From: an uncultured beta proteobacterium
Lineage (GTDB): Bacteria > Pseudomonadota > Gammaproteobacteria > Burkholderiales > Burkholderiaceae_C
DNA: 64,000 nt
Reading direction: 5' to 3'
Assembly (NCBI GenBank): GCA_903844215.1
Contig: CAIMSP010000120.1
Location: 1-64,000, forward strand
The notes beneath the pieces were generated by a model. It was not told the origin of the DNA. It ran no database searches and was given only the letters and a program-made list of their open reading frames with translations. Positions 1 through 64,000 of the stretch are shown one piece after another. Both the position numbers and the translations under genes were made by a program. Every line of letters begins with the position of its first letter. Positions within the stretch are counted from its first letter, which is position 1.

Positions 1-152
1 TCGGCAATGACGCCGGGGACGCGGCAGAAATCGTCCCAGATAGAAGGGCCCTTGCCGTCGGCAGATGCTGCGCCCTCGATCTGGAACGCGCTGGTGGCCA
101 CGCCCCAGGTGAAGTCTTGCGGGAAGTCGGATTTGGAAATCGAATCGGTCAT
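1..152 (-). CDS. GH1 family beta-glucosidase, N-terminal fragment
   Basis: Only the first 50 codons lie in the window; the gene runs off the left edge. They read as the start of a glycoside hydrolase family 1 enzyme: [19 protein letters not shown] followed by GPSIWDDFC matches the conserved first beta-strand region of GH1 beta-glucosidases, which split terminal beta-glucosyl residues from cellobiose-like sugars in the cytoplasm. The start at 152 is chosen because the preceding small reading frame ends in an ATGA overlap there. An in-frame ATG at 173 would add seven residues; neither start has a clear Shine-Dalgarno sequence. It follows the TonB receptor gene on the same strand, so it probably degrades what the receptor imports. 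Family assignment is firm; substrate is inferred. Confidence 0.85.
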
Positions 153-289
153 GGGCTTAGGAACAGTTGGCATGAAGGCCAGCCGCGCACGGCGCCGGCG
201 TTGAGACCGTCAATCAGACGGCGCGAAGCCGCTTTGCTGCGGCCTACCATCACGAGGTTCTCGATGGCTGCTTCGCTCGTCGAAGACAT
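149..289 (-). CDS. possible 46-residue leader ORF before the beta-glucosidase
   Basis: An ATG at 289 opens a 46-codon frame whose TGA overlaps the ATG of the beta-glucosidase gene (ATGA). The peptide starts [20 protein letters not shown] and has no domain I recognise. The overlap is typical of translational coupling, and both candidate starts of the following gene lack a good ribosome-binding site. It may equally be chance reading in high-GC DNA. Confidence 0.25.
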
Positions 290-333
290 CCTTGTGTGGA
301 TGCTTGCTGTCGGCGCATCCTGCGATCGCTGGC

Positions 334-371
334 AAAAAAAAGGACCCGGTTGGTCGTGACAACCGGGTCCT
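334..371 (-). terminator. Rho-independent terminator of the TonB receptor gene
   Basis: Read on the minus strand, an 11-bp perfect GC-rich stem (AGGACCCGGTT with AACCGGGTCCT, plus-strand arms 341-351 and 361-371) with a 9-nt loop is followed by eight T residues. It begins 18 bp after the receptor stop codon. It should separate the receptor transcript from the beta-glucosidase gene, although read-through is possible. Confidence 0.9.
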
Positions 372-388
372 TCACTTCACGCCACCCC

Positions 389-3292
389 TCAGAACTTGTA
401 GTTCACCCCCGCAAGCAGTTGGCGGCCGTAGTAATAGCGATAGTTGGGCACCAATTGCGTTGGATCTGGGATGTTGTTCCCGACCCCGGCCGAGTGCTGG
501 TCCTGTGTAGGATGGTTGCTGACGTTGTTCACCTGCAGCATCAGTGACAAGCCTTTGTAGGCGCCATTTTCAAACGCATACCCCATCTGGATGTCCACCA
601 CGCGGTCCGCGTCCTGCTGGCGCGTGGTGTTGTTGCCGTAGATGTCACGCGTGGTGGCCGTGAACGGTGCGCGGTAGCGCTCGCTGACACGGGCCGAGAA
701 GCCGGATTTTTCGTAATACACGGTGATGCTGTCCGAGGTGCCGGACAGGCCAGTCATCTTAATCTGCATGCCCGTGGGGTCGACAATGTTGCTGAACAAC
801 TTGGTGCCACTGGCGACCACGCCAAAACCGTCCAGCATCGGCGTGAGCAAACCGCCTTCGAGCGAGCCTGAGAGTTCCAGTCCCTTGACGGTGCCGCCGT
901 GCCCATTCAGCGGTTTGGTCACAGGACCATACTTGAGGGGGGTCACGCCGGGCGGAGGGTAGGCCGGGAAGACCGAGTTGTCCTGCGTGGTTACGCCGTT
1001 GAACACAAAACTTTCCAGATACTTGTCAAACGCCGCCATGGAAACATAGCTGCGCTTGCCGAAGTATTTCTCCAGCGACAAGTCGAAAGCATCGGCAATC
1101 CACGGTCGTATTTGCGGATTCCCCGAGTAGGCCATGTTCCATTGGCCAGCCGTGGGCAGACTGGCATTGTCCAACTTCACCGTCGGCGTGGAGGTTCCGG
1201 AGTTCATGTCAGTGATGTTCGGCCTTGCCAGGGTCTTGGCCAGTCCGAGGCGCGCAACCCAGTTGTTCTTCAGGTCAGCGACCAGGTTCAGGCTGGGCAG
1301 GATGTTGGTGTACGCGGCCCCGCCAGAATGTTTGATCAACAGGCTGGGATCGGGGTGGGCGTCGTCGCCACGGTATTCCCAACCGTTCGCATTCTGGTCG
1401 GCGCGCACCGCCTGCAGGCCCACATTGCCGCGGATCGGCGTTCCGCCCACTTCCGTGTCGATGTCCAGCTTCATGAAAGCGGTGGTCACTTTCTCATGCA
1501 CATCGGAATCGTTGGCTGGCAATTTGGTGAACTGGCCCGGCTCCAATCTCACCGCGCCCGAGCCGAGCAGCGCCGGCACGTCGATGCGCATGATGCCGTT
1601 GCTCGAGGGCGCAAGAATGGCCGAGGCGGGCACGGTGCGGATGTAGTTGCCGTTCGAATCCTTCAGCATCAGGATGCGCGATTCGTTCTTCGACACGTTC
1701 TTGTCGCGCTGTGTGAAGTTGAGCCCCGCGACCAAGTTGCTGAAGATGCCATCCAGCGGACGTTTGGCGGAGAGCCGCAGCGACTTGATCGCGTCCGTCG
1801 TCACGGGTGTGCGCACCGCCCCGGCCCAGGCCGGGTTATCCGGCACCCAATCGAAGCCGTCGGTATTGGCGCCGATCCGGTAGGTGGCTGGATTGGACAG
1901 GAAGTTCGCCTGCAGCGGGACAAACGATTGCTGGCCATCGCCGATGGGCATATTCCATTTGTACGCGCCATGGGTGAAAGACTGGCTTGCCGTGTCGAAC
2001 GGCGCACCATAGACCTCCATGTAGGTGTCCTTGCGCGAGTCGCGCGAGAAACTCAGATCGGCGATGCCGGTCCATTTGTCATCGAGCTTGAGTTCGGTGT
2101 TCCAGCCCAAGGCCCCAATGGTGTCGGTGCGCTTGGTGTCGAAGTTGCCGGTGGTGGCCGCCGCATGGTCGATGGTGGCGCTGGTGACGTAGGTGTTCAT
2201 GCCAACCTGCGTGGTTCCCACGTTGCTCAGGGTGGCTGCGGCGGCGGGGCCACTCCAGGATTGGTACAAGCTCTCGTGGAAGATGTTGCCGACCTCGTGC
2301 GTGTCGAACTTCGAGTAGTAAAGGTCCAGCGTGCTGTGCAGCGCGGCGTTGGGCTTGTACTCAAGCACGCCCATTAAGCCGTCGCGCGTGTTGCGCTTGG
2401 TCGAATTGGTGGCCACAAAGTACATGGGCAACAAAGCCTGACCGGTTTGGCCTGGCGCGTAGGGCTTCAGGGAGGGCACATTGCCGGAAATCGGAATACC
2501 CCAGGGCGAGGCGTCCGCCACTGCCGCCAGTTGGGTATTCTTGACTTGCGTCGCTTCATCCAAACGGGCAAAGCCGACGGCCACACCGATCGTATTGTCG
2601 GCAAATTGGTTGATGTAGGACGCGCTGATGCGCGAACCGATCGGGCTGGCCACGCCTGGAACGATGGTGCCATTGGAATTGCTGGAGCCACGCACGTTGA
2701 GTGCCACTTCCTGGCCGCGAGTTTCCAGCGGGCGGCGTGTGCGCAGATCGATGGTGCCGGACATGCCTTGGCCAACAAGGGCGCCGTCAGGCGTCTTGTA
2801 GACCAGGGCCGAGCCGAGCAACTCGGATGGGAATTGATCAAACTCGACGGCACGGCTGTCGTTGGAACTGACCATTTCTCGGCCGTTGAGCAGGGTGCCG
2901 GCAAATTCCGGCGACAGGCCACGAATGGAGACCTCGGTCACGCGCCCGTCCGGGCCCCGTTGGCCGGTCACGCCTGGCAGTCGTGCCAGCGATTCTGCAA
3001 TGCTGGAGTCAGGCAGTTTTCCAATGTCCTCGGCCGAAACGGCTTCGACGATGGAGTCGGAGTTGCGCTTGGTGGCGATCGAGGTTTCGATGGAGTGCGC
3101 AATGCCGGTCACGACGACGGTGTCGAGTTTGGCGGCTTGGACTGTGCTGTCGCTTTGTTGTGCATGAGACGCGCTGGCTGCCAGCATCAAAAGGCATGCA
3201 GCGGCAACAGGGTTGGTGCGATAGGTCGAGGCGCGCGCTCGTGCGCCTGGAACCGAGGCCGGCGCGGCTCGTTCACTTTGGTTAAATCGCAT
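389..3292 (-). CDS. TonB-dependent receptor, sugar-uptake (Xanthomonas/Caulobacter) type
   Basis: 967-residue outer-membrane TonB-gated transporter. A signal peptide ends near residue 44 (ASHAQQ), followed by a TonB-box-like stretch (LDTVVVTG, about 55-62), a plug domain (about 66-190, with IAESLARLPGVTGQR and VSIRGLSPEF) and a long beta-barrel ending in a C-terminal phenylalanine (AGVNYKF), as expected for outer-membrane insertion. The EDIGKLPDSSIAESLARLPG segment is typical of the receptor subfamily used for carbohydrate scavenging in Xanthomonas and Caulobacter. The ATG at 3292 has an AGGAG ribosome-binding site 8 bp upstream. A LacI-type operator lies 57 bp upstream of the start, a LacI-family regulator gene is next door and a GH1 gene follows, so it probably imports a beta-glucoside oligosaccharide induced by that sugar. 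The exact ligand cannot be read from sequence. Confidence 0.93.
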   Translation of the reverse strand: MRFNQSERAAPASVPGARARASTYRTNPVAAACLLMLAASASHAQQSDSTVQAAKLDTVVVTGIAHSIETSIATKRNSDSIVEAVSAEDIGKLPDSSIAESLARLPGVTGQRGPDGRVTEVSIRGLSPEFAGTLLNGREMVSSNDSRAVEFDQFPSELLGSALVYKTPDGALVGQGMSGTIDLRTRRPLETRGQEVALNVRGSSNSNGTIVPGVASPIGSRISASYINQFADNTIGVAVGFARLDEATQVKNTQLAAVADASPWGIPISGNVPSLKPYAPGQTGQALLPMYFVATNSTKRNTRDGLMGVLEYKPNAALHSTLDLYYSKFDTHEVGNIFHESLYQSWSGPAAAATLSNVGTTQVGMNTYVTSATIDHAAATTGNFDTKRTDTIGALGWNTELKLDDKWTGIADLSFSRDSRKDTYMEVYGAPFDTASQSFTHGAYKWNMPIGDGQQSFVPLQANFLSNPATYRIGANTDGFDWVPDNPAWAGAVRTPVTTDAIKSLRLSAKRPLDGIFSNLVAGLNFTQRDKNVSKNESRILMLKDSNGNYIRTVPASAILAPSSNGIMRIDVPALLGSGAVRLEPGQFTKLPANDSDVHEKVTTAFMKLDIDTEVGGTPIRGNVGLQAVRADQNANGWEYRGDDAHPDPSLLIKHSGGAAYTNILPSLNLVADLKNNWVARLGLAKTLARPNITDMNSGTSTPTVKLDNASLPTAGQWNMAYSGNPQIRPWIADAFDLSLEKYFGKRSYVSMAAFDKYLESFVFNGVTTQDNSVFPAYPPPGVTPLKYGPVTKPLNGHGGTVKGLELSGSLEGGLLTPMLDGFGVVASGTKLFSNIVDPTGMQIKMTGLSGTSDSITVYYEKSGFSARVSERYRAPFTATTRDIYGNNTTRQQDADRVVDIQMGYAFENGAYKGLSLMLQVNNVSNHPTQDQHSAGVGNNIPDPTQLVPNYRYYYGRQLLAGVNYKF

Positions 3293-3348
3293 GGCGGTGT
3301 CTCCTGATAGTTTTGTTGAGGTCGTTCATTCAAATTGAATGCGCTTTC

Positions 3349-3362
3349 TGAAAGCGCTTTCA
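3349..3362. promoter_or_regulatory. LacI-family operator upstream of the TonB receptor
   Basis: TGAAAGCGCTTTCA is a perfect 14-bp palindrome with the central CG and flanking pattern typical of LacI/GalR-family operators. A second partial site (AATGCGCTTTC) overlaps its left side at 3338-3348. The same motif, with one mismatch, precedes the neighbouring lacI-type gene, which supports control of the receptor by that regulator. Confidence 0.8.
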
Positions 3363-3475
3363 AGGCAAAATTTTAAAAGCATTTGAATGCGATGAACCAC
3401 TATGGTTTTCCCTTGGTTTTGCGTCTAAACCACGGTCCTGGAGCGGATGAGATGAGTCGAAGGCGCGATGGATGG

Positions 3476-4534
3476 TCAAATTTGGCGCGTGGATTCGCGC
3501 GCCACGAGGCGAGGCGCCGGGACTTTCGCGGTCGGCTTTTGCCCCGCCAGCAACTGCAGCAGTGCCTGCGCCGCCAGTCGCCCCAACTCAAGCATTGGCT
3601 GGTGAATGGTGCTCAGCGGTGGGTGGGTGTAGGCACTGAACTGTGCATCGTCAAAACCGATGACCGATATATGCTGCGGAACCCCAATCGATCGTCGATA
3701 CAGGCCCAACGATGCGCCGACGGCCATTTGATCATTGGCCGCAAAGAGTGCGGTGAATTTCTGGCCTGCGGCCAACAAATTCTCAACCGCCTCCAGTCCA
3801 CTGTCCTCGGTGTAGGCGCCCGAAACAACCAATGCGGGGTCATAGGAAATTCCTGCGGCTTCAAGCGCCGCGCGGTAGCCCGCATGGCGCTTGATCGAAT
3901 CGGGATGCGCGTTGTCGCCCGCAATGAAGGCAATTTGACGGTGCCCAAGTTCGATCAGATGTTGGGTCGCCAGGCGGCCACCGCCGAAGTCGTCAAACAG
4001 CAGCGAATACAAGCCAGGAGCCTTCAGCGCCCGCCCCGTGACCACCACGGGCAAGGTGCGTGCGCACAATTGCAAAGCCTGGTCGCTCAACCCTCCCGTC
4101 AGCACGATGATGCCGTCCACCCGCCGCGAGCGAAGCAGATGGAGGCAACGCGATTCTTCGACCGCGTCCCAGTGTCCGCTCACGTAAAGCGGGCTGTAGC
4201 CGGTGCCCCGAAGACTCTCTTCGATGCCGCGCAGGGCGGCGCCGTAGAACGGACTGTCCAGCGTCTGCGTCAGCACGCCAACACTGAATGTTCGCCCACC
4301 CGCCAACCCACGGGCCACGGGATTGGGTATGAAGCCGAGTTGATCGATGGCGTCATTGATGGCCCGCTTCTTGGCGTCACTGACAACCGCCGTGCCGTTG
4401 AGGATGCGCGACACCGTGCTGGCAGAAACGCCGGCCGCGCGCGCCACCATCGCGAGCGTGACGGCCTGTGGCACTTTCCCTACTTTGTCCGAGCGGGCGC
4501 TGGTGTCTGCCAACAACCTTATCTTTTTTGTCAT
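3476..4534 (-). CDS. LacI-family transcriptional regulator
   Basis: 352 residues from the ATG at 4534. The N-terminal helix-turn-helix (VTLAMVARAAGVSASTVSRI, about 24-43) and hinge segment (NPVARGLAGG) are followed by a periplasmic-binding-protein-like sugar domain (FSVGVLTQTLDSPFYGAALR, VDGIIVLTGG, ALFAANDQMAVGA, SVIGFDD). An in-frame start at 4579 would place the N-terminus across the operator at 4550-4563, so the ATG at 4534 is preferred. The gene lies upstream of, and in the same direction as, the TonB receptor, with 183 bp between them. Palindromic operators before both genes suggest local repression and autoregulation, relieved by the imported sugar or its breakdown product. The effector is unknown. 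Confidence 0.92.
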   Translation of the reverse strand: MTKKIRLLADTSARSDKVGKVPQAVTLAMVARAAGVSASTVSRILNGTAVVSDAKKRAINDAIDQLGFIPNPVARGLAGGRTFSVGVLTQTLDSPFYGAALRGIEESLRGTGYSPLYVSGHWDAVEESRCLHLLRSRRVDGIIVLTGGLSDQALQLCARTLPVVVTGRALKAPGLYSLLFDDFGGGRLATQHLIELGHRQIAFIAGDNAHPDSIKRHAGYRAALEAAGISYDPALVVSGAYTEDSGLEAVENLLAAGQKFTALFAANDQMAVGASLGLYRRSIGVPQHISVIGFDDAQFSAYTHPPLSTIHQPMLELGRLAAQALLQLLAGQKPTAKVPAPRLVARESTRQI

Positions 4535-4549
4535 TCGAAAGCGCCCCCT

Positions 4550-4563
4550 TGATAGCGCTTTCA
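4550..4563. promoter_or_regulatory. LacI-family operator upstream of the regulator gene
   Basis: TGATAGCGCTTTCA differs at one position from the perfect palindrome TGAAAGCGCTTTCA found upstream of the receptor. It lies 16 bp upstream of the regulator start, and a further half-site (CGAAAGCGC) sits between it and the start. This placement fits autorepression. Confidence 0.7.
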
Positions 4564-4885
4564 TGATTCTATCCGGCACGGGAAACGGGCCCGTGTAGCG
4601 CCAGGGTCACCGCCGTGAGGACCCCGCCAGCCCGCTGAACGCGTTGCTAGCGCCAAGCGTCTTCAGCCATGTCGGCAGCCGCGGAATCGAGCCCAGCCCG
4701 CTGCCTGACGCAGGCTGACGATGATCGGGGGCGCACAACGCGGCGCCTGTGCGAAGACCAGAGAAATGTCGCGTAGAGCCGGGACGAGCCTGCCGACTGA
4801 GCGATCAGCACCCCCGGTTCGACATGCACACCTTCAGGGGTGGGGCCGCCATGCTCGACCCTGTGGTTACGTGAGGCTCCCCTGC
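4564..4885. other. intergenic stretch without a recognisable gene
   Basis: The 322 bp between the lacI-side operator and the end of the beta-helix gene hold no reading frame with protein-like composition, no tRNA and no clear terminator hairpin with a T-tract. A minus-strand open frame crossing it (4647-5159) mostly overlaps the beta-helix gene in another phase and has no family features. The lacI promoter should lie at its left end. Confidence 0.5.
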
Positions 4886-6277
4886 TCAGGGCATGATCCG
4901 CAGGCTTGTCGGCGCTGACGGCGCACTTGTTTGGCCACTCGATCCCGAGATCAGTGCATGAGGATAGGCGAGCGGTGATGCGCCTGCGTCCCAGGAGCCG
5001 ACGGCGGTGCATCGATACAGCGTCCCTGAGATGACGCCCCGCGACGGGTTCGTCGCGATGTCTCCGACGAGCCCGCTCAGGTTCGTGCAGGACTGATCGG
5101 TGGCCCAGTACCCTTGATTTGCAATGCACGTAGACGGCCGATTGGCGCGGGTTCCGCACGTGATGCCGGGCGACGTGGACTCCGTGAAGAAGTTCTGGCC
5201 AGGCACGGGCATGGGCGTATTAAAGCAAACGCTGCCCACACAGTTGACGCCTTTGACGGTATTGACCAGGCCGCCAGAAAGATTGTCTCGATTTCCCCAT
5301 ACATACGTCCCGTTGACGTGTTGCGGGTATGCCGAGGGGTTGTTCACCGGGGTTGTAGCATCATCCGCTTCTTCCCTCACATTGATGTTCCAACCCGGAC
5401 GAGGGAAGTTATTGTTGAAAACAAAGAACCTCCCGCCTCTCTGATCCAGGAACTGTCCGCTCAGCGTTCCCAGAACATTGTTTCCATAGAGTTCGCCGCC
5501 GAAGCACGAGTAGCTTGAGCCATAGTTTCCATGTTGGTCAAACATCTGCCCACTGTTGGTGTTTATCGTGTTGTATCTAAATGCCCAGCGCATGCCCTGC
5601 GAACAATCGATCGCGCCGCCGCCGCTTTGCACACGGATGACATTGTCCTCAAACCACATATTGTTGTCCGTCTTGCCGAAGACCACGCCCTCGTGATTCT
5701 CCCAAAGGCCTTTGCCCCAATCTGGAAGACCATCGCCGTTTGTGCGCGCGAAATACGTGGCGGGGCCGAAGTCGTTGTGATCGACGACACCTCTGACGTT
5801 TCCAGGATTCAGAAACATGTATTGGGTTGTTCCCTGGGCGATGTTCTGGAAACGATTGTGGTCGATTCTTACTTTGGTCTGTAGAACAAGGGTTCGGCCG
5901 GTACTGAGAATGATCCCGCTGCGGGCGCCGCCCCCGAGGTCGAAGGTGAAGCCGGAGATTCGCATGAGAGCGTTGGCGTTCGGATCTGCTGGCCGATAGC
6001 CGAGCGTGAAGTTGTAGGCGTTCGCCGGGACTTGGCTAATGATGACCGTCTGTCCCACGACGGCGCCAATCAGGCTAATGGCTCGCTCGATCCCGACCAT
6101 GCTGGTCCAGGTGCATTCCCCACTCGGTACACGGACCGTGTCGCCAATGGCCGCCGAATCGATCGCCGCTTGGACATGGGCCTGCGAACAACTTGCCGCA
6201 TCGATCGTTGCGCCGCGGACTCCCCCACCAAGGAGGCACAAGCCAACGAAGACCAAGCCTGCCAATCCTCTTCGCAT
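4886..6277 (-). CDS. secreted right-handed parallel beta-helix protein
   Basis: 463 residues with a clear signal peptide (LVFVGLCLLGGGVRGATID, cleavage near residue 23). The body has features of pectin-lyase-like beta-helix proteins: repeated short strand-turn units with Asn ladders and hydrophobic stacks (VRIDHNRFQNI, VVDHNDFG, WFEDNVIRVQSGGGAIDCS, FVFNNNF) and an opening segment about access to a covering (VQAAIDSAAIGDTVRVPSG) typical of these folds. Scattered cysteines suggest disulfides in an exported protein. The Ser/Pro-rich tail (SAPSAPTSLRI) looks like a short linker at the C-terminus. Polysaccharide binding or cleavage is possible but no catalytic set is recognised. It is a single gene with no operon partner; its promoter shares the 253-bp spacer with the divergent regulator at 6531. 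Confidence 0.75.
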   Translation of the reverse strand: MRRGLAGLVFVGLCLLGGGVRGATIDAASCSQAHVQAAIDSAAIGDTVRVPSGECTWTSMVGIERAISLIGAVVGQTVIISQVPANAYNFTLGYRPADPNANALMRISGFTFDLGGGARSGIILSTGRTLVLQTKVRIDHNRFQNIAQGTTQYMFLNPGNVRGVVDHNDFGPATYFARTNGDGLPDWGKGLWENHEGVVFGKTDNNMWFEDNVIRVQSGGGAIDCSQGMRWAFRYNTINTNSGQMFDQHGNYGSSYSCFGGELYGNNVLGTLSGQFLDQRGGRFFVFNNNFPRPGWNINVREEADDATTPVNNPSAYPQHVNGTYVWGNRDNLSGGLVNTVKGVNCVGSVCFNTPMPVPGQNFFTESTSPGITCGTRANRPSTCIANQGYWATDQSCTNLSGLVGDIATNPSRGVISGTLYRCTAVGSWDAGASPLAYPHALISGSSGQTSAPSAPTSLRIMP

Positions 6278-6437
6278 GCTGCTTCCTCTTTGTGAACGAT
6301 GGGCATTTTAACTACAACAGACTCAGTCTGGCCTGTGGGATCAGCCGCCCTGCGGCCTCTGTCAGGGCGGTCTACAACCGAATTGCCGGACCCTGCTCGG
6401 CGAGCCACTTCGGGCTGACAGAGCACCTCAATAACCC

Positions 6438-6451
6438 TTGACGCATGTCAA
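6438..6451. promoter_or_regulatory. FNR/ANR-like palindrome upstream of the cyd operon
   Basis: TTGACGCATGTCAA is a perfect TTGAC-N4-GTCAA inverted repeat, one base per half-site away from the FNR/ANR consensus TTGAT-N4-ATCAA. It lies about 80 bp upstream of the regulator-cydAB operon. Cytochrome bd operons are commonly under FNR/ANR-family oxygen control, so the position is sensible; a CRP-like factor is the alternative. Confidence 0.5.
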
Positions 6452-6483
6452 CGTAACGCGCTCATGGCTGTGTGCATTCCGGT

Positions 6484-6506
6484 AATTCCAGAAAATACAG
6501 GAAATT
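6484..6506. promoter_or_regulatory. AT-rich inverted repeat, candidate regulator operator
   Basis: AATTCC and GGAAATT flank an A-rich centre just upstream of the GbsR-like gene (start 6531), and another ATTCC lies at 6476-6480. The AT content contrasts with the surrounding DNA. It could be the operator of the adjacent MarR/GbsR-type regulator or part of the promoter; no footprint can be inferred. Confidence 0.35.
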
Positions 6507-6530
6507 CAAAAACAACCAAGAAAGTGGCGC

Positions 6531-7142
6531 ATGAACCTTCCACCCCTGACCCAACGCTTTGTCCTGCACTTCGGTGAGATGGGCAGCCGCTGGGGTATCA
6601 ATCGCACGGTGGGGCAGATCTATGCCCTGCTTTACGTCTCGCAAAAGCCCTTGAACGCGGATGAAGTGGGCGCAGCGCTCAGCTTCTCGCGCTCCAACGT
6701 GAGCATCGGACTCAAGGAGCTGCAGGCCTGGAACTTGGTGCGGCTGATTCACCAGCCTCATGACCGGCGCGAGTACTTTCAGGCCCCGCAGGACGTGTGG
6801 GCGATCTTTCGCACGCTGGCCAGCGAGCGCCGCAAGCGCGAAATTGACCCCACCCTGTCGATGCTGCGCGAGGCCCTGATGGAGCAGCCAAGTGTGGCGG
6901 CTGACATCCATGCCCAGGCGCGCATGACGCAGATGCACGACTTCATCGAGCTCATGACCGGCTGGCTCGACGAGATGCACAAGATGGATTCGGCCAGCTT
7001 GGCCAGTTTGATGAAGATGGGCGCCAAGGTGCAAAAGCTCATCGCGATGAAAGACAAGGTCCGACAAGTGTTCAGCTTGGCGACCGACAGCCCTGCAAGC
7101 GAAGCGCAGCAAGCACAGGCGGGTCAAGATGGAACACATTGA
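6531..7142 (+). CDS. GbsR/MarR-type transcriptional regulator
   Basis: 203 residues. The N-terminal half is a winged helix of the GbsR branch of MarR-like regulators: ALLYVSQKPLNADEVGAAL, SRSNVSIGLKELQAWNLVR (recognition helix) and the wing LIHQPHDRREYF. The C-terminal half is helical and probably dimerises. The last 14 bp overlap the start of cydA, so it is translationally coupled to the oxidase genes and is their likely regulator. Relatives described in Bacillus (GbsR, OpcR) respond to osmolytes, but genes next to bd oxidases may sense respiratory state; the signal here is unknown. No cysteine pair or haem motif is visible that would suggest redox sensing. Confidence 0.85.
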   Translation: MNLPPLTQRFVLHFGEMGSRWGINRTVGQIYALLYVSQKPLNADEVGAALSFSRSNVSIGLKELQAWNLVRLIHQPHDRREYFQAPQDVWAIFRTLASERRKREIDPTLSMLREALMEQPSVAADIHAQARMTQMHDFIELMTGWLDEMHKMDSASLASLMKMGAKVQKLIAMKDKVRQVFSLATDSPASEAQQAQAGQDGTH

Positions 7143-8508
7143 CCCGGTGGCGCTGGCCCGAATCCAGTTTGCGGCAAATATGACGTTTCACATCCTGTTC
7201 CCCAGTATCAGCATCGCCATGGGCTGGGTCCTGCTGTTTTTCAAGACCCGATTTGTCGCCACGGGGCAGACGCACTGGATGGACGCCTACCAGTTCTGGA
7301 TCAAGATCTTTGCGCTGACCTTTGCCCTGGGCGTGGTCAGTGGCATCACCATGAGCTTTCAGTTTGGCACCAACTGGCCCGGCTTCATGAACACGGTCGG
7401 CAATGTGGCCGGCCCCTTGTTGGCGTACGAAGTGCTTACCGCCTTTTTTCTCGAAGCCACCATGCTGGGGATCATGTTGTTTGGCCGGGGCAAGGTGAGC
7501 GAGCGGGTGCACACCCTGGCCACCTTTCTGGTGGCAGCGGGCACGACGGCATCGGCCTTTTGGATCCTGGCGCTCAACTCTTGGATGCACACGCCCGCGG
7601 GCTTTGAGATGGTCCATGGGCAGGCGCACGTGACGAGTTGGCTGGAGGTGATCTTCAACCCGTCCTTCCCCTATCGGTTGGCCCATATGCTGATGGCTTC
7701 GGGTTTGACCGTGGCGTTTTTTCTGGCCGGCATCAGCGCCTACCGCTGGCTGAAAAATGACCGCAGTGCCGAGGTGTTGGCGACCTTCAAAACCGGCATC
7801 GTGGTGGCGGCGATCCTGATCCCGATGCAAATCGTGGTGGGGGACCTGCATGGCGTGAACACGCTGCACCATCAGCCCGCCAAGATCGCCGCCATGGAGG
7901 GCATCTGGGAGTCGCAACGTGGCGCCAGCGCGGTGCTGTTTGCCTGGCCGGATGCGGCAACCCAGTCCAACCAATATGAAGTCGCCATCCCCAAACTGGC
8001 CTCGCTCTACCTGACGCACGATTGGAACGGCGAGGTCAAGGGCGTCAAGTCCTTTGGCGATCAACACCCGCCCGTGGCGCCCGTGTTCTGGGGCTTTAGG
8101 GTCATGGTGGGCACGGGCTTGTTGATGCTGGCCGTGAGCTGGTTCGGTGTCTGGACCCTGCGCCGTCGCGGCATGGACGGCATGCGGCCCTGGTTGGCGC
8201 GCGTCTTTGTCGCCATGACCTTTGCCGGCTGGCTGGCCTTGCTTGCGGGTTGGTATGTCACCGAAATCGGCCGCCAGCCCTGGCTGGTCTATGGCGCGCT
8301 GACGGCGGCGCAGGCCGCCTCCACGGTACCGGCCACGCACATTGCGCTCACACTGGCGCTGTACCTCACGCTGTACCTGGCGCTGCTCTACGCCTACGTT
8401 TCGGTGGTGTTTCATTTGGCGAAAAAGGCGACGCTGAAAGAGGGCGTCGCCGCGTTCACCGGGGCCGGCGTTGCGAACCCTGCGGCTTTGGAGCTGGGCC
8501 ATGTCTGA
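7129..8508 (+). CDS. cydA: cytochrome bd ubiquinol oxidase subunit I (CIO type)
   Basis: 459 residues, shorter than E. coli CydA (522), fitting the short-Q-loop cyanide-insensitive oxidase group. The haem ligands are present: His21 (NMTFH, haem b595), His186 (YRLAHM, haem b558) and Met326 (FRVMVGTG, haem b558). The quinol-site Lys and Glu of the Q-loop are seen in AKIAAMEGIWE, and the conserved GRQPW occurs late in the protein. Multiple hydrophobic helices place it in the inner membrane, where it oxidises quinol and reduces oxygen to water without proton pumping. It overlaps the upstream regulator by 14 bp and cydB by 8 bp. Confidence 0.96.
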   Translation: MEHIDPVALARIQFAANMTFHILFPSISIAMGWVLLFFKTRFVATGQTHWMDAYQFWIKIFALTFALGVVSGITMSFQFGTNWPGFMNTVGNVAGPLLAYEVLTAFFLEATMLGIMLFGRGKVSERVHTLATFLVAAGTTASAFWILALNSWMHTPAGFEMVHGQAHVTSWLEVIFNPSFPYRLAHMLMASGLTVAFFLAGISAYRWLKNDRSAEVLATFKTGIVVAAILIPMQIVVGDLHGVNTLHHQPAKIAAMEGIWESQRGASAVLFAWPDAATQSNQYEVAIPKLASLYLTHDWNGEVKGVKSFGDQHPPVAPVFWGFRVMVGTGLLMLAVSWFGVWTLRRRGMDGMRPWLARVFVAMTFAGWLALLAGWYVTEIGRQPWLVYGALTAAQAASTVPATHIALTLALYLTLYLALLYAYVSVVFHLAKKATLKEGVAAFTGAGVANPAALELGHV

Positions 8509-9535
8509 GCTGGTCCCCGACCTGAGCCAGGCTGCGGGCTGGCTGCCGCTGGCGTTTGCGTTCGTGATGGCGCTGGCCATGCTGGCCTACGTGATCCTAG
8601 ACGGCTATGACCTGGGGGTCGGTGTGCTGCTGCGCCGTGCGGACGACGCCTCCCAGAAAGACAGCATGATCGCCAGCATCGGTCCGTTCTGGGATGCCAA
8701 CGAGACCTGGCTGGTGCTGGGCGTGGGCGTACTGCTGGTGGCCTTTCCCATGGCCCACGGCGTGATTTTGGGCGCGCTGTATCTGCCGGTGGCGCTGATG
8801 CTGCTGGGGCTCACGCTGCGCGGCGTGGCCTTTGACTTTCGGGTCAAGGCGCGCGCTGAGCACCGGCCGTTATGGGACCATGCTTTCTACCTCGGGTCGC
8901 TGTTGGCGGGCTGGTCGCAGGGCTTCATGCTGGGGGCGCTGATCACCGGCTTCAAAGGCGATCTGCACAGCGAACTGTTCAGCGCCGTGATTGGCCTGTG
9001 TCTGGTGGCCGCCTACTGCCTGCTGGGGGCGGGCTGGCTCATCATGAAAACCGAAGGGGCGTTGCAACTCAAGGCCGTGGCTTGGGCGCGTGCCAGCCTG
9101 GGCTTCACGGCTGCGGGCGTGCTGGCGATTTCGCTCATGACGCCGATGGTGAGCGAGCGCATTTTCGACAAGTGGTTCAGCTTCCCCAACATCGTGCTGC
9201 TGGCGCCCATCCCGGCGATGACGCTGGCGCTGTTTGTCGTGATGTGGCGCAGTCTCCAACGCCTGCCGACCCGCCTGGCGCAAAACAATCCCTACGGCGC
9301 GGCTGTGCCCTTTGCCTGCACCGTGGGCGTGTTCTTGCTGGCGTTTTACGGCCTGGCCTACAGCCTGTTCCCCTGGCTGGTGGTGGACCGCATCACCCTC
9401 TGGCAAGCCGCCAGCGCGCCCGAGGCACTGCTGGTGATCTTCTACGGCGTGGTGGTGGTGTTGCCGGTGATCATTGGCTACACGGCGTTTGCCTATCGGG
9501 TGTTTTGGGGCAAATCGACGGCCTTGAAGTATTGA
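8501..9535 (+). CDS. cydB: cytochrome bd ubiquinol oxidase subunit II
   Basis: 344 residues from the ATG at 8501, which overlaps the cydA stop by 8 bp. An upstream in-frame start at 8471 would lie inside cydA and adds no family sequence. The N-terminal helix carries YVILDGYDLGVGVLL, followed by GPFWDANETWLVLGVG and GVAFDFRVKA, all typical of CydB. Eight or so membrane helices are apparent. CydB is the structural partner of CydA in the inner membrane. No small CydX-type subunit is seen in the 72 bp before the next, convergent gene. A 7-bp hairpin at 9561-9580 lacks a T-tract and is only a weak terminator candidate. Confidence 0.96.
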   Translation: MSELVPDLSQAAGWLPLAFAFVMALAMLAYVILDGYDLGVGVLLRRADDASQKDSMIASIGPFWDANETWLVLGVGVLLVAFPMAHGVILGALYLPVALMLLGLTLRGVAFDFRVKARAEHRPLWDHAFYLGSLLAGWSQGFMLGALITGFKGDLHSELFSAVIGLCLVAAYCLLGAGWLIMKTEGALQLKAVAWARASLGFTAAGVLAISLMTPMVSERIFDKWFSFPNIVLLAPIPAMTLALFVVMWRSLQRLPTRLAQNNPYGAAVPFACTVGVFLLAFYGLAYSLFPWLVVDRITLWQAASAPEALLVIFYGVVVVLPVIIGYTAFAYRVFWGKSTALKY

Positions 9536-9607
9536 CTTGCCCCGTGGCCCGGCTCGACACGCCGTGCTGCGCCGCACGGCTCGTCGCGTCGGTCCTGAAT
9601 GCCGCGC

Positions 9608-10408
9608 TCAAGCAGGCGGCTCGGCCCTGGGCACGGCGGCCACCAGGGTGCGCGTGTATTCATGCTGCGGCGCGCTGAACAAGTGCTGCGGCGCTCCCTG
9701 CTCGACGATGCGGCCCTGGTGCATCACGATCACGTCCTGACACAGGTGGCTCACCACCGCCAGGTCGTGGCTGATGAGCAAGTAGGTGATGCCGAATTCC
9801 TGCGCCAGGTCTTGCATCAGGTTGATGACCTGGGCCTGCACCGACACATCCAGCGCGCTCAAGGGCTCGTCGGCGACGATCAACTGGGGGCGGCAGATCA
9901 GCGCCCGCGCCATCGCCACGCGCTGGCGCTGGCCGCCGGAGAATTCGTGCGGGTACTTGTCCAGATCGCTGCGGCTCAAGCCGACAAAACCGAGCATCTC
10001 GGCGGCGCGTTCGCGCTGTTCGGCCAGGCTGGTCTGGGCCTGCGCGGCCAGCGGTTCGGCCACGATGCGCGCCACCTTTTGTCGCGGGTCGAGTGAGCCG
10101 AAGGGGTCCTGGAACACCATCTGAAAATCGCGCCGCGCGGCCTGCAGTTGCGCCGGATTCAGCTGGTGCAGGTCGCGCCCGAGCAGCTGCACGCTGCCCG
10201 AGGTGGGGCGGTCCAGCGCCATCACGAGGCGCGCCAGCGTCGATTTGCCCGAGCCCGACTCGCCAACGAGACCCAGGTTGCAGCCGCGCTTGAGTGTGAA
10301 ACTCACGCCGTTGAGCGCCTGTGCCATGGGCGCGGGGCCCCAAAGCTTTTCTCGGGGCAGTGCGTAGTGCCGCACCAGATCGCGCACTTCCAGCAGGGGC
10401 GTGGTCAT
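9608..10408 (-). CDS. peptide ABC transporter ATP-binding protein (OppF/DppF type)
   Basis: 266 residues from the ATG at 10408, which overlaps the stop of the preceding ATPase gene (ATGA). Walker A is GESGSGKST, the signature is FSGGQRQRVAMARAL, Walker B is LIVADEPLSALD and the switch His is in LISHDLAVV. The C-terminus is short (PQHEYTRTLVAA), typical of the oligopeptide/dipeptide/nickel subfamily. It is the last gene of a four-gene operon (permease, permease, ATPase, ATPase) and would energise uptake of peptides or a related substrate as a heterodimer with its neighbour. Confidence 0.93.
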   Translation of the reverse strand: MTTPLLEVRDLVRHYALPREKLWGPAPMAQALNGVSFTLKRGCNLGLVGESGSGKSTLARLVMALDRPTSGSVQLLGRDLHQLNPAQLQAARRDFQMVFQDPFGSLDPRQKVARIVAEPLAAQAQTSLAEQRERAAEMLGFVGLSRSDLDKYPHEFSGGQRQRVAMARALICRPQLIVADEPLSALDVSVQAQVINLMQDLAQEFGITYLLISHDLAVVSHLCQDVIVMHQGRIVEQGAPQHLFSAPQHEYTRTLVAAVPRAEPPA

Positions 10409-11391
10409 ACCTCCACCGCCTGGGCTTGCAGCGCATCGAGCCGACCGCAACGGGCCTGATGCTGATCGCCAAGTGACGCCATTGAAGGGTAATCAAGAGA
10501 GCAGGCGCTCACTGCGAAGCTACAGCGTCCGGCAAAAGGACAGCCCGCAGGCAGGTCTGCCAGTTCCGGCACGGCGCCGGGAATGGTGCTCAGCCGCGTG
10601 CCCGGCGCTGCGCCCAGACGCGGCCGCGCCGCCAGCAGTCCGCGCGTATAGGGGTGGGCCATGTGCGCAAAGACGCTGGTCGTGGGCCCGCTTTCGACGA
10701 CCGAGCCGCCGTACATGACCATCATGGCGGCGACGTTCTGCGCCACGACGCCCAGGTCGTGCGAGATCAACAGCAGCGCCATGCCGCGCTCGCGCACCAG
10801 ATCGCGGATCAACTCCAGAATCTGTTTTTGCAGCGTCACGTCCAGCGCCGTGGTGGGCTCGTCCGCGATCAACAGATCGGGTTCGCAAGCCAGCGCCATG
10901 GCGATGGTGATGCGCTGGCGCTGGCCGCCCGAGAACTGGTGCGCATAGGCGTCAAAGCGCCGCGCCGCATCGCTGATGCCGACGCGCTCGAGCAGGCTTG
11001 TCGCCAGCGCCCGCGCCGCCGTGCGCGACAAGCCCCGGTGCCAGCGCAGCGGTTCAGCCACCTGCTCACCGATGCTGTGCACCGGGTTCAATGCGGTCAT
11101 TGGCTCTTGAAACACCATGGCCACGCGGTTGCCGCGAATCCGGCACAGCTGGGCTTCGGGCAGGCCCAGCAGCTCCTGCCCGTTCAGGCGCAGGCTGCCG
11201 CTGACGCGCGCTTGCTCCGGCAGCAGGCCCAGCAGCGCCAGCGCCGTGATGGACTTGCCGCAACCGGACTCGCCCACCAGCCCCAGGGTCTGACCGCGCT
11301 CCAGCGAGAAGCTCAGGTCGCGCACGGCGCGCACCAGGCCGCGGCGCGTGCGCAGCTCGATGTTGAGGTCCTTGACTTCGAGCAGGGCCAT
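10405..11391 (-). CDS. peptide ABC transporter ATP-binding protein (OppD/DppD type)
   Basis: 328 residues. Walker A GESGCGKS, signature FSGGQRQRITIAMAL, Walker B LLIADEPTTALD and switch LISHDLGVV. The C-terminal oligopeptide-type extension carries the cysteine set (CPFAGRC, then two more Cys) seen in OppD/DppD, which in some members binds an iron-sulfur cluster. It lies 8 bp after the second permease gene and overlaps the following ATPase gene by 4 bp. Confidence 0.93.
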   Translation of the reverse strand: MALLEVKDLNIELRTRRGLVRAVRDLSFSLERGQTLGLVGESGCGKSITALALLGLLPEQARVSGSLRLNGQELLGLPEAQLCRIRGNRVAMVFQEPMTALNPVHSIGEQVAEPLRWHRGLSRTAARALATSLLERVGISDAARRFDAYAHQFSGGQRQRITIAMALACEPDLLIADEPTTALDVTLQKQILELIRDLVRERGMALLLISHDLGVVAQNVAAMMVMYGGSVVESGPTTSVFAHMAHPYTRGLLAARPRLGAAPGTRLSTIPGAVPELADLPAGCPFAGRCSFAVSACSLDYPSMASLGDQHQARCGRLDALQAQAVEV

Positions 11392-11399
11392 GCGGTCTT

Positions 11400-12233
11400 T
11401 CAGCGGCGCCGCGTCAAGCGCGGGTCCAGCACATCGCGCAGGCCGTCGCCCAACAGGTTCAAGCCCATCACCGCCAGGGCGATCGCCAGTCCGGGAAACA
11501 CCGCCAGCCGGGGCGCTTCAAACAGCAACGTCTGGGCCTCGCTCAGCATGCGGCCCCAGGACGGCTGCGGCGGCTGCGTGCCCAGCCCCAGATACGAGAG
11601 CGCGGCTTCGGCCAGGATGGCAATGGCGAACTGCGTCGTGGCCTGCACGATCAGCACCGACGCGATGTTGGGCAGCACATGTTCCAGCGTGATGCGCCAC
11701 GGGCTCTTGCCGCAGGCGCGCGCCGCGAGCACGAACTCGCGCGCCAGCACCGCATTCGCGCTGGCGCGTGTGATGCGGGCAAAGGTGGGGATGTTGAAGA
11801 TGCCGATGGCGACGATGGAGGTGACGATGCCGGCGCCAAACACGGCGGCCATCATGATCGCTGACAGGATGGCAGGAAAGGCGAAGGTGAAGTCCGCCAG
11901 GCGCATGATGAGCTCTTCCACCCAGCCGCCGCGCGTGGCGGCCAGCAGCCCCAAGGCGGTACCGACGCCCAGGCCGATGCCCACGGCGATCACGCCCACT
12001 AGGATGGAATTTCGGGCGCCGACCAAGAGCAGTGAAACCACGTCGCGCCCCAGCGGATCGGTGCCCAGCCAGTGACCCAACGAGGGCGACTGCAGCTTAA
12101 GCGCCAGATCCACCTCAAACACCGGCCAGGGCGTCCAGACCAGGGACAGCAGCGCCGCAGCCAGCAGCAGCGAGCTGAGTACGGCGCCCAGCACCAGGCT
12201 GGGGTGACGCAGGGCTGTGGAACTGCCGGCCAT
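11400..12233 (-). CDS. peptide ABC transporter permease (OppC/DppC type)
   Basis: 277-residue inner-membrane permease with an N-terminal helix (LVLGAVLSSLLLAAALLSLV), the short periplasmic segment GHWLGTDPLGRDVVSLLLVG that marks the DppC/OppC branch, and five further helices. The coupling region recognised by the ATPases is VLAREFVLAARACGKS. It starts 3 bp after the first permease gene, in the same operon. Confidence 0.92.
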   Translation of the reverse strand: MAGSSTALRHPSLVLGAVLSSLLLAAALLSLVWTPWPVFEVDLALKLQSPSLGHWLGTDPLGRDVVSLLLVGARNSILVGVIAVGIGLGVGTALGLLAATRGGWVEELIMRLADFTFAFPAILSAIMMAAVFGAGIVTSIVAIGIFNIPTFARITRASANAVLAREFVLAARACGKSPWRITLEHVLPNIASVLIVQATTQFAIAILAEAALSYLGLGTQPPQPSWGRMLSEAQTLLFEAPRLAVFPGLAIALAVMGLNLLGDGLRDVLDPRLTRRR

Positions 12234-12236
12234 GGT

Positions 12237-13510
<1,274 letters not shown>

Positions 13511-13584
13511 CTTGGGTGTGCACCGTTCACGAGTGACGAGCGCCGTGTTTTTTGACCACGCAGGCAGCGCTTTCAGGAGTTGAC

Positions 13585-15291
13585 TTGAACCCGATGAAAC
13601 GCCTGTGGTGGAACCACTACCCAAGCCAGCACCTGGGCGCCGACCTGCTGGCGGGCTTGGTCGTGACGGTGCTGGTACTGCCGCAAAGCATGGCCTACGC
13701 CATGCTGGCCGGATTGCCGCCACAGGTGGGCTTGTACGTGAGCATCCTGCCGGTCATAGCCTATGCGCTGGTCGGCAGCAGCATGACCCAGGCGGTGGGC
13801 CCGGTGGCAATCACCGCCATCATGACCTATTCGGTGCTCAGCCCGTTGGCCCAGCCTGCCAGCCCGCAGTACCTGGCGCTGGCCGCCATGCTGGCCTTGC
13901 TGTCGGGCCTTTTCGTGCTCGCGTTTGGCGTGCTCAGATTGGGATTCCTGTCCAACTTGCTGAGCCGCCCGGTGGTGAGCGGATTCATCTCCGGGTCGGC
14001 GCTGCTGATCCTGATGAGTCAGCTCAAACTGCTGCTGGGCTTGCAGGTCCAGGGTGCGAGCAGTTGGGCGCAGCTGGCCTCGACCCTGGAGCAAGTCCCG
14101 CAGAGCAATCTGAGCAGCGCCGGTCTGGGCTGCTCGGGCCTGCTGGTGCTGTTTGCCGCGCGCGCTGGCTTACCGAGACTGCTGCTGCGCAGGGGCGCCT
14201 CGCCCACCATGGCGCAATTCCTGTCGCGCCTGGTGCCCGTGCTCCTCGTGGTGCTCTCGACGCTGGCCGTGGTGCTCTTTGACCTGGACCGGCGTGCTGG
14301 CGTGGCGGTGGTCGGCCATGTGAACAGCGGCTGGCCGGACCTGGGACTGAACTGGTTCAGCTGGCCCGGTATGGGCTCGCTGCTGGTGCCGGCACTCACC
14401 CTGGCATTTATCGGAACCGTGCAGAACATCACCATGGCCCAGGCGCTGGCCATGAAGCGGCGCGAACGCGTCGATGCCAATCTGGAGCTGGTCGGGCTGG
14501 GCTTGTCGAATATCGCGGCCTCGGTCTTTGGCGGCATGCCGGTGGGCGGGGGATTGTCGCGCTCGGCCGTGAACCTGAGCAGCGGCGCGCAAACCCCGCT
14601 GGCCAGCATCGTGTCCGCCCTCTGCATGTTGTGCATCGTGTCGCTGGGAACCGCGTGGTTCACCCGTATCCCGCTGGCCATACTCGCTGCGAGCATCGTG
14701 GTGGCCGCCGTCAACATGATCGATGTCGCCGAACTGCGGCGTGCCTGGGTCTATGACCGGGCCGATGCCCTGGCCTTTCTGGGCACGGCGCTGGGTGTGC
14801 TGGGCCTGGGACTGGAGATGGGCATTGTGCTGGGCATCGGCCTGTCGCTGGTCACCCTGTTGTACCGCGCCAGCACGCCACACATTGCCGTGGTGGGTCG
14901 GATCGTCGGCACAGAACACTTTCGCAACGTGCAGCGACACGGCGTCGAGACCCTTCCCGGCGTGCTGTTCGTGCGCATCGACGAGAGCATCTTCTTTGGC
15001 AATCTGCGCGCCGTCGAGTCGCGCCTGATGGCCGAATTGGCCGCCATGCCCGAAGTCCACGACCTGGTGCTCATCATGAGTGCCGTCAATCGCCTGGATC
15101 TGACGGCGCTTGAAGCCTTGACCGAAACTCAGCAGGACCTGCGCGCGCGTGGCATCGAGCTGCACCTGGCGGAAGTCAAGGGCCCGATGCAGGATCGACT
15201 GCTGCACACGGCCCTTTGGAAGAAGCTTTCCGGGCGCGTTCATCGCTCGGTGAACGAGGCCTTTGAGCTGCTCAAGAGCGCCAGGACCTGA
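13585..15291 (+). CDS. SulP family anion transporter with STAS domain
   Basis: About 568 residues. The TTG at 13585 is chosen because AGGAG at 13576-13580 is correctly spaced; ATG 13594 and TTG 13552 are alternatives. The transmembrane region shows the SulP signature (LAGLVVTVLVLPQSMAYAML, AGLPPQVGLYVSILP, TQAVGPVAITAIM) with about ten to twelve helices. A C-terminal STAS domain (about residues 440-560) includes VRIDESIFFGN and LIMSAVNRLDLTALEAL. Family members carry sulfate, bicarbonate or dicarboxylates across the inner membrane; substrate cannot be told from sequence and no sulfate-assimilation or carbonic-anhydrase gene is adjacent. Confidence 0.92.
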   Translation: MNPMKRLWWNHYPSQHLGADLLAGLVVTVLVLPQSMAYAMLAGLPPQVGLYVSILPVIAYALVGSSMTQAVGPVAITAIMTYSVLSPLAQPASPQYLALAAMLALLSGLFVLAFGVLRLGFLSNLLSRPVVSGFISGSALLILMSQLKLLLGLQVQGASSWAQLASTLEQVPQSNLSSAGLGCSGLLVLFAARAGLPRLLLRRGASPTMAQFLSRLVPVLLVVLSTLAVVLFDLDRRAGVAVVGHVNSGWPDLGLNWFSWPGMGSLLVPALTLAFIGTVQNITMAQALAMKRRERVDANLELVGLGLSNIAASVFGGMPVGGGLSRSAVNLSSGAQTPLASIVSALCMLCIVSLGTAWFTRIPLAILAASIVVAAVNMIDVAELRRAWVYDRADALAFLGTALGVLGLGLEMGIVLGIGLSLVTLLYRASTPHIAVVGRIVGTEHFRNVQRHGVETLPGVLFVRIDESIFFGNLRAVESRLMAELAAMPEVHDLVLIMSAVNRLDLTALEALTETQQDLRARGIELHLAEVKGPMQDRLLHTALWKKLSGRVHRSVNEAFELLKSART

Positions 15292-15406
15292 GCGGCGCGC
15301 CAAGCGGCGCTGGCCTGCCCAGGCCCTTGCCTTTTCTTGCAGGGTTTGCCCCTGTGAGCCGCGCCGTCGCCGCCATCAAAAAGTGAAAACGACTCCGCGT
15401 GACAGG

Positions 15407-16024
15407 TCAATTCGGGGGCGGCGCTTCGGGCCGTGGCGGCTTGGGGCGCGGCGGTTTGCTGGTGTGGGCGATCATCGTGGCCTTGTCCATGTCGCCGGCC
15501 AGCAGCGCGGGCACGGCCTTGAGGCTGCGCTCGATGGCTTCGTCGATCAGCACGCGTTGTTCGGGGGCGGGCTTCTTCAGCACCCAGTGCGCCACATCGG
15601 CCTTGTCTCCAGGGTGCCCAATGCCTAAGCGCAGGCGCCAGTAATTGGCGCTGCCGAGTTGGGCGTGGATGTCGCGCAAGCCGTTGTGCCCGGCGTGGCT
15701 GCCGCCGAGTTTCATCTTCGCCAGGCCAGGCAGCACATCGAGTTCGTCGTGCGCCACCAAAATTTCTTCTGGCGCAATTTTGAAGAAGCGCGCCAGCGCC
15801 GCCACCGATTTGCCGGAGAGATTCATGAAGGTCTGCGGCTGCAGCAACCAGACCGTCTGGCCGTTGACCGTGGTGCGCGCCGCCAGCCCGTAGTAATTGC
15901 GCTCGGGAAGCAGGCTGACTTTGAGTTCCCGCGCCAGCGCGTCCACCCACCAGGCGCCGGCATTGTGGCGCGTCGCCTCGTACTCCGGGCCCGGGTTGCC
16001 CAGGCCAACGAACAGTTTGATCAT
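15407..16024 (-). CDS. pth: peptidyl-tRNA hydrolase
   Basis: 205 residues from the ATG at 16024 ([20 protein letters not shown]). This enzyme frees tRNA from peptidyl-tRNA that drops off the ribosome. Catalytic His is in TRHNAG, with conserved Asn in GLGNPG, Asp in HDELD and Asn in GHNGLRD. The C-terminus carries a Pro/Lys-rich tail ([15 protein letters not shown]) beyond the usual end. It follows the L25 gene after a terminator, the common arrangement in Burkholderiales. Confidence 0.96.
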
Positions 16025-16054
16025 GCTGAAATTATCCGCGCAGAAAGTGGCTTC

Positions 16055-16080
16055 AAAAAAAAGGCCCACCGAAGTGGGCC
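16055..16080 (-). terminator. Rho-independent terminator after the L25 gene
   Basis: On the minus strand GGCCCAC-TTCG-GTGGGCC forms a 7-bp stem with a stable TTCG-type loop, followed by eight T residues. It lies 25 bp after the L25 stop codon and just before pth, so pth expression needs read-through or its own promoter. Confidence 0.9.
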
Positions 16081-16105
16081 CTTGGCGCAGCGCTGAACGC
16101 AGCGC

Positions 16106-16810
16106 TTACTTCTTTGCCGCTGGCTTGGCAGCAGGCTTGGCGGCCGGAGCCTTGGCCGCAGGTGCTTTCGCAGCCGCTGGCGCTTTGGCTGCGGGCGCCG
16201 CTGCGGCACCAGCCGCAGGAGCCGCATTCGCCTCGGATGTGGGTTCGCCGCCGCCGATGGCAACGACCGACACCAGCACCGGATTGTTCTTGCCGTGCGA
16301 CACAACCGTCACGCCCTTGGGCAAAACGATGTCGTTCAAATGCAGCGAAGCACCCTTGCGCAGGCCGCTCAGATCGACGGCGATGAATTCAGGCAGGTCT
16401 GCGGGCAGACAGGCGACTTCAATTTCCGTGATCACGTGGTTGGCGATGCAGTTTTCGGTCTTCACGGCAGGCGAATTCTCGTCGCCGCTGAAGTGCAAAG
16501 GCACCTTCATGTGCAGCTTGGTGTTGGCATCCACGCGCTGGAAGTCGATGTGCAGAATCAGTTGCTTGAACGGATGCATTTGCAAGTCGCGCAGCAATAC
16601 CTGGCTGATCGTGCCGTCCAACTCCATGTCGAGCACGGTGGCGTGGAAGGCTTCCTTCTTGATCGCATGCCACAGGGCATTGTGATCAATTTCGATTTGT
16701 TGTGGCTGGCCTACACCGCCGTAAACGATGCCGGGCGTGCGACCGGTGATGCGAAGACGGCGGCTCGCACCCGTCCCCTTTTTAGCGCGCTCAAAAGCGA
16801 CGAATTTCAT
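16106..16810 (-). CDS. rplY: 50S ribosomal protein L25 / general stress protein Ctc
   Basis: 234 residues. The N-terminal L25 domain binds 5S rRNA ([30 protein letters not shown]), followed by the TL5/CTC C-terminal domain (about 100-190). The last 40 residues are an alanine/lysine/proline tail with repeated [13 protein letters not shown] units, resembling histone-H1-like tails and beyond the usual CTC length. AGGAG six bases upstream of the ATG supports the start. It lies between prs and pth on the minus strand. Confidence 0.96.
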
Positions 16811-16854
16811 AGACTACTCCTGGAGGAGCCGACCGCGACCAGTGCGACTCCGGT

Positions 16855-16880
16855 TGATAAAGGCCCACCGGCGGCGGACC
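16855..16880 (-). terminator. weak hairpin between prs and the L25 gene
   Basis: On the minus strand GGTCCGCC-GCC-GGTGGGCC can form an 8-bp stem with two G-T pairs, followed by TTTATC. The T-tract is short, so it may act as a partial terminator or attenuator between prs and the L25 gene. Confidence 0.35.
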
Positions 16881-16925
16881 TGCTTTTTGTCTCGATCAGG
16901 TTTTATAGATATCTCTGCTAAAAAT

Positions 16926-17903
16926 TTAGAAGAGATTTTCCTGATCCGAGAACAAACTCATGACCGACTCGCCGTTGGCAATGCGCTGTATCGTTTCTGC
17001 GATCAGCGGTGCCACGGAGAGTTGGCGAATCTTCTGGCATTGCGCTGCGGCCTGGCTCAGCGGAATGGTGTTGGTCACCACGACTTCGTCCAGCGCCGAT
17101 CCCTGCGCAATGCGCTCGATCGCCGGGCCGGAAAAAATGGGGTGGGTGCAGTAAGCGTAAACCTTCTTGGCGCCGCGCTGCTTGAGCACTTCGGCCGCCT
17201 TCACCAGGGTGCCGGCGGTGTCGATCATGTCGTCCATGATGACGCAGTTGCGCCCGTCGATCTCGCCAATGACGTGCATCACCTCGCTCACATTGGCTCT
17301 TGGCCGGCGTTTGTCGATGATGGCCAAGTCGCAATTGAGCTGCTTGGCGAGGGCGCGCGCGCGCACCACGCCACCGACGTCAGGCGAAACCACAATCAGG
17401 TCTTTGTACTTCTTCTGGTTCAGGTCGCCGAGCAACACCGGCGAGGCGTAGATGTTGTCCACCGGGATGTCAAAGAAGCCCTGGATCTGATCCGCGTGCA
17501 AGTCCATGGTCAACACGCGCGCCACACCCACGGCCTGCAGCATATTCGCCACCACCTTGGCGCTGATGGGAACGCGGGTGGAACGGGGCCGGCGATCCTG
17601 GCGTGCGTAACCGAAATAGGGGATGACGGCGCTGATGCGTTCGGCGGAGGCGCGCTTGAGCGCGTCCACCATGATCAGCAGTTCCATCAGGTTTTCGTTG
17701 GTCGGGGCGCAGGTCGACTGAACCACGAAGACGTCACGGGCGCGAACGTTTTGATTGATCTCGACGGTGACTTCGCCGTCGGAGAAGCGACCTACCTTGG
17801 CCGCGCCAAGCTGGATGCCCAGATGCTGGGCGATTTCGTCGGCCATGCCAGGATTGGCGTTGCCGGTGAAGACCATGAAATCATTGTTGGGAGATGCTTG
17901 CAT
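16926..17903 (-). CDS. prs: ribose-phosphate pyrophosphokinase
   Basis: 325 residues from the ATG at 17903 ([19 protein letters not shown]); a longer frame reaches into the tRNA gene and is rejected. It makes PRPP from ribose 5-phosphate and ATP for nucleotide, histidine and NAD synthesis. Visible class I features are the [12 protein letters not shown] segment, the flexible loop [10 protein letters not shown] and the PRPP-binding loop [12 protein letters not shown]. The tRNA-Gln and ispE genes lie directly upstream on the same strand. Confidence 0.97.
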
Positions 17904-17965
17904 GGGCGTTCCAGCGATCCAAAAAGTTTGCGTGCACGTGAACACAGGCTCACGAACTACAGGTT

Positions 17966-18042
17966 TGGCAGGGGAGGAAGGATTCGAACCTTCGCATGCT
18001 GGAATCAAAATCCAGTGCCTTAACCAACTTGGCGACTCCCCT
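17966..18042 (-). tRNA. tRNA-Gln(TTG)
   Basis: A 77-nt cloverleaf with encoded CCA. Acceptor AGGGGAG pairs with CTCCCCT, the anticodon arm is CTGGA-TTTTGAT-TCCAG with anticodon TTG, and the T arm is GAAGG-TTCGAAT-CCTTC. It sits 14 bp downstream of ispE and 62 bp upstream of prs in the same orientation, so it may be processed from a shared transcript. Confidence 0.97.
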
Positions 18043-18056
18043 ACACGGGTTGACAG

Positions 18057-18941
18057 CTAAACGCTGCCAACCGACAACTCATCGCTGGGAGCCCATCCCA
18101 TCAAAGGATGCACACCCAAATTCATACATTCACGCAACTGCCAGTCACCCGGCGCATCGCTCCAATCAACGTTTGAACTGACCGGATCTGCACATTGGCG
18201 CATTGGCGCGAAAACCGCGCTTCCCGACCCCGTCATTCGCCCCTTCAAGCCCTTGCCATGCAGCCATTGCAGGGCGTCATCGACGCCGGGACAAAGACTC
18301 TGGGCTGCCGCCTGAAGGTCGTTTCGGCCAAAGCCAAACGGGTCAGCAGCAAAGCCAGAAATTGTAGCAGTTTCTGAGTCCCTGGTGAGGGATGGGTGCG
18401 AAAATACCGATCCGGTATCGAGTCCCTGTGCTGGTTTGACCACCAGAAAGCGTGCGCGCGGGATCTCCAGTGGCTGCAGATTTTCACCCACGCCCTGCAC
18501 CCAGGCGTTATGCCCGCGCAGGAAGAACGGCACGTCGGCACCGAGTTTCAGGCCGATCGCTGCGAGCGTCGCAAGCGGTAAGCGCAGGCGCCAAAGACGA
18601 TTCAAGGCGAGCAGGCAGGAGGCTGCGTCGGACGATCCGCCGCCCATGCCGGCCTGTGACGGGATGCGTTTTTCCACCACGATGTGCGCGCCCTGCGCCG
18701 CATCGGCAAAGGCCTGCAGGGCACGCGCCGCACGCACGATCAAATCATCCGCCGGCAGCACTGCGCCGATGTCTTCACGGCTGATCTGGCCATCGCTGCG
18801 GACCTCGAAGTGCAGCGTGTCGTGCCAGTCGATCAGCATGAACGCCGACTCAAGCAGGTGGTAGCCGTCTGGGCGGCGTCCCGTCACGTGCAGAAAGAGA
18901 TTCAGTTTGGCCGGAGCGGGGACGTCGAAAAGGGCGCGCAT
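18057..18941 (-). CDS. ispE: 4-diphosphocytidyl-2-C-methyl-D-erythritol kinase
   Basis: 294 residues. GHMP-family kinase of the MEP isoprenoid pathway that phosphorylates CDP-methylerythritol. Seen are the N-terminal substrate motif PAPAKLNLFLHVTGRRPDGY, the ATP-binding glycine loop PSQAGMGGGSSDAA, the catalytic-side GADVPFFL and the C-terminal GRMTGSGSAVFA. It follows lolB with 7 bp between and precedes tRNA-Gln. Confidence 0.96.
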   Translation of the reverse strand: MRALFDVPAPAKLNLFLHVTGRRPDGYHLLESAFMLIDWHDTLHFEVRSDGQISREDIGAVLPADDLIVRAARALQAFADAAQGAHIVVEKRIPSQAGMGGGSSDAASCLLALNRLWRLRLPLATLAAIGLKLGADVPFFLRGHNAWVQGVGENLQPLEIPRARFLVVKPAQGLDTGSVFSHPSLTRDSETATISGFAADPFGFGRNDLQAAAQSLCPGVDDALQWLHGKGLKGRMTGSGSAVFAPMRQCADPVSSNVDWSDAPGDWQLRECMNLGVHPLMGWAPSDELSVGSV

Positions 18942-18948
18942 GCCTGGA

Positions 18949-19485
18949 TTATCGCGGCGCTTCGCGCTCCAGCTTCAGGCGCAGTTCCACCGCAGGCGCT
19001 GGCTCCCCCCGCCTGAGCTGTAAGCGACCCTGTGCCAGTTGCGACAGATCGGCTTGCCAGCCGGCCAGTTCCGTGGGCCTGCCGTCGAGCCAGTCGAACA
19101 GCGTGCGCACCGGTATCACCGTGCCCGTGACTTGCAGCATCAGCTCGTCGAGCGAACCCGAGCTCTGCTGCTGCGTCGGCTGGCGCAGGCTGGCCGCAGT
19201 GGGCGTCCAGGCCAGCACCGCCAGCGTCGTTCCCAGTGGGCTCAACAACTGCAATTCACCGTGGCTGGAGCCGCCTCTGAGCTCAAAGCCCGAGGCCCAG
19301 GACTGCACCGGTTCGGACTGGATCGTCAGCGCCAGGCGGCCGCTCCATTGGCGCTCGCCCGGCGCCGTGTCCGGCGCGCGCAGTGGCTGCACGCAGCCAG
19401 TCAGCAGCAAGGCCGTCGTCCCGAGGATGGCCGCGAACGCGCCACAACGCCATCGCATGGGCGCGCCCGGTTGGGGCGTCACCAT
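18949..19485 (-). CDS. lolB: outer-membrane lipoprotein insertase LolB
   Basis: 178 residues from the ATG at 19485, which overlaps the end of the TPR gene; ATG 19458 is an alternative. A lipoprotein signal ends in LLLTGC. The mature part fits LolB, which receives lipoproteins from LolA and inserts them in the outer membrane: WSGRLALTIQ, SFELRGG-like strands, GELQLLSPLG, and the conserved LFDWLDGRP near the C-terminus. Position between a TPR protein and ispE is the usual one in betaproteobacteria. Confidence 0.9.
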   Translation of the reverse strand: MVTPQPGAPMRWRCGAFAAILGTTALLLTGCVQPLRAPDTAPGERQWSGRLALTIQSEPVQSWASGFELRGGSSHGELQLLSPLGTTLAVLAWTPTAASLRQPTQQQSSGSLDELMLQVTGTVIPVRTLFDWLDGRPTELAGWQADLSQLAQGRLQLRRGEPAPAVELRLKLEREAPR

Positions 19486-21221
19486 TTCACTTGCAATCGC
19501 TTGAGGGTCTCGCCCAGGGTTTCGTTCCCGGCGTTCAGCTTGGTCGCCTCTTTCCAGAAACCGATGGCGAGCTCCTTTTTCCCCAAGCTCCAAAGCACCT
19601 CACCCAAGTGGGCGCCAATTTCGGCGTCGGGGCGGGCTCGGTACGCGGCCTCCAGAATGCGCGCTGCTTCGGCCTTGTTTCCCAGGCGAAACTCGACCCA
19701 GCCCAGGCTGTCCGAAATGAAGGGGTCGCCGGGGGCGAGTTCCAGCGCCTTTTGAATCAGCAGCTTGGCTTCGGCCAGGCGCTGATTGCGATCCGCCAAG
19801 GAATAGCCCAGTGCGTTGTAGGCCGCCTGGTAGTCGGGTTTGGCCGCAATGACGGCGCGCAGCAGACGTTCCATTTCAACCGGCTGGTCCAGTTTTTCCG
19901 CGAGCATGGCTTGTTCGTACAGCACCTCCGCGTCGCCTGCGGCATCGGTCGTGGCCTGGCGCAGCAGTTCATAGGCGATTTGATATTGCTTGGCTTCGCG
20001 CAGCAGTTGCGCCTCCATCAGCAGTCTGCTGCGCAGCTCCTCCGGGTTGCGTCCGGGAAGCCCCTGGACCACCCGCCGTGCCTCGTCCAGCTTGCCTTGA
20101 AGCGCCAAAATATTGGCGCGGCGGGTTTGCACCCCCACCACTTCCTGCGCGTCCTCCACATGCTCCAGCCAGGCCTGGGCCGCTGCGTAGTCCTTGCGCC
20201 GGGTCGCGATGTCTGCCAGATAGAGGTAGGCCTGGGTTGTTCCTGGCCCGCGTTCCTCGCCCGCCAGCGACGCCGAGCGTGCCTGAACCAGCGCCAGATA
20301 GCGCTGCAGCGAGACCTCGGCTTCGGCGAACTGCTGCTTTTCCAACTGCAAGGCGCCTTGCATCAGCCAGGCGGCTTCATCCTCGGGCTGCTGCTCGATC
20401 ACGGTCTGAATCTGGATGCTGGCGTCGGCGTAGCGCTGTGCCTGCAGCAGCAGCCGGGCGTAGCCCATGCGGATGCCGGGCTCGGTCTTGCCCTGCAACT
20501 GCGCCAGCATCAGCGGCTCGCCGCCGGCGCGCCCCTGTGCCATCAACTCCAATGCCAGCAAGGCGGCCCCCTCGGTGGCCTGATTCAACTCCAGCACCCG
20601 CTTCGCCGCCGCGTCGGCCGCTGGCAGGTCGGCCGCGTTCAGGCGCAAACGGGCCACCACGGTCCAGGCCGCAGCCGCCGTTTGTGGCGCCTTCAATTCG
20701 GCTTGCAAGGCCGTTTCCACGACCTGCGCGGCGCTCTTCTTGTCGGCAGCACGCAAGAACTGCCGGGCGATGGTGTTCAGCGCAAACGAGCGTTGCGCAG
20801 GCTCCACGCTTGCCAATTCGGCCTTCAGAGGTTCCAGCGTTTCGCTGATTCGATTCAGTCCGATCAGGATCTGCAGCACGTAGCGGTTCGCCTGCTGCGA
20901 CTGCGGTTGGGCCTCTTTCCAGGAACGCGCGGCCTGCAGCGCGGCATCTCCGGCGCGCGACTGCAGGGCGACTTCAACCGCCCGGTGGTACAGCTGGGCG
21001 TCGTTGGCTTTGCGCGCGGCATCGAGAAACAGCGCATAGGCCGCAGCGGGCTCACCCTCGTTCGAATTGATTTCTGCCAGTAACAGTTGATACAGCAAGG
21101 CATCGTCCAGCATCGACGTCGCCTCGGGATCTTCCCCGGCCACAGGGGGGATTTGCTGGGCGGATACCGCCAGCGAAAGAGCAACGAGGGCCAAACAGGC
21201 CAGACGGTGTAAGCGCAACAT
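19479..21221 (-). CDS. exported TPR-repeat protein
   Basis: 580 residues from the ATG at 21221 (a GTG at 21239 would add six residues). A signal peptide ([18 protein letters not shown]) is followed by about a dozen helical-pair TPR-like repeats across the whole protein (for example [40 protein letters not shown] and [20 protein letters not shown]). It is probably periplasmic or outer-membrane associated and serves as a protein-binding scaffold. Homologues are conserved beside lolB in Burkholderiales, but no defined function is known to me. It overlaps lolB by 7 bp and diverges from mutM with 39 bp between starts. Confidence 0.88.
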
Positions 21222-21260
21222 CAGGCCATAATAATCCACACTCGTAACCCCTTTGTATCC

Positions 21261-22076
21261 ATGCCTGAATTACCCGAAGTTGAAGTCACGCGCCTGAGCT
21301 TTGCCAGCGCCATTGCCGGCGCCGGGGTCGAGTCGGTGCGCCTGGGAAAGCCCTTGCGTTGGCCTTTGGGCGCAACCCCAGCGCAGCTGGTGGGCCAGCA
21401 TGTGCGCGCGGTGCGGCGCCGCGGCAAATACCTGCTGCTCGACCTGGATCAGGGGATCTTGCTGATGCATCTGGGCATGTCCGGGAGTCTGAGTTTCTCC
21501 AAGCAGCAGCCCGCGCCCGGAGCGCATGACCACTTCGACCTGCAGACTTCGCGCGGCCTGCTGCGCCTGCACGATCCGCGCCGCTTTGGCGCCGTCGTCT
21601 ATGCCCCGAGCGAGGACTCGCCTGAAGCGCAAAAGCTGCTGGGAAAATTGGGGCTCGAACCGCTGAGCGCCGACTTTGCGCTCGACGCTTTCCGCGCCGG
21701 CCTCAAGCGCCGGGGGTCCGCCATCAAGCAGGTGTTGCTGGGCGGGCAGGTGGTGGTGGGCGTGGGCAACATCTATGCCTGCGAAACGCTTTTTCTGGCC
21801 GGCATCCGGCCCACGTTGAAGGCGAGTCGCATCACCAAGCCGGGGTCGATCCGCCTGCATGCAGCCATCTTTGATGTGCTGACTCGCGCCGTGGCAAAGG
21901 GCGGCAGCAGCTTGCGCGACTTCTCCAACGCCAAAGGGGAAAACGGCTACTTCCAACTGGAGGCCATGGTCTATGGCCGCGAGGGCCTGCCGTGCAAGGT
22001 TTGCGCCAAACCCGTGCGGCTCATGCGCCAGGGGCAGCGCTCAACCTACTGGTGCGCCCACTGTCAAAAGGCTTGA
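21261..22076 (+). CDS. mutM: formamidopyrimidine-DNA glycosylase
   Basis: 271 residues. Base-excision enzyme removing 8-oxoguanine and formamidopyrimidines. The N-terminal catalytic MPELPEVE (Pro2 and Glu3 active), beta-hairpin lysine in RRGKYLLL, H2TH region ([20 protein letters not shown]) and C-terminal zinc finger CKVC-N16-CAHC are all intact. It is divergent from the TPR gene. mutY, the partner in the GO repair system, lies just beyond the next gene on the same strand. Confidence 0.97.
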
Positions 22077-22180
22077 CGTTCCAATGTTATATTGAAATCC
22101 TGACGTCCATGCTTCGGCGGCGAACCGCCCCGAGACGTTCAGTCAGTTCGGTCAGTTCGGTCACCTTCATCAAGGACTCA

Positions 22181-24142
22181 GTGGGAACTTCCTTCAATCA
22201 GCAATTCGGACAACACGGCGCGTGGCGGCGCGAGTTTGCGCTGCGCCTGAAACTGTTGTCGAGCTGGATGGACTCGCACGAGTTGATGGATGCGGCGGTA
22301 CAGGAACGGCTTGGGCACCTGGAGGAGCAGGTGCGCTCCGACAAGGTGATGGTGGCGTTCGTGGCCGAATTTTCCAGGGGGAAATCGGAGCTCATCAACG
22401 CGATCTTCTTTGCCCAGTATGGGCGGCGCATCATGCCCGCCAGCGCCGGGCGCACCACGATGTGCCCGACCGAGTTGGGCTATGACGCTGAGCTCGATCC
22501 CTGTTTGCGGCTGCTGCCGATCGAAACCCGTTTGCAACCGCAGTCCCTGGTGGAGTGGCGCCTGGCGCCCGACAAGTGGACGCGCGTCGATCTGGATGTG
22601 AACAATCCGGCGCAGTTGGCCAAGGCCCTGGAGAAGGTGGCCGAGGTTCTGCGCGTGAGCCAGGACGAGGCGCGCGCCCTGGGTTTTTGGCACGATGAAG
22701 TCCCCGAGGACAACCCGCCGCTGGACGCCAAAGGCCTGGTCGAAGTCCCCAAGTGGCGCCACGCGCTGATCAATTTCGCCCACCCCTTGCTCAAGCAGGG
22801 CCTGGTGATCCTGGATACGCCGGGCTTGAACGCGATTGGTGCTGAGCCGGAATTGACGGTGAACCTGATTCCACAGGCGCACGCCGTGGTCTTCATCTTG
22901 GGTGCCGACACCGGCGTGACCAAGTCGGATCTGGCGATCTGGCGCGAGCATCTGATCACCGAAGCCGACGGCATTTCCTCGCGCCTGGTGGTGCTCAACA
23001 AGATCGATACGCTGTGGGACGCGTTGAGCACGCCCGAGCAGGTGCAGTCCCAGATCGATCGGCAGCGCGCCACCTCGGCCGAAATCCTGGGCTTGCCGCT
23101 GGAGCAGGTGATACCGATTTCGGCGCAACGCGGCCTGGTTGCCAAGGTGACGAATGACAAGGCTTTGCTCAAAGCGAGTTGTCTGCCGGCACTGGAGGAG
23201 GCCTTGGCCCAAGGTGTCCTGGGGCAGCGGCAGAAGATCCTGCGCTCGGCCGTGGCCGTGGGTATCAGCGAGCTGCGTACCGAGGCCGCACGCGTGGTGC
23301 ATATGCGCCGACGCGACCTCGCGGAGCAGATGCTGGAGCTCAAGAGCTTGCGTGGCAAGAATGCCGGCGTGATCCAGCGCATGCGGCTGCGCATCGATCA
23401 GGAACTCAAGGAGTTTGGTCAAAGCAACGTGCGGATTCATGCGGTTCGATCGGTGCACATGAAGCTGCTGCGCGATGCTTTCGACATCCTGGGCGTGGCT
23501 GCGCTCAAGTCCGAGATGCAGACCCTGAACACGGCATTGCGCCAGCCGGGCATCAAATTGGGTCTGAAGAAAACCTATGCGCTCACCTTTGCGCGGCTGA
23601 CCTCGGGTCTGGGTCAGGTTGGGGCCATCATGGGTGAAATTCAGTCCATGTTGAACGCGACTTTTCGCCAGCTCAACGCGGATTACGGCTTCTCCTTGCA
23701 GGTGCCGACCGTGCCCGACCTGACGAGTTGCGAACGCGACCTGGAGCAGGTGCAGCGCAACCACCAGCAGTACCTGGGCGTGGGCAACGTGCTGCGTCTG
23801 GCGCAGGCGGACTTTACCGAGCGGCTGGTGCGCGCCCTGGCCTCGCGCGTGCGGGTGCTGTACGAATCGACGCTGAGCGATGTGGAGCTCTGGAGCAAGT
23901 CGGCGACGGCTCAGCTCGACGCCCAGTTGCGCGAACGGCGCCGCACTTTTGGTCGGCGCATTGCGGCGATCGAGCGGATTCAACAGGCCGCCGGTGGGCT
24001 TGACGAGCGCATCGCCGAGATCGAAGCGAGCGAGGCGGACCTGCTGCGCATCGAGGCCAAACTGGGCGAACTCACGCTCTATGTGATGAACCCGCCCAGT
24101 TCAGAAACGTCGGCTCAGCCGCTGCTCAGCGACGTCGAATGA
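22181..24142 (+). CDS. dynamin-family GTPase
   Basis: 653 residues from the GTG at 22181, preceded by AAGGA; an ATG at 22109 would add 24 residues encoded partly by a tandem 9-mer (GTCAGTTCG, 22142-22159) and is less likely. G domain: P-loop VAEFSRGKSELINAIF (AxxxxGKS form), switch-I Thr in GRTTMCPTE, DTPGLNAIG (G3), VLNKIDTLWD (G4) and ISAQRG (G5). The rest is long helical stalk and coiled coil. Bacterial dynamin-like proteins remodel or protect membranes; the target here is unknown. It ends in an ATGA overlap with mutY, giving an operon of mutM, GTPase and mutY. Confidence 0.88.
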   Translation: MGTSFNQQFGQHGAWRREFALRLKLLSSWMDSHELMDAAVQERLGHLEEQVRSDKVMVAFVAEFSRGKSELINAIFFAQYGRRIMPASAGRTTMCPTELGYDAELDPCLRLLPIETRLQPQSLVEWRLAPDKWTRVDLDVNNPAQLAKALEKVAEVLRVSQDEARALGFWHDEVPEDNPPLDAKGLVEVPKWRHALINFAHPLLKQGLVILDTPGLNAIGAEPELTVNLIPQAHAVVFILGADTGVTKSDLAIWREHLITEADGISSRLVVLNKIDTLWDALSTPEQVQSQIDRQRATSAEILGLPLEQVIPISAQRGLVAKVTNDKALLKASCLPALEEALAQGVLGQRQKILRSAVAVGISELRTEAARVVHMRRRDLAEQMLELKSLRGKNAGVIQRMRLRIDQELKEFGQSNVRIHAVRSVHMKLLRDAFDILGVAALKSEMQTLNTALRQPGIKLGLKKTYALTFARLTSGLGQVGAIMGEIQSMLNATFRQLNADYGFSLQVPTVPDLTSCERDLEQVQRNHQQYLGVGNVLRLAQADFTERLVRALASRVRVLYESTLSDVELWSKSATAQLDAQLRERRRTFGRRIAAIERIQQAAGGLDERIAEIEASEADLLRIEAKLGELTLYVMNPPSSETSAQPLLSDVE

Positions 24143-25185
24143 GTTCGGGCGAGTCGAATTTTTCTGAGCGGATCGTGCGCTGGCAGAAGACCTCGGGGCG
24201 CAACCACTTGCCGTGGCAGGCGACGCGCGATCCCTACCGCGTCTGGCTCTCCGAGATCATGTTGCAGCAGACGCAGGTCAGCACTGTGATGGCCTATTAC
24301 GAGGCGTTTTTGCTTCGCTTTCCCGACGTCACCCAACTGGCTCAGGCCGATCTGGACGCTGTGCTTTCGATGTGGAGCGGACTGGGCTATTACAGCCGTG
24401 CGCGCAACCTGCACCGCTGCGCGCAGCAGGTGCTGCTGCAGCACGCGGGTGTTTTTCCGCGCAGCGCACGTGAGCTGCAGGAGTTGCCGGGCATTGGCCG
24501 CTCCACCGCAGCCGCGATTGCCGCCTTTTGCCACGGCGAGCGCGTGGCGATCATGGACGGCAATGTCCGAAGGGTGCTCTCGCGGGCGCTGGGTTTTGGC
24601 GCCGACCTGGCGCTGGCGGCGAACGAGCGCGCGCTTTGGGAGCAGGCCCAAGCGCTGTTGCCCAACGCTGATCTGGCCGACAGCATGCCGCGCTATACGC
24701 AGGGCTTGATGGATCTGGGCTCTAGGCTGTGCTCACTCAGCCGCCCCTCTTGCTCCGACTGTCCGGTGCACGAACTGTGTGTGGCGCATGGCGCGGGCGA
24801 GACGCAAAGGTATCCGGTGCGAACGCGCAAACTCAAGCGCACGTCGCAGTCCCTGTGGCTGCTCTGGGCGCACGACGACGAAGGCGCTGCCTGGCTGCTG
24901 CGGCGCCCGCCGCGTGGCGTCTGGGCCAGCCTGCACTGCCTGCCGGTGTTTGACAGCGAAGCCTCTTTGGTGGCGGCCTTGCCGCAGCGTCTGCGCGCCA
25001 GTGTGTCGGCGCTGCCGGCGCTGCGCCACGTGCTCACGCACAAGGACTTGTTCCTGCATCCGGTGCGCATGGCCTTGTCCAAGCGCGAAGCCTTGGGCTT
25101 GGAGGGCTCGTGGTTTGACGCCGCGCATTGGCCGACGCTGGGTTTGCCAGCGCCCATTCGAACCCTGCTTGGCGCTGCGAATTAA
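24139..25185 (+). CDS. mutY: A/G-specific adenine glycosylase
   Basis: 348 residues. Removes adenine mispaired with 8-oxoguanine. Catalytic Glu is in [12 protein letters not shown], helix-hairpin-helix is [15 protein letters not shown], catalytic Asp follows in [12 protein letters not shown], and the [4Fe-4S] cluster is bound by [17 protein letters not shown] (C-X6-C-X2-C-X5-C). The C-terminal NUDIX-like domain (about 230-345, with [14 protein letters not shown]) recognises 8-oxoG. Starts inside the stop of the GTPase gene; converges on rapZ with a 4-bp overlap of the ends. Confidence 0.97.
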
Positions 25186-26039
25186 CGCGCTTCGAGTTCG
25201 CGGTGCCGCGTGAGTGTGGTCCAGCGCGCGGCAAAGCTCAGCGCCAGCTGTTCCACCAGATAGACGGAACGGTGTTGCCCGCCGGTGCAGCCGATGCCAA
25301 CGGTGACATAACTGCGGTGATCGCGCGCCAGGGCGTCAAGCCAATGATCCAGAAACTGCTCGATGTGCTGGCGCATTTGCGCCACCTCGTCCTGTTGCTG
25401 CAGGAACCGCGCCACTGCGTCGTCGCGCCCCGTCAGAGAGCGCAGTTCCGGCTCGTAATGCGGATTGGGCAACATGCGCACGTCGAACACAAAGTCCGCG
25501 TCGGTGGGAATCCCGCGCTTGAAGGCAAAGGATTCAAACACCAGTGTCAGCTGACTTCTGGGTGCGCTGATCAGCTTCTTGACGTAGCCCTGAAGTTGCG
25601 ACGCGCGAAGGATGCTGGTGTCGATGACGTGGGCCTGCTCGCGTATGTCCGCCAGCAACTCACGCTCCAATTCGATCGCTTCGATCAGCGCGCGGCGCTG
25701 GTCTGGCATGTCCGCTCGGGACAGGGGATGCAGGCGCCGTGATTCGGAGTAACGCCGCACCAAGGTGTCGGTGCCGGCGTCCAGAAACAGCGGCTTGACT
25801 CTCAGACCCTGGGCGCGCAGCTCGATGAGTTGCGCCGGCACCAGGGGCAGGGACGTGGCGCTGCGCACGTCCATGGCGATGGCCACGCGAAGCGCTCCGT
25901 GCTTCTGTTCCAGGGCCACAAAGGACAGCAGCAACTCGGGCGGCAAATTGTCCACGCAGTAGTAGCCCGCATCTTCAAGGGCGTGCAGCGCCACCGACTT
26001 GCCCGAGCCCGACATGCCGGTGATGAGAATGATGTCCAT
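25182..26039 (-). CDS. rapZ: RNase adapter protein RapZ
   Basis: 285 residues from the ATG at 26039; a GTG at 26045 overlapping the recN stop is the alternative. P-loop [11 protein letters not shown] and the conserved [15 protein letters not shown] are in the N-terminal nucleotide-binding half, and the C-terminal domain carries [18 protein letters not shown] and [15 protein letters not shown]. In E. coli RapZ binds small RNAs GlmY/GlmZ and UDP-GlcNAc precursors to tune glmS; here only the family is certain. It starts 2 bp after recN. Confidence 0.95.
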
Positions 26040-26041
26040 GT

Positions 26042-27691
26042 TCACGTCGTGTACTCCAGCATTTCCTGGGCGTGCGCCATGGTTGCCTGCGACCGCGGAT
26101 CGCCACCCAGCATGCGCGCAATTTCGTTGATCCGCACAGCGTCTGCGACCGCGCTGACGCTGCTGACGGTGGCTTCCCCCAGACGCTGCTTTGCCACCAC
26201 CAGATGCTGATCGCCGCAGGCGGCGACTTGCGCCAGATGGGTCACGGCCAGCACCTGGCGGGCGCGTCCCAATTGGCGCATCAAGCGGCCCACGGTCTGC
26301 GCCACGGCGCCGCCGACGCCGGCGTCCACCTCGTCGAAGATCAGCGTCTGGGCCGAGCCGAGCTCGCTGGTGGTGACGGCAATTGCCAGCGCGATGCGTG
26401 ACAGCTCGCCGCCCGAGGCCACCTTGCCCACCGGGCGCGGTGTCGTTCCCGCGTGTCCCGCCACCAGGAAGCTGATCTCCTCCATGCCGCTGCTCGTGGC
26501 CTGGCTCAGGGTGTCGAGCTGCACTTCAAAGCGCCCGCCCTGCATTCCCAAGCCCTGCATCGCGCGCGTGATCGCGCCCGCCAATTGGGGCGCGGCGGCG
26601 CGGCGCGCGCTTGACAATTTGTCCGCCTCCATGCGGTAGGCCTGCTCGGACGCGGCTTGCGCGCGTTCCAGCGCCGCCAGGTCGGCACTGGCGTTGAGCC
26701 GAGCCAGCTCGGCCTGCCACTGCAGCAACAGCTGGGCCAGTTCGGCGGGCGCTCTTTTGTAGCGCCGCGCCAGCGAGATCCACTGGCCCATGCGCGCATC
26801 GAGCTGCGCCAGGCCCTCGGGGTCCAGGTCGTCGCGGCGTTGATAGGCGCGCAGCGAATGCACGGCGTCTTGCGACTGCACCAGCAAGGACGCGATCAAT
26901 TCGCCCAGCGGCTTGAACTCGGGCTCAAGATGCTCGGCGGCGCGCAGCGATTCCTGCGCTCGTGCCAGCCGCGACACGGCGCCGCTGTCTTCCTCGTCCA
27001 GCGCCGCCAGCGCGCTGCGCGCAGCGTCCAGCAGCGTCTGCGCGTGCGACAGCCGGGTGTGGGCGGCGCTCAGCTCCTCCCACTCCTGCTCGGCGGGGGC
27101 GAGCTTGTCCAGTTCGGAGATCTGCCACAGCAGGCGATCGCGTTCGAGCTGCAGCGAGTCCTGCGCCGCACGCGCCTGCGCCAGGGCCTGCAAGTCCAGG
27201 CGCCAGCGATCCCACAGCAGCTTGAGCGGCGCGCTGCTGGCGCCGGCATAGGCGTCGAGCAGGCCGCGCACCGCGTCGGGCCGGGTCAGGCTTTGCCAGG
27301 CGTGCTGGCCGTGGATGTCAACCAGGAGCTCACCCAGCGCGCGCATCTGCGCAGCGGTGGCGGCGCTGCCATTGATCCAGCCGCGGCTCTTGCCCTGCGT
27401 GTCCAGCGTGCGCCGCAGCAGCAGCGAGTCCGTGGCTTCAAAACCGGCGTCTTCCAGCCAGGGCCCAAGCGCCGCAGGGGCGTCGAACTCGACGCTGACC
27501 TCGGTGCGCGCGGCGCCTTCGCGTATCAGTCCGGTGTCGGAGCGCGCGCCCAGCGCCAACTGCAGCGCGTCGATCAGGATCGATTTGCCCGCGCCGGTTT
27601 CCCCGGTGAGCACGGTGAAGCCGCAGTCGAGCTCGATGTCGAGTTGGCTGACGATGACGAAGTCACGCAGCGTGATGCGTTTGAGGCTCAC
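26042..27691 (-). CDS. recN: DNA repair protein RecN
   Basis: 549 residues. SMC-like ATPase in double-strand-break repair. Head motifs are Walker [19 protein letters not shown] signature [14 protein letters not shown], Walker [14 protein letters not shown] and switch AVTHLAQVA. The middle (about 150-370) is a coiled-coil arm interrupted by an acidic/leucine-rich section. It is 2 bp downstream of nadK and directly upstream of rapZ. No LexA-type box was recognised upstream because transcription probably begins before nadK. Confidence 0.97.
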
Positions 27692-27693
27692 GA

Positions 27694-28599
27694 TCAGACC
27701 ACTCCCTCATTCCAGTGCAGCTTGTTGCGCAGCGTATCGAAGTAGCTCCAGCCCCTGGGGTGAAGGAAGCGAACGCGGTATTGCGAGCGGCGCACCATGA
27801 TGCGGTCGCCGCGCATCAGCGAGGCCAGCGACTGCATGTCGAAGTTGGCACTGGCGTCGCGCCCGGCGACGATTTCAATCGCGACTTCGGACTGGTCTGC
27901 CAAAACGATGGAGCGGTTCGACAGCGTGTGCGGTGCGATCGGCACCAGCACCCAGCCCGGAATGGAAGGGTGTAAGAGCGGCCCGCCCGCCGACAGGGCG
28001 TAGGCGGTGCAGCCCGTGGGTGTGGCGATGATGAGTCCGTCCACGCGCTGATTTGCCACAAAGTGGCCGTCCACCTCCACCCGGAGTTCGAGCATGCCGG
28101 CGGTGCCGCCGCGGTTCACGACCACATCGTTCAGCGCCAGGGCGTCGAACACGCATTCGCCGTCGCGCATCACCTTGGCGTGCATCAGGCTGCGGTGGTC
28201 CTCCTCGTAGGCGCCTTGCAGCATGGGCCTGAGCGTGGCCTCGTAGTTCTCCAGCGGGATGTCGGTCATGAAGCCCAGACGCCCGTGGTTGATGCCGATC
28301 AGCGGCACGCCATAGCGCGCCAGCTGACGGCCGATCCCCAGCATCGTTCCGTCGCCTCCGACCACCAGCCCCAGATCGCAATGCGCGCCGATGGCGGCCA
28401 CGTCGAGCACCGGCAAGTCGCTGATGCCGCTGTGCAGCGCGGTCTCGCTCTCCATCGCCACCTCGCAACCCTGGGTCAGCAAAAAGCTGGAAATCTTCAT
28501 CAGCGTGTCACGCATGACGTCGGTCGGGGCGGACGTGCCGGCGTTGAACGACGTATGGTATTTGCCGATCAGCGCGACGTGACGGAATTTCGATTTCAT
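27694..28599 (-). CDS. nadK: NAD kinase
   Basis: 301 residues from the ATG at 28599. Phosphorylates NAD to NADP. The catalytic [26 protein letters not shown], substrate region [11 protein letters not shown] and [19 protein letters not shown] are intact. First gene of the nadK-recN-rapZ operon, divergent from hrcA with only 28 bp between starts, so the two promoters overlap or lie within coding sequence. Confidence 0.97.
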
Positions 28600-28627
28600 C
28601 GGCAAATTACATCATTAAAATGGGCCC

Positions 28628-29632
28628 ATGCTCGATGACCGTGCCAAGTTGTTGCTCAAAGCGCTTGTGGAGCGCTACATTGCCGACGGACAGCCGGTGG
28701 GTTCGCGCACGCTTTCGCGCGCTTCGGGTCTGGATTTATCGGCTGCGACGATTCGCAATGTGATGGCCGATCTGGAGGATCTGGGCCTCATCGCCAGCCC
28801 CCACACGTCGGCCGGACGCATCCCCACGGCGCGCGGTTACCGCTTGTTTGTGGACACCATGCTGACCGCGAATCGCGAGCAACTCTCGGCGCCCAGCCTG
28901 GCGCGCGAGCAGCCGCAAAAGGTCATCGCCAGCGCGGCGCAACTGCTCTCCAACCTGTCGCAATTTGTCGGCGTGGTGATGGCGCCGCGGCGCACCTCGG
29001 TGTTTCGCCACATCGAGTTCCTGCGCCTGTCGCAGCAGCGCATCCTGGTGATCATCGTCTCGCCCGAGGGCGACGTGCAAAACCGCGTCATCTTCACCGA
29101 GGCCGATTACACCCAGTCGCAGCTGGTGGAGGCGGCGAATTTTTTGAACGCGAACTACGCCGGTCTGGCGATTGAGCAGGTGCGCGAACGACTCAAGAAC
29201 GAGGTCGAGACCTTGCGCGCTGAAATCGCCGCGCTGATGCAGGCCGCGGTCCAGGTCGGTAGCGACGTCCTGACCGAAGCGCAGGACGATGTGGTGATCT
29301 CGGGCGAGCGCAACCTGCTCTCGGTCAGCGATTTCGCGGGCGACATGGGCCATCTGCGCCACGCCTTCGACCTGTTCGAGCAAAAGACCCAGTTGATGCG
29401 CTTGCTCGACATCTCCAGTCGGGCCGAGGGGATCCGCATCTACATCGGCGGCGAAAGCCAGACCGTTCCTTTTGAGGAGTTGTCGGTCGTGAGTGCGCCT
29501 TACGAAGTCGATGGCCAGATCGTCGGCACGCTCGGGGTGATCGGGCCCACGCGCATGCCCTACGACCGCATGATCCAGATTGTGGACATCACCTCCCGTC
29601 TCGTGAGCAACGCGCTGAGCCGGCCCAAATAG
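28628..29632 (+). CDS. hrcA: heat-inducible transcription repressor HrcA
   Basis: 334 residues. N-terminal winged helix ([50 protein letters not shown]) followed by GAF-like and dimerisation domains ([59 protein letters not shown]). HrcA represses chaperone genes through CIRCE elements, with GroEL activity as signal. No CIRCE inverted repeat is visible in the short spacer before the gene, so it does not appear autoregulated here. Confidence 0.97.
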
Positions 29633-29677
29633 CGGCCCGGTCGGGCCAGGATTTGCAGCAGTTAAAATCGCCTTCGT

Positions 29678-29957
29678 GGGACGTTAGCTCAGTTGGTTAG
29701 AGCAGAGGACTCATGAAAATTGTGCACCTTGGCAGGAAACTCCGAGTGTGAATGGTGTCAAATTCGGCGAACCCTAAGTGCAGCAATGCATATGACAACG
29801 CCGAGCCAAGCCTGGTGAGAAATCACCTTGAAGGTGTAGAGACTTGACGGCACCCGTCTAAGGCGAAAGCTATGATGAAGGCAAAGTCCAGAGAGTAGCG
29901 AAAGCTACACAAATCCGAATCCTTTGGTCGAAGGTTCAAGTCCTTCACGTCCTACCA
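29678..29957 (+). tRNA. tRNA with CAT anticodon, probably tRNA-Ile2, split by a group I intron
   Basis: The exons 29678-29714 and 29918-29957 join into a 77-nt cloverleaf with encoded CCA. Acceptor GGGACGT pairs with ACGTCCT (with a G1-U72 wobble), the D arm is GCTC...GAGC, the anticodon arm is GAGGA-CTCATAA-TCCTT with anticodon CAT, and the T arm is GAAGG-TTCAAGT-CCTTC. The anticodon arm and variable loop (ACTCATAATC, TTGGTC) look more like bacterial tRNA-Ile2(CAU), whose C34 is modified to lysidine by TilS, than elongator tRNA-Met, though Met cannot be excluded. The 5' exon ends exactly at the anticodon CAT. A factor-independent terminator follows 15 bp downstream. Confidence 0.88.
29715..29917 (+). 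ncRNA. group I self-splicing intron (Azoarcus-like, subgroup IC3)
   Basis: 203 nt, lying between the third anticodon base and the next exon base. The internal guide GTG (29722-29724) pairs with the CAT at the end of the 5' exon, giving the U-G splice-site wobble, exactly as in the Azoarcus tRNA-Ile intron. Conserved core blocks seen are AATGGTGTCAAATTCGGCG (P-region), CTAAG with a following loop (Q), GGTGTAGAGACTTGACGG (S/P7 side) and GTCTAAGGCGAAAGCTATG (R side), plus GGAAAC (L2) and GCGAAAGC (L9) tetraloop-type elements. The last intron base is G. There is no homing-endonuclease ORF. Splicing is inferred from conservation, not measured. Confidence 0.9.
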
Positions 29958-29971
29958 TGATGGCGCAAGGC

Positions 29972-30001
29972 CCGCTACCTGTGAAGGTGGCGGACTTTTT
30001 T
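29972..30001 (+). terminator. Rho-independent terminator after the intron-split tRNA
   Basis: CCGCTACCT-GTGA-AGGTGGCGG forms a 9-bp stem (one T-G pair) followed by AC and six T residues. It begins 15 bp after the tRNA CCA end and ends 71 bp before the htpX start. Confidence 0.88.
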
Positions 30002-30071
30002 GCTTGATTTTTCAGCCTCCTGCCCCCACCATTCGGCCGTCGCTTGTTTCACATCAAACCCCAAGGAAATC

Positions 30072-30941
30072 ATGAAACGCATTCTCCTGTTGATCCTCAC
30101 CAACGTCGCCGTCGTCGCGGTGCTGGGCCTGGCGTGCAGCCTGCTGGGCGTGAACCGCTACCTCACGGGTTCGGGCCTGAACCTGGGGCTGCTGCTGGGC
30201 TATGCGCTGGTGATCGGTTTTGGCGGCGCCTTCATCTCGCTGCTTATCAGCAAGCCCATGGCCAAGTGGTCGGCCGGCGTGCGCGTCATCGCTCAGCCGC
30301 AAAACGCCGACGAGGCCTGGATCGTTCAGACGGTGCAGCAACTGGCGCTCAAGGCCGGCATCGCCACGCCCGAGGTCGGCATCTTTGACGCCGAACCCAA
30401 TGCCTTTGCCACCGGTGCTTTTCGCAACTCGGCTCTGGTGGCGGTGTCAACCGGCCTGCTGCAGGGCATGACGCGCGAGGAGATCGAGGCCGTGATCGGC
30501 CACGAAATCGCGCACGTGGCGAATGGCGACATGGTCACGATGACGCTGATCCAGGGCGTGATGAACACCTTTGTCGTGTTCCTGAGCCGCGTCATCGGTT
30601 ACGCCGTGGACAGCTTTTTGCGCAAGAGCGACGACCGCTCGGGCCCGGGCATCGGCTACGTGATCACGACCTTCGTGCTTGACATCGTGCTGGGCTTTGC
30701 CGCCGACATGGTTGTGGCCTGGTATTCGCGCCAGCGCGAGTTCCGCGCCGATGCCGGCTCGGCGCAGCTGCTGGGCCGGCGCCAGCCGATGATCAACGCG
30801 CTCGCGCGCCTGGGCGGCCTGCACCCTGCAGAGCTGCCCAAGAGCATGGCGGCGCTGGGCATTGCCGGCGGCATCGGCCAGTTGTTTGCCACGCATCCGC
30901 CGATCGAAGAGCGCATCGCGGCGCTGCAGGCCAGCGCCTGA
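30072..30941 (+). CDS. htpX: membrane zinc metalloprotease HtpX
   Basis: 289 residues from the ATG at 30072, preceded by AAGGA. Heat-stress-linked quality-control protease of the inner membrane. Two N-terminal helices, the zinc motif HEIAH (in [14 protein letters not shown]), further helices, and the third zinc ligand Glu in [12 protein letters not shown]. The cluster [13 protein letters not shown] closes the protein, as is usual. The gene stands alone after the tRNA terminator and converges on alr with 7 bp between. Confidence 0.96.
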
Positions 30942-30948
30942 GCCTTGC

Positions 30949-32055
30949 TCAATCGGCGCTGGTGGGAACGCGCGCGGCCAGCGCGCACATCAGCTCGTAG
31001 CCGAGCGTGCCCGCAGCGCTGGCCACCTCGTCGATCGACAGCAGCGCACCACTGTGGGAGCGACCCCACAGCGTGACCTCGCTGCCAAAGCCCACCGCGG
31101 CGCCGGCTTGTTGCAGCGGCGTCAGATCCACAGCCAGCATGTCCATGCTGACGCGGCCCAGGGTGCGGGTGCGCACGCCATTCACCAGCACCGGCGTGCC
31201 CGTGGGGCACAGGCGCGGATAGCCATCGGCGTAACCGCAGGCCGCCACGCCGACGAGCATGGGTGCTTGCGCCACAAAACTGGAGCCATAACCCACGCTG
31301 TCGCCCAGCGCCAGTTGCTGCGTGCCGATGATCTTGCTCGACAGCGTCATCGCCGGTTGCAGATCCCACTCGGTGGCGCTGTGCTGCGCCGCATCGGGGG
31401 CGCTGCCGTACAGCGCGATGCCCGCGCGCACCCAGTCGGCGCGCACCTCGGCCGCGCCGCAGTGGCGCAGCATGGCCGCGCTGTTGCTCAACGACCGTTC
31501 GCCCGGCAGGTCCTGCGTGAACTGCTGAAACAGCTGCATCTGCTGCGCGATGCCCTTGTCGCCGTCGGCATCGCTGAAGTGCGCCATGAGCGAAATCTCG
31601 TCCACCTGCGGCAGCGCGTTCAATCGCGTCCAGGCCGAGCGGTAGCTGTGCGGCGCGAAGCCCAGGCGGTTCATGCCCGAGTTCATCTTCAGAAAAACGC
31701 GCTGCGGCACATTCGTCTTGTGCTGGCTCAGCATGTCGATCTGCTGCTCGCAGTGCACCGTGTGCCACAGGTCCAGGCGCGAGCACAGTTCCAGGTCGCG
31801 TTGCTCGAACACGCCCTCGAGCAGCAGGATCGGGCCGCGCCAGCCCAGGTCGCGCAGCGTTTGCGCTTCGTTCAGGTCGAGCAGCGCGAAACCGTCGGCG
31901 CCGCGCAGGCCTTCAAAGGCGCGGGCAATGCCATGGCCATAGGCGTTGGCCTTGACCACCGCCCAGACGCGGGCGTCGAGCGCAGCCTGGCGCGCGCGCT
32001 GCAAGTTGTGGCGCAGGGCCTGGGTGTGAACGGTGGCGTGGATCGGACGGGGCAT
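30949..32055 (-). CDS. alr: alanine racemase
   Basis: 368 residues from the ATG at 32055. PLP enzyme making D-alanine for peptidoglycan. The PLP lysine lies in AVVKANAYGHG (about residue 35), the second catalytic base Tyr in SVGYGSSF, and the conserved GMNRLGF, NSAAML and GRVSMDMLAVDLT are present. A much longer open frame extends upstream but lies opposite the dedA gene and has no family sequence. The 141-bp spacer to the divergent dedA gene holds the promoters. Confidence 0.96.
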   Translation of the reverse strand: MPRPIHATVHTQALRHNLQRARQAALDARVWAVVKANAYGHGIARAFEGLRGADGFALLDLNEAQTLRDLGWRGPILLLEGVFEQRDLELCSRLDLWHTVHCEQQIDMLSQHKTNVPQRVFLKMNSGMNRLGFAPHSYRSAWTRLNALPQVDEISLMAHFSDADGDKGIAQQMQLFQQFTQDLPGERSLSNSAAMLRHCGAAEVRADWVRAGIALYGSAPDAAQHSATEWDLQPAMTLSSKIIGTQQLALGDSVGYGSSFVAQAPMLVGVAACGYADGYPRLCPTGTPVLVNGVRTRTLGRVSMDMLAVDLTPLQQAGAAVGFGSEVTLWGRSHSGALLSIDEVASAAGTLGYELMCALAARVPTSAD

Positions 32056-32196
32056 GGGCGGTTGGCTTTCGGTCGGAGGCGCGGTTGCGCGCTGGGCTGA
32101 TTTTGACACCGGCCAGCGTGATATAACCCTCGCCAGCGTGCGAACCGCACGCGGCGGCGTGGCTTGCCACACTGGAAACCCAAATCGAAGCTCGGA

Positions 32197-32811
32197 ATGC
32201 ACGTCTTTAACACCCTGCTGCCAGTGTTCACCGAGTACGGCTACATCGCCGTATTCGTGATGCTGCTCATCTGTGGCTTTGGCGTTCCGGTGCCCGAAGA
32301 CGTGACCCTGGTCACCGGCGGTGTCATTGCCGGGCTGGGCTTTGCCAACGAGCACAACATGGTGCTCGTGGGGCTGTCCGGCGTGCTGATTGGCGACGGC
32401 CTGATCTTTTTCCTGGGGCGCATCTTTGGCGACCGCATCACGCGCCTGCCGCTGCTCAGACGGGTGCTCACCCCCGAACGTTTCACCCAAGCCCAGGACA
32501 AGTTTGCCCGCTACGGCAAGTGGGTGATGTTCGTTGCGCGTTTTCTGCCCGGCCTGCGCACGCCGGTTTTTCTCACCGCCGGCATGACCGGACGCGTGGG
32601 CGCTCCGACCTGGTTCCTGATGGACGGCGTGGCGGCGCTGATCAGCGTTCCGGTCTGGGTCTATCTGGGCTACTACGGCGCGAAGAACTTTGACTGGCTG
32701 TTCTCCATGGTGCGGCGCGGCCAGCACATCATTCTGGGCGTGTTGCTGCTGGGCGCTGTGTATGGCGCCATCCATTGGTGGCGGCGGCGCAAGGCCGAGC
32801 AGGCGCTTTGA
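32197..32811 (+). CDS. DedA family membrane protein
   Basis: 204 residues from the ATG at 32197. Family hallmarks are GFGVPVPEDVTLVTGGVIAG at the N-terminus, the re-entrant F-x-G-R motif in GLIFFLGRIFGDR, and VARFLPGLRTPVFLTAG followed by hydrophobic helices. DedA proteins are undecaprenyl-phosphate or lipid flippases/scramblases linked to membrane homeostasis; this one's substrate is not known. The stop overlaps the next gene's TTG start. It diverges from alr. Confidence 0.92.
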   Translation: MHVFNTLLPVFTEYGYIAVFVMLLICGFGVPVPEDVTLVTGGVIAGLGFANEHNMVLVGLSGVLIGDGLIFFLGRIFGDRITRLPLLRRVLTPERFTQAQDKFARYGKWVMFVARFLPGLRTPVFLTAGMTGRVGAPTWFLMDGVAALISVPVWVYLGYYGAKNFDWLFSMVRRGQHIILGVLLLGAVYGAIHWWRRRKAEQAL

Positions 32812-33689
32812 CGCACCCCGCCGCCGCTGCGGCCCTGCTGGTCAACGCCTTTGTCTTCGGGCTCTCGTGGTGGCCATTTCGCCGGCTTGAGGCCTATGGT
32901 CTGCATCCGCTGTGGACCACGGCGCTGACCTATTCCTTTGCCATTGCCTTGCTGCTGGCGGCCCGGCCCCAGGCCTGGCGCGGCCTGCTGCGCTATCCTC
33001 AACTGTGGCTGCTGGTGTTCGCCTCGGGCATGACGAATGTCGGCTTCAACTGGGCCATCACCGTGGGCGACGTGGTGCGCGTGGTGCTGCTGTTCTATCT
33101 GATGCCGGCCTGGTCGGTGCTGCTGGCGTGGTGGTTGCTGGGTGAAAAGCCCACGCCCGGCGCCTTGCTGCGCTTGTTGCTGGCGCTGGCTGGCGTGGCC
33201 ATCGTGCTCAAGACCCCGGGCGTGGACTGGCCCGTGCCGCGGGCCTTGCCCGACTGGCTGGCGCTGATGGGCGGCTTCTTCTTTGCGCTGACCAATGTGT
33301 TGCTGCGCAAGTTGGAGCACACGCCCGACAGCTCGCGCATGCTTTGCATGTTCGCTGGTGGCGCCAGCATGGCCGCGGCCGTGGCCTGGGCGGGAATGAA
33401 TCAGGGCATGGTGTCCGCGCTGCCCGCGCCGGCGCTGCCGTGGCTGGCCTTGGCCGGGCTCATGAGCCTGGCGCTGCTGGCGGCGAATTTTGCGCTGCAG
33501 TACGGCGCGGCGCGACTGAGTGCGCACAGCACGGCGCTGATCATGCTGTCCGAGGTGGTGTTTGCGTCCGTTTCATCGGTGGTGTTTGGCGCGGCTCAGC
33601 CGGACGCGCGCACGCTGCTGGGCGGCGCCCTGATCCTGCTGGCCGCAGCCCTGTCGGCCTGGCCGGCGCGCCCCGTCCCCCCCGCCTGA
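32808..33689 (+). CDS. EamA-family drug/metabolite transporter
   Basis: 293 residues if the TTG at 32808, overlapping the dedA stop, is used; no better start is visible. Two EamA repeats of five helices each (VNAFVFGLSWWPFRR, LVFASGMTNVGFNWAI, PAWSVLLAWWLLGEKPTPG; then FFFALTNVLLRKLE, LMLSEVVFASVSSVVFG-like). Inner-membrane exporter of metabolites or amino acids; substrate unknown. Translationally coupled to the DedA gene. Confidence 0.9.
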   Translation: MTHPAAAAALLVNAFVFGLSWWPFRRLEAYGLHPLWTTALTYSFAIALLLAARPQAWRGLLRYPQLWLLVFASGMTNVGFNWAITVGDVVRVVLLFYLMPAWSVLLAWWLLGEKPTPGALLRLLLALAGVAIVLKTPGVDWPVPRALPDWLALMGGFFFALTNVLLRKLEHTPDSSRMLCMFAGGASMAAAVAWAGMNQGMVSALPAPALPWLALAGLMSLALLAANFALQYGAARLSAHSTALIMLSEVVFASVSSVVFGAAQPDARTLLGGALILLAAALSAWPARPVPPA

Positions 33690-33800
33690 GCCGGGTCGCC
33701 TGTCTGCAGGCCCCGGCGTGGAATGCCCCGCAGGGGCACGCAGCAGTAGAAATCCTGCTAACGTTGGGCGGCACATTGACCCTACACCGGAGGCCGCACC

Positions 33801-34286
33801 ATGTCCGATATCTACCGCTTCAGCGCCCAGCAAATGGACGGCAAGTCCGTTCCCCTGAAACAGTTTCAGGGCAAGGTCTTGTTGATCGTGAATACCGCCA
33901 GCGCCTGCGGTTTCACGCCCCAGTTCGCCGGACTCGAAGAACTGCACCAGCGCTATGGCCAGGACGGACTGGTGGTGCTGGGTTTTCCGTGCAACCAGTT
34001 TGGTGCGCAGGACGCGGGCAGCAACCAAGAGATCGCCAGCTTTTGTCAGCTCAACTACGGCGTGAGCTTTCCCATGATGGAAAAGATCGAAGTCAACGGA
34101 GCGCAGGCCCATCCGCTGTACCAATGGCTGGTGCAAGAGGCGCCGGGCCTGCTGGGAAGCAAGGCGATCAAATGGAACTTCACCAAATTCCTGATTGGCA
34201 AGGACGGGCAGGTGATCAAGCGCTACGCACCAACCGACAAGCCGGCCGCCATGGCCAAGGACATCGCCGCCGCTCTGGCGTCATGA
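33801..34286 (+). CDS. glutathione peroxidase family protein (Cys type)
   Basis: 161 residues with a GGAGG ribosome-binding site. Thiol peroxidase with Cys36 ([12 protein letters not shown]) in place of selenocysteine, Gln in GFPCNQFG, and the Trp/Asn pair in KWNFTKFLI, so the catalytic tetrad is complete. Bacterial Cys-type members usually reduce lipid or alkyl hydroperoxides with thioredoxin rather than glutathione. It stands alone between a transporter and a hotdog-fold gene. Confidence 0.93.
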
Positions 34287-34374
34287 CCGAGGGCGCGGCC
34301 GTGCGCCAGTGAGCGCCGGCAAAGCCGCTCGCTCAACTCATCCATTCTTCGTTCATTTTTCACCGGGAGCGCAT

Positions 34375-34788
34375 GTGGCCACCAAAGAAGAAGTCGCAGC
34401 CTTCATTGCTGCCGAGTTTCCGCAGACCAAGTGCATCGTCCAGGAGGTTGGCAACGCTGGCGCCACCGTCACCCACGAGATCGGTCCCGATGAACTGCGC
34501 CCGGGTGGAACGGTCTCGGGCCCGGTGCTCATGGGCGTTGCCGATGTCGCGCTGTATGTGGCCATTCTTGGGGAAATCGGCATCGTCCCGCTCACCGTGA
34601 CAACCAGTCTGACGATCAACTTCCTGCGCAAGCCGGCGGCGAGCCAGCGTGTCGTGGCGGTGTGCAAGCTCATGAAGCTGGGCAGAACGCTCGCTGTGGG
34701 CGAGGTGTCGCTGTATTCAGAAGGCTCGCCCGAGCCCGTGGCCCACGTGGTTGGCACCTACGCCATTCCCGTGCCGCGCGACGCCTGA
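34375..34788 (+). CDS. PaaI-type hotdog-fold thioesterase
   Basis: 137 residues from the GTG at 34375, which has GGGAG five bases upstream; an in-frame GTG at 34309 would add 22 residues without family sequence. Hotdog features are GPDELRPGGTVSGPVLMGVADVALY (long central helix with Asp) and LTVTTSLTINFLRKPAAS with later strands. Family members hydrolyse acyl-CoA, often aromatic or short-chain; the substrate is not evident. Confidence 0.82.
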   Translation: MATKEEVAAFIAAEFPQTKCIVQEVGNAGATVTHEIGPDELRPGGTVSGPVLMGVADVALYVAILGEIGIVPLTVTTSLTINFLRKPAASQRVVAVCKLMKLGRTLAVGEVSLYSEGSPEPVAHVVGTYAIPVPRDA

Positions 34789-34996
34789 TCGGTCGGGGGC
34801 CGGCGCTGCCAGGCGGCAGCCGCATGGCGGCCAGGCCGCCTGTCGGACTTTGCGCGTGGGGCGTTTGACCAGGCCATCGGTTTGATTTTTCGCAAGCTGC
34901 GGCCACGAAAATGTGTCAGGGTGGGTGGCGCATTTGGCCGATGTGCAAAGTCGCAGTCAGCCTTTCGCAGCCCCACTTCCCACAGGAGATACCGCC

Positions 34997-35518
34997 ATGG
35001 AAACATCGACCCCAAGCTTTTCCCCGTCTGAATTCTTCAACTCCCTGCAGCCGATGATGGAATCTGCCGAAGCGCTCAATCAGGTCTTCACTGGCGCGCT
35101 CGAAGAGATGAGAAAAATCCAATCGGAGTCTTATGCCGCCACCTTGGCGGAGTCCATGCTGGCTTTGGCGCCGGCCCTGATGCCGGGTGGCGCGACCCAC
35201 TCGGTCTGGCAGATTCCCTCCTGGTACCAGTCGCAAGCCGAGCGCACGGTGCACTCCACGGTGGACTCCTTTGCCATCCTGGCGCAGTCGCAGCAGCAGA
35301 TTCTGGAACTGTTGGGCGCGTCCCTGACTCAGTCTGCGCAGCAGACGGCCCGTGCCATTTCAGAGGTGAACGCCACCTTTGCCAGTCGCCGGGTGTCGGC
35401 CGAGGTGGTTGATTTTTCCGACCGGCGGGCGCGCGCACAAGCCGCGTCGCAGGCCACCGCTGAAGCCTCGCAGCCGCCTCGGGCAGGACATCGCGGCGCC
35501 AAGAAGTCTGCCGGCTAG
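34997..35518 (+). CDS. phasin-like helical protein
   Basis: 173 residues from the ATG at 34997, with AGGAG upstream; a start at 34913 is less likely. It is almost entirely helical and amphipathic, with Phe/Ser/Gln-rich sections (FNSLQPMMESAEALNQVF, EEMRKIQSESYAATLAES, SQQQILELLGASLTQSAQQ) and a basic Ala/Lys/Arg tail (HRGAKKSAG). This is the style of phasins that coat polyhydroxyalkanoate granules, but there is no decisive motif and no PHA gene adjacent. Function therefore tentative. Confidence 0.5.
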   Translation: METSTPSFSPSEFFNSLQPMMESAEALNQVFTGALEEMRKIQSESYAATLAESMLALAPALMPGGATHSVWQIPSWYQSQAERTVHSTVDSFAILAQSQQQILELLGASLTQSAQQTARAISEVNATFASRRVSAEVVDFSDRRARAQAASQATAEASQPPRAGHRGAKKSAG

Positions 35519-35709
35519 TGCTCCGACACAGAAGTAGAGGAACAAAGTGACAGTGATGGATCCGCGCAAAGCACAGACATCGCGGCGGCTATGGCGAGCA
35601 TTTGCAACAACGGCATGGGTGCGAAGGCGCGCTTTCATGTTTCGACATTTCTGGGTTGGAGTAATCGTGCGTCCCGCAGGGCCCGCCTTGCGCTGGCCCC
35701 GGCGCAGTC

Positions 35710-37140
35710 CTATGGCTCGGCGGTTGCACTCCAGCCCCCACCCAGAGCGCGGATCAACTGCACGCTGGCGCGGCGTTGGCGCGTTGCCAGGTCGAGCGCG
35801 CTGCGTCGGGCTTGCAGCGCCGTGGTCTGCGAAGCCACCACTTCAAGATAGCTCGCAGCACCGTCGCGGTAGCGTGAATTCGCCAACTCCAGTGAGCGCA
35901 GTGCGGCCCCGACGGCCGCCGTTTCGGATTCGGCCGCCGCAGCATAGTGGTTGAGCAGCGCCAGTTGGTCTTCGACTTGCTGGAACGCGCCGATCACCAC
36001 GCTGCGGTATTTCGCGCCCGACTCGTCCAGCACCGCTTGCACCCGCGCCACTTCCGCTTGGCGTCGGCCGCCATCAAAAAGGCTGCCTGCCAGCGTGGGG
36101 CCGATGGCCCAGAAAGTGTTCGGTGCCAGGATGAAATGGCCAATGGCACTGCTCTGGTACCCCAGCAAGGCGCTGAGCGTGACCACCGGGAAAAAGGCCG
36201 CCTGGGCGACACCGACACTGGCGTTGGATGCGGCCACGCGGCGCTCGGCGGCGGCGATGTCGGGGCGCCGCTGCAGCAGGGTTGAAGGCAGGCCCACGGG
36301 AACCCGTGGCAAGGCGATGGCGTCCAGGCTGGGGGGCAGGCTGAAACTGGCCGCGCTTTCGCCCACGAGGAAGGCGATCGCGTGTTCCATCAGCGCCCGT
36401 TGTGCCTGTGACTGCTGCCACTGCGAGCGCGTCGATTCGAGTTGCCCTTGAGCCCGCGCCAGGTCCAGGCCGGAGGCCAGACCGCCATCATGGCGGCGCG
36501 CGACCAGGGCCAGCGCCTTGGCGTAGGCGGCTTCGACTTCCTTGAGCAGGGCGGCGTCGCGGTCGAGTCCGCGCAGTGCGATGTAGCTGTCGGTCAGTTG
36601 CGCCTGCAGGCTCAGCCGCGCCGACTCCAGATCGGCCTGGGCCGCCAGTTCCTGCGCTTGCCCTGCCGCCACCAGACTGCGCACCCGGCCCCACAGGTCG
36701 AACTCGAACTCCAGATCCAGACCCAGGGTATTGGAGCTGTATTCGTTGGGCGACAGCGGACCCAAGACGCGCAGCGGGCGTGCTTCGGACTGCCGATTGC
36801 GCTGTGCATTGAGCGTCGCGCTGAGCGAGGGAAGTTGACTGGCTCGAATCTGGTCGGTGGCCGATTTTGATTGCTGATAGCGCGCCAGCGCCGCCGCCAG
36901 ATCCGGGCTGTTCTTGATCAGGCGCTGCTGCAAGGCATCGAGCTCGGCGTCGCCATACAGCGTCCACCAGGCCTGGCGCGCCAGGGCGTCCGCGGGGCGC
37001 GCCGCGGTCCAGTTGGCGGCTTCCTTGAACGCGCTTGGCACGGCCAGCTCGGGGAGCTTGAGCGGCTGCTGCTGTGAGCAGGCACCCAGCGCCAGGCTCA
37101 ACAAAGCGATCCAGCCGCACGCGGCCAGTCGCCCCCGCAT
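35710..37140 (-). CDS. NodT-type RND efflux outer-membrane lipoprotein
   Basis: 476 residues from the ATG at 37140. A lipoprotein signal ends LALGACSQQ. Two outer-membrane-efflux (TolC-like) repeats are seen, the first with DAELDALQQRLIKNSPDLAA and ASQLPSLSATLNAQR, the second after LLQRRPDIAAAERRVAASNA with AAFFPVVTLSALLGYQ. It forms the exit duct of the tripartite pump and is the last gene of the RND operon, 4 bp after the membrane-fusion gene. Confidence 0.93.
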   Translation of the reverse strand: MRGRLAACGWIALLSLALGACSQQQPLKLPELAVPSAFKEAANWTAARPADALARQAWWTLYGDAELDALQQRLIKNSPDLAAALARYQQSKSATDQIRASQLPSLSATLNAQRNRQSEARPLRVLGPLSPNEYSSNTLGLDLEFEFDLWGRVRSLVAAGQAQELAAQADLESARLSLQAQLTDSYIALRGLDRDAALLKEVEAAYAKALALVARRHDGGLASGLDLARAQGQLESTRSQWQQSQAQRALMEHAIAFLVGESAASFSLPPSLDAIALPRVPVGLPSTLLQRRPDIAAAERRVAASNASVGVAQAAFFPVVTLSALLGYQSSAIGHFILAPNTFWAIGPTLAGSLFDGGRRQAEVARVQAVLDESGAKYRSVVIGAFQQVEDQLALLNHYAAAAESETAAVGAALRSLELANSRYRDGAASYLEVVASQTTALQARRSALDLATRQRRASVQLIRALGGGWSATAEP

Positions 37141-37144
37141 CGCG

Positions 37145-38344
37145 TTACTGCTTGCCACTCTCGGGCTTTCCAGAAGGCTGAGCAGCGGCCGCCTTGGCGC
37201 TGGCCGGCGCCACGCGCACCAAGTCGCCATCGGCAAGACCGTCGGGAGGGCTCTCGATCACCTGGTCGCTCGCCGACAAGCCGGTGGCGATTTCGATCAC
37301 GGCGCCCAGATCGCGCGCCACCGACACGGACTTGAGCGTCACCTTGCCGTCGGCACCGACAAGGGCCACGCGCAAACCGCCCTTGCCATTGATCAGCGCG
37401 CTCGGCGGAATGCTCAGGCGGCCACGGGCGCGCGGCAACTCAAAGCTCAGGTTGGCGAAGCCGCCGGGCAGCAGGTCGGCGCGGTCGTTGTCCACGGTGA
37501 GCTGAATCAACATGCTGCCCGAACCGCTGTTGATGGACTGGGCCAGCGACTGCACCGTGGCCGCATAGACTTTGCCGGGGTTCTCGGGCACGCTCAAGCG
37601 CGCCTTGCTGCCCTGACGCACGGCCGCCACATAGTTTTGCGGCAGGTTCACATACACCCGAAGCTTCTTCGTGTCCGATACCACGAACAGTTCCGACCCC
37701 GGACCCGCGCCGACATTGATGAGTGCGCCCACATCCGTGGCGCGCGCCGTCACCACGCCGTCGAACGGGGCCAGGATTCGGGCAAAACGCTTGAGCGCTT
37801 GAAAGCGTTCCACGTTGGCTTGCAGCGCATTCACTGCGGACTGCTTGGTGCTCAGGTCACCCGACTTTTCTTCCGCCTCCTGCCGCGACACGGAGTCGTT
37901 GGCAAGCATCGACTGCCAGCGCTTTGACGTGCTCGTGGCGAGTGCCGCATTCGACCTGGCGCTGGCGAGCTCGGCCTCGGCCTGCAGCAATTGCTGATCC
38001 AGATCGGGGGTCTCAATTTCTGCCAGCAACTGCCCTGCCCTGACCTTGGCGCCGATGTCAACTTTCCAGCTCTTCAGGTAGCCGCTGACCCGGGCGTAGA
38101 GGGGCGCGCGCGCAAAGGCCTCGATGCGTCCTGGCAGGTCCAGCGTGCTGGCGGCACCCGCAGCGTCCGGCTTGATCAGCGCCACCGTGGGCACGGTCTG
38201 GCTCTGCACCCGCTCGCGCAACTGCGCGGCCCGCGAACTGCGCGTGGCCAGTCCGGACACCACGATCAGCGCGGCGATCAGCCCGAGCGCCAGCGCGCTC
38301 ATGGTCAGTTTTCGATGCGACACGCGTGCGCTTTCAGTTGACAT
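37145..38344 (-). CDS. RND efflux periplasmic adaptor (membrane-fusion protein)
   Basis: 399 residues from the ATG at 38344. N-terminal anchor helix (ALALGLIAALIVVSGLATR), lipoyl-type halves (ARVSGYLKSWKVDIGAKVRAGQLL and APFDGVVTARATDVGALI), an alpha-helical hairpin between them and beta-barrel/C-terminal domains. Bridges the inner-membrane pump and the outer-membrane duct. It overlaps the RND gene end by 11 bp and precedes the NodT-type gene. Confidence 0.94.
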   Translation of the reverse strand: MSTESARVSHRKLTMSALALGLIAALIVVSGLATRSSRAAQLRERVQSQTVPTVALIKPDAAGAASTLDLPGRIEAFARAPLYARVSGYLKSWKVDIGAKVRAGQLLAEIETPDLDQQLLQAEAELASARSNAALATSTSKRWQSMLANDSVSRQEAEEKSGDLSTKQSAVNALQANVERFQALKRFARILAPFDGVVTARATDVGALINVGAGPGSELFVVSDTKKLRVYVNLPQNYVAAVRQGSKARLSVPENPGKVYAATVQSLAQSINSGSGSMLIQLTVDNDRADLLPGGFANLSFELPRARGRLSIPPSALINGKGGLRVALVGADGKVTLKSVSVARDLGAVIEIATGLSASDQVIESPPDGLADGDLVRVAPASAKAAAAQPSGKPESGKQ

Positions 38345-41300
38345 GAGTTTCTCCAAGGCCGGCCTTCGCCGGCAAGTGGGCCGCAGCCTTGGCCGTATGC
38401 CGGGCATGAACCAGACTGAACACAATGGGAACAAAGACCAGGGTGGCGACGGTGGCCAGGAACAGGCCGCCGATCACGGCGCGCCCCAGCGGCGCATTCT
38501 GTTCGCCGCCTTCGCCCAGGCCCAGGGCCATGGGCAGCATGCCGATCATCATGGCCAAGGCCGTCATCAAGACCGGACGAAAGCGCACAAAACCGGCATC
38601 GACGGCCGCTTCGACGGCGTCGCCCAATTGCTCCAGACGCTCGCGCGCAAAACTGATCACCAGCACGCTGTTCGCCGTGGCAACGCCCATGCACATGATG
38701 GCGCCGGTGAGCGCTGGCACCGAGAGCGTGGTGTCGGTGGCAAACAGCATCCAGACGATGCCCGCCAGCGCTGCGGGCAAGGCCGAGATGATGACGAAGG
38801 GGTCGCTCCAGGACTGGAAGTTCACCACGATCAGCAGGTAGATCAGCACGATGGCGCCGAGCAAACCGTAGAGCAGCCCGGAGAACGCTTGCTCCATGGT
38901 GCGCACCTGGCCCAGCAGCAGCACCGTCGAGCCCTTGGGCACGTCGCCTGCGGTCTCGGCGATGACGCGCCGCAAATCGCTGGCGACCGCGCCCAGATCG
39001 CGGTCCTGCGTCGTGGCATTGATCTGCACCATGGTCTGGATGTCGTACTGGCTCACCACGGCGCTGCTGCTTCTTCGGCTGAACTGTGCCAGAGCGCCGA
39101 GCACCTGAGGCGTGCCGCTGCTGGCGCCACCGACGGGCAGGTTGGCCAGCGCCGCGAGCGAGTCGAGCTGGTACTGCGGCGTTTGCATCACGATCGGGTA
39201 GGACACGCCGTTGGCCGGATTGAGCCAGTAGGTCGGCGCCACCTGGCTGCTGCCGGCCAGGCTGACGACCAGGCTGTTGGTGATGTCGCGCGCCGTCAGG
39301 CCCGCATCCTGGGCCCGCGTGCGATCGATGGTGACGTCGAACACCGGGCTTCTTTTGGATTGCTGAATGCGCGCATCGGCCACGCCGGGAATGCGGCGCA
39401 CGGCCTGCAACAGCTTGAACGCATACTCGAAATTGGCATCGAGGTTGTTGCCGCGAATCTGCAGATCGATGGGCGCGGGAGCGCCGAAATTGAGAATCTG
39501 ACTCACGATGTCGGCCGGCGGAAAGGAGAACGTGGTGTCGGGGAATTCGCCGGGCAAACGCGCGCGCAGTTCGCGCACATAGTCGGCGCTGGGGCGATGC
39601 TCCCGGCGCAAGGCGATCTGGATGTCGCCGTCCTGGGTGCCGATCACGCCGGTGTTGTTGTACGTCAGGTTGATGCTGCTCGGCGGCAGCCCGATGTTGT
39701 CCACCAGGGTCGTGATCTCTTGCGCCGGAATGACCTCGCGGATGGCGTCTTCGATGCGGGCAAAACGTGCCGCTGTTTCTTCCACGCGCGTGCCCACCGG
39801 GACTCTCGCGTGCATCAGGATCTGGCCGCCATCGACGGCCGGAAAGAAGTTGCTGCCCAGAAAAGGGACGAGTGCAAACGACGCCAGCACCAGGGCCATG
39901 AACACCAGCACGAAGCGGCGCCGATGCTGCATGGCCAGGCGCAGCAGGTCCCGGTAGCCGGCGCGAAAGCGCTCAAATTTTTCCTCGAACACGCGCTGAA
40001 ACAACAGCAGCGGATTGCGCGTGGGCGGCAAGGTGGCGCGCGTGCCATGCATGTCGGTGTGGGCGGCGTGGGGTCGCAGCAGGTACTTCGACATCGTCGG
40101 CACCAGGGTGCGCGAGAGCACAAAAGAGCACAGCATGGCGAACATCACGGCCTCGGCCATGGGCACAAACAGGAAACGTGCCACGCCCTGCAAAAAGAAC
40201 ATCGGCACGAACACAATGCAGATGCACAGCAGCGAGACGAAGGCGGGCGCGACGATCTGGCGCGCGCCATCCATGATCGCGGTCTCGACGTCCTTGAATT
40301 GCTCCAGGTGCCAGTTGATGTTTTCGATCGTGACCGTGGCGTCGTCCACCAGGATTCCCACCGCCAAGGCCAGGCCACCCAGGGTCATGATGTTGAGGGT
40401 TTCGCCGATGGCCGCCAAGCCGATGATGGAGCCCAGAATGGACAGCGGAATCGACACTGCGATGATGACGGTGGAGCGCCAGCTGCCCAGGAACAGCAGG
40501 ATCATCAGACTCGTGAGCGCGGCCGCAATCACGCCTTCGAGCGCCACGCCGCTGATGGCGGATCGCACAAAGATCGACTGATCGTTCAGCGGCACCACGG
40601 TCAGACTGTCCGGCCAGGTGGACTTGAGTTCGCCCAGTTTGGCGCGGATGCCGTCCACGATGGCCAGTGTCGAAGTCGAACCATTTTTCAGCACCGACAT
40701 CAACACCGAACGATGGCCGTCCACATGCACGATGTTGGTCTGGGGCGAACTGCCGTCGTGCACATTCGCCACGTCACGGATGTAGATCGTGCTGCCGCCC
40801 ACGACCTTGATCGGCAGATCGCCCAGGTCCTTGATGGCCGAGGGCGCGTTGTTCAACTGCAGCGTGTATTCCAGGCTGCCGATCTTCTGCGTGCCAATGG
40901 GAACGATCAGGTTCTGTGCGGCCAGCGCGTTGGCCACGTCTTGCGCCGACAGGCCGCGCGCCTGCATGGCGGCAGCGTTCAGATCGATCTGCACCAGGCG
41001 CTGCTTGCCGCCATAGGGATAGGGAATGGCCGCGCCCGGCACCGTCACCAAGGGCGGACGCACCAGGTTCACGCCCAGGTCGAACAGGTTCTGTTCGGAC
41101 AAGCCCTTGCCCGAGAGTGCCAACTGCAGGATGGGAACGGTGGAGGCGTTGTAGTTGAGGATCAGCGGCGGTGTGATGCCGGGCGGCATCTGCTTGACCA
41201 CCACCTGGGAAATCGCCGTCACCTGGGCGTTTGCCACGGCCACGTTGACGCCGGGCTGGAAGAAGATCTTGATGATGCCGATGCCGGCATAGGAATTGGC

Positions 41301-41552
41301 TTCGATGTGCTCAATGTCGTTGACGGTTGTGGTCAGCGAGCGCTGGTACAGCGTGCTGATGCGCCCGGCCATCTGCTCCGGGGGCAGGCCGGTGTACTGC
41401 CAGGCCACAGCGATCACCGGAATCTTGATGTCCGGGAAGATGTCGGTGGGCGTGCGCAGCGCCGCGAGCGGGCCGATGATGAGCATCAGCAGCGCCAGCA
41501 CCACAAAGGTGTAGGGCCGCCGCAAGGCGATACGGACGATGCCTACCAGCAC
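38334..41552 (-). CDS. RND efflux transporter permease
   Basis: 1072 residues from the GTG at 41552, with GGGGA eight bases upstream; GTG 41567 is an alternative. Typical RND layout: TM1 (FVVLALLMLIIGPLAALR), periplasmic porter and docking domains, TM4 with the paired Asp of proton relay (AVGILVDDATVTIENI), a second half repeat and twelve TMs overall. At the TM10 site where AcrB has Lys940, this protein reads GVATANSVLVISFA, so the lysine is absent, a trait of a distinct RND branch. First gene of the RND-adaptor-duct operon. No regulator is adjacent; substrates unknown. A CCCCGC-GCGGGG hairpin (41559-41574) sits over the start region. Confidence 0.93.
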   Translation of the reverse strand: MLVGIVRIALRRPYTFVVLALLMLIIGPLAALRTPTDIFPDIKIPVIAVAWQYTGLPPEQMAGRISTLYQRSLTTTVNDIEHIEANSYAGIGIIKIFFQPGVNVAVANAQVTAISQVVVKQMPPGITPPLILNYNASTVPILQLALSGKGLSEQNLFDLGVNLVRPPLVTVPGAAIPYPYGGKQRLVQIDLNAAAMQARGLSAQDVANALAAQNLIVPIGTQKIGSLEYTLQLNNAPSAIKDLGDLPIKVVGGSTIYIRDVANVHDGSSPQTNIVHVDGHRSVLMSVLKNGSTSTLAIVDGIRAKLGELKSTWPDSLTVVPLNDQSIFVRSAISGVALEGVIAAALTSLMILLFLGSWRSTVIIAVSIPLSILGSIIGLAAIGETLNIMTLGGLALAVGILVDDATVTIENINWHLEQFKDVETAIMDGARQIVAPAFVSLLCICIVFVPMFFLQGVARFLFVPMAEAVMFAMLCSFVLSRTLVPTMSKYLLRPHAAHTDMHGTRATLPPTRNPLLLFQRVFEEKFERFRAGYRDLLRLAMQHRRRFVLVFMALVLASFALVPFLGSNFFPAVDGGQILMHARVPVGTRVEETAARFARIEDAIREVIPAQEITTLVDNIGLPPSSINLTYNNTGVIGTQDGDIQIALRREHRPSADYVRELRARLPGEFPDTTFSFPPADIVSQILNFGAPAPIDLQIRGNNLDANFEYAFKLLQAVRRIPGVADARIQQSKRSPVFDVTIDRTRAQDAGLTARDITNSLVVSLAGSSQVAPTYWLNPANGVSYPIVMQTPQYQLDSLAALANLPVGGASSGTPQVLGALAQFSRRSSSAVVSQYDIQTMVQINATTQDRDLGAVASDLRRVIAETAGDVPKGSTVLLLGQVRTMEQAFSGLLYGLLGAIVLIYLLIVVNFQSWSDPFVIISALPAALAGIVWMLFATDTTLSVPALTGAIMCMGVATANSVLVISFARERLEQLGDAVEAAVDAGFVRFRPVLMTALAMMIGMLPMALGLGEGGEQNAPLGRAVIGGLFLATVATLVFVPIVFSLVHARHTAKAAAHLPAKAGLGETHVN

Positions 41553-41743
41553 GGCGCGTCCCCGCACAGCGGGGCATCAAGTCTGGCACAGGGGCCGGGT
41601 GGCAGTTTCATCAATGAGTCGGAGTTTGCAGCAGATGGGGCGACCCGTTAGTCGGCCAGCGTCAGGCACCGGATGATGGTGCGTGCGGATAGTTTATGCG
41701 CAAAGCCTTCGTGTCGCCGGGTCACTGGGCGCGCGCATCCGCC

Positions 41744-43834
41744 TCAGGCGTGTGCGGCAAACGCCTCCAGCTCCTGGATCGGCAGTGGCCGGCTGAACAG
41801 ATAACCCTGAAAGCGGTGGCAGCCCAAGCGTGTCAGGAAGTCGCGCTGTGCCGCAGTTTCAATGCCCTCGGCAATCACTTCCAGACCCAAACTGTCCGCC
41901 AGCACGAGCACCATCTTGGCAATGGCCGCGTCGTGGGGATCGGTGAGGATGTCGCGGACAAAGGCCTGGTCGATCTTGAGTTGATCCAGGGGCAGGCGTT
42001 TGAGGTAAGTCAGAGAAGAATAGCCGGTGCCGAAATCATCGAGCGAGAAGCCGACCCCTCTGGCTTTGAGCACGCACATCTTGAGCATGATGTCGTCCAC
42101 GTTGTCCACCAGAACGCTCTCGGTGAGCTCGAGTTTGAGGCGCTCGGGTTTGGCGCCACTGGCGTGCAGGATGTGCGCCACCTCGCCGACAAAGCTCGCT
42201 TGTCTCAACTGCCGGGCGCTGACATTCACGGCAATGACGAGGTGCGCCATCTCCGGGCGCACCGCCCACGCCGCCAACTGTTGGCAGGCGACCTGCAGCA
42301 CCCACTGGCCCAAGCTCAGGATCAGGCCGCTGGCCTCGGCGATGGGAATGAATGCGGCGGGCGAAACCAGGCCTTGCTGTGGATGCTGCCAGCGCAGCAA
42401 GGCCTCGACCCCGCTCATCTGACCATCGGCTGTGACCTGGGGTTGGTAATGCAGGACAAACTGGCCCTTGTTCACGGCCTCGCGCAGTTCGGCTTCGAGC
42501 GTGGCCCGGGCCGAGGCCGTGGTTTGCATTTTGGGCTCGAAGAAGCGCAAGGCGTTGCGTCCCGCGGTCTTGGCCTGGTACATGGCCAGCTCGGCGCGCT
42601 TCATGGACTCTTCGGCACTTTCCGGCTGAGCGCCGCCAAACAGGGTGACGCCGATGCTGGCGCTGCTGTAGTGCCCATATTCGTCGAGCTGATAGGGTTG
42701 ACCCAGGGCTTCAAGAATTTTTTCACCCACGGCTTGGGCCTGCCGGGCCGCCTCGGGCGCGTCCTGGCTCAACTCCACCACCACCACCACGAACTCGTCG
42801 CCGCCGAGTCGCGCCACCGTGTCAAGCTCGCGCACGCAGGAAATCAGCCGCGTGGAAATCTGCCGCAACAACTGGTCTCCCTTGTCATGGCCCAGGGTGT
42901 CATTGATGCTCTTGAAGTCATCCAGATCAATGAACAGCAAGGCGTTTCGGTTCTCATGCCGCACCGAGGCCGCCAGCGCTTGCTCGAGCCGATCCATCAG
43001 CAGCCGGCGATTCGGCAGGCCGGTCAGGGGATCGGAGAAGGCCAGGGCCTGGATCTGCGCTTCGGCTAGTTTGCGCTCGGCAATTTCGGCCGCCAGTTTG
43101 GCATTCGCCTGATGCAGGCGCTGCTCGCGTTGCGCCACGGCATCCGACATGGTTCTGAAACCGTCCAGCACGGGGTTGAATTCCTCATACGTCGGTTGCA
43201 AGCCAAGCTTTTGGTAGCGGCCCTCAACCATGTCTTGCGTGGCACGCACAAAGGCTTGCACCGGCTTCTTCAGCAAACGTGCCAAAGCCCAGCGTTGCAC
43301 CAGCAGCAGCCCGGCCACCAGCAGCAACAAGGTCGCGATATTGCCCCAAAGCAGCTTGCGCTCCCGGTCTTTGATGACTTTCAAGGAGAGGCCAAATTCA
43401 GCGCCGCCTATCTTCTTGCCGGCGTGCTCAATCGAGATTGAGAAGCCGTCGGCGCTGTCGTCCGGATTCTGGTGCTCATAGATCACCCGACCGTGCTCAT
43501 CGCGGATGACGAGCGTGGCCAGGTCGGAATTCGAGGCAAAGGCGCGGCCCACCTTGGCTACCGTCTCATCATCCACGCTCCACAGCGGCCACTCCAGTTG
43601 CTCGCGCAGTGAGAGCGTGTATTGCGCCGACTTGCTGGCAGTGAGCGCGTCCGTGACGCGCAAGGAATACCAGTAGTTGAAGCTGTTGGTCAGGATCGAT
43701 ACCAGCAAAGCCACGAGCACCAGGGCGAGCGTGAGGTGACGATAGAGTGATCTTGGCGGCGCGCCCAAGGCGTCCTTGGCAAGCGGGCTGGGCGGCAGCG
43801 CCGACCCCTTTATGCGTTCTTGCAACCGCCTCAC
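41744..43834 (-). CDS. membrane GGDEF-EAL sensor protein (c-di-GMP turnover)
   Basis: 696 residues from the GTG at 43834, which overlaps the stop of the upstream binding-protein gene. Two TM helices (about 32-54 and 165-185) enclose a periplasmic domain with WPLWSVDDETVAKVGRAFAS, then a HAMP-like section, GGDEF domain with intact GGDEF and an EAL domain with intact EALLRW, LELTESVL, DDFGTGYSSL and KIDQAFVRD. Both diguanylate cyclase and phosphodiesterase activity are possible; which dominates is not predictable. Coupling to a periplasmic binding protein suggests ligand-controlled c-di-GMP signalling. Confidence 0.95.
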   Translation of the reverse strand: MRRLQERIKGSALPPSPLAKDALGAPPRSLYRHLTLALVLVALLVSILTNSFNYWYSLRVTDALTASKSAQYTLSLREQLEWPLWSVDDETVAKVGRAFASNSDLATLVIRDEHGRVIYEHQNPDDSADGFSISIEHAGKKIGGAEFGLSLKVIKDRERKLLWGNIATLLLLVAGLLLVQRWALARLLKKPVQAFVRATQDMVEGRYQKLGLQPTYEEFNPVLDGFRTMSDAVAQREQRLHQANAKLAAEIAERKLAEAQIQALAFSDPLTGLPNRRLLMDRLEQALAASVRHENRNALLFIDLDDFKSINDTLGHDKGDQLLRQISTRLISCVRELDTVARLGGDEFVVVVVELSQDAPEAARQAQAVGEKILEALGQPYQLDEYGHYSSASIGVTLFGGAQPESAEESMKRAELAMYQAKTAGRNALRFFEPKMQTTASARATLEAELREAVNKGQFVLHYQPQVTADGQMSGVEALLRWQHPQQGLVSPAAFIPIAEASGLILSLGQWVLQVACQQLAAWAVRPEMAHLVIAVNVSARQLRQASFVGEVAHILHASGAKPERLKLELTESVLVDNVDDIMLKMCVLKARGVGFSLDDFGTGYSSLTYLKRLPLDQLKIDQAFVRDILTDPHDAAIAKMVLVLADSLGLEVIAEGIETAAQRDFLTRLGCHRFQGYLFSRPLPIQELEAFAAHA

Positions 43835-44574
43835 TTGGTCGCCTGTCTTGGCTTCAACTCGGGCATGGGGCGCCCATAACGCGCATAGATCTTCTGCAAT
43901 TCGCCGGACTCCAGCAAGGCTGGCATGCGCTGCTCATAGATTTCGGACAAGCGCTTGCCGTGGGGCGTCCTGGAAAAATAGGGCAAAAGCCCATTTGTCA
44001 GAACCAGCTTCACCGCGTAAATCTCGCTGTCGGGCGGCGGTTTGGCGGACGCCAGCCCATTCTTGCCGAGCATGAAGAAGCGGGTGCGGTCCAGGGCCAG
44101 CATGGACAGGCCGGACTCGATCTGGTTGGTTTCGGACCAGTCCATTTTGAAATTGAAAAACTTCTGGTAGTTGTAGCCTCGGGGCCAAAGCACCTTCTGG
44201 TTCTCCATGGTTTCGGGCCCGCTCCAGTTGGCCACCAGGCTCTTCTTAAAGACCACGACGGTCTCTTCGACATCAAAAGGCCATTTCACAAATCGCGTCG
44301 CCTCGGGGCTCTCGGGGTTGTAGAACCAACCCAGCATCAAGTCGGCCTCGCCGCTCTCGACCATCAGGAGCGCGCGCTTCCAGGGCACGATCTGGATTTC
44401 CAGCGTGCAGCTCGCGGGTTCGAAAACGGCTCTCATGATGTCGAAATAGGCGCCGCTGCCGTCGGCCTGGGTTCGCTCAGGCCATGCGGGCGTGGCAATC
44501 ACGCAGCGTTCCTTGGCAGCCAGTGGCCAGGCCAGGCTGATGAACAAGAAGACTACCCAGGCCATCTTCTTCAT
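43831..44574 (-). CDS. periplasmic solute-binding protein (SBP family 3), sensor-associated
   Basis: 247 residues from the ATG at 44574, with GGGAG upstream. Signal peptide MAWVVFLFISLAWPLAAKE. Family-3 features include YFDIMRAVFEPASCTLEIQI, VPWKRALLMVESGEADLML and a C-terminal ALLESGELQKIYARYG. No permease or ATPase genes accompany it; instead its stop overlaps the GGDEF-EAL gene start by 4 bp. It therefore probably presents a small ligand, such as an amino acid, to that sensor. Confidence 0.88.
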   Translation of the reverse strand: MKKMAWVVFLFISLAWPLAAKERCVIATPAWPERTQADGSGAYFDIMRAVFEPASCTLEIQIVPWKRALLMVESGEADLMLGWFYNPESPEATRFVKWPFDVEETVVVFKKSLVANWSGPETMENQKVLWPRGYNYQKFFNFKMDWSETNQIESGLSMLALDRTRFFMLGKNGLASAKPPPDSEIYAVKLVLTNGLLPYFSRTPHGKRLSEIYEQRMPALLESGELQKIYARYGRPMPELKPRQATK

Positions 44575-44689
44575 GGCAAGCACTCCCTTCGGCAGAGGTC
44601 AAACGCAGCCCATGATCCAGTGCCGATTATGCCGCGACGGCTGGGGCGCAGGTCGATTGCAAACGGCTTCTGGCGCCGCCTGCGGCCTG

Positions 44690-45763
44690 CTAGGACGGCA
44701 GGAAGTCCACCGGCCAGGTCACGATCATCTGTTCCACGTCCTTGGCGCCGAAGTCGAACTGGCGGATGCGCGCCAGCAGTTTGGCTTCGAGTTCGGGCGT
44801 GTGCAACTCGCTGGCCTCGATGCGACACTCAAGCACCAGGCCCGAGGGCGCGATCGTGAGTTTCAACACGACCTTGCCTTGCAGGCCCGGCTCTTCGCGC
44901 AGCGCCCGGTTGTAGATCGCGTAGATGGCGCCCTTGTTGCGCTCGAACACCAGCTTGATGTCTTCGATCGAGCGCGAGGCTTTGCCGCTGGCGCCGCGCT
45001 TGACCGTGCCGCCCGCGCCGCCCGCCATGCCGCTGCCCGTGCCGTCGCCGCGGCCGCGCGCCCCACCACCGCCCGCGCCGCCGCCGCCGCCGCCGCCGAT
45101 CACGCCTTCGACCAAGGTGGTGGAGCGCCCGGCCAGACCGCCGCCGCCGGTGTTGCTGCTAAAGCCTGCGCTGTTGATGCCGCCGCTGCCGCCGGTGGCG
45201 TTGGAGGTGATCAGGGCGCGCGTGGGCACGCCGGCATCGGTGCCTGAGCCCACACCCACACCCACGCCCGTGCCCACGCCGGGCCCCTGCCTGATGTCCT
45301 GCTTGATTTGCACCGCGACCGGTGCGCCATGCAGTTCCGCCAGATCGTCCTTCATGGCGAGCAGGCCCACGCCGGCGACCCGGCGCCGCGCCGCCGCCAC
45401 CTCGCCCGCCGGCTTGTTCGGCACCGGTTGGCGCGCTTCGGGGATCGGCACCTCCTTGTCCTTGGCCAGCTTGCTCGCGGCTTTTTTGGCGGCTTCATCG
45501 TTCGCCGCTTGCAGCGGCTCGATTGGTTTCACGGGCGCGGCCAGCGGCTCGCGCTCGAGCACCAGCTTGGCCAGGCGCTCGGGCAACTCCTGCGCTTGCG
45601 AGCGGTCCGGTGGTGTCACGGGCAGCCAGGGCAGGGCGATGAACAGCACGGCGCAGGTGATCAGCACGCGCTGCGAAATGCGCCGAAAACGCAGCTCGTC
45701 GTCGGGTGAAACCGTCCACGGCAGCAGCGGCGCACGGAACGAGACCAGGGCCATGCTGTTCAT
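44690..45763 (-). CDS. AgmX/TonB-like energy transducer with glycine-rich linker
   Basis: 357 residues. A cytoplasmic start, one TM helix (RVLITCAVLFIALPWLPV, about 33-50), a Pro/Lys/Glu-rich linker, a long glycine-rich stretch (about 150-255, ending in GGGGGGGAGGGGARG) and a C-terminal AgmX/PglI-type domain (SIEDIKLVFERNKGAIYAIY, LQGKVVLKLTIAPSG, IRQFDFGAKD). This domain is found in Myxococcus gliding proteins and is related in architecture to TonB. It overlaps the ExbD gene by 4 bp and is last in the 16-gene operon. Likely transmits force from the ExbB/D motor across the periplasm. Confidence 0.85.
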   Translation of the reverse strand: MNSMALVSFRAPLLPWTVSPDDELRFRRISQRVLITCAVLFIALPWLPVTPPDRSQAQELPERLAKLVLEREPLAAPVKPIEPLQAANDEAAKKAASKLAKDKEVPIPEARQPVPNKPAGEVAAARRRVAGVGLLAMKDDLAELHGAPVAVQIKQDIRQGPGVGTGVGVGVGSGTDAGVPTRALITSNATGGSGGINSAGFSSNTGGGGLAGRSTTLVEGVIGGGGGGGAGGGGARGRGDGTGSGMAGGAGGTVKRGASGKASRSIEDIKLVFERNKGAIYAIYNRALREEPGLQGKVVLKLTIAPSGLVLECRIEASELHTPELEAKLLARIRQFDFGAKDVEQMIVTWPVDFLPS

Positions 45764-46254
45764 GATTCAAACCTCTGGCGCACGGCAAACGAGACGTCGC
45801 TGAAATTGGCGCGGGCGCTGGTGACCATGATCTTGCGCAGCAAGCGGTAGGGAATGTCCTTGTCGCCCATGATGGTCAGGCGCTTGCTCTGGGCCTCGTT
45901 TTCCTTGCGGATGACCTGGCGCTTGGCAAGCAGATCGAGCTCCGCCTTGAGCGGCGCGATCAGTTCGCTGTCGGCCGCGAGCACGTCGGCCACCAGCGCC
46001 ACGCGACGCCCGTCCACCGAGATCTCCTGCGCGCTCACGACCACGACCACGGTGTCGCGCGGGCTGGTCTGGGCCACCGACTCGGGCAGGCGCACGGATT
46101 TTGGGCTGGGCAGGGTTTCCACGCCACCCGAGTTGGAGAGCAGGAAGAAGATCAGGATCGTGAACACGTCGATCAGCGACACCAGGTTCATGTCCACCAT
46201 GCTCTGGTTGCGGTTGCGCCGTTCGGCGCGTTTTTGCAGTGGCGTGAGTTTCAT
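45760..46254 (-). CDS. ExbD/TolR-family stator protein with TM aspartate
   Basis: 164 residues. One N-terminal TM helix (NLVSLIDVFTILIFFLLSNS) with Asp29 at the proton-binding position of ExbD/TolR, then a periplasmic domain (EISVDGRRVALVADVL, LTIMGDKDIPYRLLRKIM). Overlaps its paralogue upstream by 4 bp and the AgmX-like gene downstream by 4 bp. With the TolQ-like subunit it should form a proton-driven motor. Confidence 0.9.
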   Translation of the reverse strand: MKLTPLQKRAERRNRNQSMVDMNLVSLIDVFTILIFFLLSNSGGVETLPSPKSVRLPESVAQTSPRDTVVVVVSAQEISVDGRRVALVADVLAADSELIAPLKAELDLLAKRQVIRKENEAQSKRLTIMGDKDIPYRLLRKIMVTSARANFSDVSFAVRQRFES

Positions 46255-46769
46255 GGTGCGGGCTTGGGTGCGCCATCGCCGGTGCGGCGCGGCGCGTCCC
46301 CAATGGAGATGTTGGGAAACAGTTCGGAGCGCACCATGGTGGCGCCCTGCGCCATGTGGCCGGCGCGGATCGCATCCATCACCTGCACCAGCGTGTCGTA
46401 CGGGGTGTCGGGCTCGGCCAGCACCGTGGCGTCGAGCTTGTCCGGAAAGCGGCTCTTGAGCTGTTCGATCAGCGTGTGCAGCGCGCGCACATCGGGACCG
46501 GTGGCGGTGGCGGGAATGCGCTCGATCAGGCCGCCGATGCGGTCTCCCACCTCCAGCGCCTGCACCCGCACGACCACCTCGAGTTGCAGATTCGCGCCCG
46601 TGAGTTTTTCAATTTTCTCGGACGACTGCGCGGGCAGCGTCAGGTCGATCACCGCCAGGCGCGTGAACACGGCGGTCGAGAGCAGGAACGGCACCAGCAC
46701 CACGATCAGGTTGATGAAGGCGGTGATTTCGAGGTGGGCCGCCTCTTTGCGAAGACGTCGGATGCGCAT
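46251..46769 (-). CDS. second ExbD/TolR-family protein, TM aspartate replaced by Asn
   Basis: 172 residues. One TM helix (LEITAFINLIVVLVPFLLST) aligns gap-free with the paralogue next door, but the position of the essential Asp is Asn20. The periplasmic part has the ExbD-like PDTPYDTLVQVMDAIRAG and IDLTLPAQSSEKIEK. It is encoded between the TolQ-like and Asp-bearing ExbD genes. It is probably a structural partner that does not carry protons itself. Confidence 0.87.
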   Translation of the reverse strand: MRIRRLRKEAAHLEITAFINLIVVLVPFLLSTAVFTRLAVIDLTLPAQSSEKIEKLTGANLQLEVVVRVQALEVGDRIGGLIERIPATATGPDVRALHTLIEQLKSRFPDKLDATVLAEPDTPYDTLVQVMDAIRAGHMAQGATMVRSELFPNISIGDAPRRTGDGAPKPAP

Positions 46770-46778
46770 GATGCCAAC

Positions 46779-47432
46779 TCAGTGCGGCTGGGACGGTTCG
46801 GCGCGCAGGCGCTGCACCAGGTTTAGGAAACTGATCTTGGCGGCTTCGAGTCCGTCCACGATTTCGGCCGTCATGGCCTGCAGGAAGGAGTGGATCAGCA
46901 GGAACGGGATCGCCACCATGAGGGCGAAGGCCGTGTTGTTCATGGCGATGGAAATACTGGCTGAGAGCATCTCGGCCTTCTCTGCCGGATTCACCTGCGA
47001 CACGGCGGTGAAGCCCTTGATCAGGCCGATGATGGTGCCCAGCAGCCCCACCAGCGTGATCACGTTGGCAAAGGTGGCGATGTAGTGGGTGCGCTTTTCC
47101 AGGCGCGGCACGATCTCCATCATGCCCTCTTCCATGGCGGCGTCGTAGTCTTCGCGCCGGCCCGGGCTTTGCATGCGCAGCAGGCCGTTGTTGACGATCT
47201 TGCCGATGGCCGCGTCCGAGGCTGCGGTGATGCCCTGCACTTCCTTGAACTGGCCCTTTTGCAGCAGCGGCAGCACCTTGCTCCAGATCGTGCGGTTCTG
47301 CGTGCGCGCCTTGGTGAGGAAGAGGAAGCGCTCGATGGCGATGGTCAGGCCCAGCGCCATGATGAGCAGACTGGGGTAGATGAAGAAGCCGCAATCCTGG
47401 AAGAATTTGATGGCCGTGTTGAGGGTGTTCAT
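46779..47432 (-). CDS. MotA/TolQ/ExbB-family proton channel protein
   Basis: 217 residues. N-terminal TM (FFIYPSLLIMALGLTIAIER), cytoplasmic loop, and two further TMs with the conserved NVITLVGLLGTIIGLIKGF and AMNNTAFALMVAIPFLLIHS. Forms the ring of a PMF-driven motor around ExbD/TolR dimers. Located 42 bp after a small secreted protein gene and 9 bp before the Asn-type ExbD gene. Two-ExbD arrangement matches the AglR-AglQ-AglS motor of Myxococcus gliding. Confidence 0.92.
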   Translation of the reverse strand: MNTLNTAIKFFQDCGFFIYPSLLIMALGLTIAIERFLFLTKARTQNRTIWSKVLPLLQKGQFKEVQGITAASDAAIGKIVNNGLLRMQSPGRREDYDAAMEEGMMEIVPRLEKRTHYIATFANVITLVGLLGTIIGLIKGFTAVSQVNPAEKAEMLSASISIAMNNTAFALMVAIPFLLIHSFLQAMTAEIVDGLEAAKISFLNLVQRLRAEPSQPH

Positions 47433-47474
47433 GCTGGGGTTCTCCGGTGAAAAATGCTGGGTGGATTGACAGGT

Positions 47475-47807
47475 CTATTTGGCCGCTGGCGGCGCCGGCG
47501 CAGTGGCCGGCGCGGCGGGCAAGGCAGACGCGCTGGCCGTGGGCGTCGGGGTGAGCGCTGCGTACTGCAATTGGCGGCGCAACACGTCGCGGTCCACGGG
47601 GCTGAGCGTCTCGTCGAGCACGCTGAGCAGCGGACGCGCTGCCAAGTCGCCGGGCAGAGGCTTTTTCCACGGCACGATGTAGAGCACCTTGGGCAGCTCG
47701 CGGTTGCCGATGATCTGGGTGCGGTCCACGTCGGCACGGTCCTGCGCCAGCGCCGACGCCGCGCACCAGCCGGCGGCGCTGGCCAAAACAAGGCGGGTGA
47801 ATTTCAT
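47475..47807 (-). CDS. small exported protein of unknown function
   Basis: 110 residues from the ATG at 47807, which overlaps the end of the large TPR gene by 4 bp. A signal peptide (RLVLASAAGWCAASALAQD) precedes a short conserved-looking core (NRELPKVLYIVPWKKPLPGD, LLSVLDETLSPVDRDVLRR) and an Ala/Pro/Thr-rich C-terminal tail. I do not recognise the family. Its position between the TPR scaffold and the motor genes suggests a periplasmic accessory of the complex. Confidence 0.75.
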   Translation of the reverse strand: MKFTRLVLASAAGWCAASALAQDRADVDRTQIIGNRELPKVLYIVPWKKPLPGDLAARPLLSVLDETLSPVDRDVLRRQLQYAALTPTPTASASALPAAPATAPAPPAAK

Positions 47808-50800
47808 GGCTTCTCCTTGGTGCTGTCCTGCGCGCCGGCAAGCTGGCGCGTCGCGGCCTCGGGCTTGCGCGTCTTGAGCTCGGCCACCCACTTCGCCACC
47901 ACCGGGTCGCTGCCCGGCGTGAGCGCCAGGTAGCTTTCAAACTGCTCCAGCGCGATGCCTGGCTGGCCCAGATAGAGGTCGCTCAGCACACCGAAATTCA
48001 GATGCGACAGCGCATCCTTGGCGTCCAGCGCGATGGCGCTCTCGTAGGCCAGCTTGGCCTGGGCAAACTGGCCGTCTCGCCGATAGGCCAGCGCGAGCTG
48101 ATTCAGTGCGGCCGGCTGCTGCGGCAGGCGCTGCGCCGCCTGTTCCAGCTCGGCCAGCGAGCCTGCCGTTCGGCTTTCATCGACGCGCTCGCTTTTTCCG
48201 TAGCGCACCGGCAGCAACTCGCGCAGGGCGTCAAAACTGCTCTTGACCCAGGCGTCGTAAATGCCCTGGGTGGCCAGGCGCGCGTTGGCCTGGTGCAGCT
48301 CGGCGGCCTTTTCCTCAAACGGATAGGCCTGCTCTTCGAGCATCACGTTGTATTGCTCGAGTTCCAGTTTCTTTAATTTCTTCGGGCGCTCCGAAGTCAT
48401 CAAGGCCTTGCCGAAATCGCGGTACACGCTGGCGCTGTGAAAGGTGGCGGCGCTCACCACGTCGGCCACGCCGTAGTCGCTGGCCACGGCATAGGCTTGG
48501 AGCGCCTCCTGCATCTTGGCCTTCTTCAGCTTGAGCTGCTTTTGCAGCGGCTCCTTGAGCGCAATCTGGCGGTAGGCCTGTGCCACCGGCTGCGCCAGCG
48601 CCAGCGCGGCGCTGGCGCCCAGATAGCGACTGCGCTCGCTGCGCTGCGCGCCTGCGCCCTGGTCGGCGTTGAAGATCTCTTTCAGCAGCGCCAATTCGCG
48701 CGCCGCGTGGCCGCTGTCGTGGGCGCTGCGCGCCAGACGGTAGCGTGCCTCCAGTGCCGGCATCAGCGGCTGCGGGTTGAGCAACAGATAGCGCTCATAG
48801 GTCTTCTGCGCCGCGGCGCGGGCGCCGGCCTTGTCATACAGCTCGGCCGACTGCCAGAGTGCGTCGCGGGCCAGGTCGGGATCCTTGGCGCTGGCGGCGA
48901 TGCGCTCGAGTTCGCCGGCCGCGCTGGCCCACTGCGCCTGCTCGGTATAGGCCAGCGCGAGCTTGGGCCCAAGCTGCGCTTGCAGCGCGTGGCCGGGAAA
49001 GCGCTGGCGGAAATCTTCCAGCGTGCGCGCCGCACCGGCCCAGTCCTTCAGCGCGAGCCGGGCTGCGGCCGCATCGTATTGCGCGCTGGCGGCGGTCGTC
49101 GACAGCGGCGCCACGCTGGCCACGCGCTCGAAGGCGCGCACCGCCTGGTCGAGCTGGTCGTCGGCGCGCAACTGCTCGCCTTGCTTGTAGATGGCGGCGG
49201 CCTGACGCTCGACCAGCTCGTTGCGCGCCGCGTCCGTGGGCGCCGTGAGTTGCAGCACCTCGGTGTAGGCCGCTTCGGCGCGCGCATACTCGCCGCGCTC
49301 GAACGCCAGATGCGCGATCACGCTCCAGGCCACGCGCCGTTGGGCGTCGCTGGCGCGCGTGGGCAGGTCCAGCAACTGCTGCGCGACCGCCAGCGCCTGA
49401 TCGCCCTCGTGCAGCGCGTACAGCGTGTCGGCGGCGTCGGCCAACACCGCTGCCAGCCGCGCGTCGCTGGGGAAGGTCTTGGCAAAGCGCAGCGCGCTGT
49501 GCACGCCGGCGCGCTGCAGCGCCGCCCCATCGGCCTGCGCCTGCTTGCGCTGTTGCGCCAGGCTGAGCAGCGCGGCGTAACCGGCGTCGGCGCCGCGCTC
49601 ATGGGCCGGGTACTGGTAGGCCGTGCGTTCGTATTCGATCGTGGCCTCTTCATAGTGCGCGTCCTCGAACAGCAGTTCGGCCAGCAGGAAATTGTTTTGC
49701 GCGGCCTGCGGGTCCTTGGGAAATTCTTCCAGGTAGCTGCGGTACCAGTGCACCGCCTGCTGGTAGTCGGCCGTGCTCTTGCTTTGCTGCGCGCTGGCGT
49801 GGTAGTAGCGCGCCAGCTCGGCCAGATGGGTCTTGACCAGCGGCTGTGCCGCCTCCCAGCCTGGCGCATTGGCGCGGCGGAATGCGCCTGCGGCGCCGTA
49901 GTGCGCGACGTAGTCCTTCTTGGCTTCGAGCGCGAGTTTGGCAAAGCCGTTGTGCTCGTAGATGCCGATCACGCGCGCCTGCAATATCGGCGCTTGGGCG
50001 TGCAGCGGATTCAGGCGCGCGAACAGGCCGAAGCTGTCGGCCGTGTCTTTCACGCGCTCCTGTTTGAGGTAGAGCTCGCCGAGCTCCTGGTACACGCGGA
50101 ACTCGTAGCCGCGACGCAGCGGCGAGTCGATGTAGGCCGCGATGGATTCGGCCCCCTGCAGGCTGGCCAGGCTCAGACTGGTGACGCGAAAGCTGTCCTC
50201 CACCAGCTCGCGCTCGGCGCGCGACAGGCCCGCGAGTTCCTCCAGCGGGGCGTCGCTGTTGCGTCCACCCAGTTTGAGATCGAGCACGCCAAAGAAGGAC
50301 TGCAGCGCGTCGTCCAGCCGCCCCTGTTTGAACAGCGACCAGCCTTGCATGTACAGCGCGCGGTCGTAATACGGGCCGCTCACGCCCGAGGCGCACACCG
50401 TGGCATAGGCCTTGTGCGCGCCGGGAAAGTTGCGCGCCGCGAACAGCAGCTCGCCACGCCGAAACTGTGCCTCGTCGCGCAGCGGGGTGGCGGGGTAGTC
50501 CTGCACCAGACGGTCCAGCGTCTTGAGGGCGGTCTGCGATTCGCCGCCCTGGTCATAGGCCCGCGCCAGTTGATAGAGCACGCGGTCGTTGGCCGGATCG
50601 CCGGGGTAGCTCTTGAGAAATTCCTGGTAGCGGCCGACCGCGCTGCGGTAGTCGGCGGCCTGCAGCGCCTCGCCGGCACCGGCGCGTTTGTCGGCCAGAT
50701 CCATTTCGAGGTCGCCGATGCGGCGCATCGCTTCGGGCCGCTGGGGTGCCAGCGGCGCGATCTCCAGGAACCGGGTGTAGGCCGCGATCGCCTGGGCCTC

Positions 50801-50950
50801 GTCGGCGCGCACGCGGGTCTGCGTGGCGTTGGCCAGCGGGCGCGCGCTCAGGCTGGCCAGCGTGGGCGCGTTGTCGCTCGACCCCTGCGGGCTGGCGCAG
50901 GCCGTGAGCAGGCACAGGGTCGCCAGGCTGGCGCTACGGCTTGGCAGCAT
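47804..50950 (-). CDS. large TPR-repeat outer-membrane lipoprotein
   Basis: 1048 residues from the ATG at 50950. Lipobox LLTACASP near residue 18, then TPR-like repeats through nearly the whole length (DRVLYQLARAYDQGGESQTA, YDRALYMQGWSLFKQGRLDD, AALNQLALAYRRDGQFAQAK and ALSHLNFGVLSDLYLGQPGI). It overlaps the upstream gene by 17 bp and the downstream one by 4 bp. A TPR lipoprotein is also part of the Glt/Nfs machines of Myxococcus; a scaffold role between outer membrane and periplasm is inferred. Confidence 0.85.
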   Translation of the reverse strand: MLPSRSASLATLCLLTACASPQGSSDNAPTLASLSARPLANATQTRVRADEAQAIAAYTRFLEIAPLAPQRPEAMRRIGDLEMDLADKRAGAGEALQAADYRSAVGRYQEFLKSYPGDPANDRVLYQLARAYDQGGESQTALKTLDRLVQDYPATPLRDEAQFRRGELLFAARNFPGAHKAYATVCASGVSGPYYDRALYMQGWSLFKQGRLDDALQSFFGVLDLKLGGRNSDAPLEELAGLSRAERELVEDSFRVTSLSLASLQGAESIAAYIDSPLRRGYEFRVYQELGELYLKQERVKDTADSFGLFARLNPLHAQAPILQARVIGIYEHNGFAKLALEAKKDYVAHYGAAGAFRRANAPGWEAAQPLVKTHLAELARYYHASAQQSKSTADYQQAVHWYRSYLEEFPKDPQAAQNNFLLAELLFEDAHYEEATIEYERTAYQYPAHERGADAGYAALLSLAQQRKQAQADGAALQRAGVHSALRFAKTFPSDARLAAVLADAADTLYALHEGDQALAVAQQLLDLPTRASDAQRRVAWSVIAHLAFERGEYARAEAAYTEVLQLTAPTDAARNELVERQAAAIYKQGEQLRADDQLDQAVRAFERVASVAPLSTTAASAQYDAAAARLALKDWAGAARTLEDFRQRFPGHALQAQLGPKLALAYTEQAQWASAAGELERIAASAKDPDLARDALWQSAELYDKAGARAAAQKTYERYLLLNPQPLMPALEARYRLARSAHDSGHAARELALLKEIFNADQGAGAQRSERSRYLGASAALALAQPVAQAYRQIALKEPLQKQLKLKKAKMQEALQAYAVASDYGVADVVSAATFHSASVYRDFGKALMTSERPKKLKKLELEQYNVMLEEQAYPFEEKAAELHQANARLATQGIYDAWVKSSFDALRELLPVRYGKSERVDESRTAGSLAELEQAAQRLPQQPAALNQLALAYRRDGQFAQAKLAYESAIALDAKDALSHLNFGVLSDLYLGQPGIALEQFESYLALTPGSDPVVAKWVAELKTRKPEAATRQLAGAQDSTKEKP

Positions 50951-52817
50951 GCGGTGCCTCCGGTTGGGCGCTGGCACGGTCGTACAGCTGCGCGACGGCG
51001 AAGCGCGCCTGCGCCGAGTAGGCCTGCAGCCGCTGCTGCTGCAGCAGCAAGCTGGCCACGGCCAGATCCTGCACGGCGCTTTGCTGTTCCTTGGCCAAGG
51101 CGGCGACCTGCGTGCCGAGGCTTTGCAGCAAGGGGTCGAGCGCGGCGATGCGCTGCTCGAAGGCGTCAAAGCGCACCGGTTCGTCGCGCTGCGCCTGCGC
51201 CAAGGCCGCGTCGCGCTGGCTTGCCTCGCGCAGTTGCGCGTCCACGGCTTGGAGCTCCCGGGTGGCGTCCCAGATCCGCTGTGGCCGGTCCTGGGCCAAC
51301 TGCCAGGTGAGGGCGCCGGCGGCCAGGCGCACGCGCTCGCGGTAGGCTTGCAGCTCGGGGTCCGGGCCCGCGACCGTGGCCGAAGCGCTGGCCACGCGCT
51401 GCAGCAAATCGAGCTGGCGCGCATCGGCGAAGGCGGTGGGGTCGGACGCGTCGATGCCGCGCGCCAGTTCGGCGGCGACGCTGTCGCGGCGCGATCGCAG
51501 ACCGGCCATCTTGCCTTGCTGGACCTCGGCCTGCAGCTGCGCCAGCCGCTGGGCAAAGGCCTTGCGCCGCGTGGCCAGCATGTCGCCAAAGACCGAGAGC
51601 TTTTCGCGCCAGGCGTCGAGATGGCGCGCCAGAAAGCGCAGGTCGCGGTAGTTCTTCAGCGCTTCCTGAAATTCGTTTTGCGCCAGCACCTGCAACAGAT
51701 GCTCGGGATGGGGCACGGCGGGGAGGGCGCGCACGCTCCAGAACCAGCCCATCTCGTCACCCGGGTTGCGCTCGATCAGGCTGTCAACCAGGCTGCCGGA
51801 GCGGATCGCGCTGATCGATTCGTCCAGCGCCAGGCGTTCGCGCTCGAACGAGCTCAGCGCCCCCTGGTAGCGCTCCAGCGCCTGGCCGTATGCGCCGAGT
51901 TCGGCCCAGGCATAGGGCAGGGCGATTTGCGCCTCCAGCGCGGCCGCGTCGCTGCTGCTGCGCTGCGCCAGTTCGCTCCACGGGACCAGGGCCTGGCGCG
52001 GCTCCTTCAGCGCGGCGCTGGACCAACCCAGACCGAGCAGCGCCTTGTTCGCCTGCTGACCTTGCAGACGCACGCGCTGCAGGAAAGCGCGCGCCGCCAG
52101 CGGCTGCTTGTCGTTGAGTGCGGCAAAACCCAGTGCCACATTGGCGCGGTCGCGCAGGCTGCGCATTTCCTCGTCCTGCGCCCCCTGTTGGCCCAGGGCG
52201 TTGAGCACCGCCGTGCCGCCTGCGGCGTCGCCCGCCTTGATCAGCGCCACACCCAGGTTGAAGCGCGCAAAGCGCGCGCCAGCGGCCTTCTCGTCCACGC
52301 CCTCGAGCAACGTGGCCGCAGCGCTGTAGTCGCTGCGCGCCATCAGCACATTCGCCTGCAGCAGCACGCGGTCGTCCTGCAGTGCCGGGGGCAAGGGACT
52401 CTGGATGCGGCCCAGCGCCTGCTGCGCCTGCTCCAGGTAGCCGCGCTGGTAGGCGATCTTGGCCAGGTAGTACCAGGCGCGGTCGCGCACCGTCGCCGCG
52501 GCGCCCTGTTCGATGAGCTTTGCAAAAATCGCACCGGCCTCGCGCTGCAAGCCATAGGACAAGAGCAGGCCGCCGCGCAGCACCTCGGCTTCGTCCGCAT
52601 GCGGCGCCACCCGGTCGAAATGTTGCGCCACCATCAGGCTGGCGAGCGCCGTGAAGTAGTGGTCCTGAAAGAAGTGAAACAGCGTGTCGCCGTAGTGCAA
52701 AGCGCGGATCTCGCGCGGCGCCTCGTCGGCGCGCACCGGGCCCGCCAGCGCCAGCGCGGCGGCGGCAGCGAGCGTGCAGCGGCGCCAACTCAGACCAGCG
52801 AATCGGTTCGGCAACAT
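50934..52817 (-). CDS. exported helical-repeat protein
   Basis: 627 residues with a signal peptide (CTLAAAAALALAGPVRADE). The first part has TPR-like repeats (ARFNLGVALIKAGDAAGGTA, KALLGLGWSSAALKEPRQAL); the second half is rich in long helices with coiled-coil character (AFAQRLAQLQAEVQQGK, LAKEQQSAVQDLAVASLLLQ). No catalytic motif. Probably periplasmic and part of the machine with the adjoining TPR lipoprotein. It lies 6 bp after the 188-residue protein gene. Confidence 0.82.
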   Translation of the reverse strand: MLPNRFAGLSWRRCTLAAAAALALAGPVRADEAPREIRALHYGDTLFHFFQDHYFTALASLMVAQHFDRVAPHADEAEVLRGGLLLSYGLQREAGAIFAKLIEQGAAATVRDRAWYYLAKIAYQRGYLEQAQQALGRIQSPLPPALQDDRVLLQANVLMARSDYSAAATLLEGVDEKAAGARFARFNLGVALIKAGDAAGGTAVLNALGQQGAQDEEMRSLRDRANVALGFAALNDKQPLAARAFLQRVRLQGQQANKALLGLGWSSAALKEPRQALVPWSELAQRSSSDAAALEAQIALPYAWAELGAYGQALERYQGALSSFERERLALDESISAIRSGSLVDSLIERNPGDEMGWFWSVRALPAVPHPEHLLQVLAQNEFQEALKNYRDLRFLARHLDAWREKLSVFGDMLATRRKAFAQRLAQLQAEVQQGKMAGLRSRRDSVAAELARGIDASDPTAFADARQLDLLQRVASASATVAGPDPELQAYRERVRLAAGALTWQLAQDRPQRIWDATRELQAVDAQLREASQRDAALAQAQRDEPVRFDAFEQRIAALDPLLQSLGTQVAALAKEQQSAVQDLAVASLLLQQQRLQAYSAQARFAVAQLYDRASAQPEAPHAAKP

Positions 52818-52823
52818 GGGTGC

Positions 52824-53390
52824 TTACTGCCAGAGCTTGACGTCGAACTCGGGCTGAAGCTTGGCCGAGGAGTCGCGGATGCGCAGTTCAATGAAGCGGG
52901 CCTGCGTCTCCTTGTCGAAGCGCAGCGTCGTGCCGCGCTTGTAGTCGCGCTCGTGCGGGCCCTTGCCGGTGAAGAACGCCACCAGTTCATGCGCGCCGGT
53001 GCGCAGGTTGCCCAGATAGAGGCGCTGCACACCGCCGCGGTGCAGCGCCTGCACTTCCAGCGCCGTGTAGAGGTAGCTGGCCACCAGTTTGTCGTCGAGC
53101 TTGAGCTGCACCGAATCGAGCTCGAACATCTTGCCAACGTCCATCGAGACGAACACCGCCACCTGCGTGTTCGCCGGGAACAGCAGTTCTTCTTCCAGCA
53201 CCAGCAAGTCGCGATTGAGCCCGATGACCTCGCTCTTGATGTCCTGGATGCGCGCGTCCAGCGCGGCGCTCGCCAGCGACGACGCTGGCGCGGGCGGCGC
53301 GCTGGCGCTGCTGGTCTCGGCGCCCCAGGCGGCGCAAAGGCTCAAGCCCAGGCACAGGCCCGCGAGCCAATTCCGGTATCGATACATCAT
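52824..53390 (-). CDS. exported protein of unknown function
   Basis: 188 residues with signal peptide (LAGLCLGLSLCAAWGAE). A short coiled coil (DARIQDIKSEVIGLNRDLLV) precedes a predicted beta-rich domain (VAVFVSMDVGKMFELDSVQL, GGVQRLYLGNLRTGAHELVA). Nothing in it resembles a DNA-binding protein; I recall that relatives are sometimes misnamed as AraC-type regulators. Its place in the operon argues for an envelope role. Confidence 0.75.
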   Translation of the reverse strand: MMYRYRNWLAGLCLGLSLCAAWGAETSSASAPPAPASSLASAALDARIQDIKSEVIGLNRDLLVLEEELLFPANTQVAVFVSMDVGKMFELDSVQLKLDDKLVASYLYTALEVQALHRGGVQRLYLGNLRTGAHELVAFFTGKGPHERDYKRGTTLRFDKETQARFIELRIRDSSAKLQPEFDVKLWQ

Positions 53391-53402
53391 GATGCGTGCT
53401 CT

Positions 53403-54527
53403 CTAGAAGGTGGCGTTCAGATTGAGCTGCAGCAGGTTGGCGCTGTAGCGGTAGAGGCTGCCGGTGCGAATGTCGGTGAAATCGCTGTGGTTGAAATGCA
53501 CGTACTGGTAGGAGCCGATGAGGTGCGTGTCATAGCTTCCCGCCAGCTTGCGCCACTGGTAGCTCAGCGTGGCACCCAGGCTCGGGCTGGTGAAGCTGCT
53601 GAGTTGCCGGTTGCGCGACACGTAGCGGGTTTGCGCCTGGGCGTTGTCGCTGTAGAACAGCGCGTGCTGCTGCTGGTAGTAGCGCACGAAGCTGTCGGCC
53701 AGCCATTTCTTGTCGCCAAAGTAGCGGCTGTAGCCGAGCTCGACGCTGTTCGCCTTGAGGCCCCAGGTGTCCCAGTAAAAGCGGTAGTCGGCGTGCACGG
53801 CGTCGTCCGAACCCAGGTCGCCGACGGTGCCCAACCTGACGGCGCGCGCCGAGCGCGTGCGCGGGTCGCGTTCCGGCACGGCGGAGCCGAAGACGCGCGC
53901 CACGCGGTACGGGCTGCCCAGAAAACCGGCGTCCGCCAGGGCCTCGAAATTGACGCTGGCGATCCATTGCTTGCTCAGGATCTGCGACACGCCCACGCGG
54001 TACTGCCAGTGGCTGGCGCTGTCATGGAACTCGGGCGCGTTGTGCTTGAGCACGGTGTCGGCGCCGACGGTAAATCCCATGCTCACGGTCGTCATGCCGC
54101 CGAAGCTTTCCTGGCTGATGTCCAGGCCGACGCGGTTGGCCGTGTAGTCGGGCTCCTTGCTGCTCGAGGTGCTGAGCGAGATCAGCGCGTCGCGGTAAAC
54201 GTAGTCGGCGCCGAGCGTGACCTCGTTGCGCTTTTCCCGGTACGGGCTGGCGCTCGTGACCACGTCGATGGAGGCGTTGCTGACCGCGTCCACGTAGTAG
54301 CTCGCCGACAGCGACACGGTGTCGGCCAGGCGCTTGCGCACCAGCAAGGCCGGTCCGTTGGCGACCACGCCGCCGCCGTTGTACGAGTGGTACAGCAACT
54401 CGGCCTGGTCGGTGGGCAGGTCCAGGGCGCGCGCACCCTGGGCGGCGAGCAGGCTGCCCAGCAGCGCCAGCAGACGTTGGAAGATGCGGGCGTCCTGGCC
54501 TTGTCTGCGCGCGCTAATTGCAACCAC
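53403..54527 (-). CDS. DUF3570-type outer-membrane beta-barrel protein
   Basis: 374 residues from the GTG at 54527, chosen because AAGGAGG lies five bases upstream, inside the end of the DUF4266 gene; an ATG at 54584 would overlap that gene by 71 bp. After a hydrophobic leader (LLALLGSLLAAQGARA) come alternating beta-strands such as VSLSASYYVDAVSNASIDVV and TLSYQWRKLAGSYDTHL, ending in a C-terminal Phe (LNLNATF). DUF3570 genes usually travel with DUF4266, a thioredoxin-like protein and ApbE, as here. Function unknown. Confidence 0.85.
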   Translation of the reverse strand: MVAISARRQGQDARIFQRLLALLGSLLAAQGARALDLPTDQAELLYHSYNGGGVVANGPALLVRKRLADTVSLSASYYVDAVSNASIDVVTSASPYREKRNEVTLGADYVYRDALISLSTSSSKEPDYTANRVGLDISQESFGGMTTVSMGFTVGADTVLKHNAPEFHDSASHWQYRVGVSQILSKQWIASVNFEALADAGFLGSPYRVARVFGSAVPERDPRTRSARAVRLGTVGDLGSDDAVHADYRFYWDTWGLKANSVELGYSRYFGDKKWLADSFVRYYQQQHALFYSDNAQAQTRYVSRNRQLSSFTSPSLGATLSYQWRKLAGSYDTHLIGSYQYVHFNHSDFTDIRTGSLYRYSANLLQLNLNATF

Positions 54528-54741
54528 AGCCGCCTCCTTGTACGCCGGTGGCGCCGCGCGCGCCTTCGCGCACTTCGCGTGCATGGGTGATATCCCTTTG
54601 CGCCAGCGGGTTGCGCCCCGCGTTCATCACCGGATCGGCCAGGCGCTCGCGCTCATAGGGCTTGACCCAGGGCTGGGTGGCGCAGGCGCCAAGCTGGGTC
54701 GCGAGCAGCAGGCCAGCGGCCCGGAGAATGGCAGTTTTCAT
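54514..54741 (-). CDS. DUF4266-type small lipoprotein
   Basis: 75 residues. Lipobox in LLATQLGACATQPW, then a conserved core WVKPYERERLADPVM with THAREVREGARG and a glycine-cysteine tail GGGCGCN. Overlaps the TlpA-like gene upstream by 4 bp and the DUF3570 gene by 14 bp. The paired C-terminal cysteines suggest metal or disulfide chemistry, possibly serviced by the adjacent thioredoxin-like protein. Confidence 0.85.
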   Translation of the reverse strand: MKTAILRAAGLLLATQLGACATQPWVKPYERERLADPVMNAGRNPLAQRDITHAREVREGARGATGVQGGGCGCN

Positions 54742-55268
54742 CGCAGCAGCTCCCGTATTTGGCGCTCGTATTCGTCTTCATAGCCGGCGTGAAAGCCCAG
54801 GTGCAAATAGCGCAAGCGGCCATCGCGGTCGATCAGCAGGGTCGAAGGCATGGTGCTCACGGCGTACCGATGGCTCACGGCCTTGTCCGTGTCCAGCAGC
54901 ACCGGGAAGGTCACGCCCATGCGCTTGGCCACCTCGGCCGCATGGCGCGCGTCGTCGTCGACGTTCACGCCCAGCAGCACGAAACCGGAGGCGCGGTATT
55001 TCGCGTACAGCTTGTTCAACTGCGGCATTTCCTCGCGGCAGGGGCCGCACCAGGTGGCCCAGAAATTCAGCATCACGACGCGCCCGCGCTGCTCCTGCAG
55101 CCGCAGATTCGGGCCATCAACGCTGCGCAAGCTGAAGTCTGGCGCTGCGGCTTGCAGCGCGGCCGCCTGCAGCGCCCCGCCCGAGCCGAGCAGCAAGGCG
55201 GCAGTCGCGCCCTGACGCAGCAGGCGGCGGCGCGTGAGCGGCAAGGCGCAAGAGGGATCGTTCTTCAT
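54738..55268 (-). CDS. TlpA-family periplasmic thioredoxin-like protein
   Basis: 176 residues. A twin-arginine-like leader (LTRRRLLRQG, hydrophobic section) is followed by a thioredoxin fold with the active-site motif WCGPC (NFWATWCGPCREE) and the cis-Pro region STMPSTLLIDRDG. TlpA/ResA-type proteins reduce apocytochrome or other periplasmic disulfides, which fits a cluster containing haem-motif lipoproteins and a Cys-tailed DUF4266 protein. Confidence 0.92.
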   Translation of the reverse strand: MKNDPSCALPLTRRRLLRQGATAALLLGSGGALQAAALQAAAPDFSLRSVDGPNLRLQEQRGRVVMLNFWATWCGPCREEMPQLNKLYAKYRASGFVLLGVNVDDDARHAAEVAKRMGVTFPVLLDTDKAVSHRYAVSTMPSTLLIDRDGRLRYLHLGFHAGYEDEYERQIRELLR

Positions 55269-55280
55269 GTCTTTGGCCTG

Positions 55281-55925
55281 TTAAAACGAGGCCGTCACGC
55301 CCGCGCTCAACTCGGGGTTTTGCGTGCTCTGGCGTTTGCCCAGCAGATCGAGCGCGAACAGGTGATCCCGCGCGTCAAACTGCAAGGCGAAGTGGTCGTT
55401 GAGATAGACCCGCAGGCCCGCGCCCAGGTTGAAGGTGGACTGGCGCTGCTGGTTGAACGAGCTGCTGCCCACGCCGCCGATCAGATAAAAGCTCATCGGC
55501 TTGGCGTTGCCGCGGCCGAGGAAGACTTCGCCGGGCAGCACGTTGTAGCCCACCGACAGGTTGTAGTAGCTCAGCTTTTCGCTCGCGGCGGGAAAGATGC
55601 CGCCGGGCAGCACCTGGCGAAACGTGGCATCGCTGACCTTGGTTTGCGCCAGCACCGCCTCGACGAAGAAGTCCTCGTTCACGTGGTAGCCCAGGCGCAG
55701 GCCGCTCACCGGACTGGAGCCGAAGTTCTGCGTCGCATAGCTGCCGGCGAAGGCGCCGATCTCGAAGTCGTTGGACGGGAAGCGCGGCAGGCGCACCTCG
55801 CGCCGATCGACCTGGGGCAGCACCACCTGGTCGGTGCTGGCCGGCGCGTCGGCCGCCGCCGCGCTCCAGCACGATGCGCAGAGTGCGGCGAGGACGATGG
55901 CGTGGCAAAGGGTTTTGGTGTTCAT
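55281..55925 (-). CDS. outer-membrane beta-barrel protein (Myxococcus-plus type)
   Basis: 214 residues. Signal peptide (IVLAALCASCWSAAAADA), conserved start VDRREVRLPRFPSNDFEIGA, then eight-strand-like barrel sequence (LRLGYHVNEDFFVEAVLAQ, VGYNVLPGEVFLGRGNAKP) ending in Phe (GVTASF). It resembles the barrel domain family found in paralogous sets in Myxococcus. Adjacent to a second barrel of the same kind; the two may form the outer-membrane part of the complex. Confidence 0.82.
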   Translation of the reverse strand: MNTKTLCHAIVLAALCASCWSAAAADAPASTDQVVLPQVDRREVRLPRFPSNDFEIGAFAGSYATQNFGSSPVSGLRLGYHVNEDFFVEAVLAQTKVSDATFRQVLPGGIFPAASEKLSYYNLSVGYNVLPGEVFLGRGNAKPMSFYLIGGVGSSSFNQQRQSTFNLGAGLRVYLNDHFALQFDARDHLFALDLLGKRQSTQNPELSAGVTASF

Positions 55926-55934
55926 GGTGGCGCT

Positions 55935-56732
55935 TTAGAAGAAGAAGGAAATTCCCGCTGTCGGCGCGCGAAACGTCGTGCTGCGGGTGTCGGAGACAAA
56001 GGCGGTGTACAGCGTGTAGTCGGCGCGCAGCACGAAGCGCTGGCTCAGGTAGTAGCGCGCACCCAGACTGGCGTTGGCCAGATTCGCGTCGCTCTGGTTC
56101 GCGCCCACCAGGCTGCTGTTCGGGAAGTTCTTCAGCTTGCCCACGCCGATGCTGAAGAAGGGCGAGAAGCGTCGATCCGACCAGGGGTCGGAGACGAGGT
56201 TGACGTGCCACAGATTGGTGCCGGCGAAAGCCCCCTGGACCTGGCCCAGCGTGGCTTCGACGGTGAGCGTTTCGCAGACGCGGTAGCTGCTCCACATCTT
56301 GAGCATCGGCTCGGCGTTGAAGCGCCCCCAGGCCACGCCGAGCTGCGCGCGCCGGCCCAAATAATCGTCCAGCACCAAGTCGCGAAACGGCTGGGTCTGG
56401 CCCGCGCCGGCGAGCGTGCTGCGCAACTGTTCGCGCTGCACCCAGCCCACCTGTGCGCCCTCGGTGCGCACCCGGTACCAGTCGGTGTGGCGCAACTCGA
56501 TCGTGATCCAGTGCTCGCGCGGCTCGACAAAGAACACCGGAAAGCCGCGTCCCGGACCGGTGCGCAGTTCGATGAACGGGTCGCTCACCTGCAGGCGCGC
56601 GCTGGCCTGGTCTGCGGCGTCTGCGGCCCGCGCCGGCGCGCTGCCCAGGGCGAACAGGCTGACGAGCGCCAGCAGGCTGGCGCTGAGGCCGCGTGCCAGG
56701 GCGGGATGGGCTTGCATGGGGCTGGGTCTCAT
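55935..56732 (-). CDS. SH3 domain plus outer-membrane beta-barrel protein
   Basis: 265 residues. Signal peptide (LLALVSLFALGSAPARA), a bacterial SH3-like domain (about 45-105: IELRTGPGRGFPVFFVEPR, VRTEGAQVGWVQREQL), then a barrel domain like the neighbouring gene product (LTVEATLGQVQGAF, GARYYLSQRFVLRADYTLY) ending in FFF. The SH3 part may bind peptidoglycan and fix the barrel. ATGA overlap with the upstream lipoprotein gene. Confidence 0.83.
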   Translation of the reverse strand: MRPSPMQAHPALARGLSASLLALVSLFALGSAPARAADAADQASARLQVSDPFIELRTGPGRGFPVFFVEPREHWITIELRHTDWYRVRTEGAQVGWVQREQLRSTLAGAGQTQPFRDLVLDDYLGRRAQLGVAWGRFNAEPMLKMWSSYRVCETLTVEATLGQVQGAFAGTNLWHVNLVSDPWSDRRFSPFFSIGVGKLKNFPNSSLVGANQSDANLANASLGARYYLSQRFVLRADYTLYTAFVSDTRSTTFRAPTAGISFFF

Positions 56733-57343
56733 AGCGTGTTGCAGCTGCCGGCGAGCGGATCGGTCGGCGTGAACATGGCGTTGGCGGCGCTGCTGAACTC
56801 GTCCTGGCCGCTGGGCATGGGGTGCGAGACCCAGTATTTGAGCGCCAGCACGTTCGCGTCGCTGGCGCTGGCGAAGATCAATCCGCCGCCATGCAGCACG
56901 CCCAGCAGCAAGGGCTTGTTCAGCAAGCGGCTTTGCGCGCTGTCGCCAATCACGGTCTCGCTCTGGGCGGTGTAGAAGTTCTTGTACATGTCGCTGTGGC
57001 GGATCACGTCGGGCGTGTTCGAGGCCAGGCTCAGGTCAAGGGGCAGCGCGCCGGGGACGATGCGAAAGGCGCCGCCGGCGCCGGTGATGTGGTTGTGGCA
57101 GCCGGTGCTGGCGCAGCTGTTGCTCGCGCCGGTGGCGCTGCCGGGCGTTGGCAGCAGGCTCAGAAAGATCGGGTTGATGCATTTCTGGAAATACACAAAC
57201 GACAGGTTCTGCCCGCCGCTGAGCGCCGGGTTGTTCACCGGCGCCGGATTGCCCAGCGGGTTCGAGCCGCCGCCGCAGGCCGACAGCGCGGCGATCACGG
57301 CCGCCGCAAGGCTGAGTTTCAAAGTGCGGCGCAGGGGCTTCAT
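56729..57343 (-). CDS. small lipoprotein with CX4CH haem-like motif
   Basis: 204 residues from the ATG at 57343; ATG 57355 in frame is possible. Lipobox LSAC at residue 23. Cys55 (FQKCINPIF) and a motif Cys77-x4-Cys82-His83 (SCASTGCHNH) with later His residues recall c-type cytochrome-like domains seen in secreted proteins, but the spacing differs from CxxCH. Whether haem is bound is open. It lies between the multihaem lipoprotein gene and the SH3-barrel gene. Confidence 0.72.
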   Translation of the reverse strand: MKPLRRTLKLSLAAAVIAALSACGGGSNPLGNPAPVNNPALSGGQNLSFVYFQKCINPIFLSLLPTPGSATGASNSCASTGCHNHITGAGGAFRIVPGALPLDLSLASNTPDVIRHSDMYKNFYTAQSETVIGDSAQSRLLNKPLLLGVLHGGGLIFASASDANVLALKYWVSHPMPSGQDEFSSAANAMFTPTDPLAGSCNTL

Positions 57344-57348
57344 CGGGT

Positions 57349-60336
57349 TCAGCATCCGGTGCCGATCCAGGCGGCGATGGTGTTGTAGTTGGCGCTGCCC
57401 ACGGGCAGGACCGCTGCGGCGCCGGAGGCGGCGTTGGCCGGGTGCGGCACGGTCGAGGGCTTGCTCAGCAGGTAGTTGGAGGCCGGCACGCAGGCGTTGT
57501 TGATCATCGTCAGCGTCACGTTGTAGTCGCCCACCGGGTCGCCGGTCAGCACGAAATGGTTGTTTGTGAAGGAGCTGCCGGGCGGGATCGGCGCGTTCGC
57601 GCTGCCCGTGGCCTGGTGGCACAAGGCCGCGCAACTGGCGCGCAGGATTGGGAACACCTGGGCCACGAAGCTGGTCTGGCTCAGACCGGTGACGCTCCTC
57701 ATGCCGTTGCCTGCGGCGAAGGGATCGTTGTAGTACTTGCTGCCGGTGTCCACCCACTCGGCCAGCAGGCGCTTCTCGGCGGCGTTGAGCAGTCGAGCGT
57801 GGTCCGGGGCGGAGGCGCCCGGGCTGGGGAAGGCCGCTTGCGCGTCGGCGTCGGACATCAGCCGTTGTCCGGCCAGGATTTCGATCAGCCGGCTCTTGCG
57901 CGCCAGCCCCAGTGCGTCGCCTTCGCTGGCCATCGTGTCCACCCGCGCCGGGCCGCGCTGTATCACCCGCACGCCGTCTTTGATCGTGGTCAGCGGCAGG
58001 CCCGACTTGGCGTCGAGCAAGGGGTTGCCGACGGTCAGTCTTTCGTACGAATCGACGCGACCGGTGCCGGCGATGGTGCCGCTCAGGTCGAGTTTTCCGG
58101 GGTCGTTGTGGCAGGCGGTGCAGGTGGCGGCGCCGCGGTCGCGGCTCCACAGTGGCTGGATGTGCTCCGGGTAGTTGATGATGCCGTTGACCGGCACCAA
58201 GGTGGCCAGATCGTTGGCCGGGACGAGGTTGCCGCTGTAGCGCAGGGCGATCGGTGTGCGGGCGGTGACGCCGGCCTGGCTGGTGTCGGCCCAGACGTCG
58301 GTGAACAGCGGGTCCGCACTGAGCAGCAAACGCGCGGGGTCGAGCCGGGTGCGCGTCGCGGCCATGGTCTCGCCGGCCTGATGCGCGCCGGCCATGGCCG
58401 CCAGCAGCGCCGCCGGTTGGGTGTTCACCACGGTTCCCGAATTCAGCGCGCCGCCGCGGCGCGGGCTGTGACAGCCGTCGCAGGTGCGGTGCTCGCCCGG
58501 GCGCACCTGGATCCAGTTGGTGTGGGTTTGAAACGCGCGCCCCTGGGCGTCGGTCACGGCCAGCGCAATCGGCGTGTCGGCCGGCAGCGTGAGCTTGAAC
58601 GAGCCGTCCGGCTCGAGCGGCGCGTAGCCCAGGATCTGCTGCATTTCAAAATCGGTGTTGCCGATGGCGGCGCGCGTGCCGGTGGTGCTCACCGGCGGGG
58701 CAATGGCGCGCACCACGCGGATGAAGCGCGCCGGGGCACAGCCGTAGGCCGCGTTCGCCGGGTCCTTGATGCGCAGCAGGTCCGCCACCAGGGCGCGTGT
58801 GTCCAACGGGTCGGTGGGCGTGGTCTTGGCAATCGCGCTGACGCAACCGGGCGCCAGGTCGGCCGCGCCGAGCACCGCGTCGCCCATGCGCCCCAGGTCG
58901 TCGGTGTCGTACACGCTGCGTACTTCGAGCAGACCCAGTCCCTGGGCGGCCAGCGCCGCATCGGCCAGCGTGGGGCTGAAGGCGCTGGGCTCGGCGCGCG
59001 CCATCAGCGCCACCGGGTGCGTGTACATGAAGCCGGCCGGGGGCGCGGCGATGTTCAGCATGGTCTGCTGCGCCGGGTCGAACATGTAGATGGCATAGGT
59101 CGGCGCCACGTTGTCTTGCAGCGTGTCGGTCTGCACGGCGTCCACCAGTCGATTGGCGTCGCTCAGGCGGCTGACTTCGGCGGCGCTGAGCGTGGCGCAG
59201 GCCACGACCACGCCGGCGCGGCTGACTTCGCACGGCGTGTAGCCGAGCAGGACGCGGTCACTGCCGTCCCACAGCGGGTAGGGCGTGGTGATGCGGCCAT
59301 AGGCCGAGAGTCCGGTGCCGTGGTTCAGCGCCTGGGCCATGGCCTGGCGCTGGCCGCCCACGGCGGGCACGCCCGGGTTCACCGGGGTGTTCTGCTCCGA
59401 GTAGTTGGCCGCGTCGATGAACATCAGTGCGCCGCCCTCGTGGGTGCGCGACAGCGGCATCAGATCGGTCGATACAAAGCCCTTGTACTTGCCGCCCGGG
59501 TCCATGTCGCGCGGGTGCAGGAAGCTGTTGCCCTCGCTGTGCGCGCCGTAGAGCACGAACAGATTGGTGCCGTCGGGGCGCACGGTGAAGATCTTGAAGT
59601 GGTTGCGTCCGCCCACGTGGTCCCAGCGCGAGAACATGATGTCGCCATTGGGCCGCACCACCGGGCTGCGGTCGTGGCTCTGGTTCACCGAGATCTGCTG
59701 GATGGCGCTGCCGTCGGCGGCCATGGTGTGCAGGTTGAAGACCCGCTCGCGCTCGTATTCGTCCAGCGCAAAGTAGCTGCGGCCCAGCGCCTGGTTCAGG
59801 CTCGATGTGGTCTGGCGGTTGGAGGTGAAGACCACGCCCGCGCCGCCCGGAAGGTAGCTCGGATCGACATCGTCGGCGCCGGCGGAACTGGTGAGCCGGC
59901 GAAAGGTTCCGGCGCTCAGGCCGCCCACGCTCATGTCGTATTCCCAGATGTTCCAGCGCCCGGTGCAAGCGTTCTGGCCGCCCGTGGTGGCCGTGTTGGA
60001 AGTCGGGCAGTTCATCGCGAAGATGATCTTCTTGCCGTCGTAGGACACGTCCGGCCCCGACACATCGCCCAGGCCTTGCGTGAACTGCGCCGTGAGGTTG
60101 TGCTCGGCGGCGCTGGGCGAGGCTTTGGCGCGCACGATCAGGTCGCCCCCGGCCGCGCTGGGCGCGCCATTCGTGGGGTTGGCGCGCATGGTGTTGACGC
60201 GCTTGGCGTAGGCGATGGCGACATCGCCCTGAATGGCGCCGGTGGCCGAGTCGCTCGCCGTTCCGGTGCAGGCGGCCAGGCAGGCCCAGAGCGCGAGTGC
60301 AGCGGCCCAGCGGGCGCGGATCAAAGGCTTGTCCAT
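57349..60336 (-). CDS. large multihaem lipoprotein with PD40 propeller and HzsA-like region
   Basis: 995 residues from the ATG at 60336, with AGGAG upstream. Lipobox LAAC near residue 23. The first third has PD40/TolB-type propeller blades (GPDVSYDGKKIIFAMN, DVDPSYLPGGAGVVFTSNR, SPVVRPNGDIMFSRWD). The middle resembles hydrazine synthase alpha-type proteins (EPDGSFKLTLPADTPIALAV, HTNWIQVRPGEHRTCDGCH). Haem motifs: CDGCH at 619-623, CTACH at 739-743 and CAALCH (CX3CH) at 902-907. It should be an exported electron-transfer protein; hydrazine synthesis is not implied. 33 bp follow the apbE gene. Confidence 0.82.
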   Translation of the reverse strand: MDKPLIRARWAAALALWACLAACTGTASDSATGAIQGDVAIAYAKRVNTMRANPTNGAPSAAGGDLIVRAKASPSAAEHNLTAQFTQGLGDVSGPDVSYDGKKIIFAMNCPTSNTATTGGQNACTGRWNIWEYDMSVGGLSAGTFRRLTSSAGADDVDPSYLPGGAGVVFTSNRQTTSSLNQALGRSYFALDEYERERVFNLHTMAADGSAIQQISVNQSHDRSPVVRPNGDIMFSRWDHVGGRNHFKIFTVRPDGTNLFVLYGAHSEGNSFLHPRDMDPGGKYKGFVSTDLMPLSRTHEGGALMFIDAANYSEQNTPVNPGVPAVGGQRQAMAQALNHGTGLSAYGRITTPYPLWDGSDRVLLGYTPCEVSRAGVVVACATLSAAEVSRLSDANRLVDAVQTDTLQDNVAPTYAIYMFDPAQQTMLNIAAPPAGFMYTHPVALMARAEPSAFSPTLADAALAAQGLGLLEVRSVYDTDDLGRMGDAVLGAADLAPGCVSAIAKTTPTDPLDTRALVADLLRIKDPANAAYGCAPARFIRVVRAIAPPVSTTGTRAAIGNTDFEMQQILGYAPLEPDGSFKLTLPADTPIALAVTDAQGRAFQTHTNWIQVRPGEHRTCDGCHSPRRGGALNSGTVVNTQPAALLAAMAGAHQAGETMAATRTRLDPARLLLSADPLFTDVWADTSQAGVTARTPIALRYSGNLVPANDLATLVPVNGIINYPEHIQPLWSRDRGAATCTACHNDPGKLDLSGTIAGTGRVDSYERLTVGNPLLDAKSGLPLTTIKDGVRVIQRGPARVDTMASEGDALGLARKSRLIEILAGQRLMSDADAQAAFPSPGASAPDHARLLNAAEKRLLAEWVDTGSKYYNDPFAAGNGMRSVTGLSQTSFVAQVFPILRASCAALCHQATGSANAPIPPGSSFTNNHFVLTGDPVGDYNVTLTMINNACVPASNYLLSKPSTVPHPANAASGAAAVLPVGSANYNTIAAWIGTGC

Positions 60337-60368
60337 GGCGGTCTCCTGAAAGGGGGAAGGGCGTCGCA

Positions 60369-61292
60369 TCAACGTGGCTTCGCGCTGAGGCTGGGCGCCA
60401 TGAGGCCGCAGGAATAGTGCAGCGCGCCCTGCGCGTCCACCACCACCGCGTCCACGTTGTCCTGGGCTTCGATCAGCCGCATGCCCTGGTTCAAGCCCAG
60501 GATGAACACCGCCTTGGACAGGGCCTCGCAGGTCAGGCCGTCGTCGGCCAGGATGCTCACGCTGCGCACACTGCGAGGCGAGCACCCGCTTGCCGGGTCG
60601 ATCAAATGGTGAAAGCGCTGGCCGTCGGCTTCGAAAAAACGTTCGTAGTCGCCCGAGGTCGAGATCGACGTGTTCTCCAGCGGCAGCAGCGCCACCAGCG
60701 CGCCCGGCTGGCGCGGATCGCGGATGCCGATGCTCCAGGGGCGTCCACGGCGGTCGCCGATGACGCGCGAATCGCCGCCCGCGCTCACCATCGCGTGCGC
60801 TATGCCGAACTGATGCAGGATGGCCGTGGCGCAGTCCACGGCGTGGCCCTTGGCAAAGCCACCCAGGTCGATGCACATGCCCGGGCGGGCGAAGCGCACG
60901 GTGCGCGCACGCGCATCCAGCAGCAGATGGCGGTCGCCCACGGCGGCGCGCGCCAGCTGCAACTGCGCCGCGTCCGGGCGGATCCCCAGACGGTAGTCGT
61001 ACAGGCGGCCGACGGCGGCGTAGGTGATGTCGAACGCGCCCGCGCTGAGGCGTGAAAAGTGTTTCGCGCGAACCAGCAGGCGCGTCATCTCGGGCGTGAG
61101 CGCAACCGCTGCGGCTGCGGCCTGGCGATTGATGCGCGAGAGCTCGGACTGCGGCTTGTGCGGACTCATGGCCTGGTCGATGCGGTGCATCTCGGCCATC
61201 ACCGCGTCCATCGCGGCTTCACCCCGGGACGCCTCGTCGCACCAAAGCTCCACCGTGATCGCCGTGCCCATGATGGCTTCTTGGCGCTGCAT
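60369..61292 (-). CDS. apbE: FAD:protein FMN transferase ApbE
   Basis: 307 residues from the ATG at 61292; an in-frame ATG at 61499 adds 69 residues (376 in total) that do not look like a signal peptide. ApbE moves FMN from FAD to Thr/Ser in target proteins. Seen are EAIMGTAITVELW, the FAD-binding GMCIDLGGFAKGHAVD and VSAGGDSRVIG, and the metal-site region STSGDYERFF with HHLIDPASG. First gene of the operon. No clear flavinylation target motif was found by eye in the neighbours. Confidence 0.9.
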   Translation of the reverse strand: MQRQEAIMGTAITVELWCDEASRGEAAMDAVMAEMHRIDQAMSPHKPQSELSRINRQAAAAAVALTPEMTRLLVRAKHFSRLSAGAFDITYAAVGRLYDYRLGIRPDAAQLQLARAAVGDRHLLLDARARTVRFARPGMCIDLGGFAKGHAVDCATAILHQFGIAHAMVSAGGDSRVIGDRRGRPWSIGIRDPRQPGALVALLPLENTSISTSGDYERFFEADGQRFHHLIDPASGCSPRSVRSVSILADDGLTCEALSKAVFILGLNQGMRLIEAQDNVDAVVVDAQGALHYSCGLMAPSLSAKPR

Positions 61293-61844
61293 CCAGCCGC
61301 CGCCCTTCGCGCCCGCCGTGGCTGCCGACGCGCGCTTGCTGGCTGGAACAGTCTGAACTGAAGGGCTGAACACGATGGCAATTCCAAAAGATGGCTGAGC
61401 CAGGGCGCTCCCATGAGCGCGCCGCTCGACTTGTGTGAATGGATTTACGCGCCTGTCGGGTGTCACTGGCGCGCCTCGAAGTGCTTCCACCGGGCCCATC
61501 AGCCCCGGTGTCAGCTCGCGCCGATTCTTGCATGGGACATTCCCCGCAAGTGTTCAAAATCATGTTTCAAATGTGAGGGAGTGCAACTGAAAACCACCCC
61601 CGAAGACCGGGCCGAGATCAGCAAAGATCGCGCCGTCACGCTGCGTCGTTTCTGTAAATAAACATTTGTCCACCCTGCTTTGTCACGGACAAGCTCGTTA
61701 TCGTGGGGTGGCGGTTTTGAAATGCATTCCCACCCGCATGACGCGTGCCATCAGACACGCGCAGCTGCACGGCCAAGTCATGACCGGTCCATCAGCGAGG
61801 GCAGTTCGAACCCCTGAGTGAAAAAAATCGAGAAAGTGGATGCG
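61293..61844. other. divergent upstream region of apbE and the receiver gene
   Basis: About 550 bp hold the promoters of the 16-gene operon (minus strand) and the receiver-protein gene (plus strand), plus the disputed N-terminal extension of apbE up to 61499. AT-richer stretches occur near 61547-61590 and 61655-61670. A plus-strand open frame 61413-61661 is not convincing. No operator or hairpin with T-tract stands out. Confidence 0.5.
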
Positions 61845-62285
61845 ATGAGCTTAGAGACACCCGGCGCCCGGCCCACGCTTTTGCTGATCGACGCCGATGG
61901 CGCCAGCCTGAACTCTGTGCGCCTCACACTGGGCCAGATGGGCTTCACCCAAGTTCAGACCGCACGCGACGGCAGGCAAGGGCAACAGGTCTTGGATGGC
62001 ATGGCGCAAGCACCAGACTTCATCATCTGCGATGTCTTCATGCCCCATATGGATGGCATCGAATTCATGTTTGACTTGGCCAAGCGCGGCTACCAGGGCC
62101 GTGTCGTGCTGGTCGATGGCGGCTCCGATGAGATGCTGTCGGTGGCGGTGGATGTTGCCGTGGCCCTGGGCTTGAACGTGCTGGCGGCCTTTGGCAAGCC
62201 GTTGCGCGCAGACGCGTTGCAGTCCCTCTTCGGCACCGGCGATGGCGGTCTGCCGCTTCGCGTCCAAGCGCCGATTGCAAGCTGA
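61845..62285 (+). CDS. stand-alone response-regulator receiver protein
   Basis: 146 residues from the ATG at 61845; a GTG at 61818 adds nine. Receiver fold with the acidic pair in LIDADG, phospho-acceptor Asp in IICDVFMPHMDGIEF and the conserved Lys in AAFGKPL. No output domain, and no sensor kinase gene adjacent. The Thr/Ser switch position lies in VLVDGGSDE. Probably a CheY-like or phosphotransfer protein; its partner is unknown. It diverges from the ApbE operon and converges on glcF. Confidence 0.88.
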   Translation: MSLETPGARPTLLLIDADGASLNSVRLTLGQMGFTQVQTARDGRQGQQVLDGMAQAPDFIICDVFMPHMDGIEFMFDLAKRGYQGRVVLVDGGSDEMLSVAVDVAVALGLNVLAAFGKPLRADALQSLFGTGDGGLPLRVQAPIAS

Positions 62286-62290
62286 CTTGC

Positions 62291-63523
62291 TCAGTCCCTG
62301 GGCCTGACCAAGGCCGCGTCGAGTAATTCGATCCAGTGCTTCACCGGCGTCGCGGTGCCGCTTTGCAGGTGCGTGATGCAGCCGATGTTGGCGGACACGA
62401 TGTGCTCGGGGTGCAACTCGTTCAAGTGCGCCAGCTTGCGGTCGCGCAGCGGGTAGGCCACCTGCGGGTTCAAGACCGAATAGGTTCCGGCCGAGCCGCA
62501 GCACAGGTTCGATTCGGTGCGCGTGGTCTTGATGTCAAAGCCCAGCGCCGCCAGGTGCTGCTCGACGCCGCCGCGCAACTTTTGCCCGTGCTGCAGCGAG
62601 CACGGTGGGTGATAGGCGATGCGCTCGCGGCCCACGCGCAGCTTGCCCTGGAGCTTTTGCGCCAGCTCGGGCAGCCACTCGCTCAGATCGCGCGTCAGCT
62701 CTGAAATACGCTGCGCCTTGGCCGCGTAGCGCGCGTCGTCGTGCAGTAAGTGCGCGTACTCCTTGACCGTGACGCCGCAGCCCGAGGCGTTCATCACGAT
62801 CGCTTCGATGCCGCCCTGCACATAGGGCCACCAGGCGTCGATGTTGGCGCGCATCTCGTCGCGCCCACCGTCCTGATCGTTCAGGTGGAACTTGACCGCG
62901 CCGCAGCAGCCGGCCTTGGGCGCGATCAAGGTCTGAATGCCGGCCGCGTCGAGCACGCGCATCGTCGCGGCATTGATGTTGGGCATCATCGCCGGCTGCA
63001 CGCAGCCCGCGAGCATCAGCACCTGGCGCGGGTGCTCGCGCGTCGGCAAGGCACCCGCGTCCTGGCGCGGCGGAACCTTGTTCTTGAGCGCCGTCGGCAT
63101 GGCGCCGCGCAGCGCCTGGCCCAGCTTCATGGCCGGGGCAAACAGCGGCGAGGGCAGGCCCTCCTTCAGGGCCCAGCGCAGCGCGCGTTCCGGCAGCGGG
63201 CGGGGCACCTTGGCGTCCACCAGCTTGCGCCCGATGTCGAGCAACTGGCCGTAATTCACGCCGCTGGGGCAGGTGGTTTCGCAGTTGCGACAGGTCAGGC
63301 AGCGGTCCAGGTGCAGCTGTGTCTTGCGCGTGGGCGCATGGCCTTCAAGCACCTGCTTCATGAGGTAGATGCGACCGCGCGGACCGTCGAGCTCGTCGCC
63401 CAAAATCTGGTACGAGGGGCAGGTGGCCGTGCAAAAACCGCAGTGCACGCACTTGCGCAAAATGGCTTGCGCTGCCAGACCGTCGGGTGTGTCGGCGTAC
63501 TCAGCGGCGAGGGTGGTTTGCAT
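62291..63523 (-). CDS. glcF: glycolate oxidase iron-sulfur subunit
   Basis: 410 residues. Two [4Fe-4S] ferredoxin motifs (CVHCGFCTATCPSY and CLTCRNCETTCPSG) followed by two CCG domains (AGCVQPAMMPNI with GCCGAVKFHL; YHPPCSLQHGQK with NLCCGSAGTYS). Passes electrons from glycolate oxidation to the membrane quinone pool with GlcD and GlcE. Located 6 bp after glcE on the same strand. Confidence 0.95.
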   Translation of the reverse strand: MQTTLAAEYADTPDGLAAQAILRKCVHCGFCTATCPSYQILGDELDGPRGRIYLMKQVLEGHAPTRKTQLHLDRCLTCRNCETTCPSGVNYGQLLDIGRKLVDAKVPRPLPERALRWALKEGLPSPLFAPAMKLGQALRGAMPTALKNKVPPRQDAGALPTREHPRQVLMLAGCVQPAMMPNINAATMRVLDAAGIQTLIAPKAGCCGAVKFHLNDQDGGRDEMRANIDAWWPYVQGGIEAIVMNASGCGVTVKEYAHLLHDDARYAAKAQRISELTRDLSEWLPELAQKLQGKLRVGRERIAYHPPCSLQHGQKLRGGVEQHLAALGFDIKTTRTESNLCCGSAGTYSVLNPQVAYPLRDRKLAHLNELHPEHIVSANIGCITHLQSGTATPVKHWIELLDAALVRPRD

Positions 63524-63529
63524 GTCAGC

Positions 63530-64000
63530 TCACTGCGTCGCGACGGGATGTGAATCCTGGTCCGGCAAGGGCTCAGGATTGAAGATGCCCGCCGGGTCGA
63601 ACTCGGCCTTGAGCCGTTGTCCGATGCGCTCCAGCGCGCCCGGCAGAGGTGCGCGGCGCTCGAGCCCGGACGCGGCGCCCGGGGCGATGAACAAGCTGGC
63701 GTGGCCACCCGCCTGGAGCGCCGCTTCGCGCAAGGCCTGCGTTGCGGCGATCGGGGCCCAGAGCCAGCGCTGCGCGCCATGCCATTCCACCAGTTGCTCC
63801 CAGGGCAGCTCCAGCAGCGGCGCGGTTTGCGCCACGCTCAGGCGCCACAGGCCCAGTTCGGGCGCGCTCGGTGGCGCAAAAAACGGCAGGCGCAGATCGC
63901 GGCAGGCATCCCAGTCGGGCCCGGCCTGGGCGTTGTCCATGCGGGTCCCGCTGACCTGTGCCAGCATCTTGTGGCAGGCGGCCTCGACCGCCGCCACGGC
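63530..64000 (-). CDS. glcE: glycolate oxidase FAD-binding subunit, C-terminal part
   Basis: The last 156 codons of the gene; its 5' part lies beyond the right edge. The region fits the C-terminal half of GlcE, a small FAD-linked oxidase subunit: LWRLSVAQTAPLLELPWEQL, the WLWAPIAATQALREAA strand-helix segment and the closing RLKAEFDPAGIFNPEPLPDQ typical of the family's end. It belongs with glcF to the glc operon; glcD should lie upstream outside the window. Confidence 0.88.
   Translation of the reverse strand, partial: AVAAVEAACHKMLAQVSGTRMDNAQAGPDWDACRDLRLPFFAPPSAPELGLWRLSVAQTAPLLELPWEQLVEWHGAQRWLWAPIAATQALREAALQAGGHASLFIAPGAASGLERRAPLPGALERIGQRLKAEFDPAGIFNPEPLPDQDSHPVATQ

Follow-up and report, generated by a model that had tools for sequence, protein, structure and literature searches.

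The sixteen-gene block

The minus strand of the window (the whole 64,000-nucleotide stretch of DNA analysed here) carries sixteen genes between positions 44690 and 61292, all of them present and with exact end coordinates, as the original prediction had it. Eight of the 15 junctions are overlaps of 4-17 bp, in keeping with the many short overlaps claimed for this run, and the remaining seven are gaps of 6-42 bp, so that with the starts as chosen the junctions range from -17 to +42 bp. Domain models agree with the proposed content of ExbB, two ExbD proteins, an AgmX domain, TPR proteins, barrels, ApbE, a thioredoxin, DUF4266 and DUF3570, and the closest named relatives agree with an origin in a betaproteobacterium of Burkholderiales type. 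A simple scan of 44100-62300, inside and upstream of the block, returned no sigma-70-like promoter against 1.5 expected and 11 terminator-like sites against 13.4 expected, which is chance level. With these results the scan, a crude one that found no promoter anywhere, shows neither a break nor a start of the operon; a promoter break between the two halves, which the original prediction had named as evidence against itself, likewise did not appear in it.

The motor half

The motor genes, all on the minus strand, comprise an ExbB/TolQ proton-channel subunit (46779..47432; MotA_ExbB E 6.1e-24), a first ExbD/TolR subunit with Asn at the position of the transmembrane Asp (46251..46769; ExbD E 3.5e-12), a second that retains this Asp (45760..46254; ExbD E 2.7e-13), and a 357-residue AgmX/PglI-type, TonB-like transducer (44690..45763; NF033768 60.7 bits, cut-off 40) with a single N-terminal hydrophobic stretch, judged by eye, and no FHA domain by Pfam. 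Across the loci compared, the two motif Thr of ExbB are kept in 84 of 84 and the Asp of the second ExbD in 81 of 81, and the first ExbD has Asn in 73 of 83 and Asp in 10 of 83. A plain Tol-Pal or TonB system was rejected for the motor subunits on the ground that scores fall far under the tolQ, exbB, tolR and exbD equivalog cut-offs (best tolQ 50.8/221 bits, tolR 27.6/127.3, exbD 19.2/216).

The predicted relation to Agl/Glt appears to hold in a distant form. Like the Agl/Glt core complex, the window combines one TolQ-like with two TolR-like subunits (MotA_ExbB, and ExbD twice, by Pfam) and a TonB-like transducer whose AgmX/PglI tail passes NF033768. The curated GltG model matches this transducer at E 1.1e-6 (27.6/650 bits) and those of five relatives at 4e-9 to 2e-18, and the GltJ model does so at E 0.0011 (18.2/450 bits) and 2e-5 to 9e-14, respectively; neither the window transducer nor the five relatives reach the NCBIfam equivalog cut-offs for GltG or GltJ proper, the best GltG score among the relatives, 66.5/650 bits, being far under. 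By size, order and TPR content the exported TPR proteins may correspond to GltC, GltD and GltE: tpr1 (50934..52817; TPR_19 E 2.2e-5, order conserved) is a large exported protein of GltC size and tpr2 (47804..50950; TPR/YfiO) a lipoprotein of GltD size, while the small exported exp110 (47475..47807; order conserved), for which no Pfam or NCBIfam family was found, has the position and size of GltF. The resulting order of large TPR, small TPR, small exported, motor and AgmX genes resembles gltD-gltE-gltF-gltG as given in Table 1 of Luciano 2011 (PMC3169522). Compared with the Agl/Glt and Nfs systems of Myxococcus, however, the window has no gliding-specific equivalog over cut-off, and relative to Agl/Glt it adds exp188 and exp110, exported proteins of no known family.

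The two large exported TPR proteins that had been predicted are both there, with the refinement that the larger is a fusion. Of the 86 loci in which its C-terminal 120 or so residues found a match, 60 have that match in a small TPR gene standing on its own and 26, the window among them, in a long reading frame (counted as fused above 700 aa), one identical pair of loci being counted twice in the total. The GltE model, run on one such small TPR gene (that of locus L223), gives 1.2e-11 and 44.3/225 bits, with PilW scoring higher at 66.8. The 1048-residue tpr2 exceeds the cut-off of the YbgF TPR model (94.2 against 90.1 bits) through four separate TPR stretches, which is read as an effect of its many repeats. 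Finally, exp188 (52824..53390; 14-sequence alignment) matches no Pfam or NCBIfam family and is modelled as a helix with an eight-strand sandwich (pLDDT 80). This fold has no PDB match at E<=0.001, and its best matches (adhesion or fimbrial proteins, allantoin synthase, transthyretin) were set aside as too weak for use. Given that exp188 occurs without motor genes in one locus (L218), it serves here only as a marker of the motor block.

The redox half

The largest redox gene encodes an HzsA-like lipoprotein (57349..60336, minus strand, as are all genes of this half) with a propeller-like part, an HZS_alpha haem domain (PF18582 E 4.3e-19; 69.3 bits, cut-off 26.6) and second and third haem motifs. 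Its motifs CDGCH, CTACH and CAALCH, together with the CASTGCH of the small lipoprotein cytL (56729..57355), which overlaps hzsA by 7 bp, account for the two lipoproteins with haem-like motifs that had been foreseen. The lipobox Cys23 and two CxxCH motifs are invariant in 18 aligned HzsA-like sequences including that of the window, and the single haem-like motif of cytL is CX4CH in 38 of 39 full loci and CxxCH in one (L191). Against hydrazine synthase alpha (PDB 5c2v; profile E 3.4e-17), the propeller part, the middle haem domain and the C-terminal part align; in contrast, the window protein is a lipoprotein without a Tyr591 equivalent or beta/gamma partners. Passages of PMC12607021 give Tyr591 as a haem ligand in hydrazine synthase, and none of 79 HzsA-like relatives bearing the CxGCH motif has Tyr at the corresponding H+4 position. 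The protein also falls short of the hydrazine synthase alpha equivalog (48.6/800 bits), and no beta or gamma subunit is encoded among the 16 genes. Hydrazine synthesis was rejected on these three grounds; as judged from its sequence, the protein is a relative of hydrazine synthase alpha that lacks the haem-ligand tyrosine. In a gammaproteobacterial variant of the system, hzsA has as neighbours a di-haem lipoprotein with a LamG domain and a cytochrome that weakly resembles DUF1585; neither was found beside hzsA in the window variant, which has cytL and the third HzsA haem motif instead. Cytochrome and lectin proteins with DUF1585, DUF1588 and LamG domains are of planctomycete type.

The remaining redox genes comprise apbE, for an FAD:protein FMN transferase (60369..61292; Pfam ApbE E 1.4e-77), a TlpA/ResA-like thioredoxin with WCGPC (54738..55268; Redoxin E 4.3e-31, ResA-like below cut-off), a DUF4266 lipoprotein (54514..54741; PF14086 E 1.2e-19) and a DUF3570 outer-membrane barrel (53403..54527, alternative start 54584; PF12094 E 3.5e-32), the predicted ApbE substrate. 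Between thioredoxin and cytL lie a small outer-membrane beta-barrel of the OMP_myx_plus family (55281..55925; TIGR04565 134.7 bits, cut-off 60) and an exported SH3-like and small-barrel protein (55935..56732; SH3 and OMP_b-brl below cut-off, TIGR04565 22/60 bits) whose place in the order is conserved among relatives. The apbE start was judged from the motif and relatives, the frame being open upstream to 61499; no obvious signal peptide was seen in the window ApbE with this start or in the displayed Burkholderiales ApbE proteins, an observation that counts against the single redox-linked machine favoured below. Between loci apbE shifts place yet remains with the system.

The flavinylation clusters described in Meheust 2021 (PMC8238504) likewise bring together ApbE, thioredoxin, DUF4266 and DUF3570, and the passages concerned agree with the window in the C-terminal CxC of DUF4266 (here GGGCGCN) and in the Ser of the flavinylation motif. 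A Chlorobium DUF3570 protein is reported there to be modified by ApbE. The window differs from those clusters in its divergent DUF3570, where SNAS and TSAS occupy the two [S/T]GA[S/T] sites and the target Ser is retained and the Gly lost, as in most members of this clade, which have Asn or Ser instead; this loss, too, counts against the machine favoured below. Ser105 is invariant and Ser113 nearly so in 22 aligned proteins. The structure model is a barrel of 16 long strands; its 50 listed structural matches include many outer-membrane barrels, with query TM-scores of 0.31-0.48, so that only a barrel is claimed. This barrel is predicted to carry covalent FMN, on a loop predicted from turn lengths to face outward in a part of the model that is weak (residues 110-112 pLDDT < 50). 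Further differences from the clusters in PMC8238504 are the HzsA-like and CX4CH lipoproteins, the two small barrels and the motor block; the main text of that paper has no mention of ExbB, AgmX or hydrazine. Unlike the DsbD-type clusters in that work, the window system has no adjacent DsbD, but 316 clusters without DsbD are also counted there, so that its absence does not exclude membership. A DsbD gene lies on another contig of the same genome, which says little given its presence in 10 of 14 control genomes.

Distribution and co-inheritance

All 16 genes recur in identical order and on one strand in 39 of 80 named loci, mostly from Burkholderiales (carriers include Ideonella oryzae, Caldimonas caldifontis, Sapientia aquatica, Piscinibacter caeni and Rhizobacter sp. 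OV335), and this recurrence in other genomes places the gene order beyond chance. A further 18 of the 80 are collinear but interrupted by contig ends; the remaining 23 divide into 15 with hzsA, barrel or DUF3570 genes beside motor genes and 8 with only thioredoxin and/or apbE within the stretch fetched. The 80 are the best matches to the window's exp188 and hence biased to window-like systems. In a class sample, the hzsA-like gene occurs in 52 of 369 genomes, and exp188 (E<=1e-5) is present in 51 of these 52 against 32 of the 317 without (Fisher 3e-39). At E<=1e-60, a cut placed post hoc in a gap visible in the table, 48 genomes are shared between 52 with hzsA and 51 with exp188 (p 1e-51); both p-values ignore the relatedness of the genomes. 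In some genomes (e.g. G274, G401, G365 and G472) the halves lie far apart or on separate contigs, and separated motor blocks often start with a thioredoxin gene. With tpr2 of the window as sole query, none of 199 other genomes of an order sample gave a match; set against the many Burkholderiales in the named scan, this indicates that the sample missed them and that distribution in the order is patchy. Later surveys used alignments of exp188 and the HzsA-like protein.

That two operons lie side by side by chance was rejected on the 16-gene order and the hzsA/exp188 co-occurrence; the original prediction had named halves that never co-occur in other genomes as a further ground against itself, and the surveys gave the opposite result. 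Comparative genomics strongly supports the view that the motor and redox halves belong together, the combination originally predicted. Gene order and co-occurrence show, for the genomes compared, that the ExbB-ExbD-ExbD' motor, the AgmX-type transducer, the TPR proteins, exp188, the barrels and the redox set are encoded as one tight block and that motor and redox sets are inherited together. Each half also occurs without its partner: exp188 stands without hzsA in 32 of 83 exp188 genomes, DUF4266 without hzsA in 42 of 90 DUF4266 genomes, and the core complex without redox genes in 11 loci. The motor is thus not everywhere dependent on the redox set, and the redox version is to be regarded as a specialised form. 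Two separate clades of redox-linked and standalone motors were expected, but the motor tree contradicts this: the 11 redox-free loci do not form one clade, five being a supported group and six lying on long branches inside (its 'split' label includes L170, L188, L194, L195, L197 and L209, where the redox half was unseen in the fetched stretch).

A proposed redox-specialised envelope machine

Each half is already described separately. The Agl/Glt 'core complex', of unknown function, forms one cluster in gamma- and betaproteobacteria according to passages of Luciano 2011 (PMC3169522), whose main-article passages do not mention the linked redox set; the flavinylation module is treated in the parts of PMC8238504 cited above. 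Among the open-licence PMC papers that the literature searches turned up, none joins the two by title or abstract. With a probability of roughly one in two, the block encodes a single conserved machine that spans the envelope and represents a redox-specialised version of the core complex. In the most likely arrangement, the motor would supply energy to a complex in the outer membrane made up of barrels, one with predicted covalent FMN, and of haem lipoproteins that receive electrons from thiols. Proton motive force would drive the motor, and the AgmX-type protein and TPR chain would pass force to the outer-membrane barrels. Cytoplasmic thioredoxin would supply electrons, which DsbD, encoded on another contig, would hand to TlpA; from there they would reach the CGC thiol of DUF4266, the FMN that ApbE places on the DUF3570 barrel and, last, the two haem lipoproteins of the outer membrane (HzsA-like and CX4CH). 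The whole flow may also be reversed. By gating, recycling or moving this complex, the motor may cause a substrate outside the cell (a polymer, a mineral or a surface polysaccharide) to be both chemically changed and moved.

Other arrangements of the same parts have to be weighed. A surface-transport or gliding machine like Agl-Glt/Nfs of Myxococcus, moving polysaccharide or adhesin complexes with redox proteins that only modify cargo, is unlikely: the motor, AgmX domain, TPR proteins and barrels do recur in an order parallel to gltD-E-F-G, variant II loci have a lectin-domain cytochrome, and the core may be basal transport machinery according to passages of Wartel 2013, but the GltG and GltJ scores are far under cut-off, the near-obligatory redox set with hzsA is left unexplained, and passages of Luciano 2011 (PMC3169522) consider motility driven by the core alone improbable. 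It is also doubtful that the locus is a system for extracellular electron transfer or metal oxidation or reduction whose motor only assembles or recycles an outer-membrane conduit. The haem-motif lipoproteins, the FMN predicted on the long-loop side of the modelled barrel, a relative in 'Bacterium MnTg04' and 25 DUF3570-type clusters linked to an iron transporter in passages of Meheust 2021 (PMC8238504) are consistent with such a role; there are, however, just two to three haem motifs per HzsA-like protein, and an MtrCAB-type conduit and an iron transporter are absent from the 16 genes.

Similarly, a secretion or assembly machine, whose motor complex exports lectin cytochromes and haem lipoproteins through the outer membrane and whose thiol and flavin proteins aid their maturation, seems improbable. 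In its motor, TPR lipoproteins and barrels the system looks like an export machine, the cargo-like lipoproteins are in fixed linkage, and tpr2 weakly matches the T9SS PorW/SprE model (39.2/250 bits), yet that match is confined to TPR stretches and the core occurs without cargo. That the modules are functionally separate, held together by co-regulation or a shared niche, is very improbable. It accords with the occurrence of each module alone, but a fixed 16-gene order over many genera, co-occurrence even with the halves apart and a discrete strong-scoring exp188 group that accompanies hzsA argue against it.

For the redox-specialised core complex, the consequences may be considerable. Two modules long of unknown function would gain a shared, testable job, and the near-obligatory co-inheritance of the HzsA-linked forms turns two questions into one experiment. 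If the motor acts on the redox proteins, extracellular chemistry would be coupled to proton motive force in a new way, and HzsA relatives outside anammox bacteria would gain a home. A more speculative and unlikely extension is that the locus represents a machine of a new class: an ion-driven trans-envelope motor, mechanically coupled to an extracytoplasmic thiol-flavin-haem chain, would carry either the flavinylated barrel or the haem lipoproteins back and forth between a periplasmic electron source and the outer surface. Were such coupling true, it would mean outer-membrane electron transfer by moving parts, not by a fixed haem wire, and would tell what the proteobacterial Agl/Glt core complex is for in redox-carrying lineages.

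The sixteen-gene block

Sixteen genes run down the minus strand from 61292 to 44690 on a contig (C120) of a draft genome of 4.05 Mb in 187 contigs: apbE (60369-61292), an HzsA-like lipoprotein (hzsA), cytL (a small CX4CH lipoprotein), an SH3-like/barrel protein, a TIGR04565 barrel, a TlpA-like thioredoxin, a DUF4266 lipoprotein and a DUF3570 barrel, followed by exp188 (exported helix and beta-sandwich), two large TPR proteins (tpr1, tpr2), exp110 (small, exported), ExbB, an ExbD (46251-46769), a second ExbD and an AgmX-domain transducer, with signal peptides called by eye and lipoboxes by pattern. With the starts chosen, 8 of 15 junctions overlap by 4-17 bp and 7 are gaps of 6-42 bp, bearing out the original prediction of a sixteen-gene run with many such overlaps. 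A crude scan of 44100-62300 returned no promoter-like site anywhere in the stretch and terminator-like sites at chance level. The nearest minus-strand gene upstream of apbE, 998 bp away, encodes an Fe-S protein that bears Fer4 and CCG domains; within this gap, divergent from apbE, lies a single receiver-domain response regulator (61851-62285, plus strand), possibly a regulator of the operon. Two minus-strand genes come next downstream (41744-43834 and 43831-44583), one for a GGDEF-EAL protein and one for a family-3 solute-binding protein.

Co-inheritance of the redox and motor halves

When 369 genomes of the class were searched with alignments of exp188 and the HzsA-like protein, exp188 was found in 83 (E<=1e-5) and the HzsA-like protein in 52 (E<=1e-40; 42 of 272 genera). 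The claim that the redox and motor halves belong together is strongly supported, as exp188 is present in 51 of the 52 hzsA genomes versus 32 of the 317 others; the one hzsA genome without it is G233, where the hzsA match is split in two. The exp188 scores form two groups with a gap from 2.8e-68 to 1.7e-56, and 48 of the 51 genomes in the strong group, whose cut was placed after the table was seen, carry hzsA. The co-occurrence has p = 3e-39 at E<=1e-5 and 1e-51 at the strong cut, both values ignoring relatedness. Outside the strong group, hzsA occurs in G233 and in G255, G275 and G391 (exp188 at 1e-46 to 1e-52). Conversely, strong exp188 without hzsA is limited to G216, in which barrels, thioredoxin, DUF4266 and DUF3570 adjoin the motor (L232); G292, with DUF4266 about 1.5 kb off; and G536, a genome 71% complete in which exp188 lies where a contig ends. 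Among the genomes listed, families f178, f187 and f204 set a single member that has both hzsA and strong exp188 beside two with weak exp188 only and no hzsA, and families f68, f144 and f181 are discordant owing to G216, G292 and G536; since match-less genomes are not all listed, this family comparison is no full contrast.

DUF4266, found in 90 of the 369 genomes, gives a second entry. In 28 of 40 regions hand-chosen from its matches, hzsA, the SH3/barrel protein, the barrel, DUF4266 and DUF3570 stand together (in L047 and L048 no thioredoxin was seen); 13 of the 28 continue within the stretch with at least exp188, tpr1 and tpr2; the other 12 have a distant DUF3570 type and no hzsA.

Gene order was read in the best 80 of at least 521 confirmed relatives from an exp188 scan (one genome per species), a set thereby biased to window-like systems. 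All sixteen genes keep the window's order on a single strand in 39, mostly Burkholderiales (Piscinibacter, Rhizobacter, Rubrivivax, Ideonella, Caldimonas, Leptothrix, Methylibium, Rhodoferax and Sapientia among them) with L186, L191 and L213 besides; 18 are collinear up to contig ends, and 23 differ. In 15 of these 23, hzsA, barrel or DUF3570 genes adjoin motor genes, some divergently and some with apbE between DUF3570 and exp188; in the other eight (L170, L188, L194, L195, L197, L198, L207, L209) only thioredoxin and/or apbE lies in the fetched stretch. L134 comes closest to the window, with 94% identity across exp188, ExbB and both ExbDs. In Piscinibacter aquaticus (L147, 1900-6000) the 15 genes besides hzsA are where expected and the best hzsA frame is 569 aa long without haem motifs, so this copy looks broken or misassembled. 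Loci of the same general kind also occur in records named Candidatus Planktophila (Actinomycetota; L203), Janthinobacterium (L210) and Vitreoscilla (L164), possibly misnamed or misbinned contigs; in the tree, L203 and L164 cluster with proteobacterial MAG sequences.

Relation of the motor to the Agl/Glt core

The Agl/Glt core, as set out in Luciano 2011 (PMC3169522), comprises GltC, GltD, GltE, GltG, AglR, AglQ, AglS and one further gene, is of unknown function, and is carried by one betaproteobacterium, several gammaproteobacteria, Geobacter and Fibrobacter. Judged from sequence, the motor half appears to fit this core. The window's TPR proteins have 627 and 1048 aa against 673 for GltC and 1191 for GltD; a small TPR protein, separate in 60 of 86 loci and part of tpr2 in the other 26 (the window included), would be the counterpart of GltE (471 aa); and an exported protein of 89-125 aa takes the place of GltF (89 aa). 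Three motor subunits and a transducer with an AgmX/PglI tail are shared. For the predicted Agl/Glt-like motor, the NCBIfam models give matches far under their equivalog cut-offs: GltG and GltJ align with relatives' transducers beyond the tail (GltJ over residues 17-324 of L035, 9e-14), and GltE with the small TPR gene of L223.

The two ExbDs differ at the position of the transmembrane Asp: 73 of 83 loci carry Asn there in the first ExbD and 10 carry Asp, whereas the second keeps Asp in 81 of 81. Two motif Thr of ExbB are invariant in 84 loci (one identical pair of loci counted twice). These residues suggest that the ExbD pair is asymmetric, a single Asp being protonatable; in Myxococcus AglQ, D28N is reported to abolish proton conductance and motility.

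Twenty further regions were hand-chosen. Eleven (L214-L217, L219-L221, L223-L225, L233) are without the window's redox genes and run exp188, tpr1, tpr2, small TPR, exp110, ExbB, ExbD, ExbD, AgmX, save that the small TPR is fused in L217 and L233 ends before AgmX; L225 has a weak thioredoxin-like match on the opposite strand. In L222 the redox block adjoins the motor, and L226-L232 are seven motor blocks from hzsA- or barrel-bearing genomes. L218 (9974-11685) has exp188 beside apbE, no motor gene matching in the 20 kb searched; its genome, G482, holds a second exp188. In a tree of four joined proteins from 81 loci, five standalone loci form one supported group and six sit on long branches among redox-linked loci, so repeated gain or loss of the redox set is probable.

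Redox proteins and the proposed machine

In 18 aligned HzsA-like sequences the lipobox Cys and two haem motifs are invariant, and matches to PDB 5c2v fall in the propeller, middle and C-terminal parts. Tyr occupies the haem-His+4 position in none of 79 CxGCH-bearing relatives, unlike anammox HzsA, where it is Tyr591 (PMC12607021). Many gammaproteobacterial loci have cytochrome and LamG-like lectin lipoprotein genes adjoining hzsA (for example L035:372-4147, L046:16417-19998, L069:16210-19842), divergent in the seven read; the lipoprotein has 816-840 aa and two CxxCH (di-haem), and DUF1585 matches to the cytochrome are weak, below cut-off, and absent in L046. Among 79 distinct hzsA loci (81 of 87 had at least 1.8 kb upstream; L040/L229 and L036/L231 are duplicate copies), 45 have cytL without the pair, 31 the pair without cytL, three neither (L034, L043, L050) and none both: cytL and the pair are mutually exclusive. 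One query with the gammaproteobacterial-type cytochrome, a weak test, found no match in the window's own genome. As HzsA bears a third haem motif in 38 of the 39 full loci, the window's variant is a three-haem-motif HzsA with cytL.

The window and most Burkholderiales have SNAS as the first predicted flavinylation motif of DUF3570; gammaproteobacterial relatives mostly have SSAS, TSAS or SGAS, and the distant type has SGAS/TGAS-like motifs. Across 22 sequences selected out of 63, Ser105 never varies. The modelled barrel has 16 long strands by our count, and both motif Ser (Ser105 and Ser113) fall within or beside the loop that joins strands 3 and 4. Short turns (2-4 residues) and longer loops follow one another in alternation, which would, with low confidence, place this loop on the outer face or inside the lumen. 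Among 25 ApbE proteins displayed, signal peptides are seen by eye in gammaproteobacterial loci, and no obvious one in the window (60369-61292) or the displayed Burkholderiales, yet the protein that ApbE presumably modifies is an outer-membrane barrel.

Searches of open-licence PMC papers listed none that connects the Agl/Glt core to an ApbE/thioredoxin/DUF4266/DUF3570/HzsA-like redox set. Two separate modules might be argued from the standalone cores, against which stands the near-constant presence of exp188 with hzsA; a transport or gliding machine would draw on the probable kinship with Agl/Glt, extracellular electron transfer on the haem motifs and lipoprotein export on the several lipoproteins. 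The pattern of inheritance is by far best explained by a single redox-specialised trans-envelope machine (judged probability roughly 0.85). How the machine works is much less certain than its unity of inheritance; in the mechanism we propose, the motor would energise an outer-membrane redox complex.
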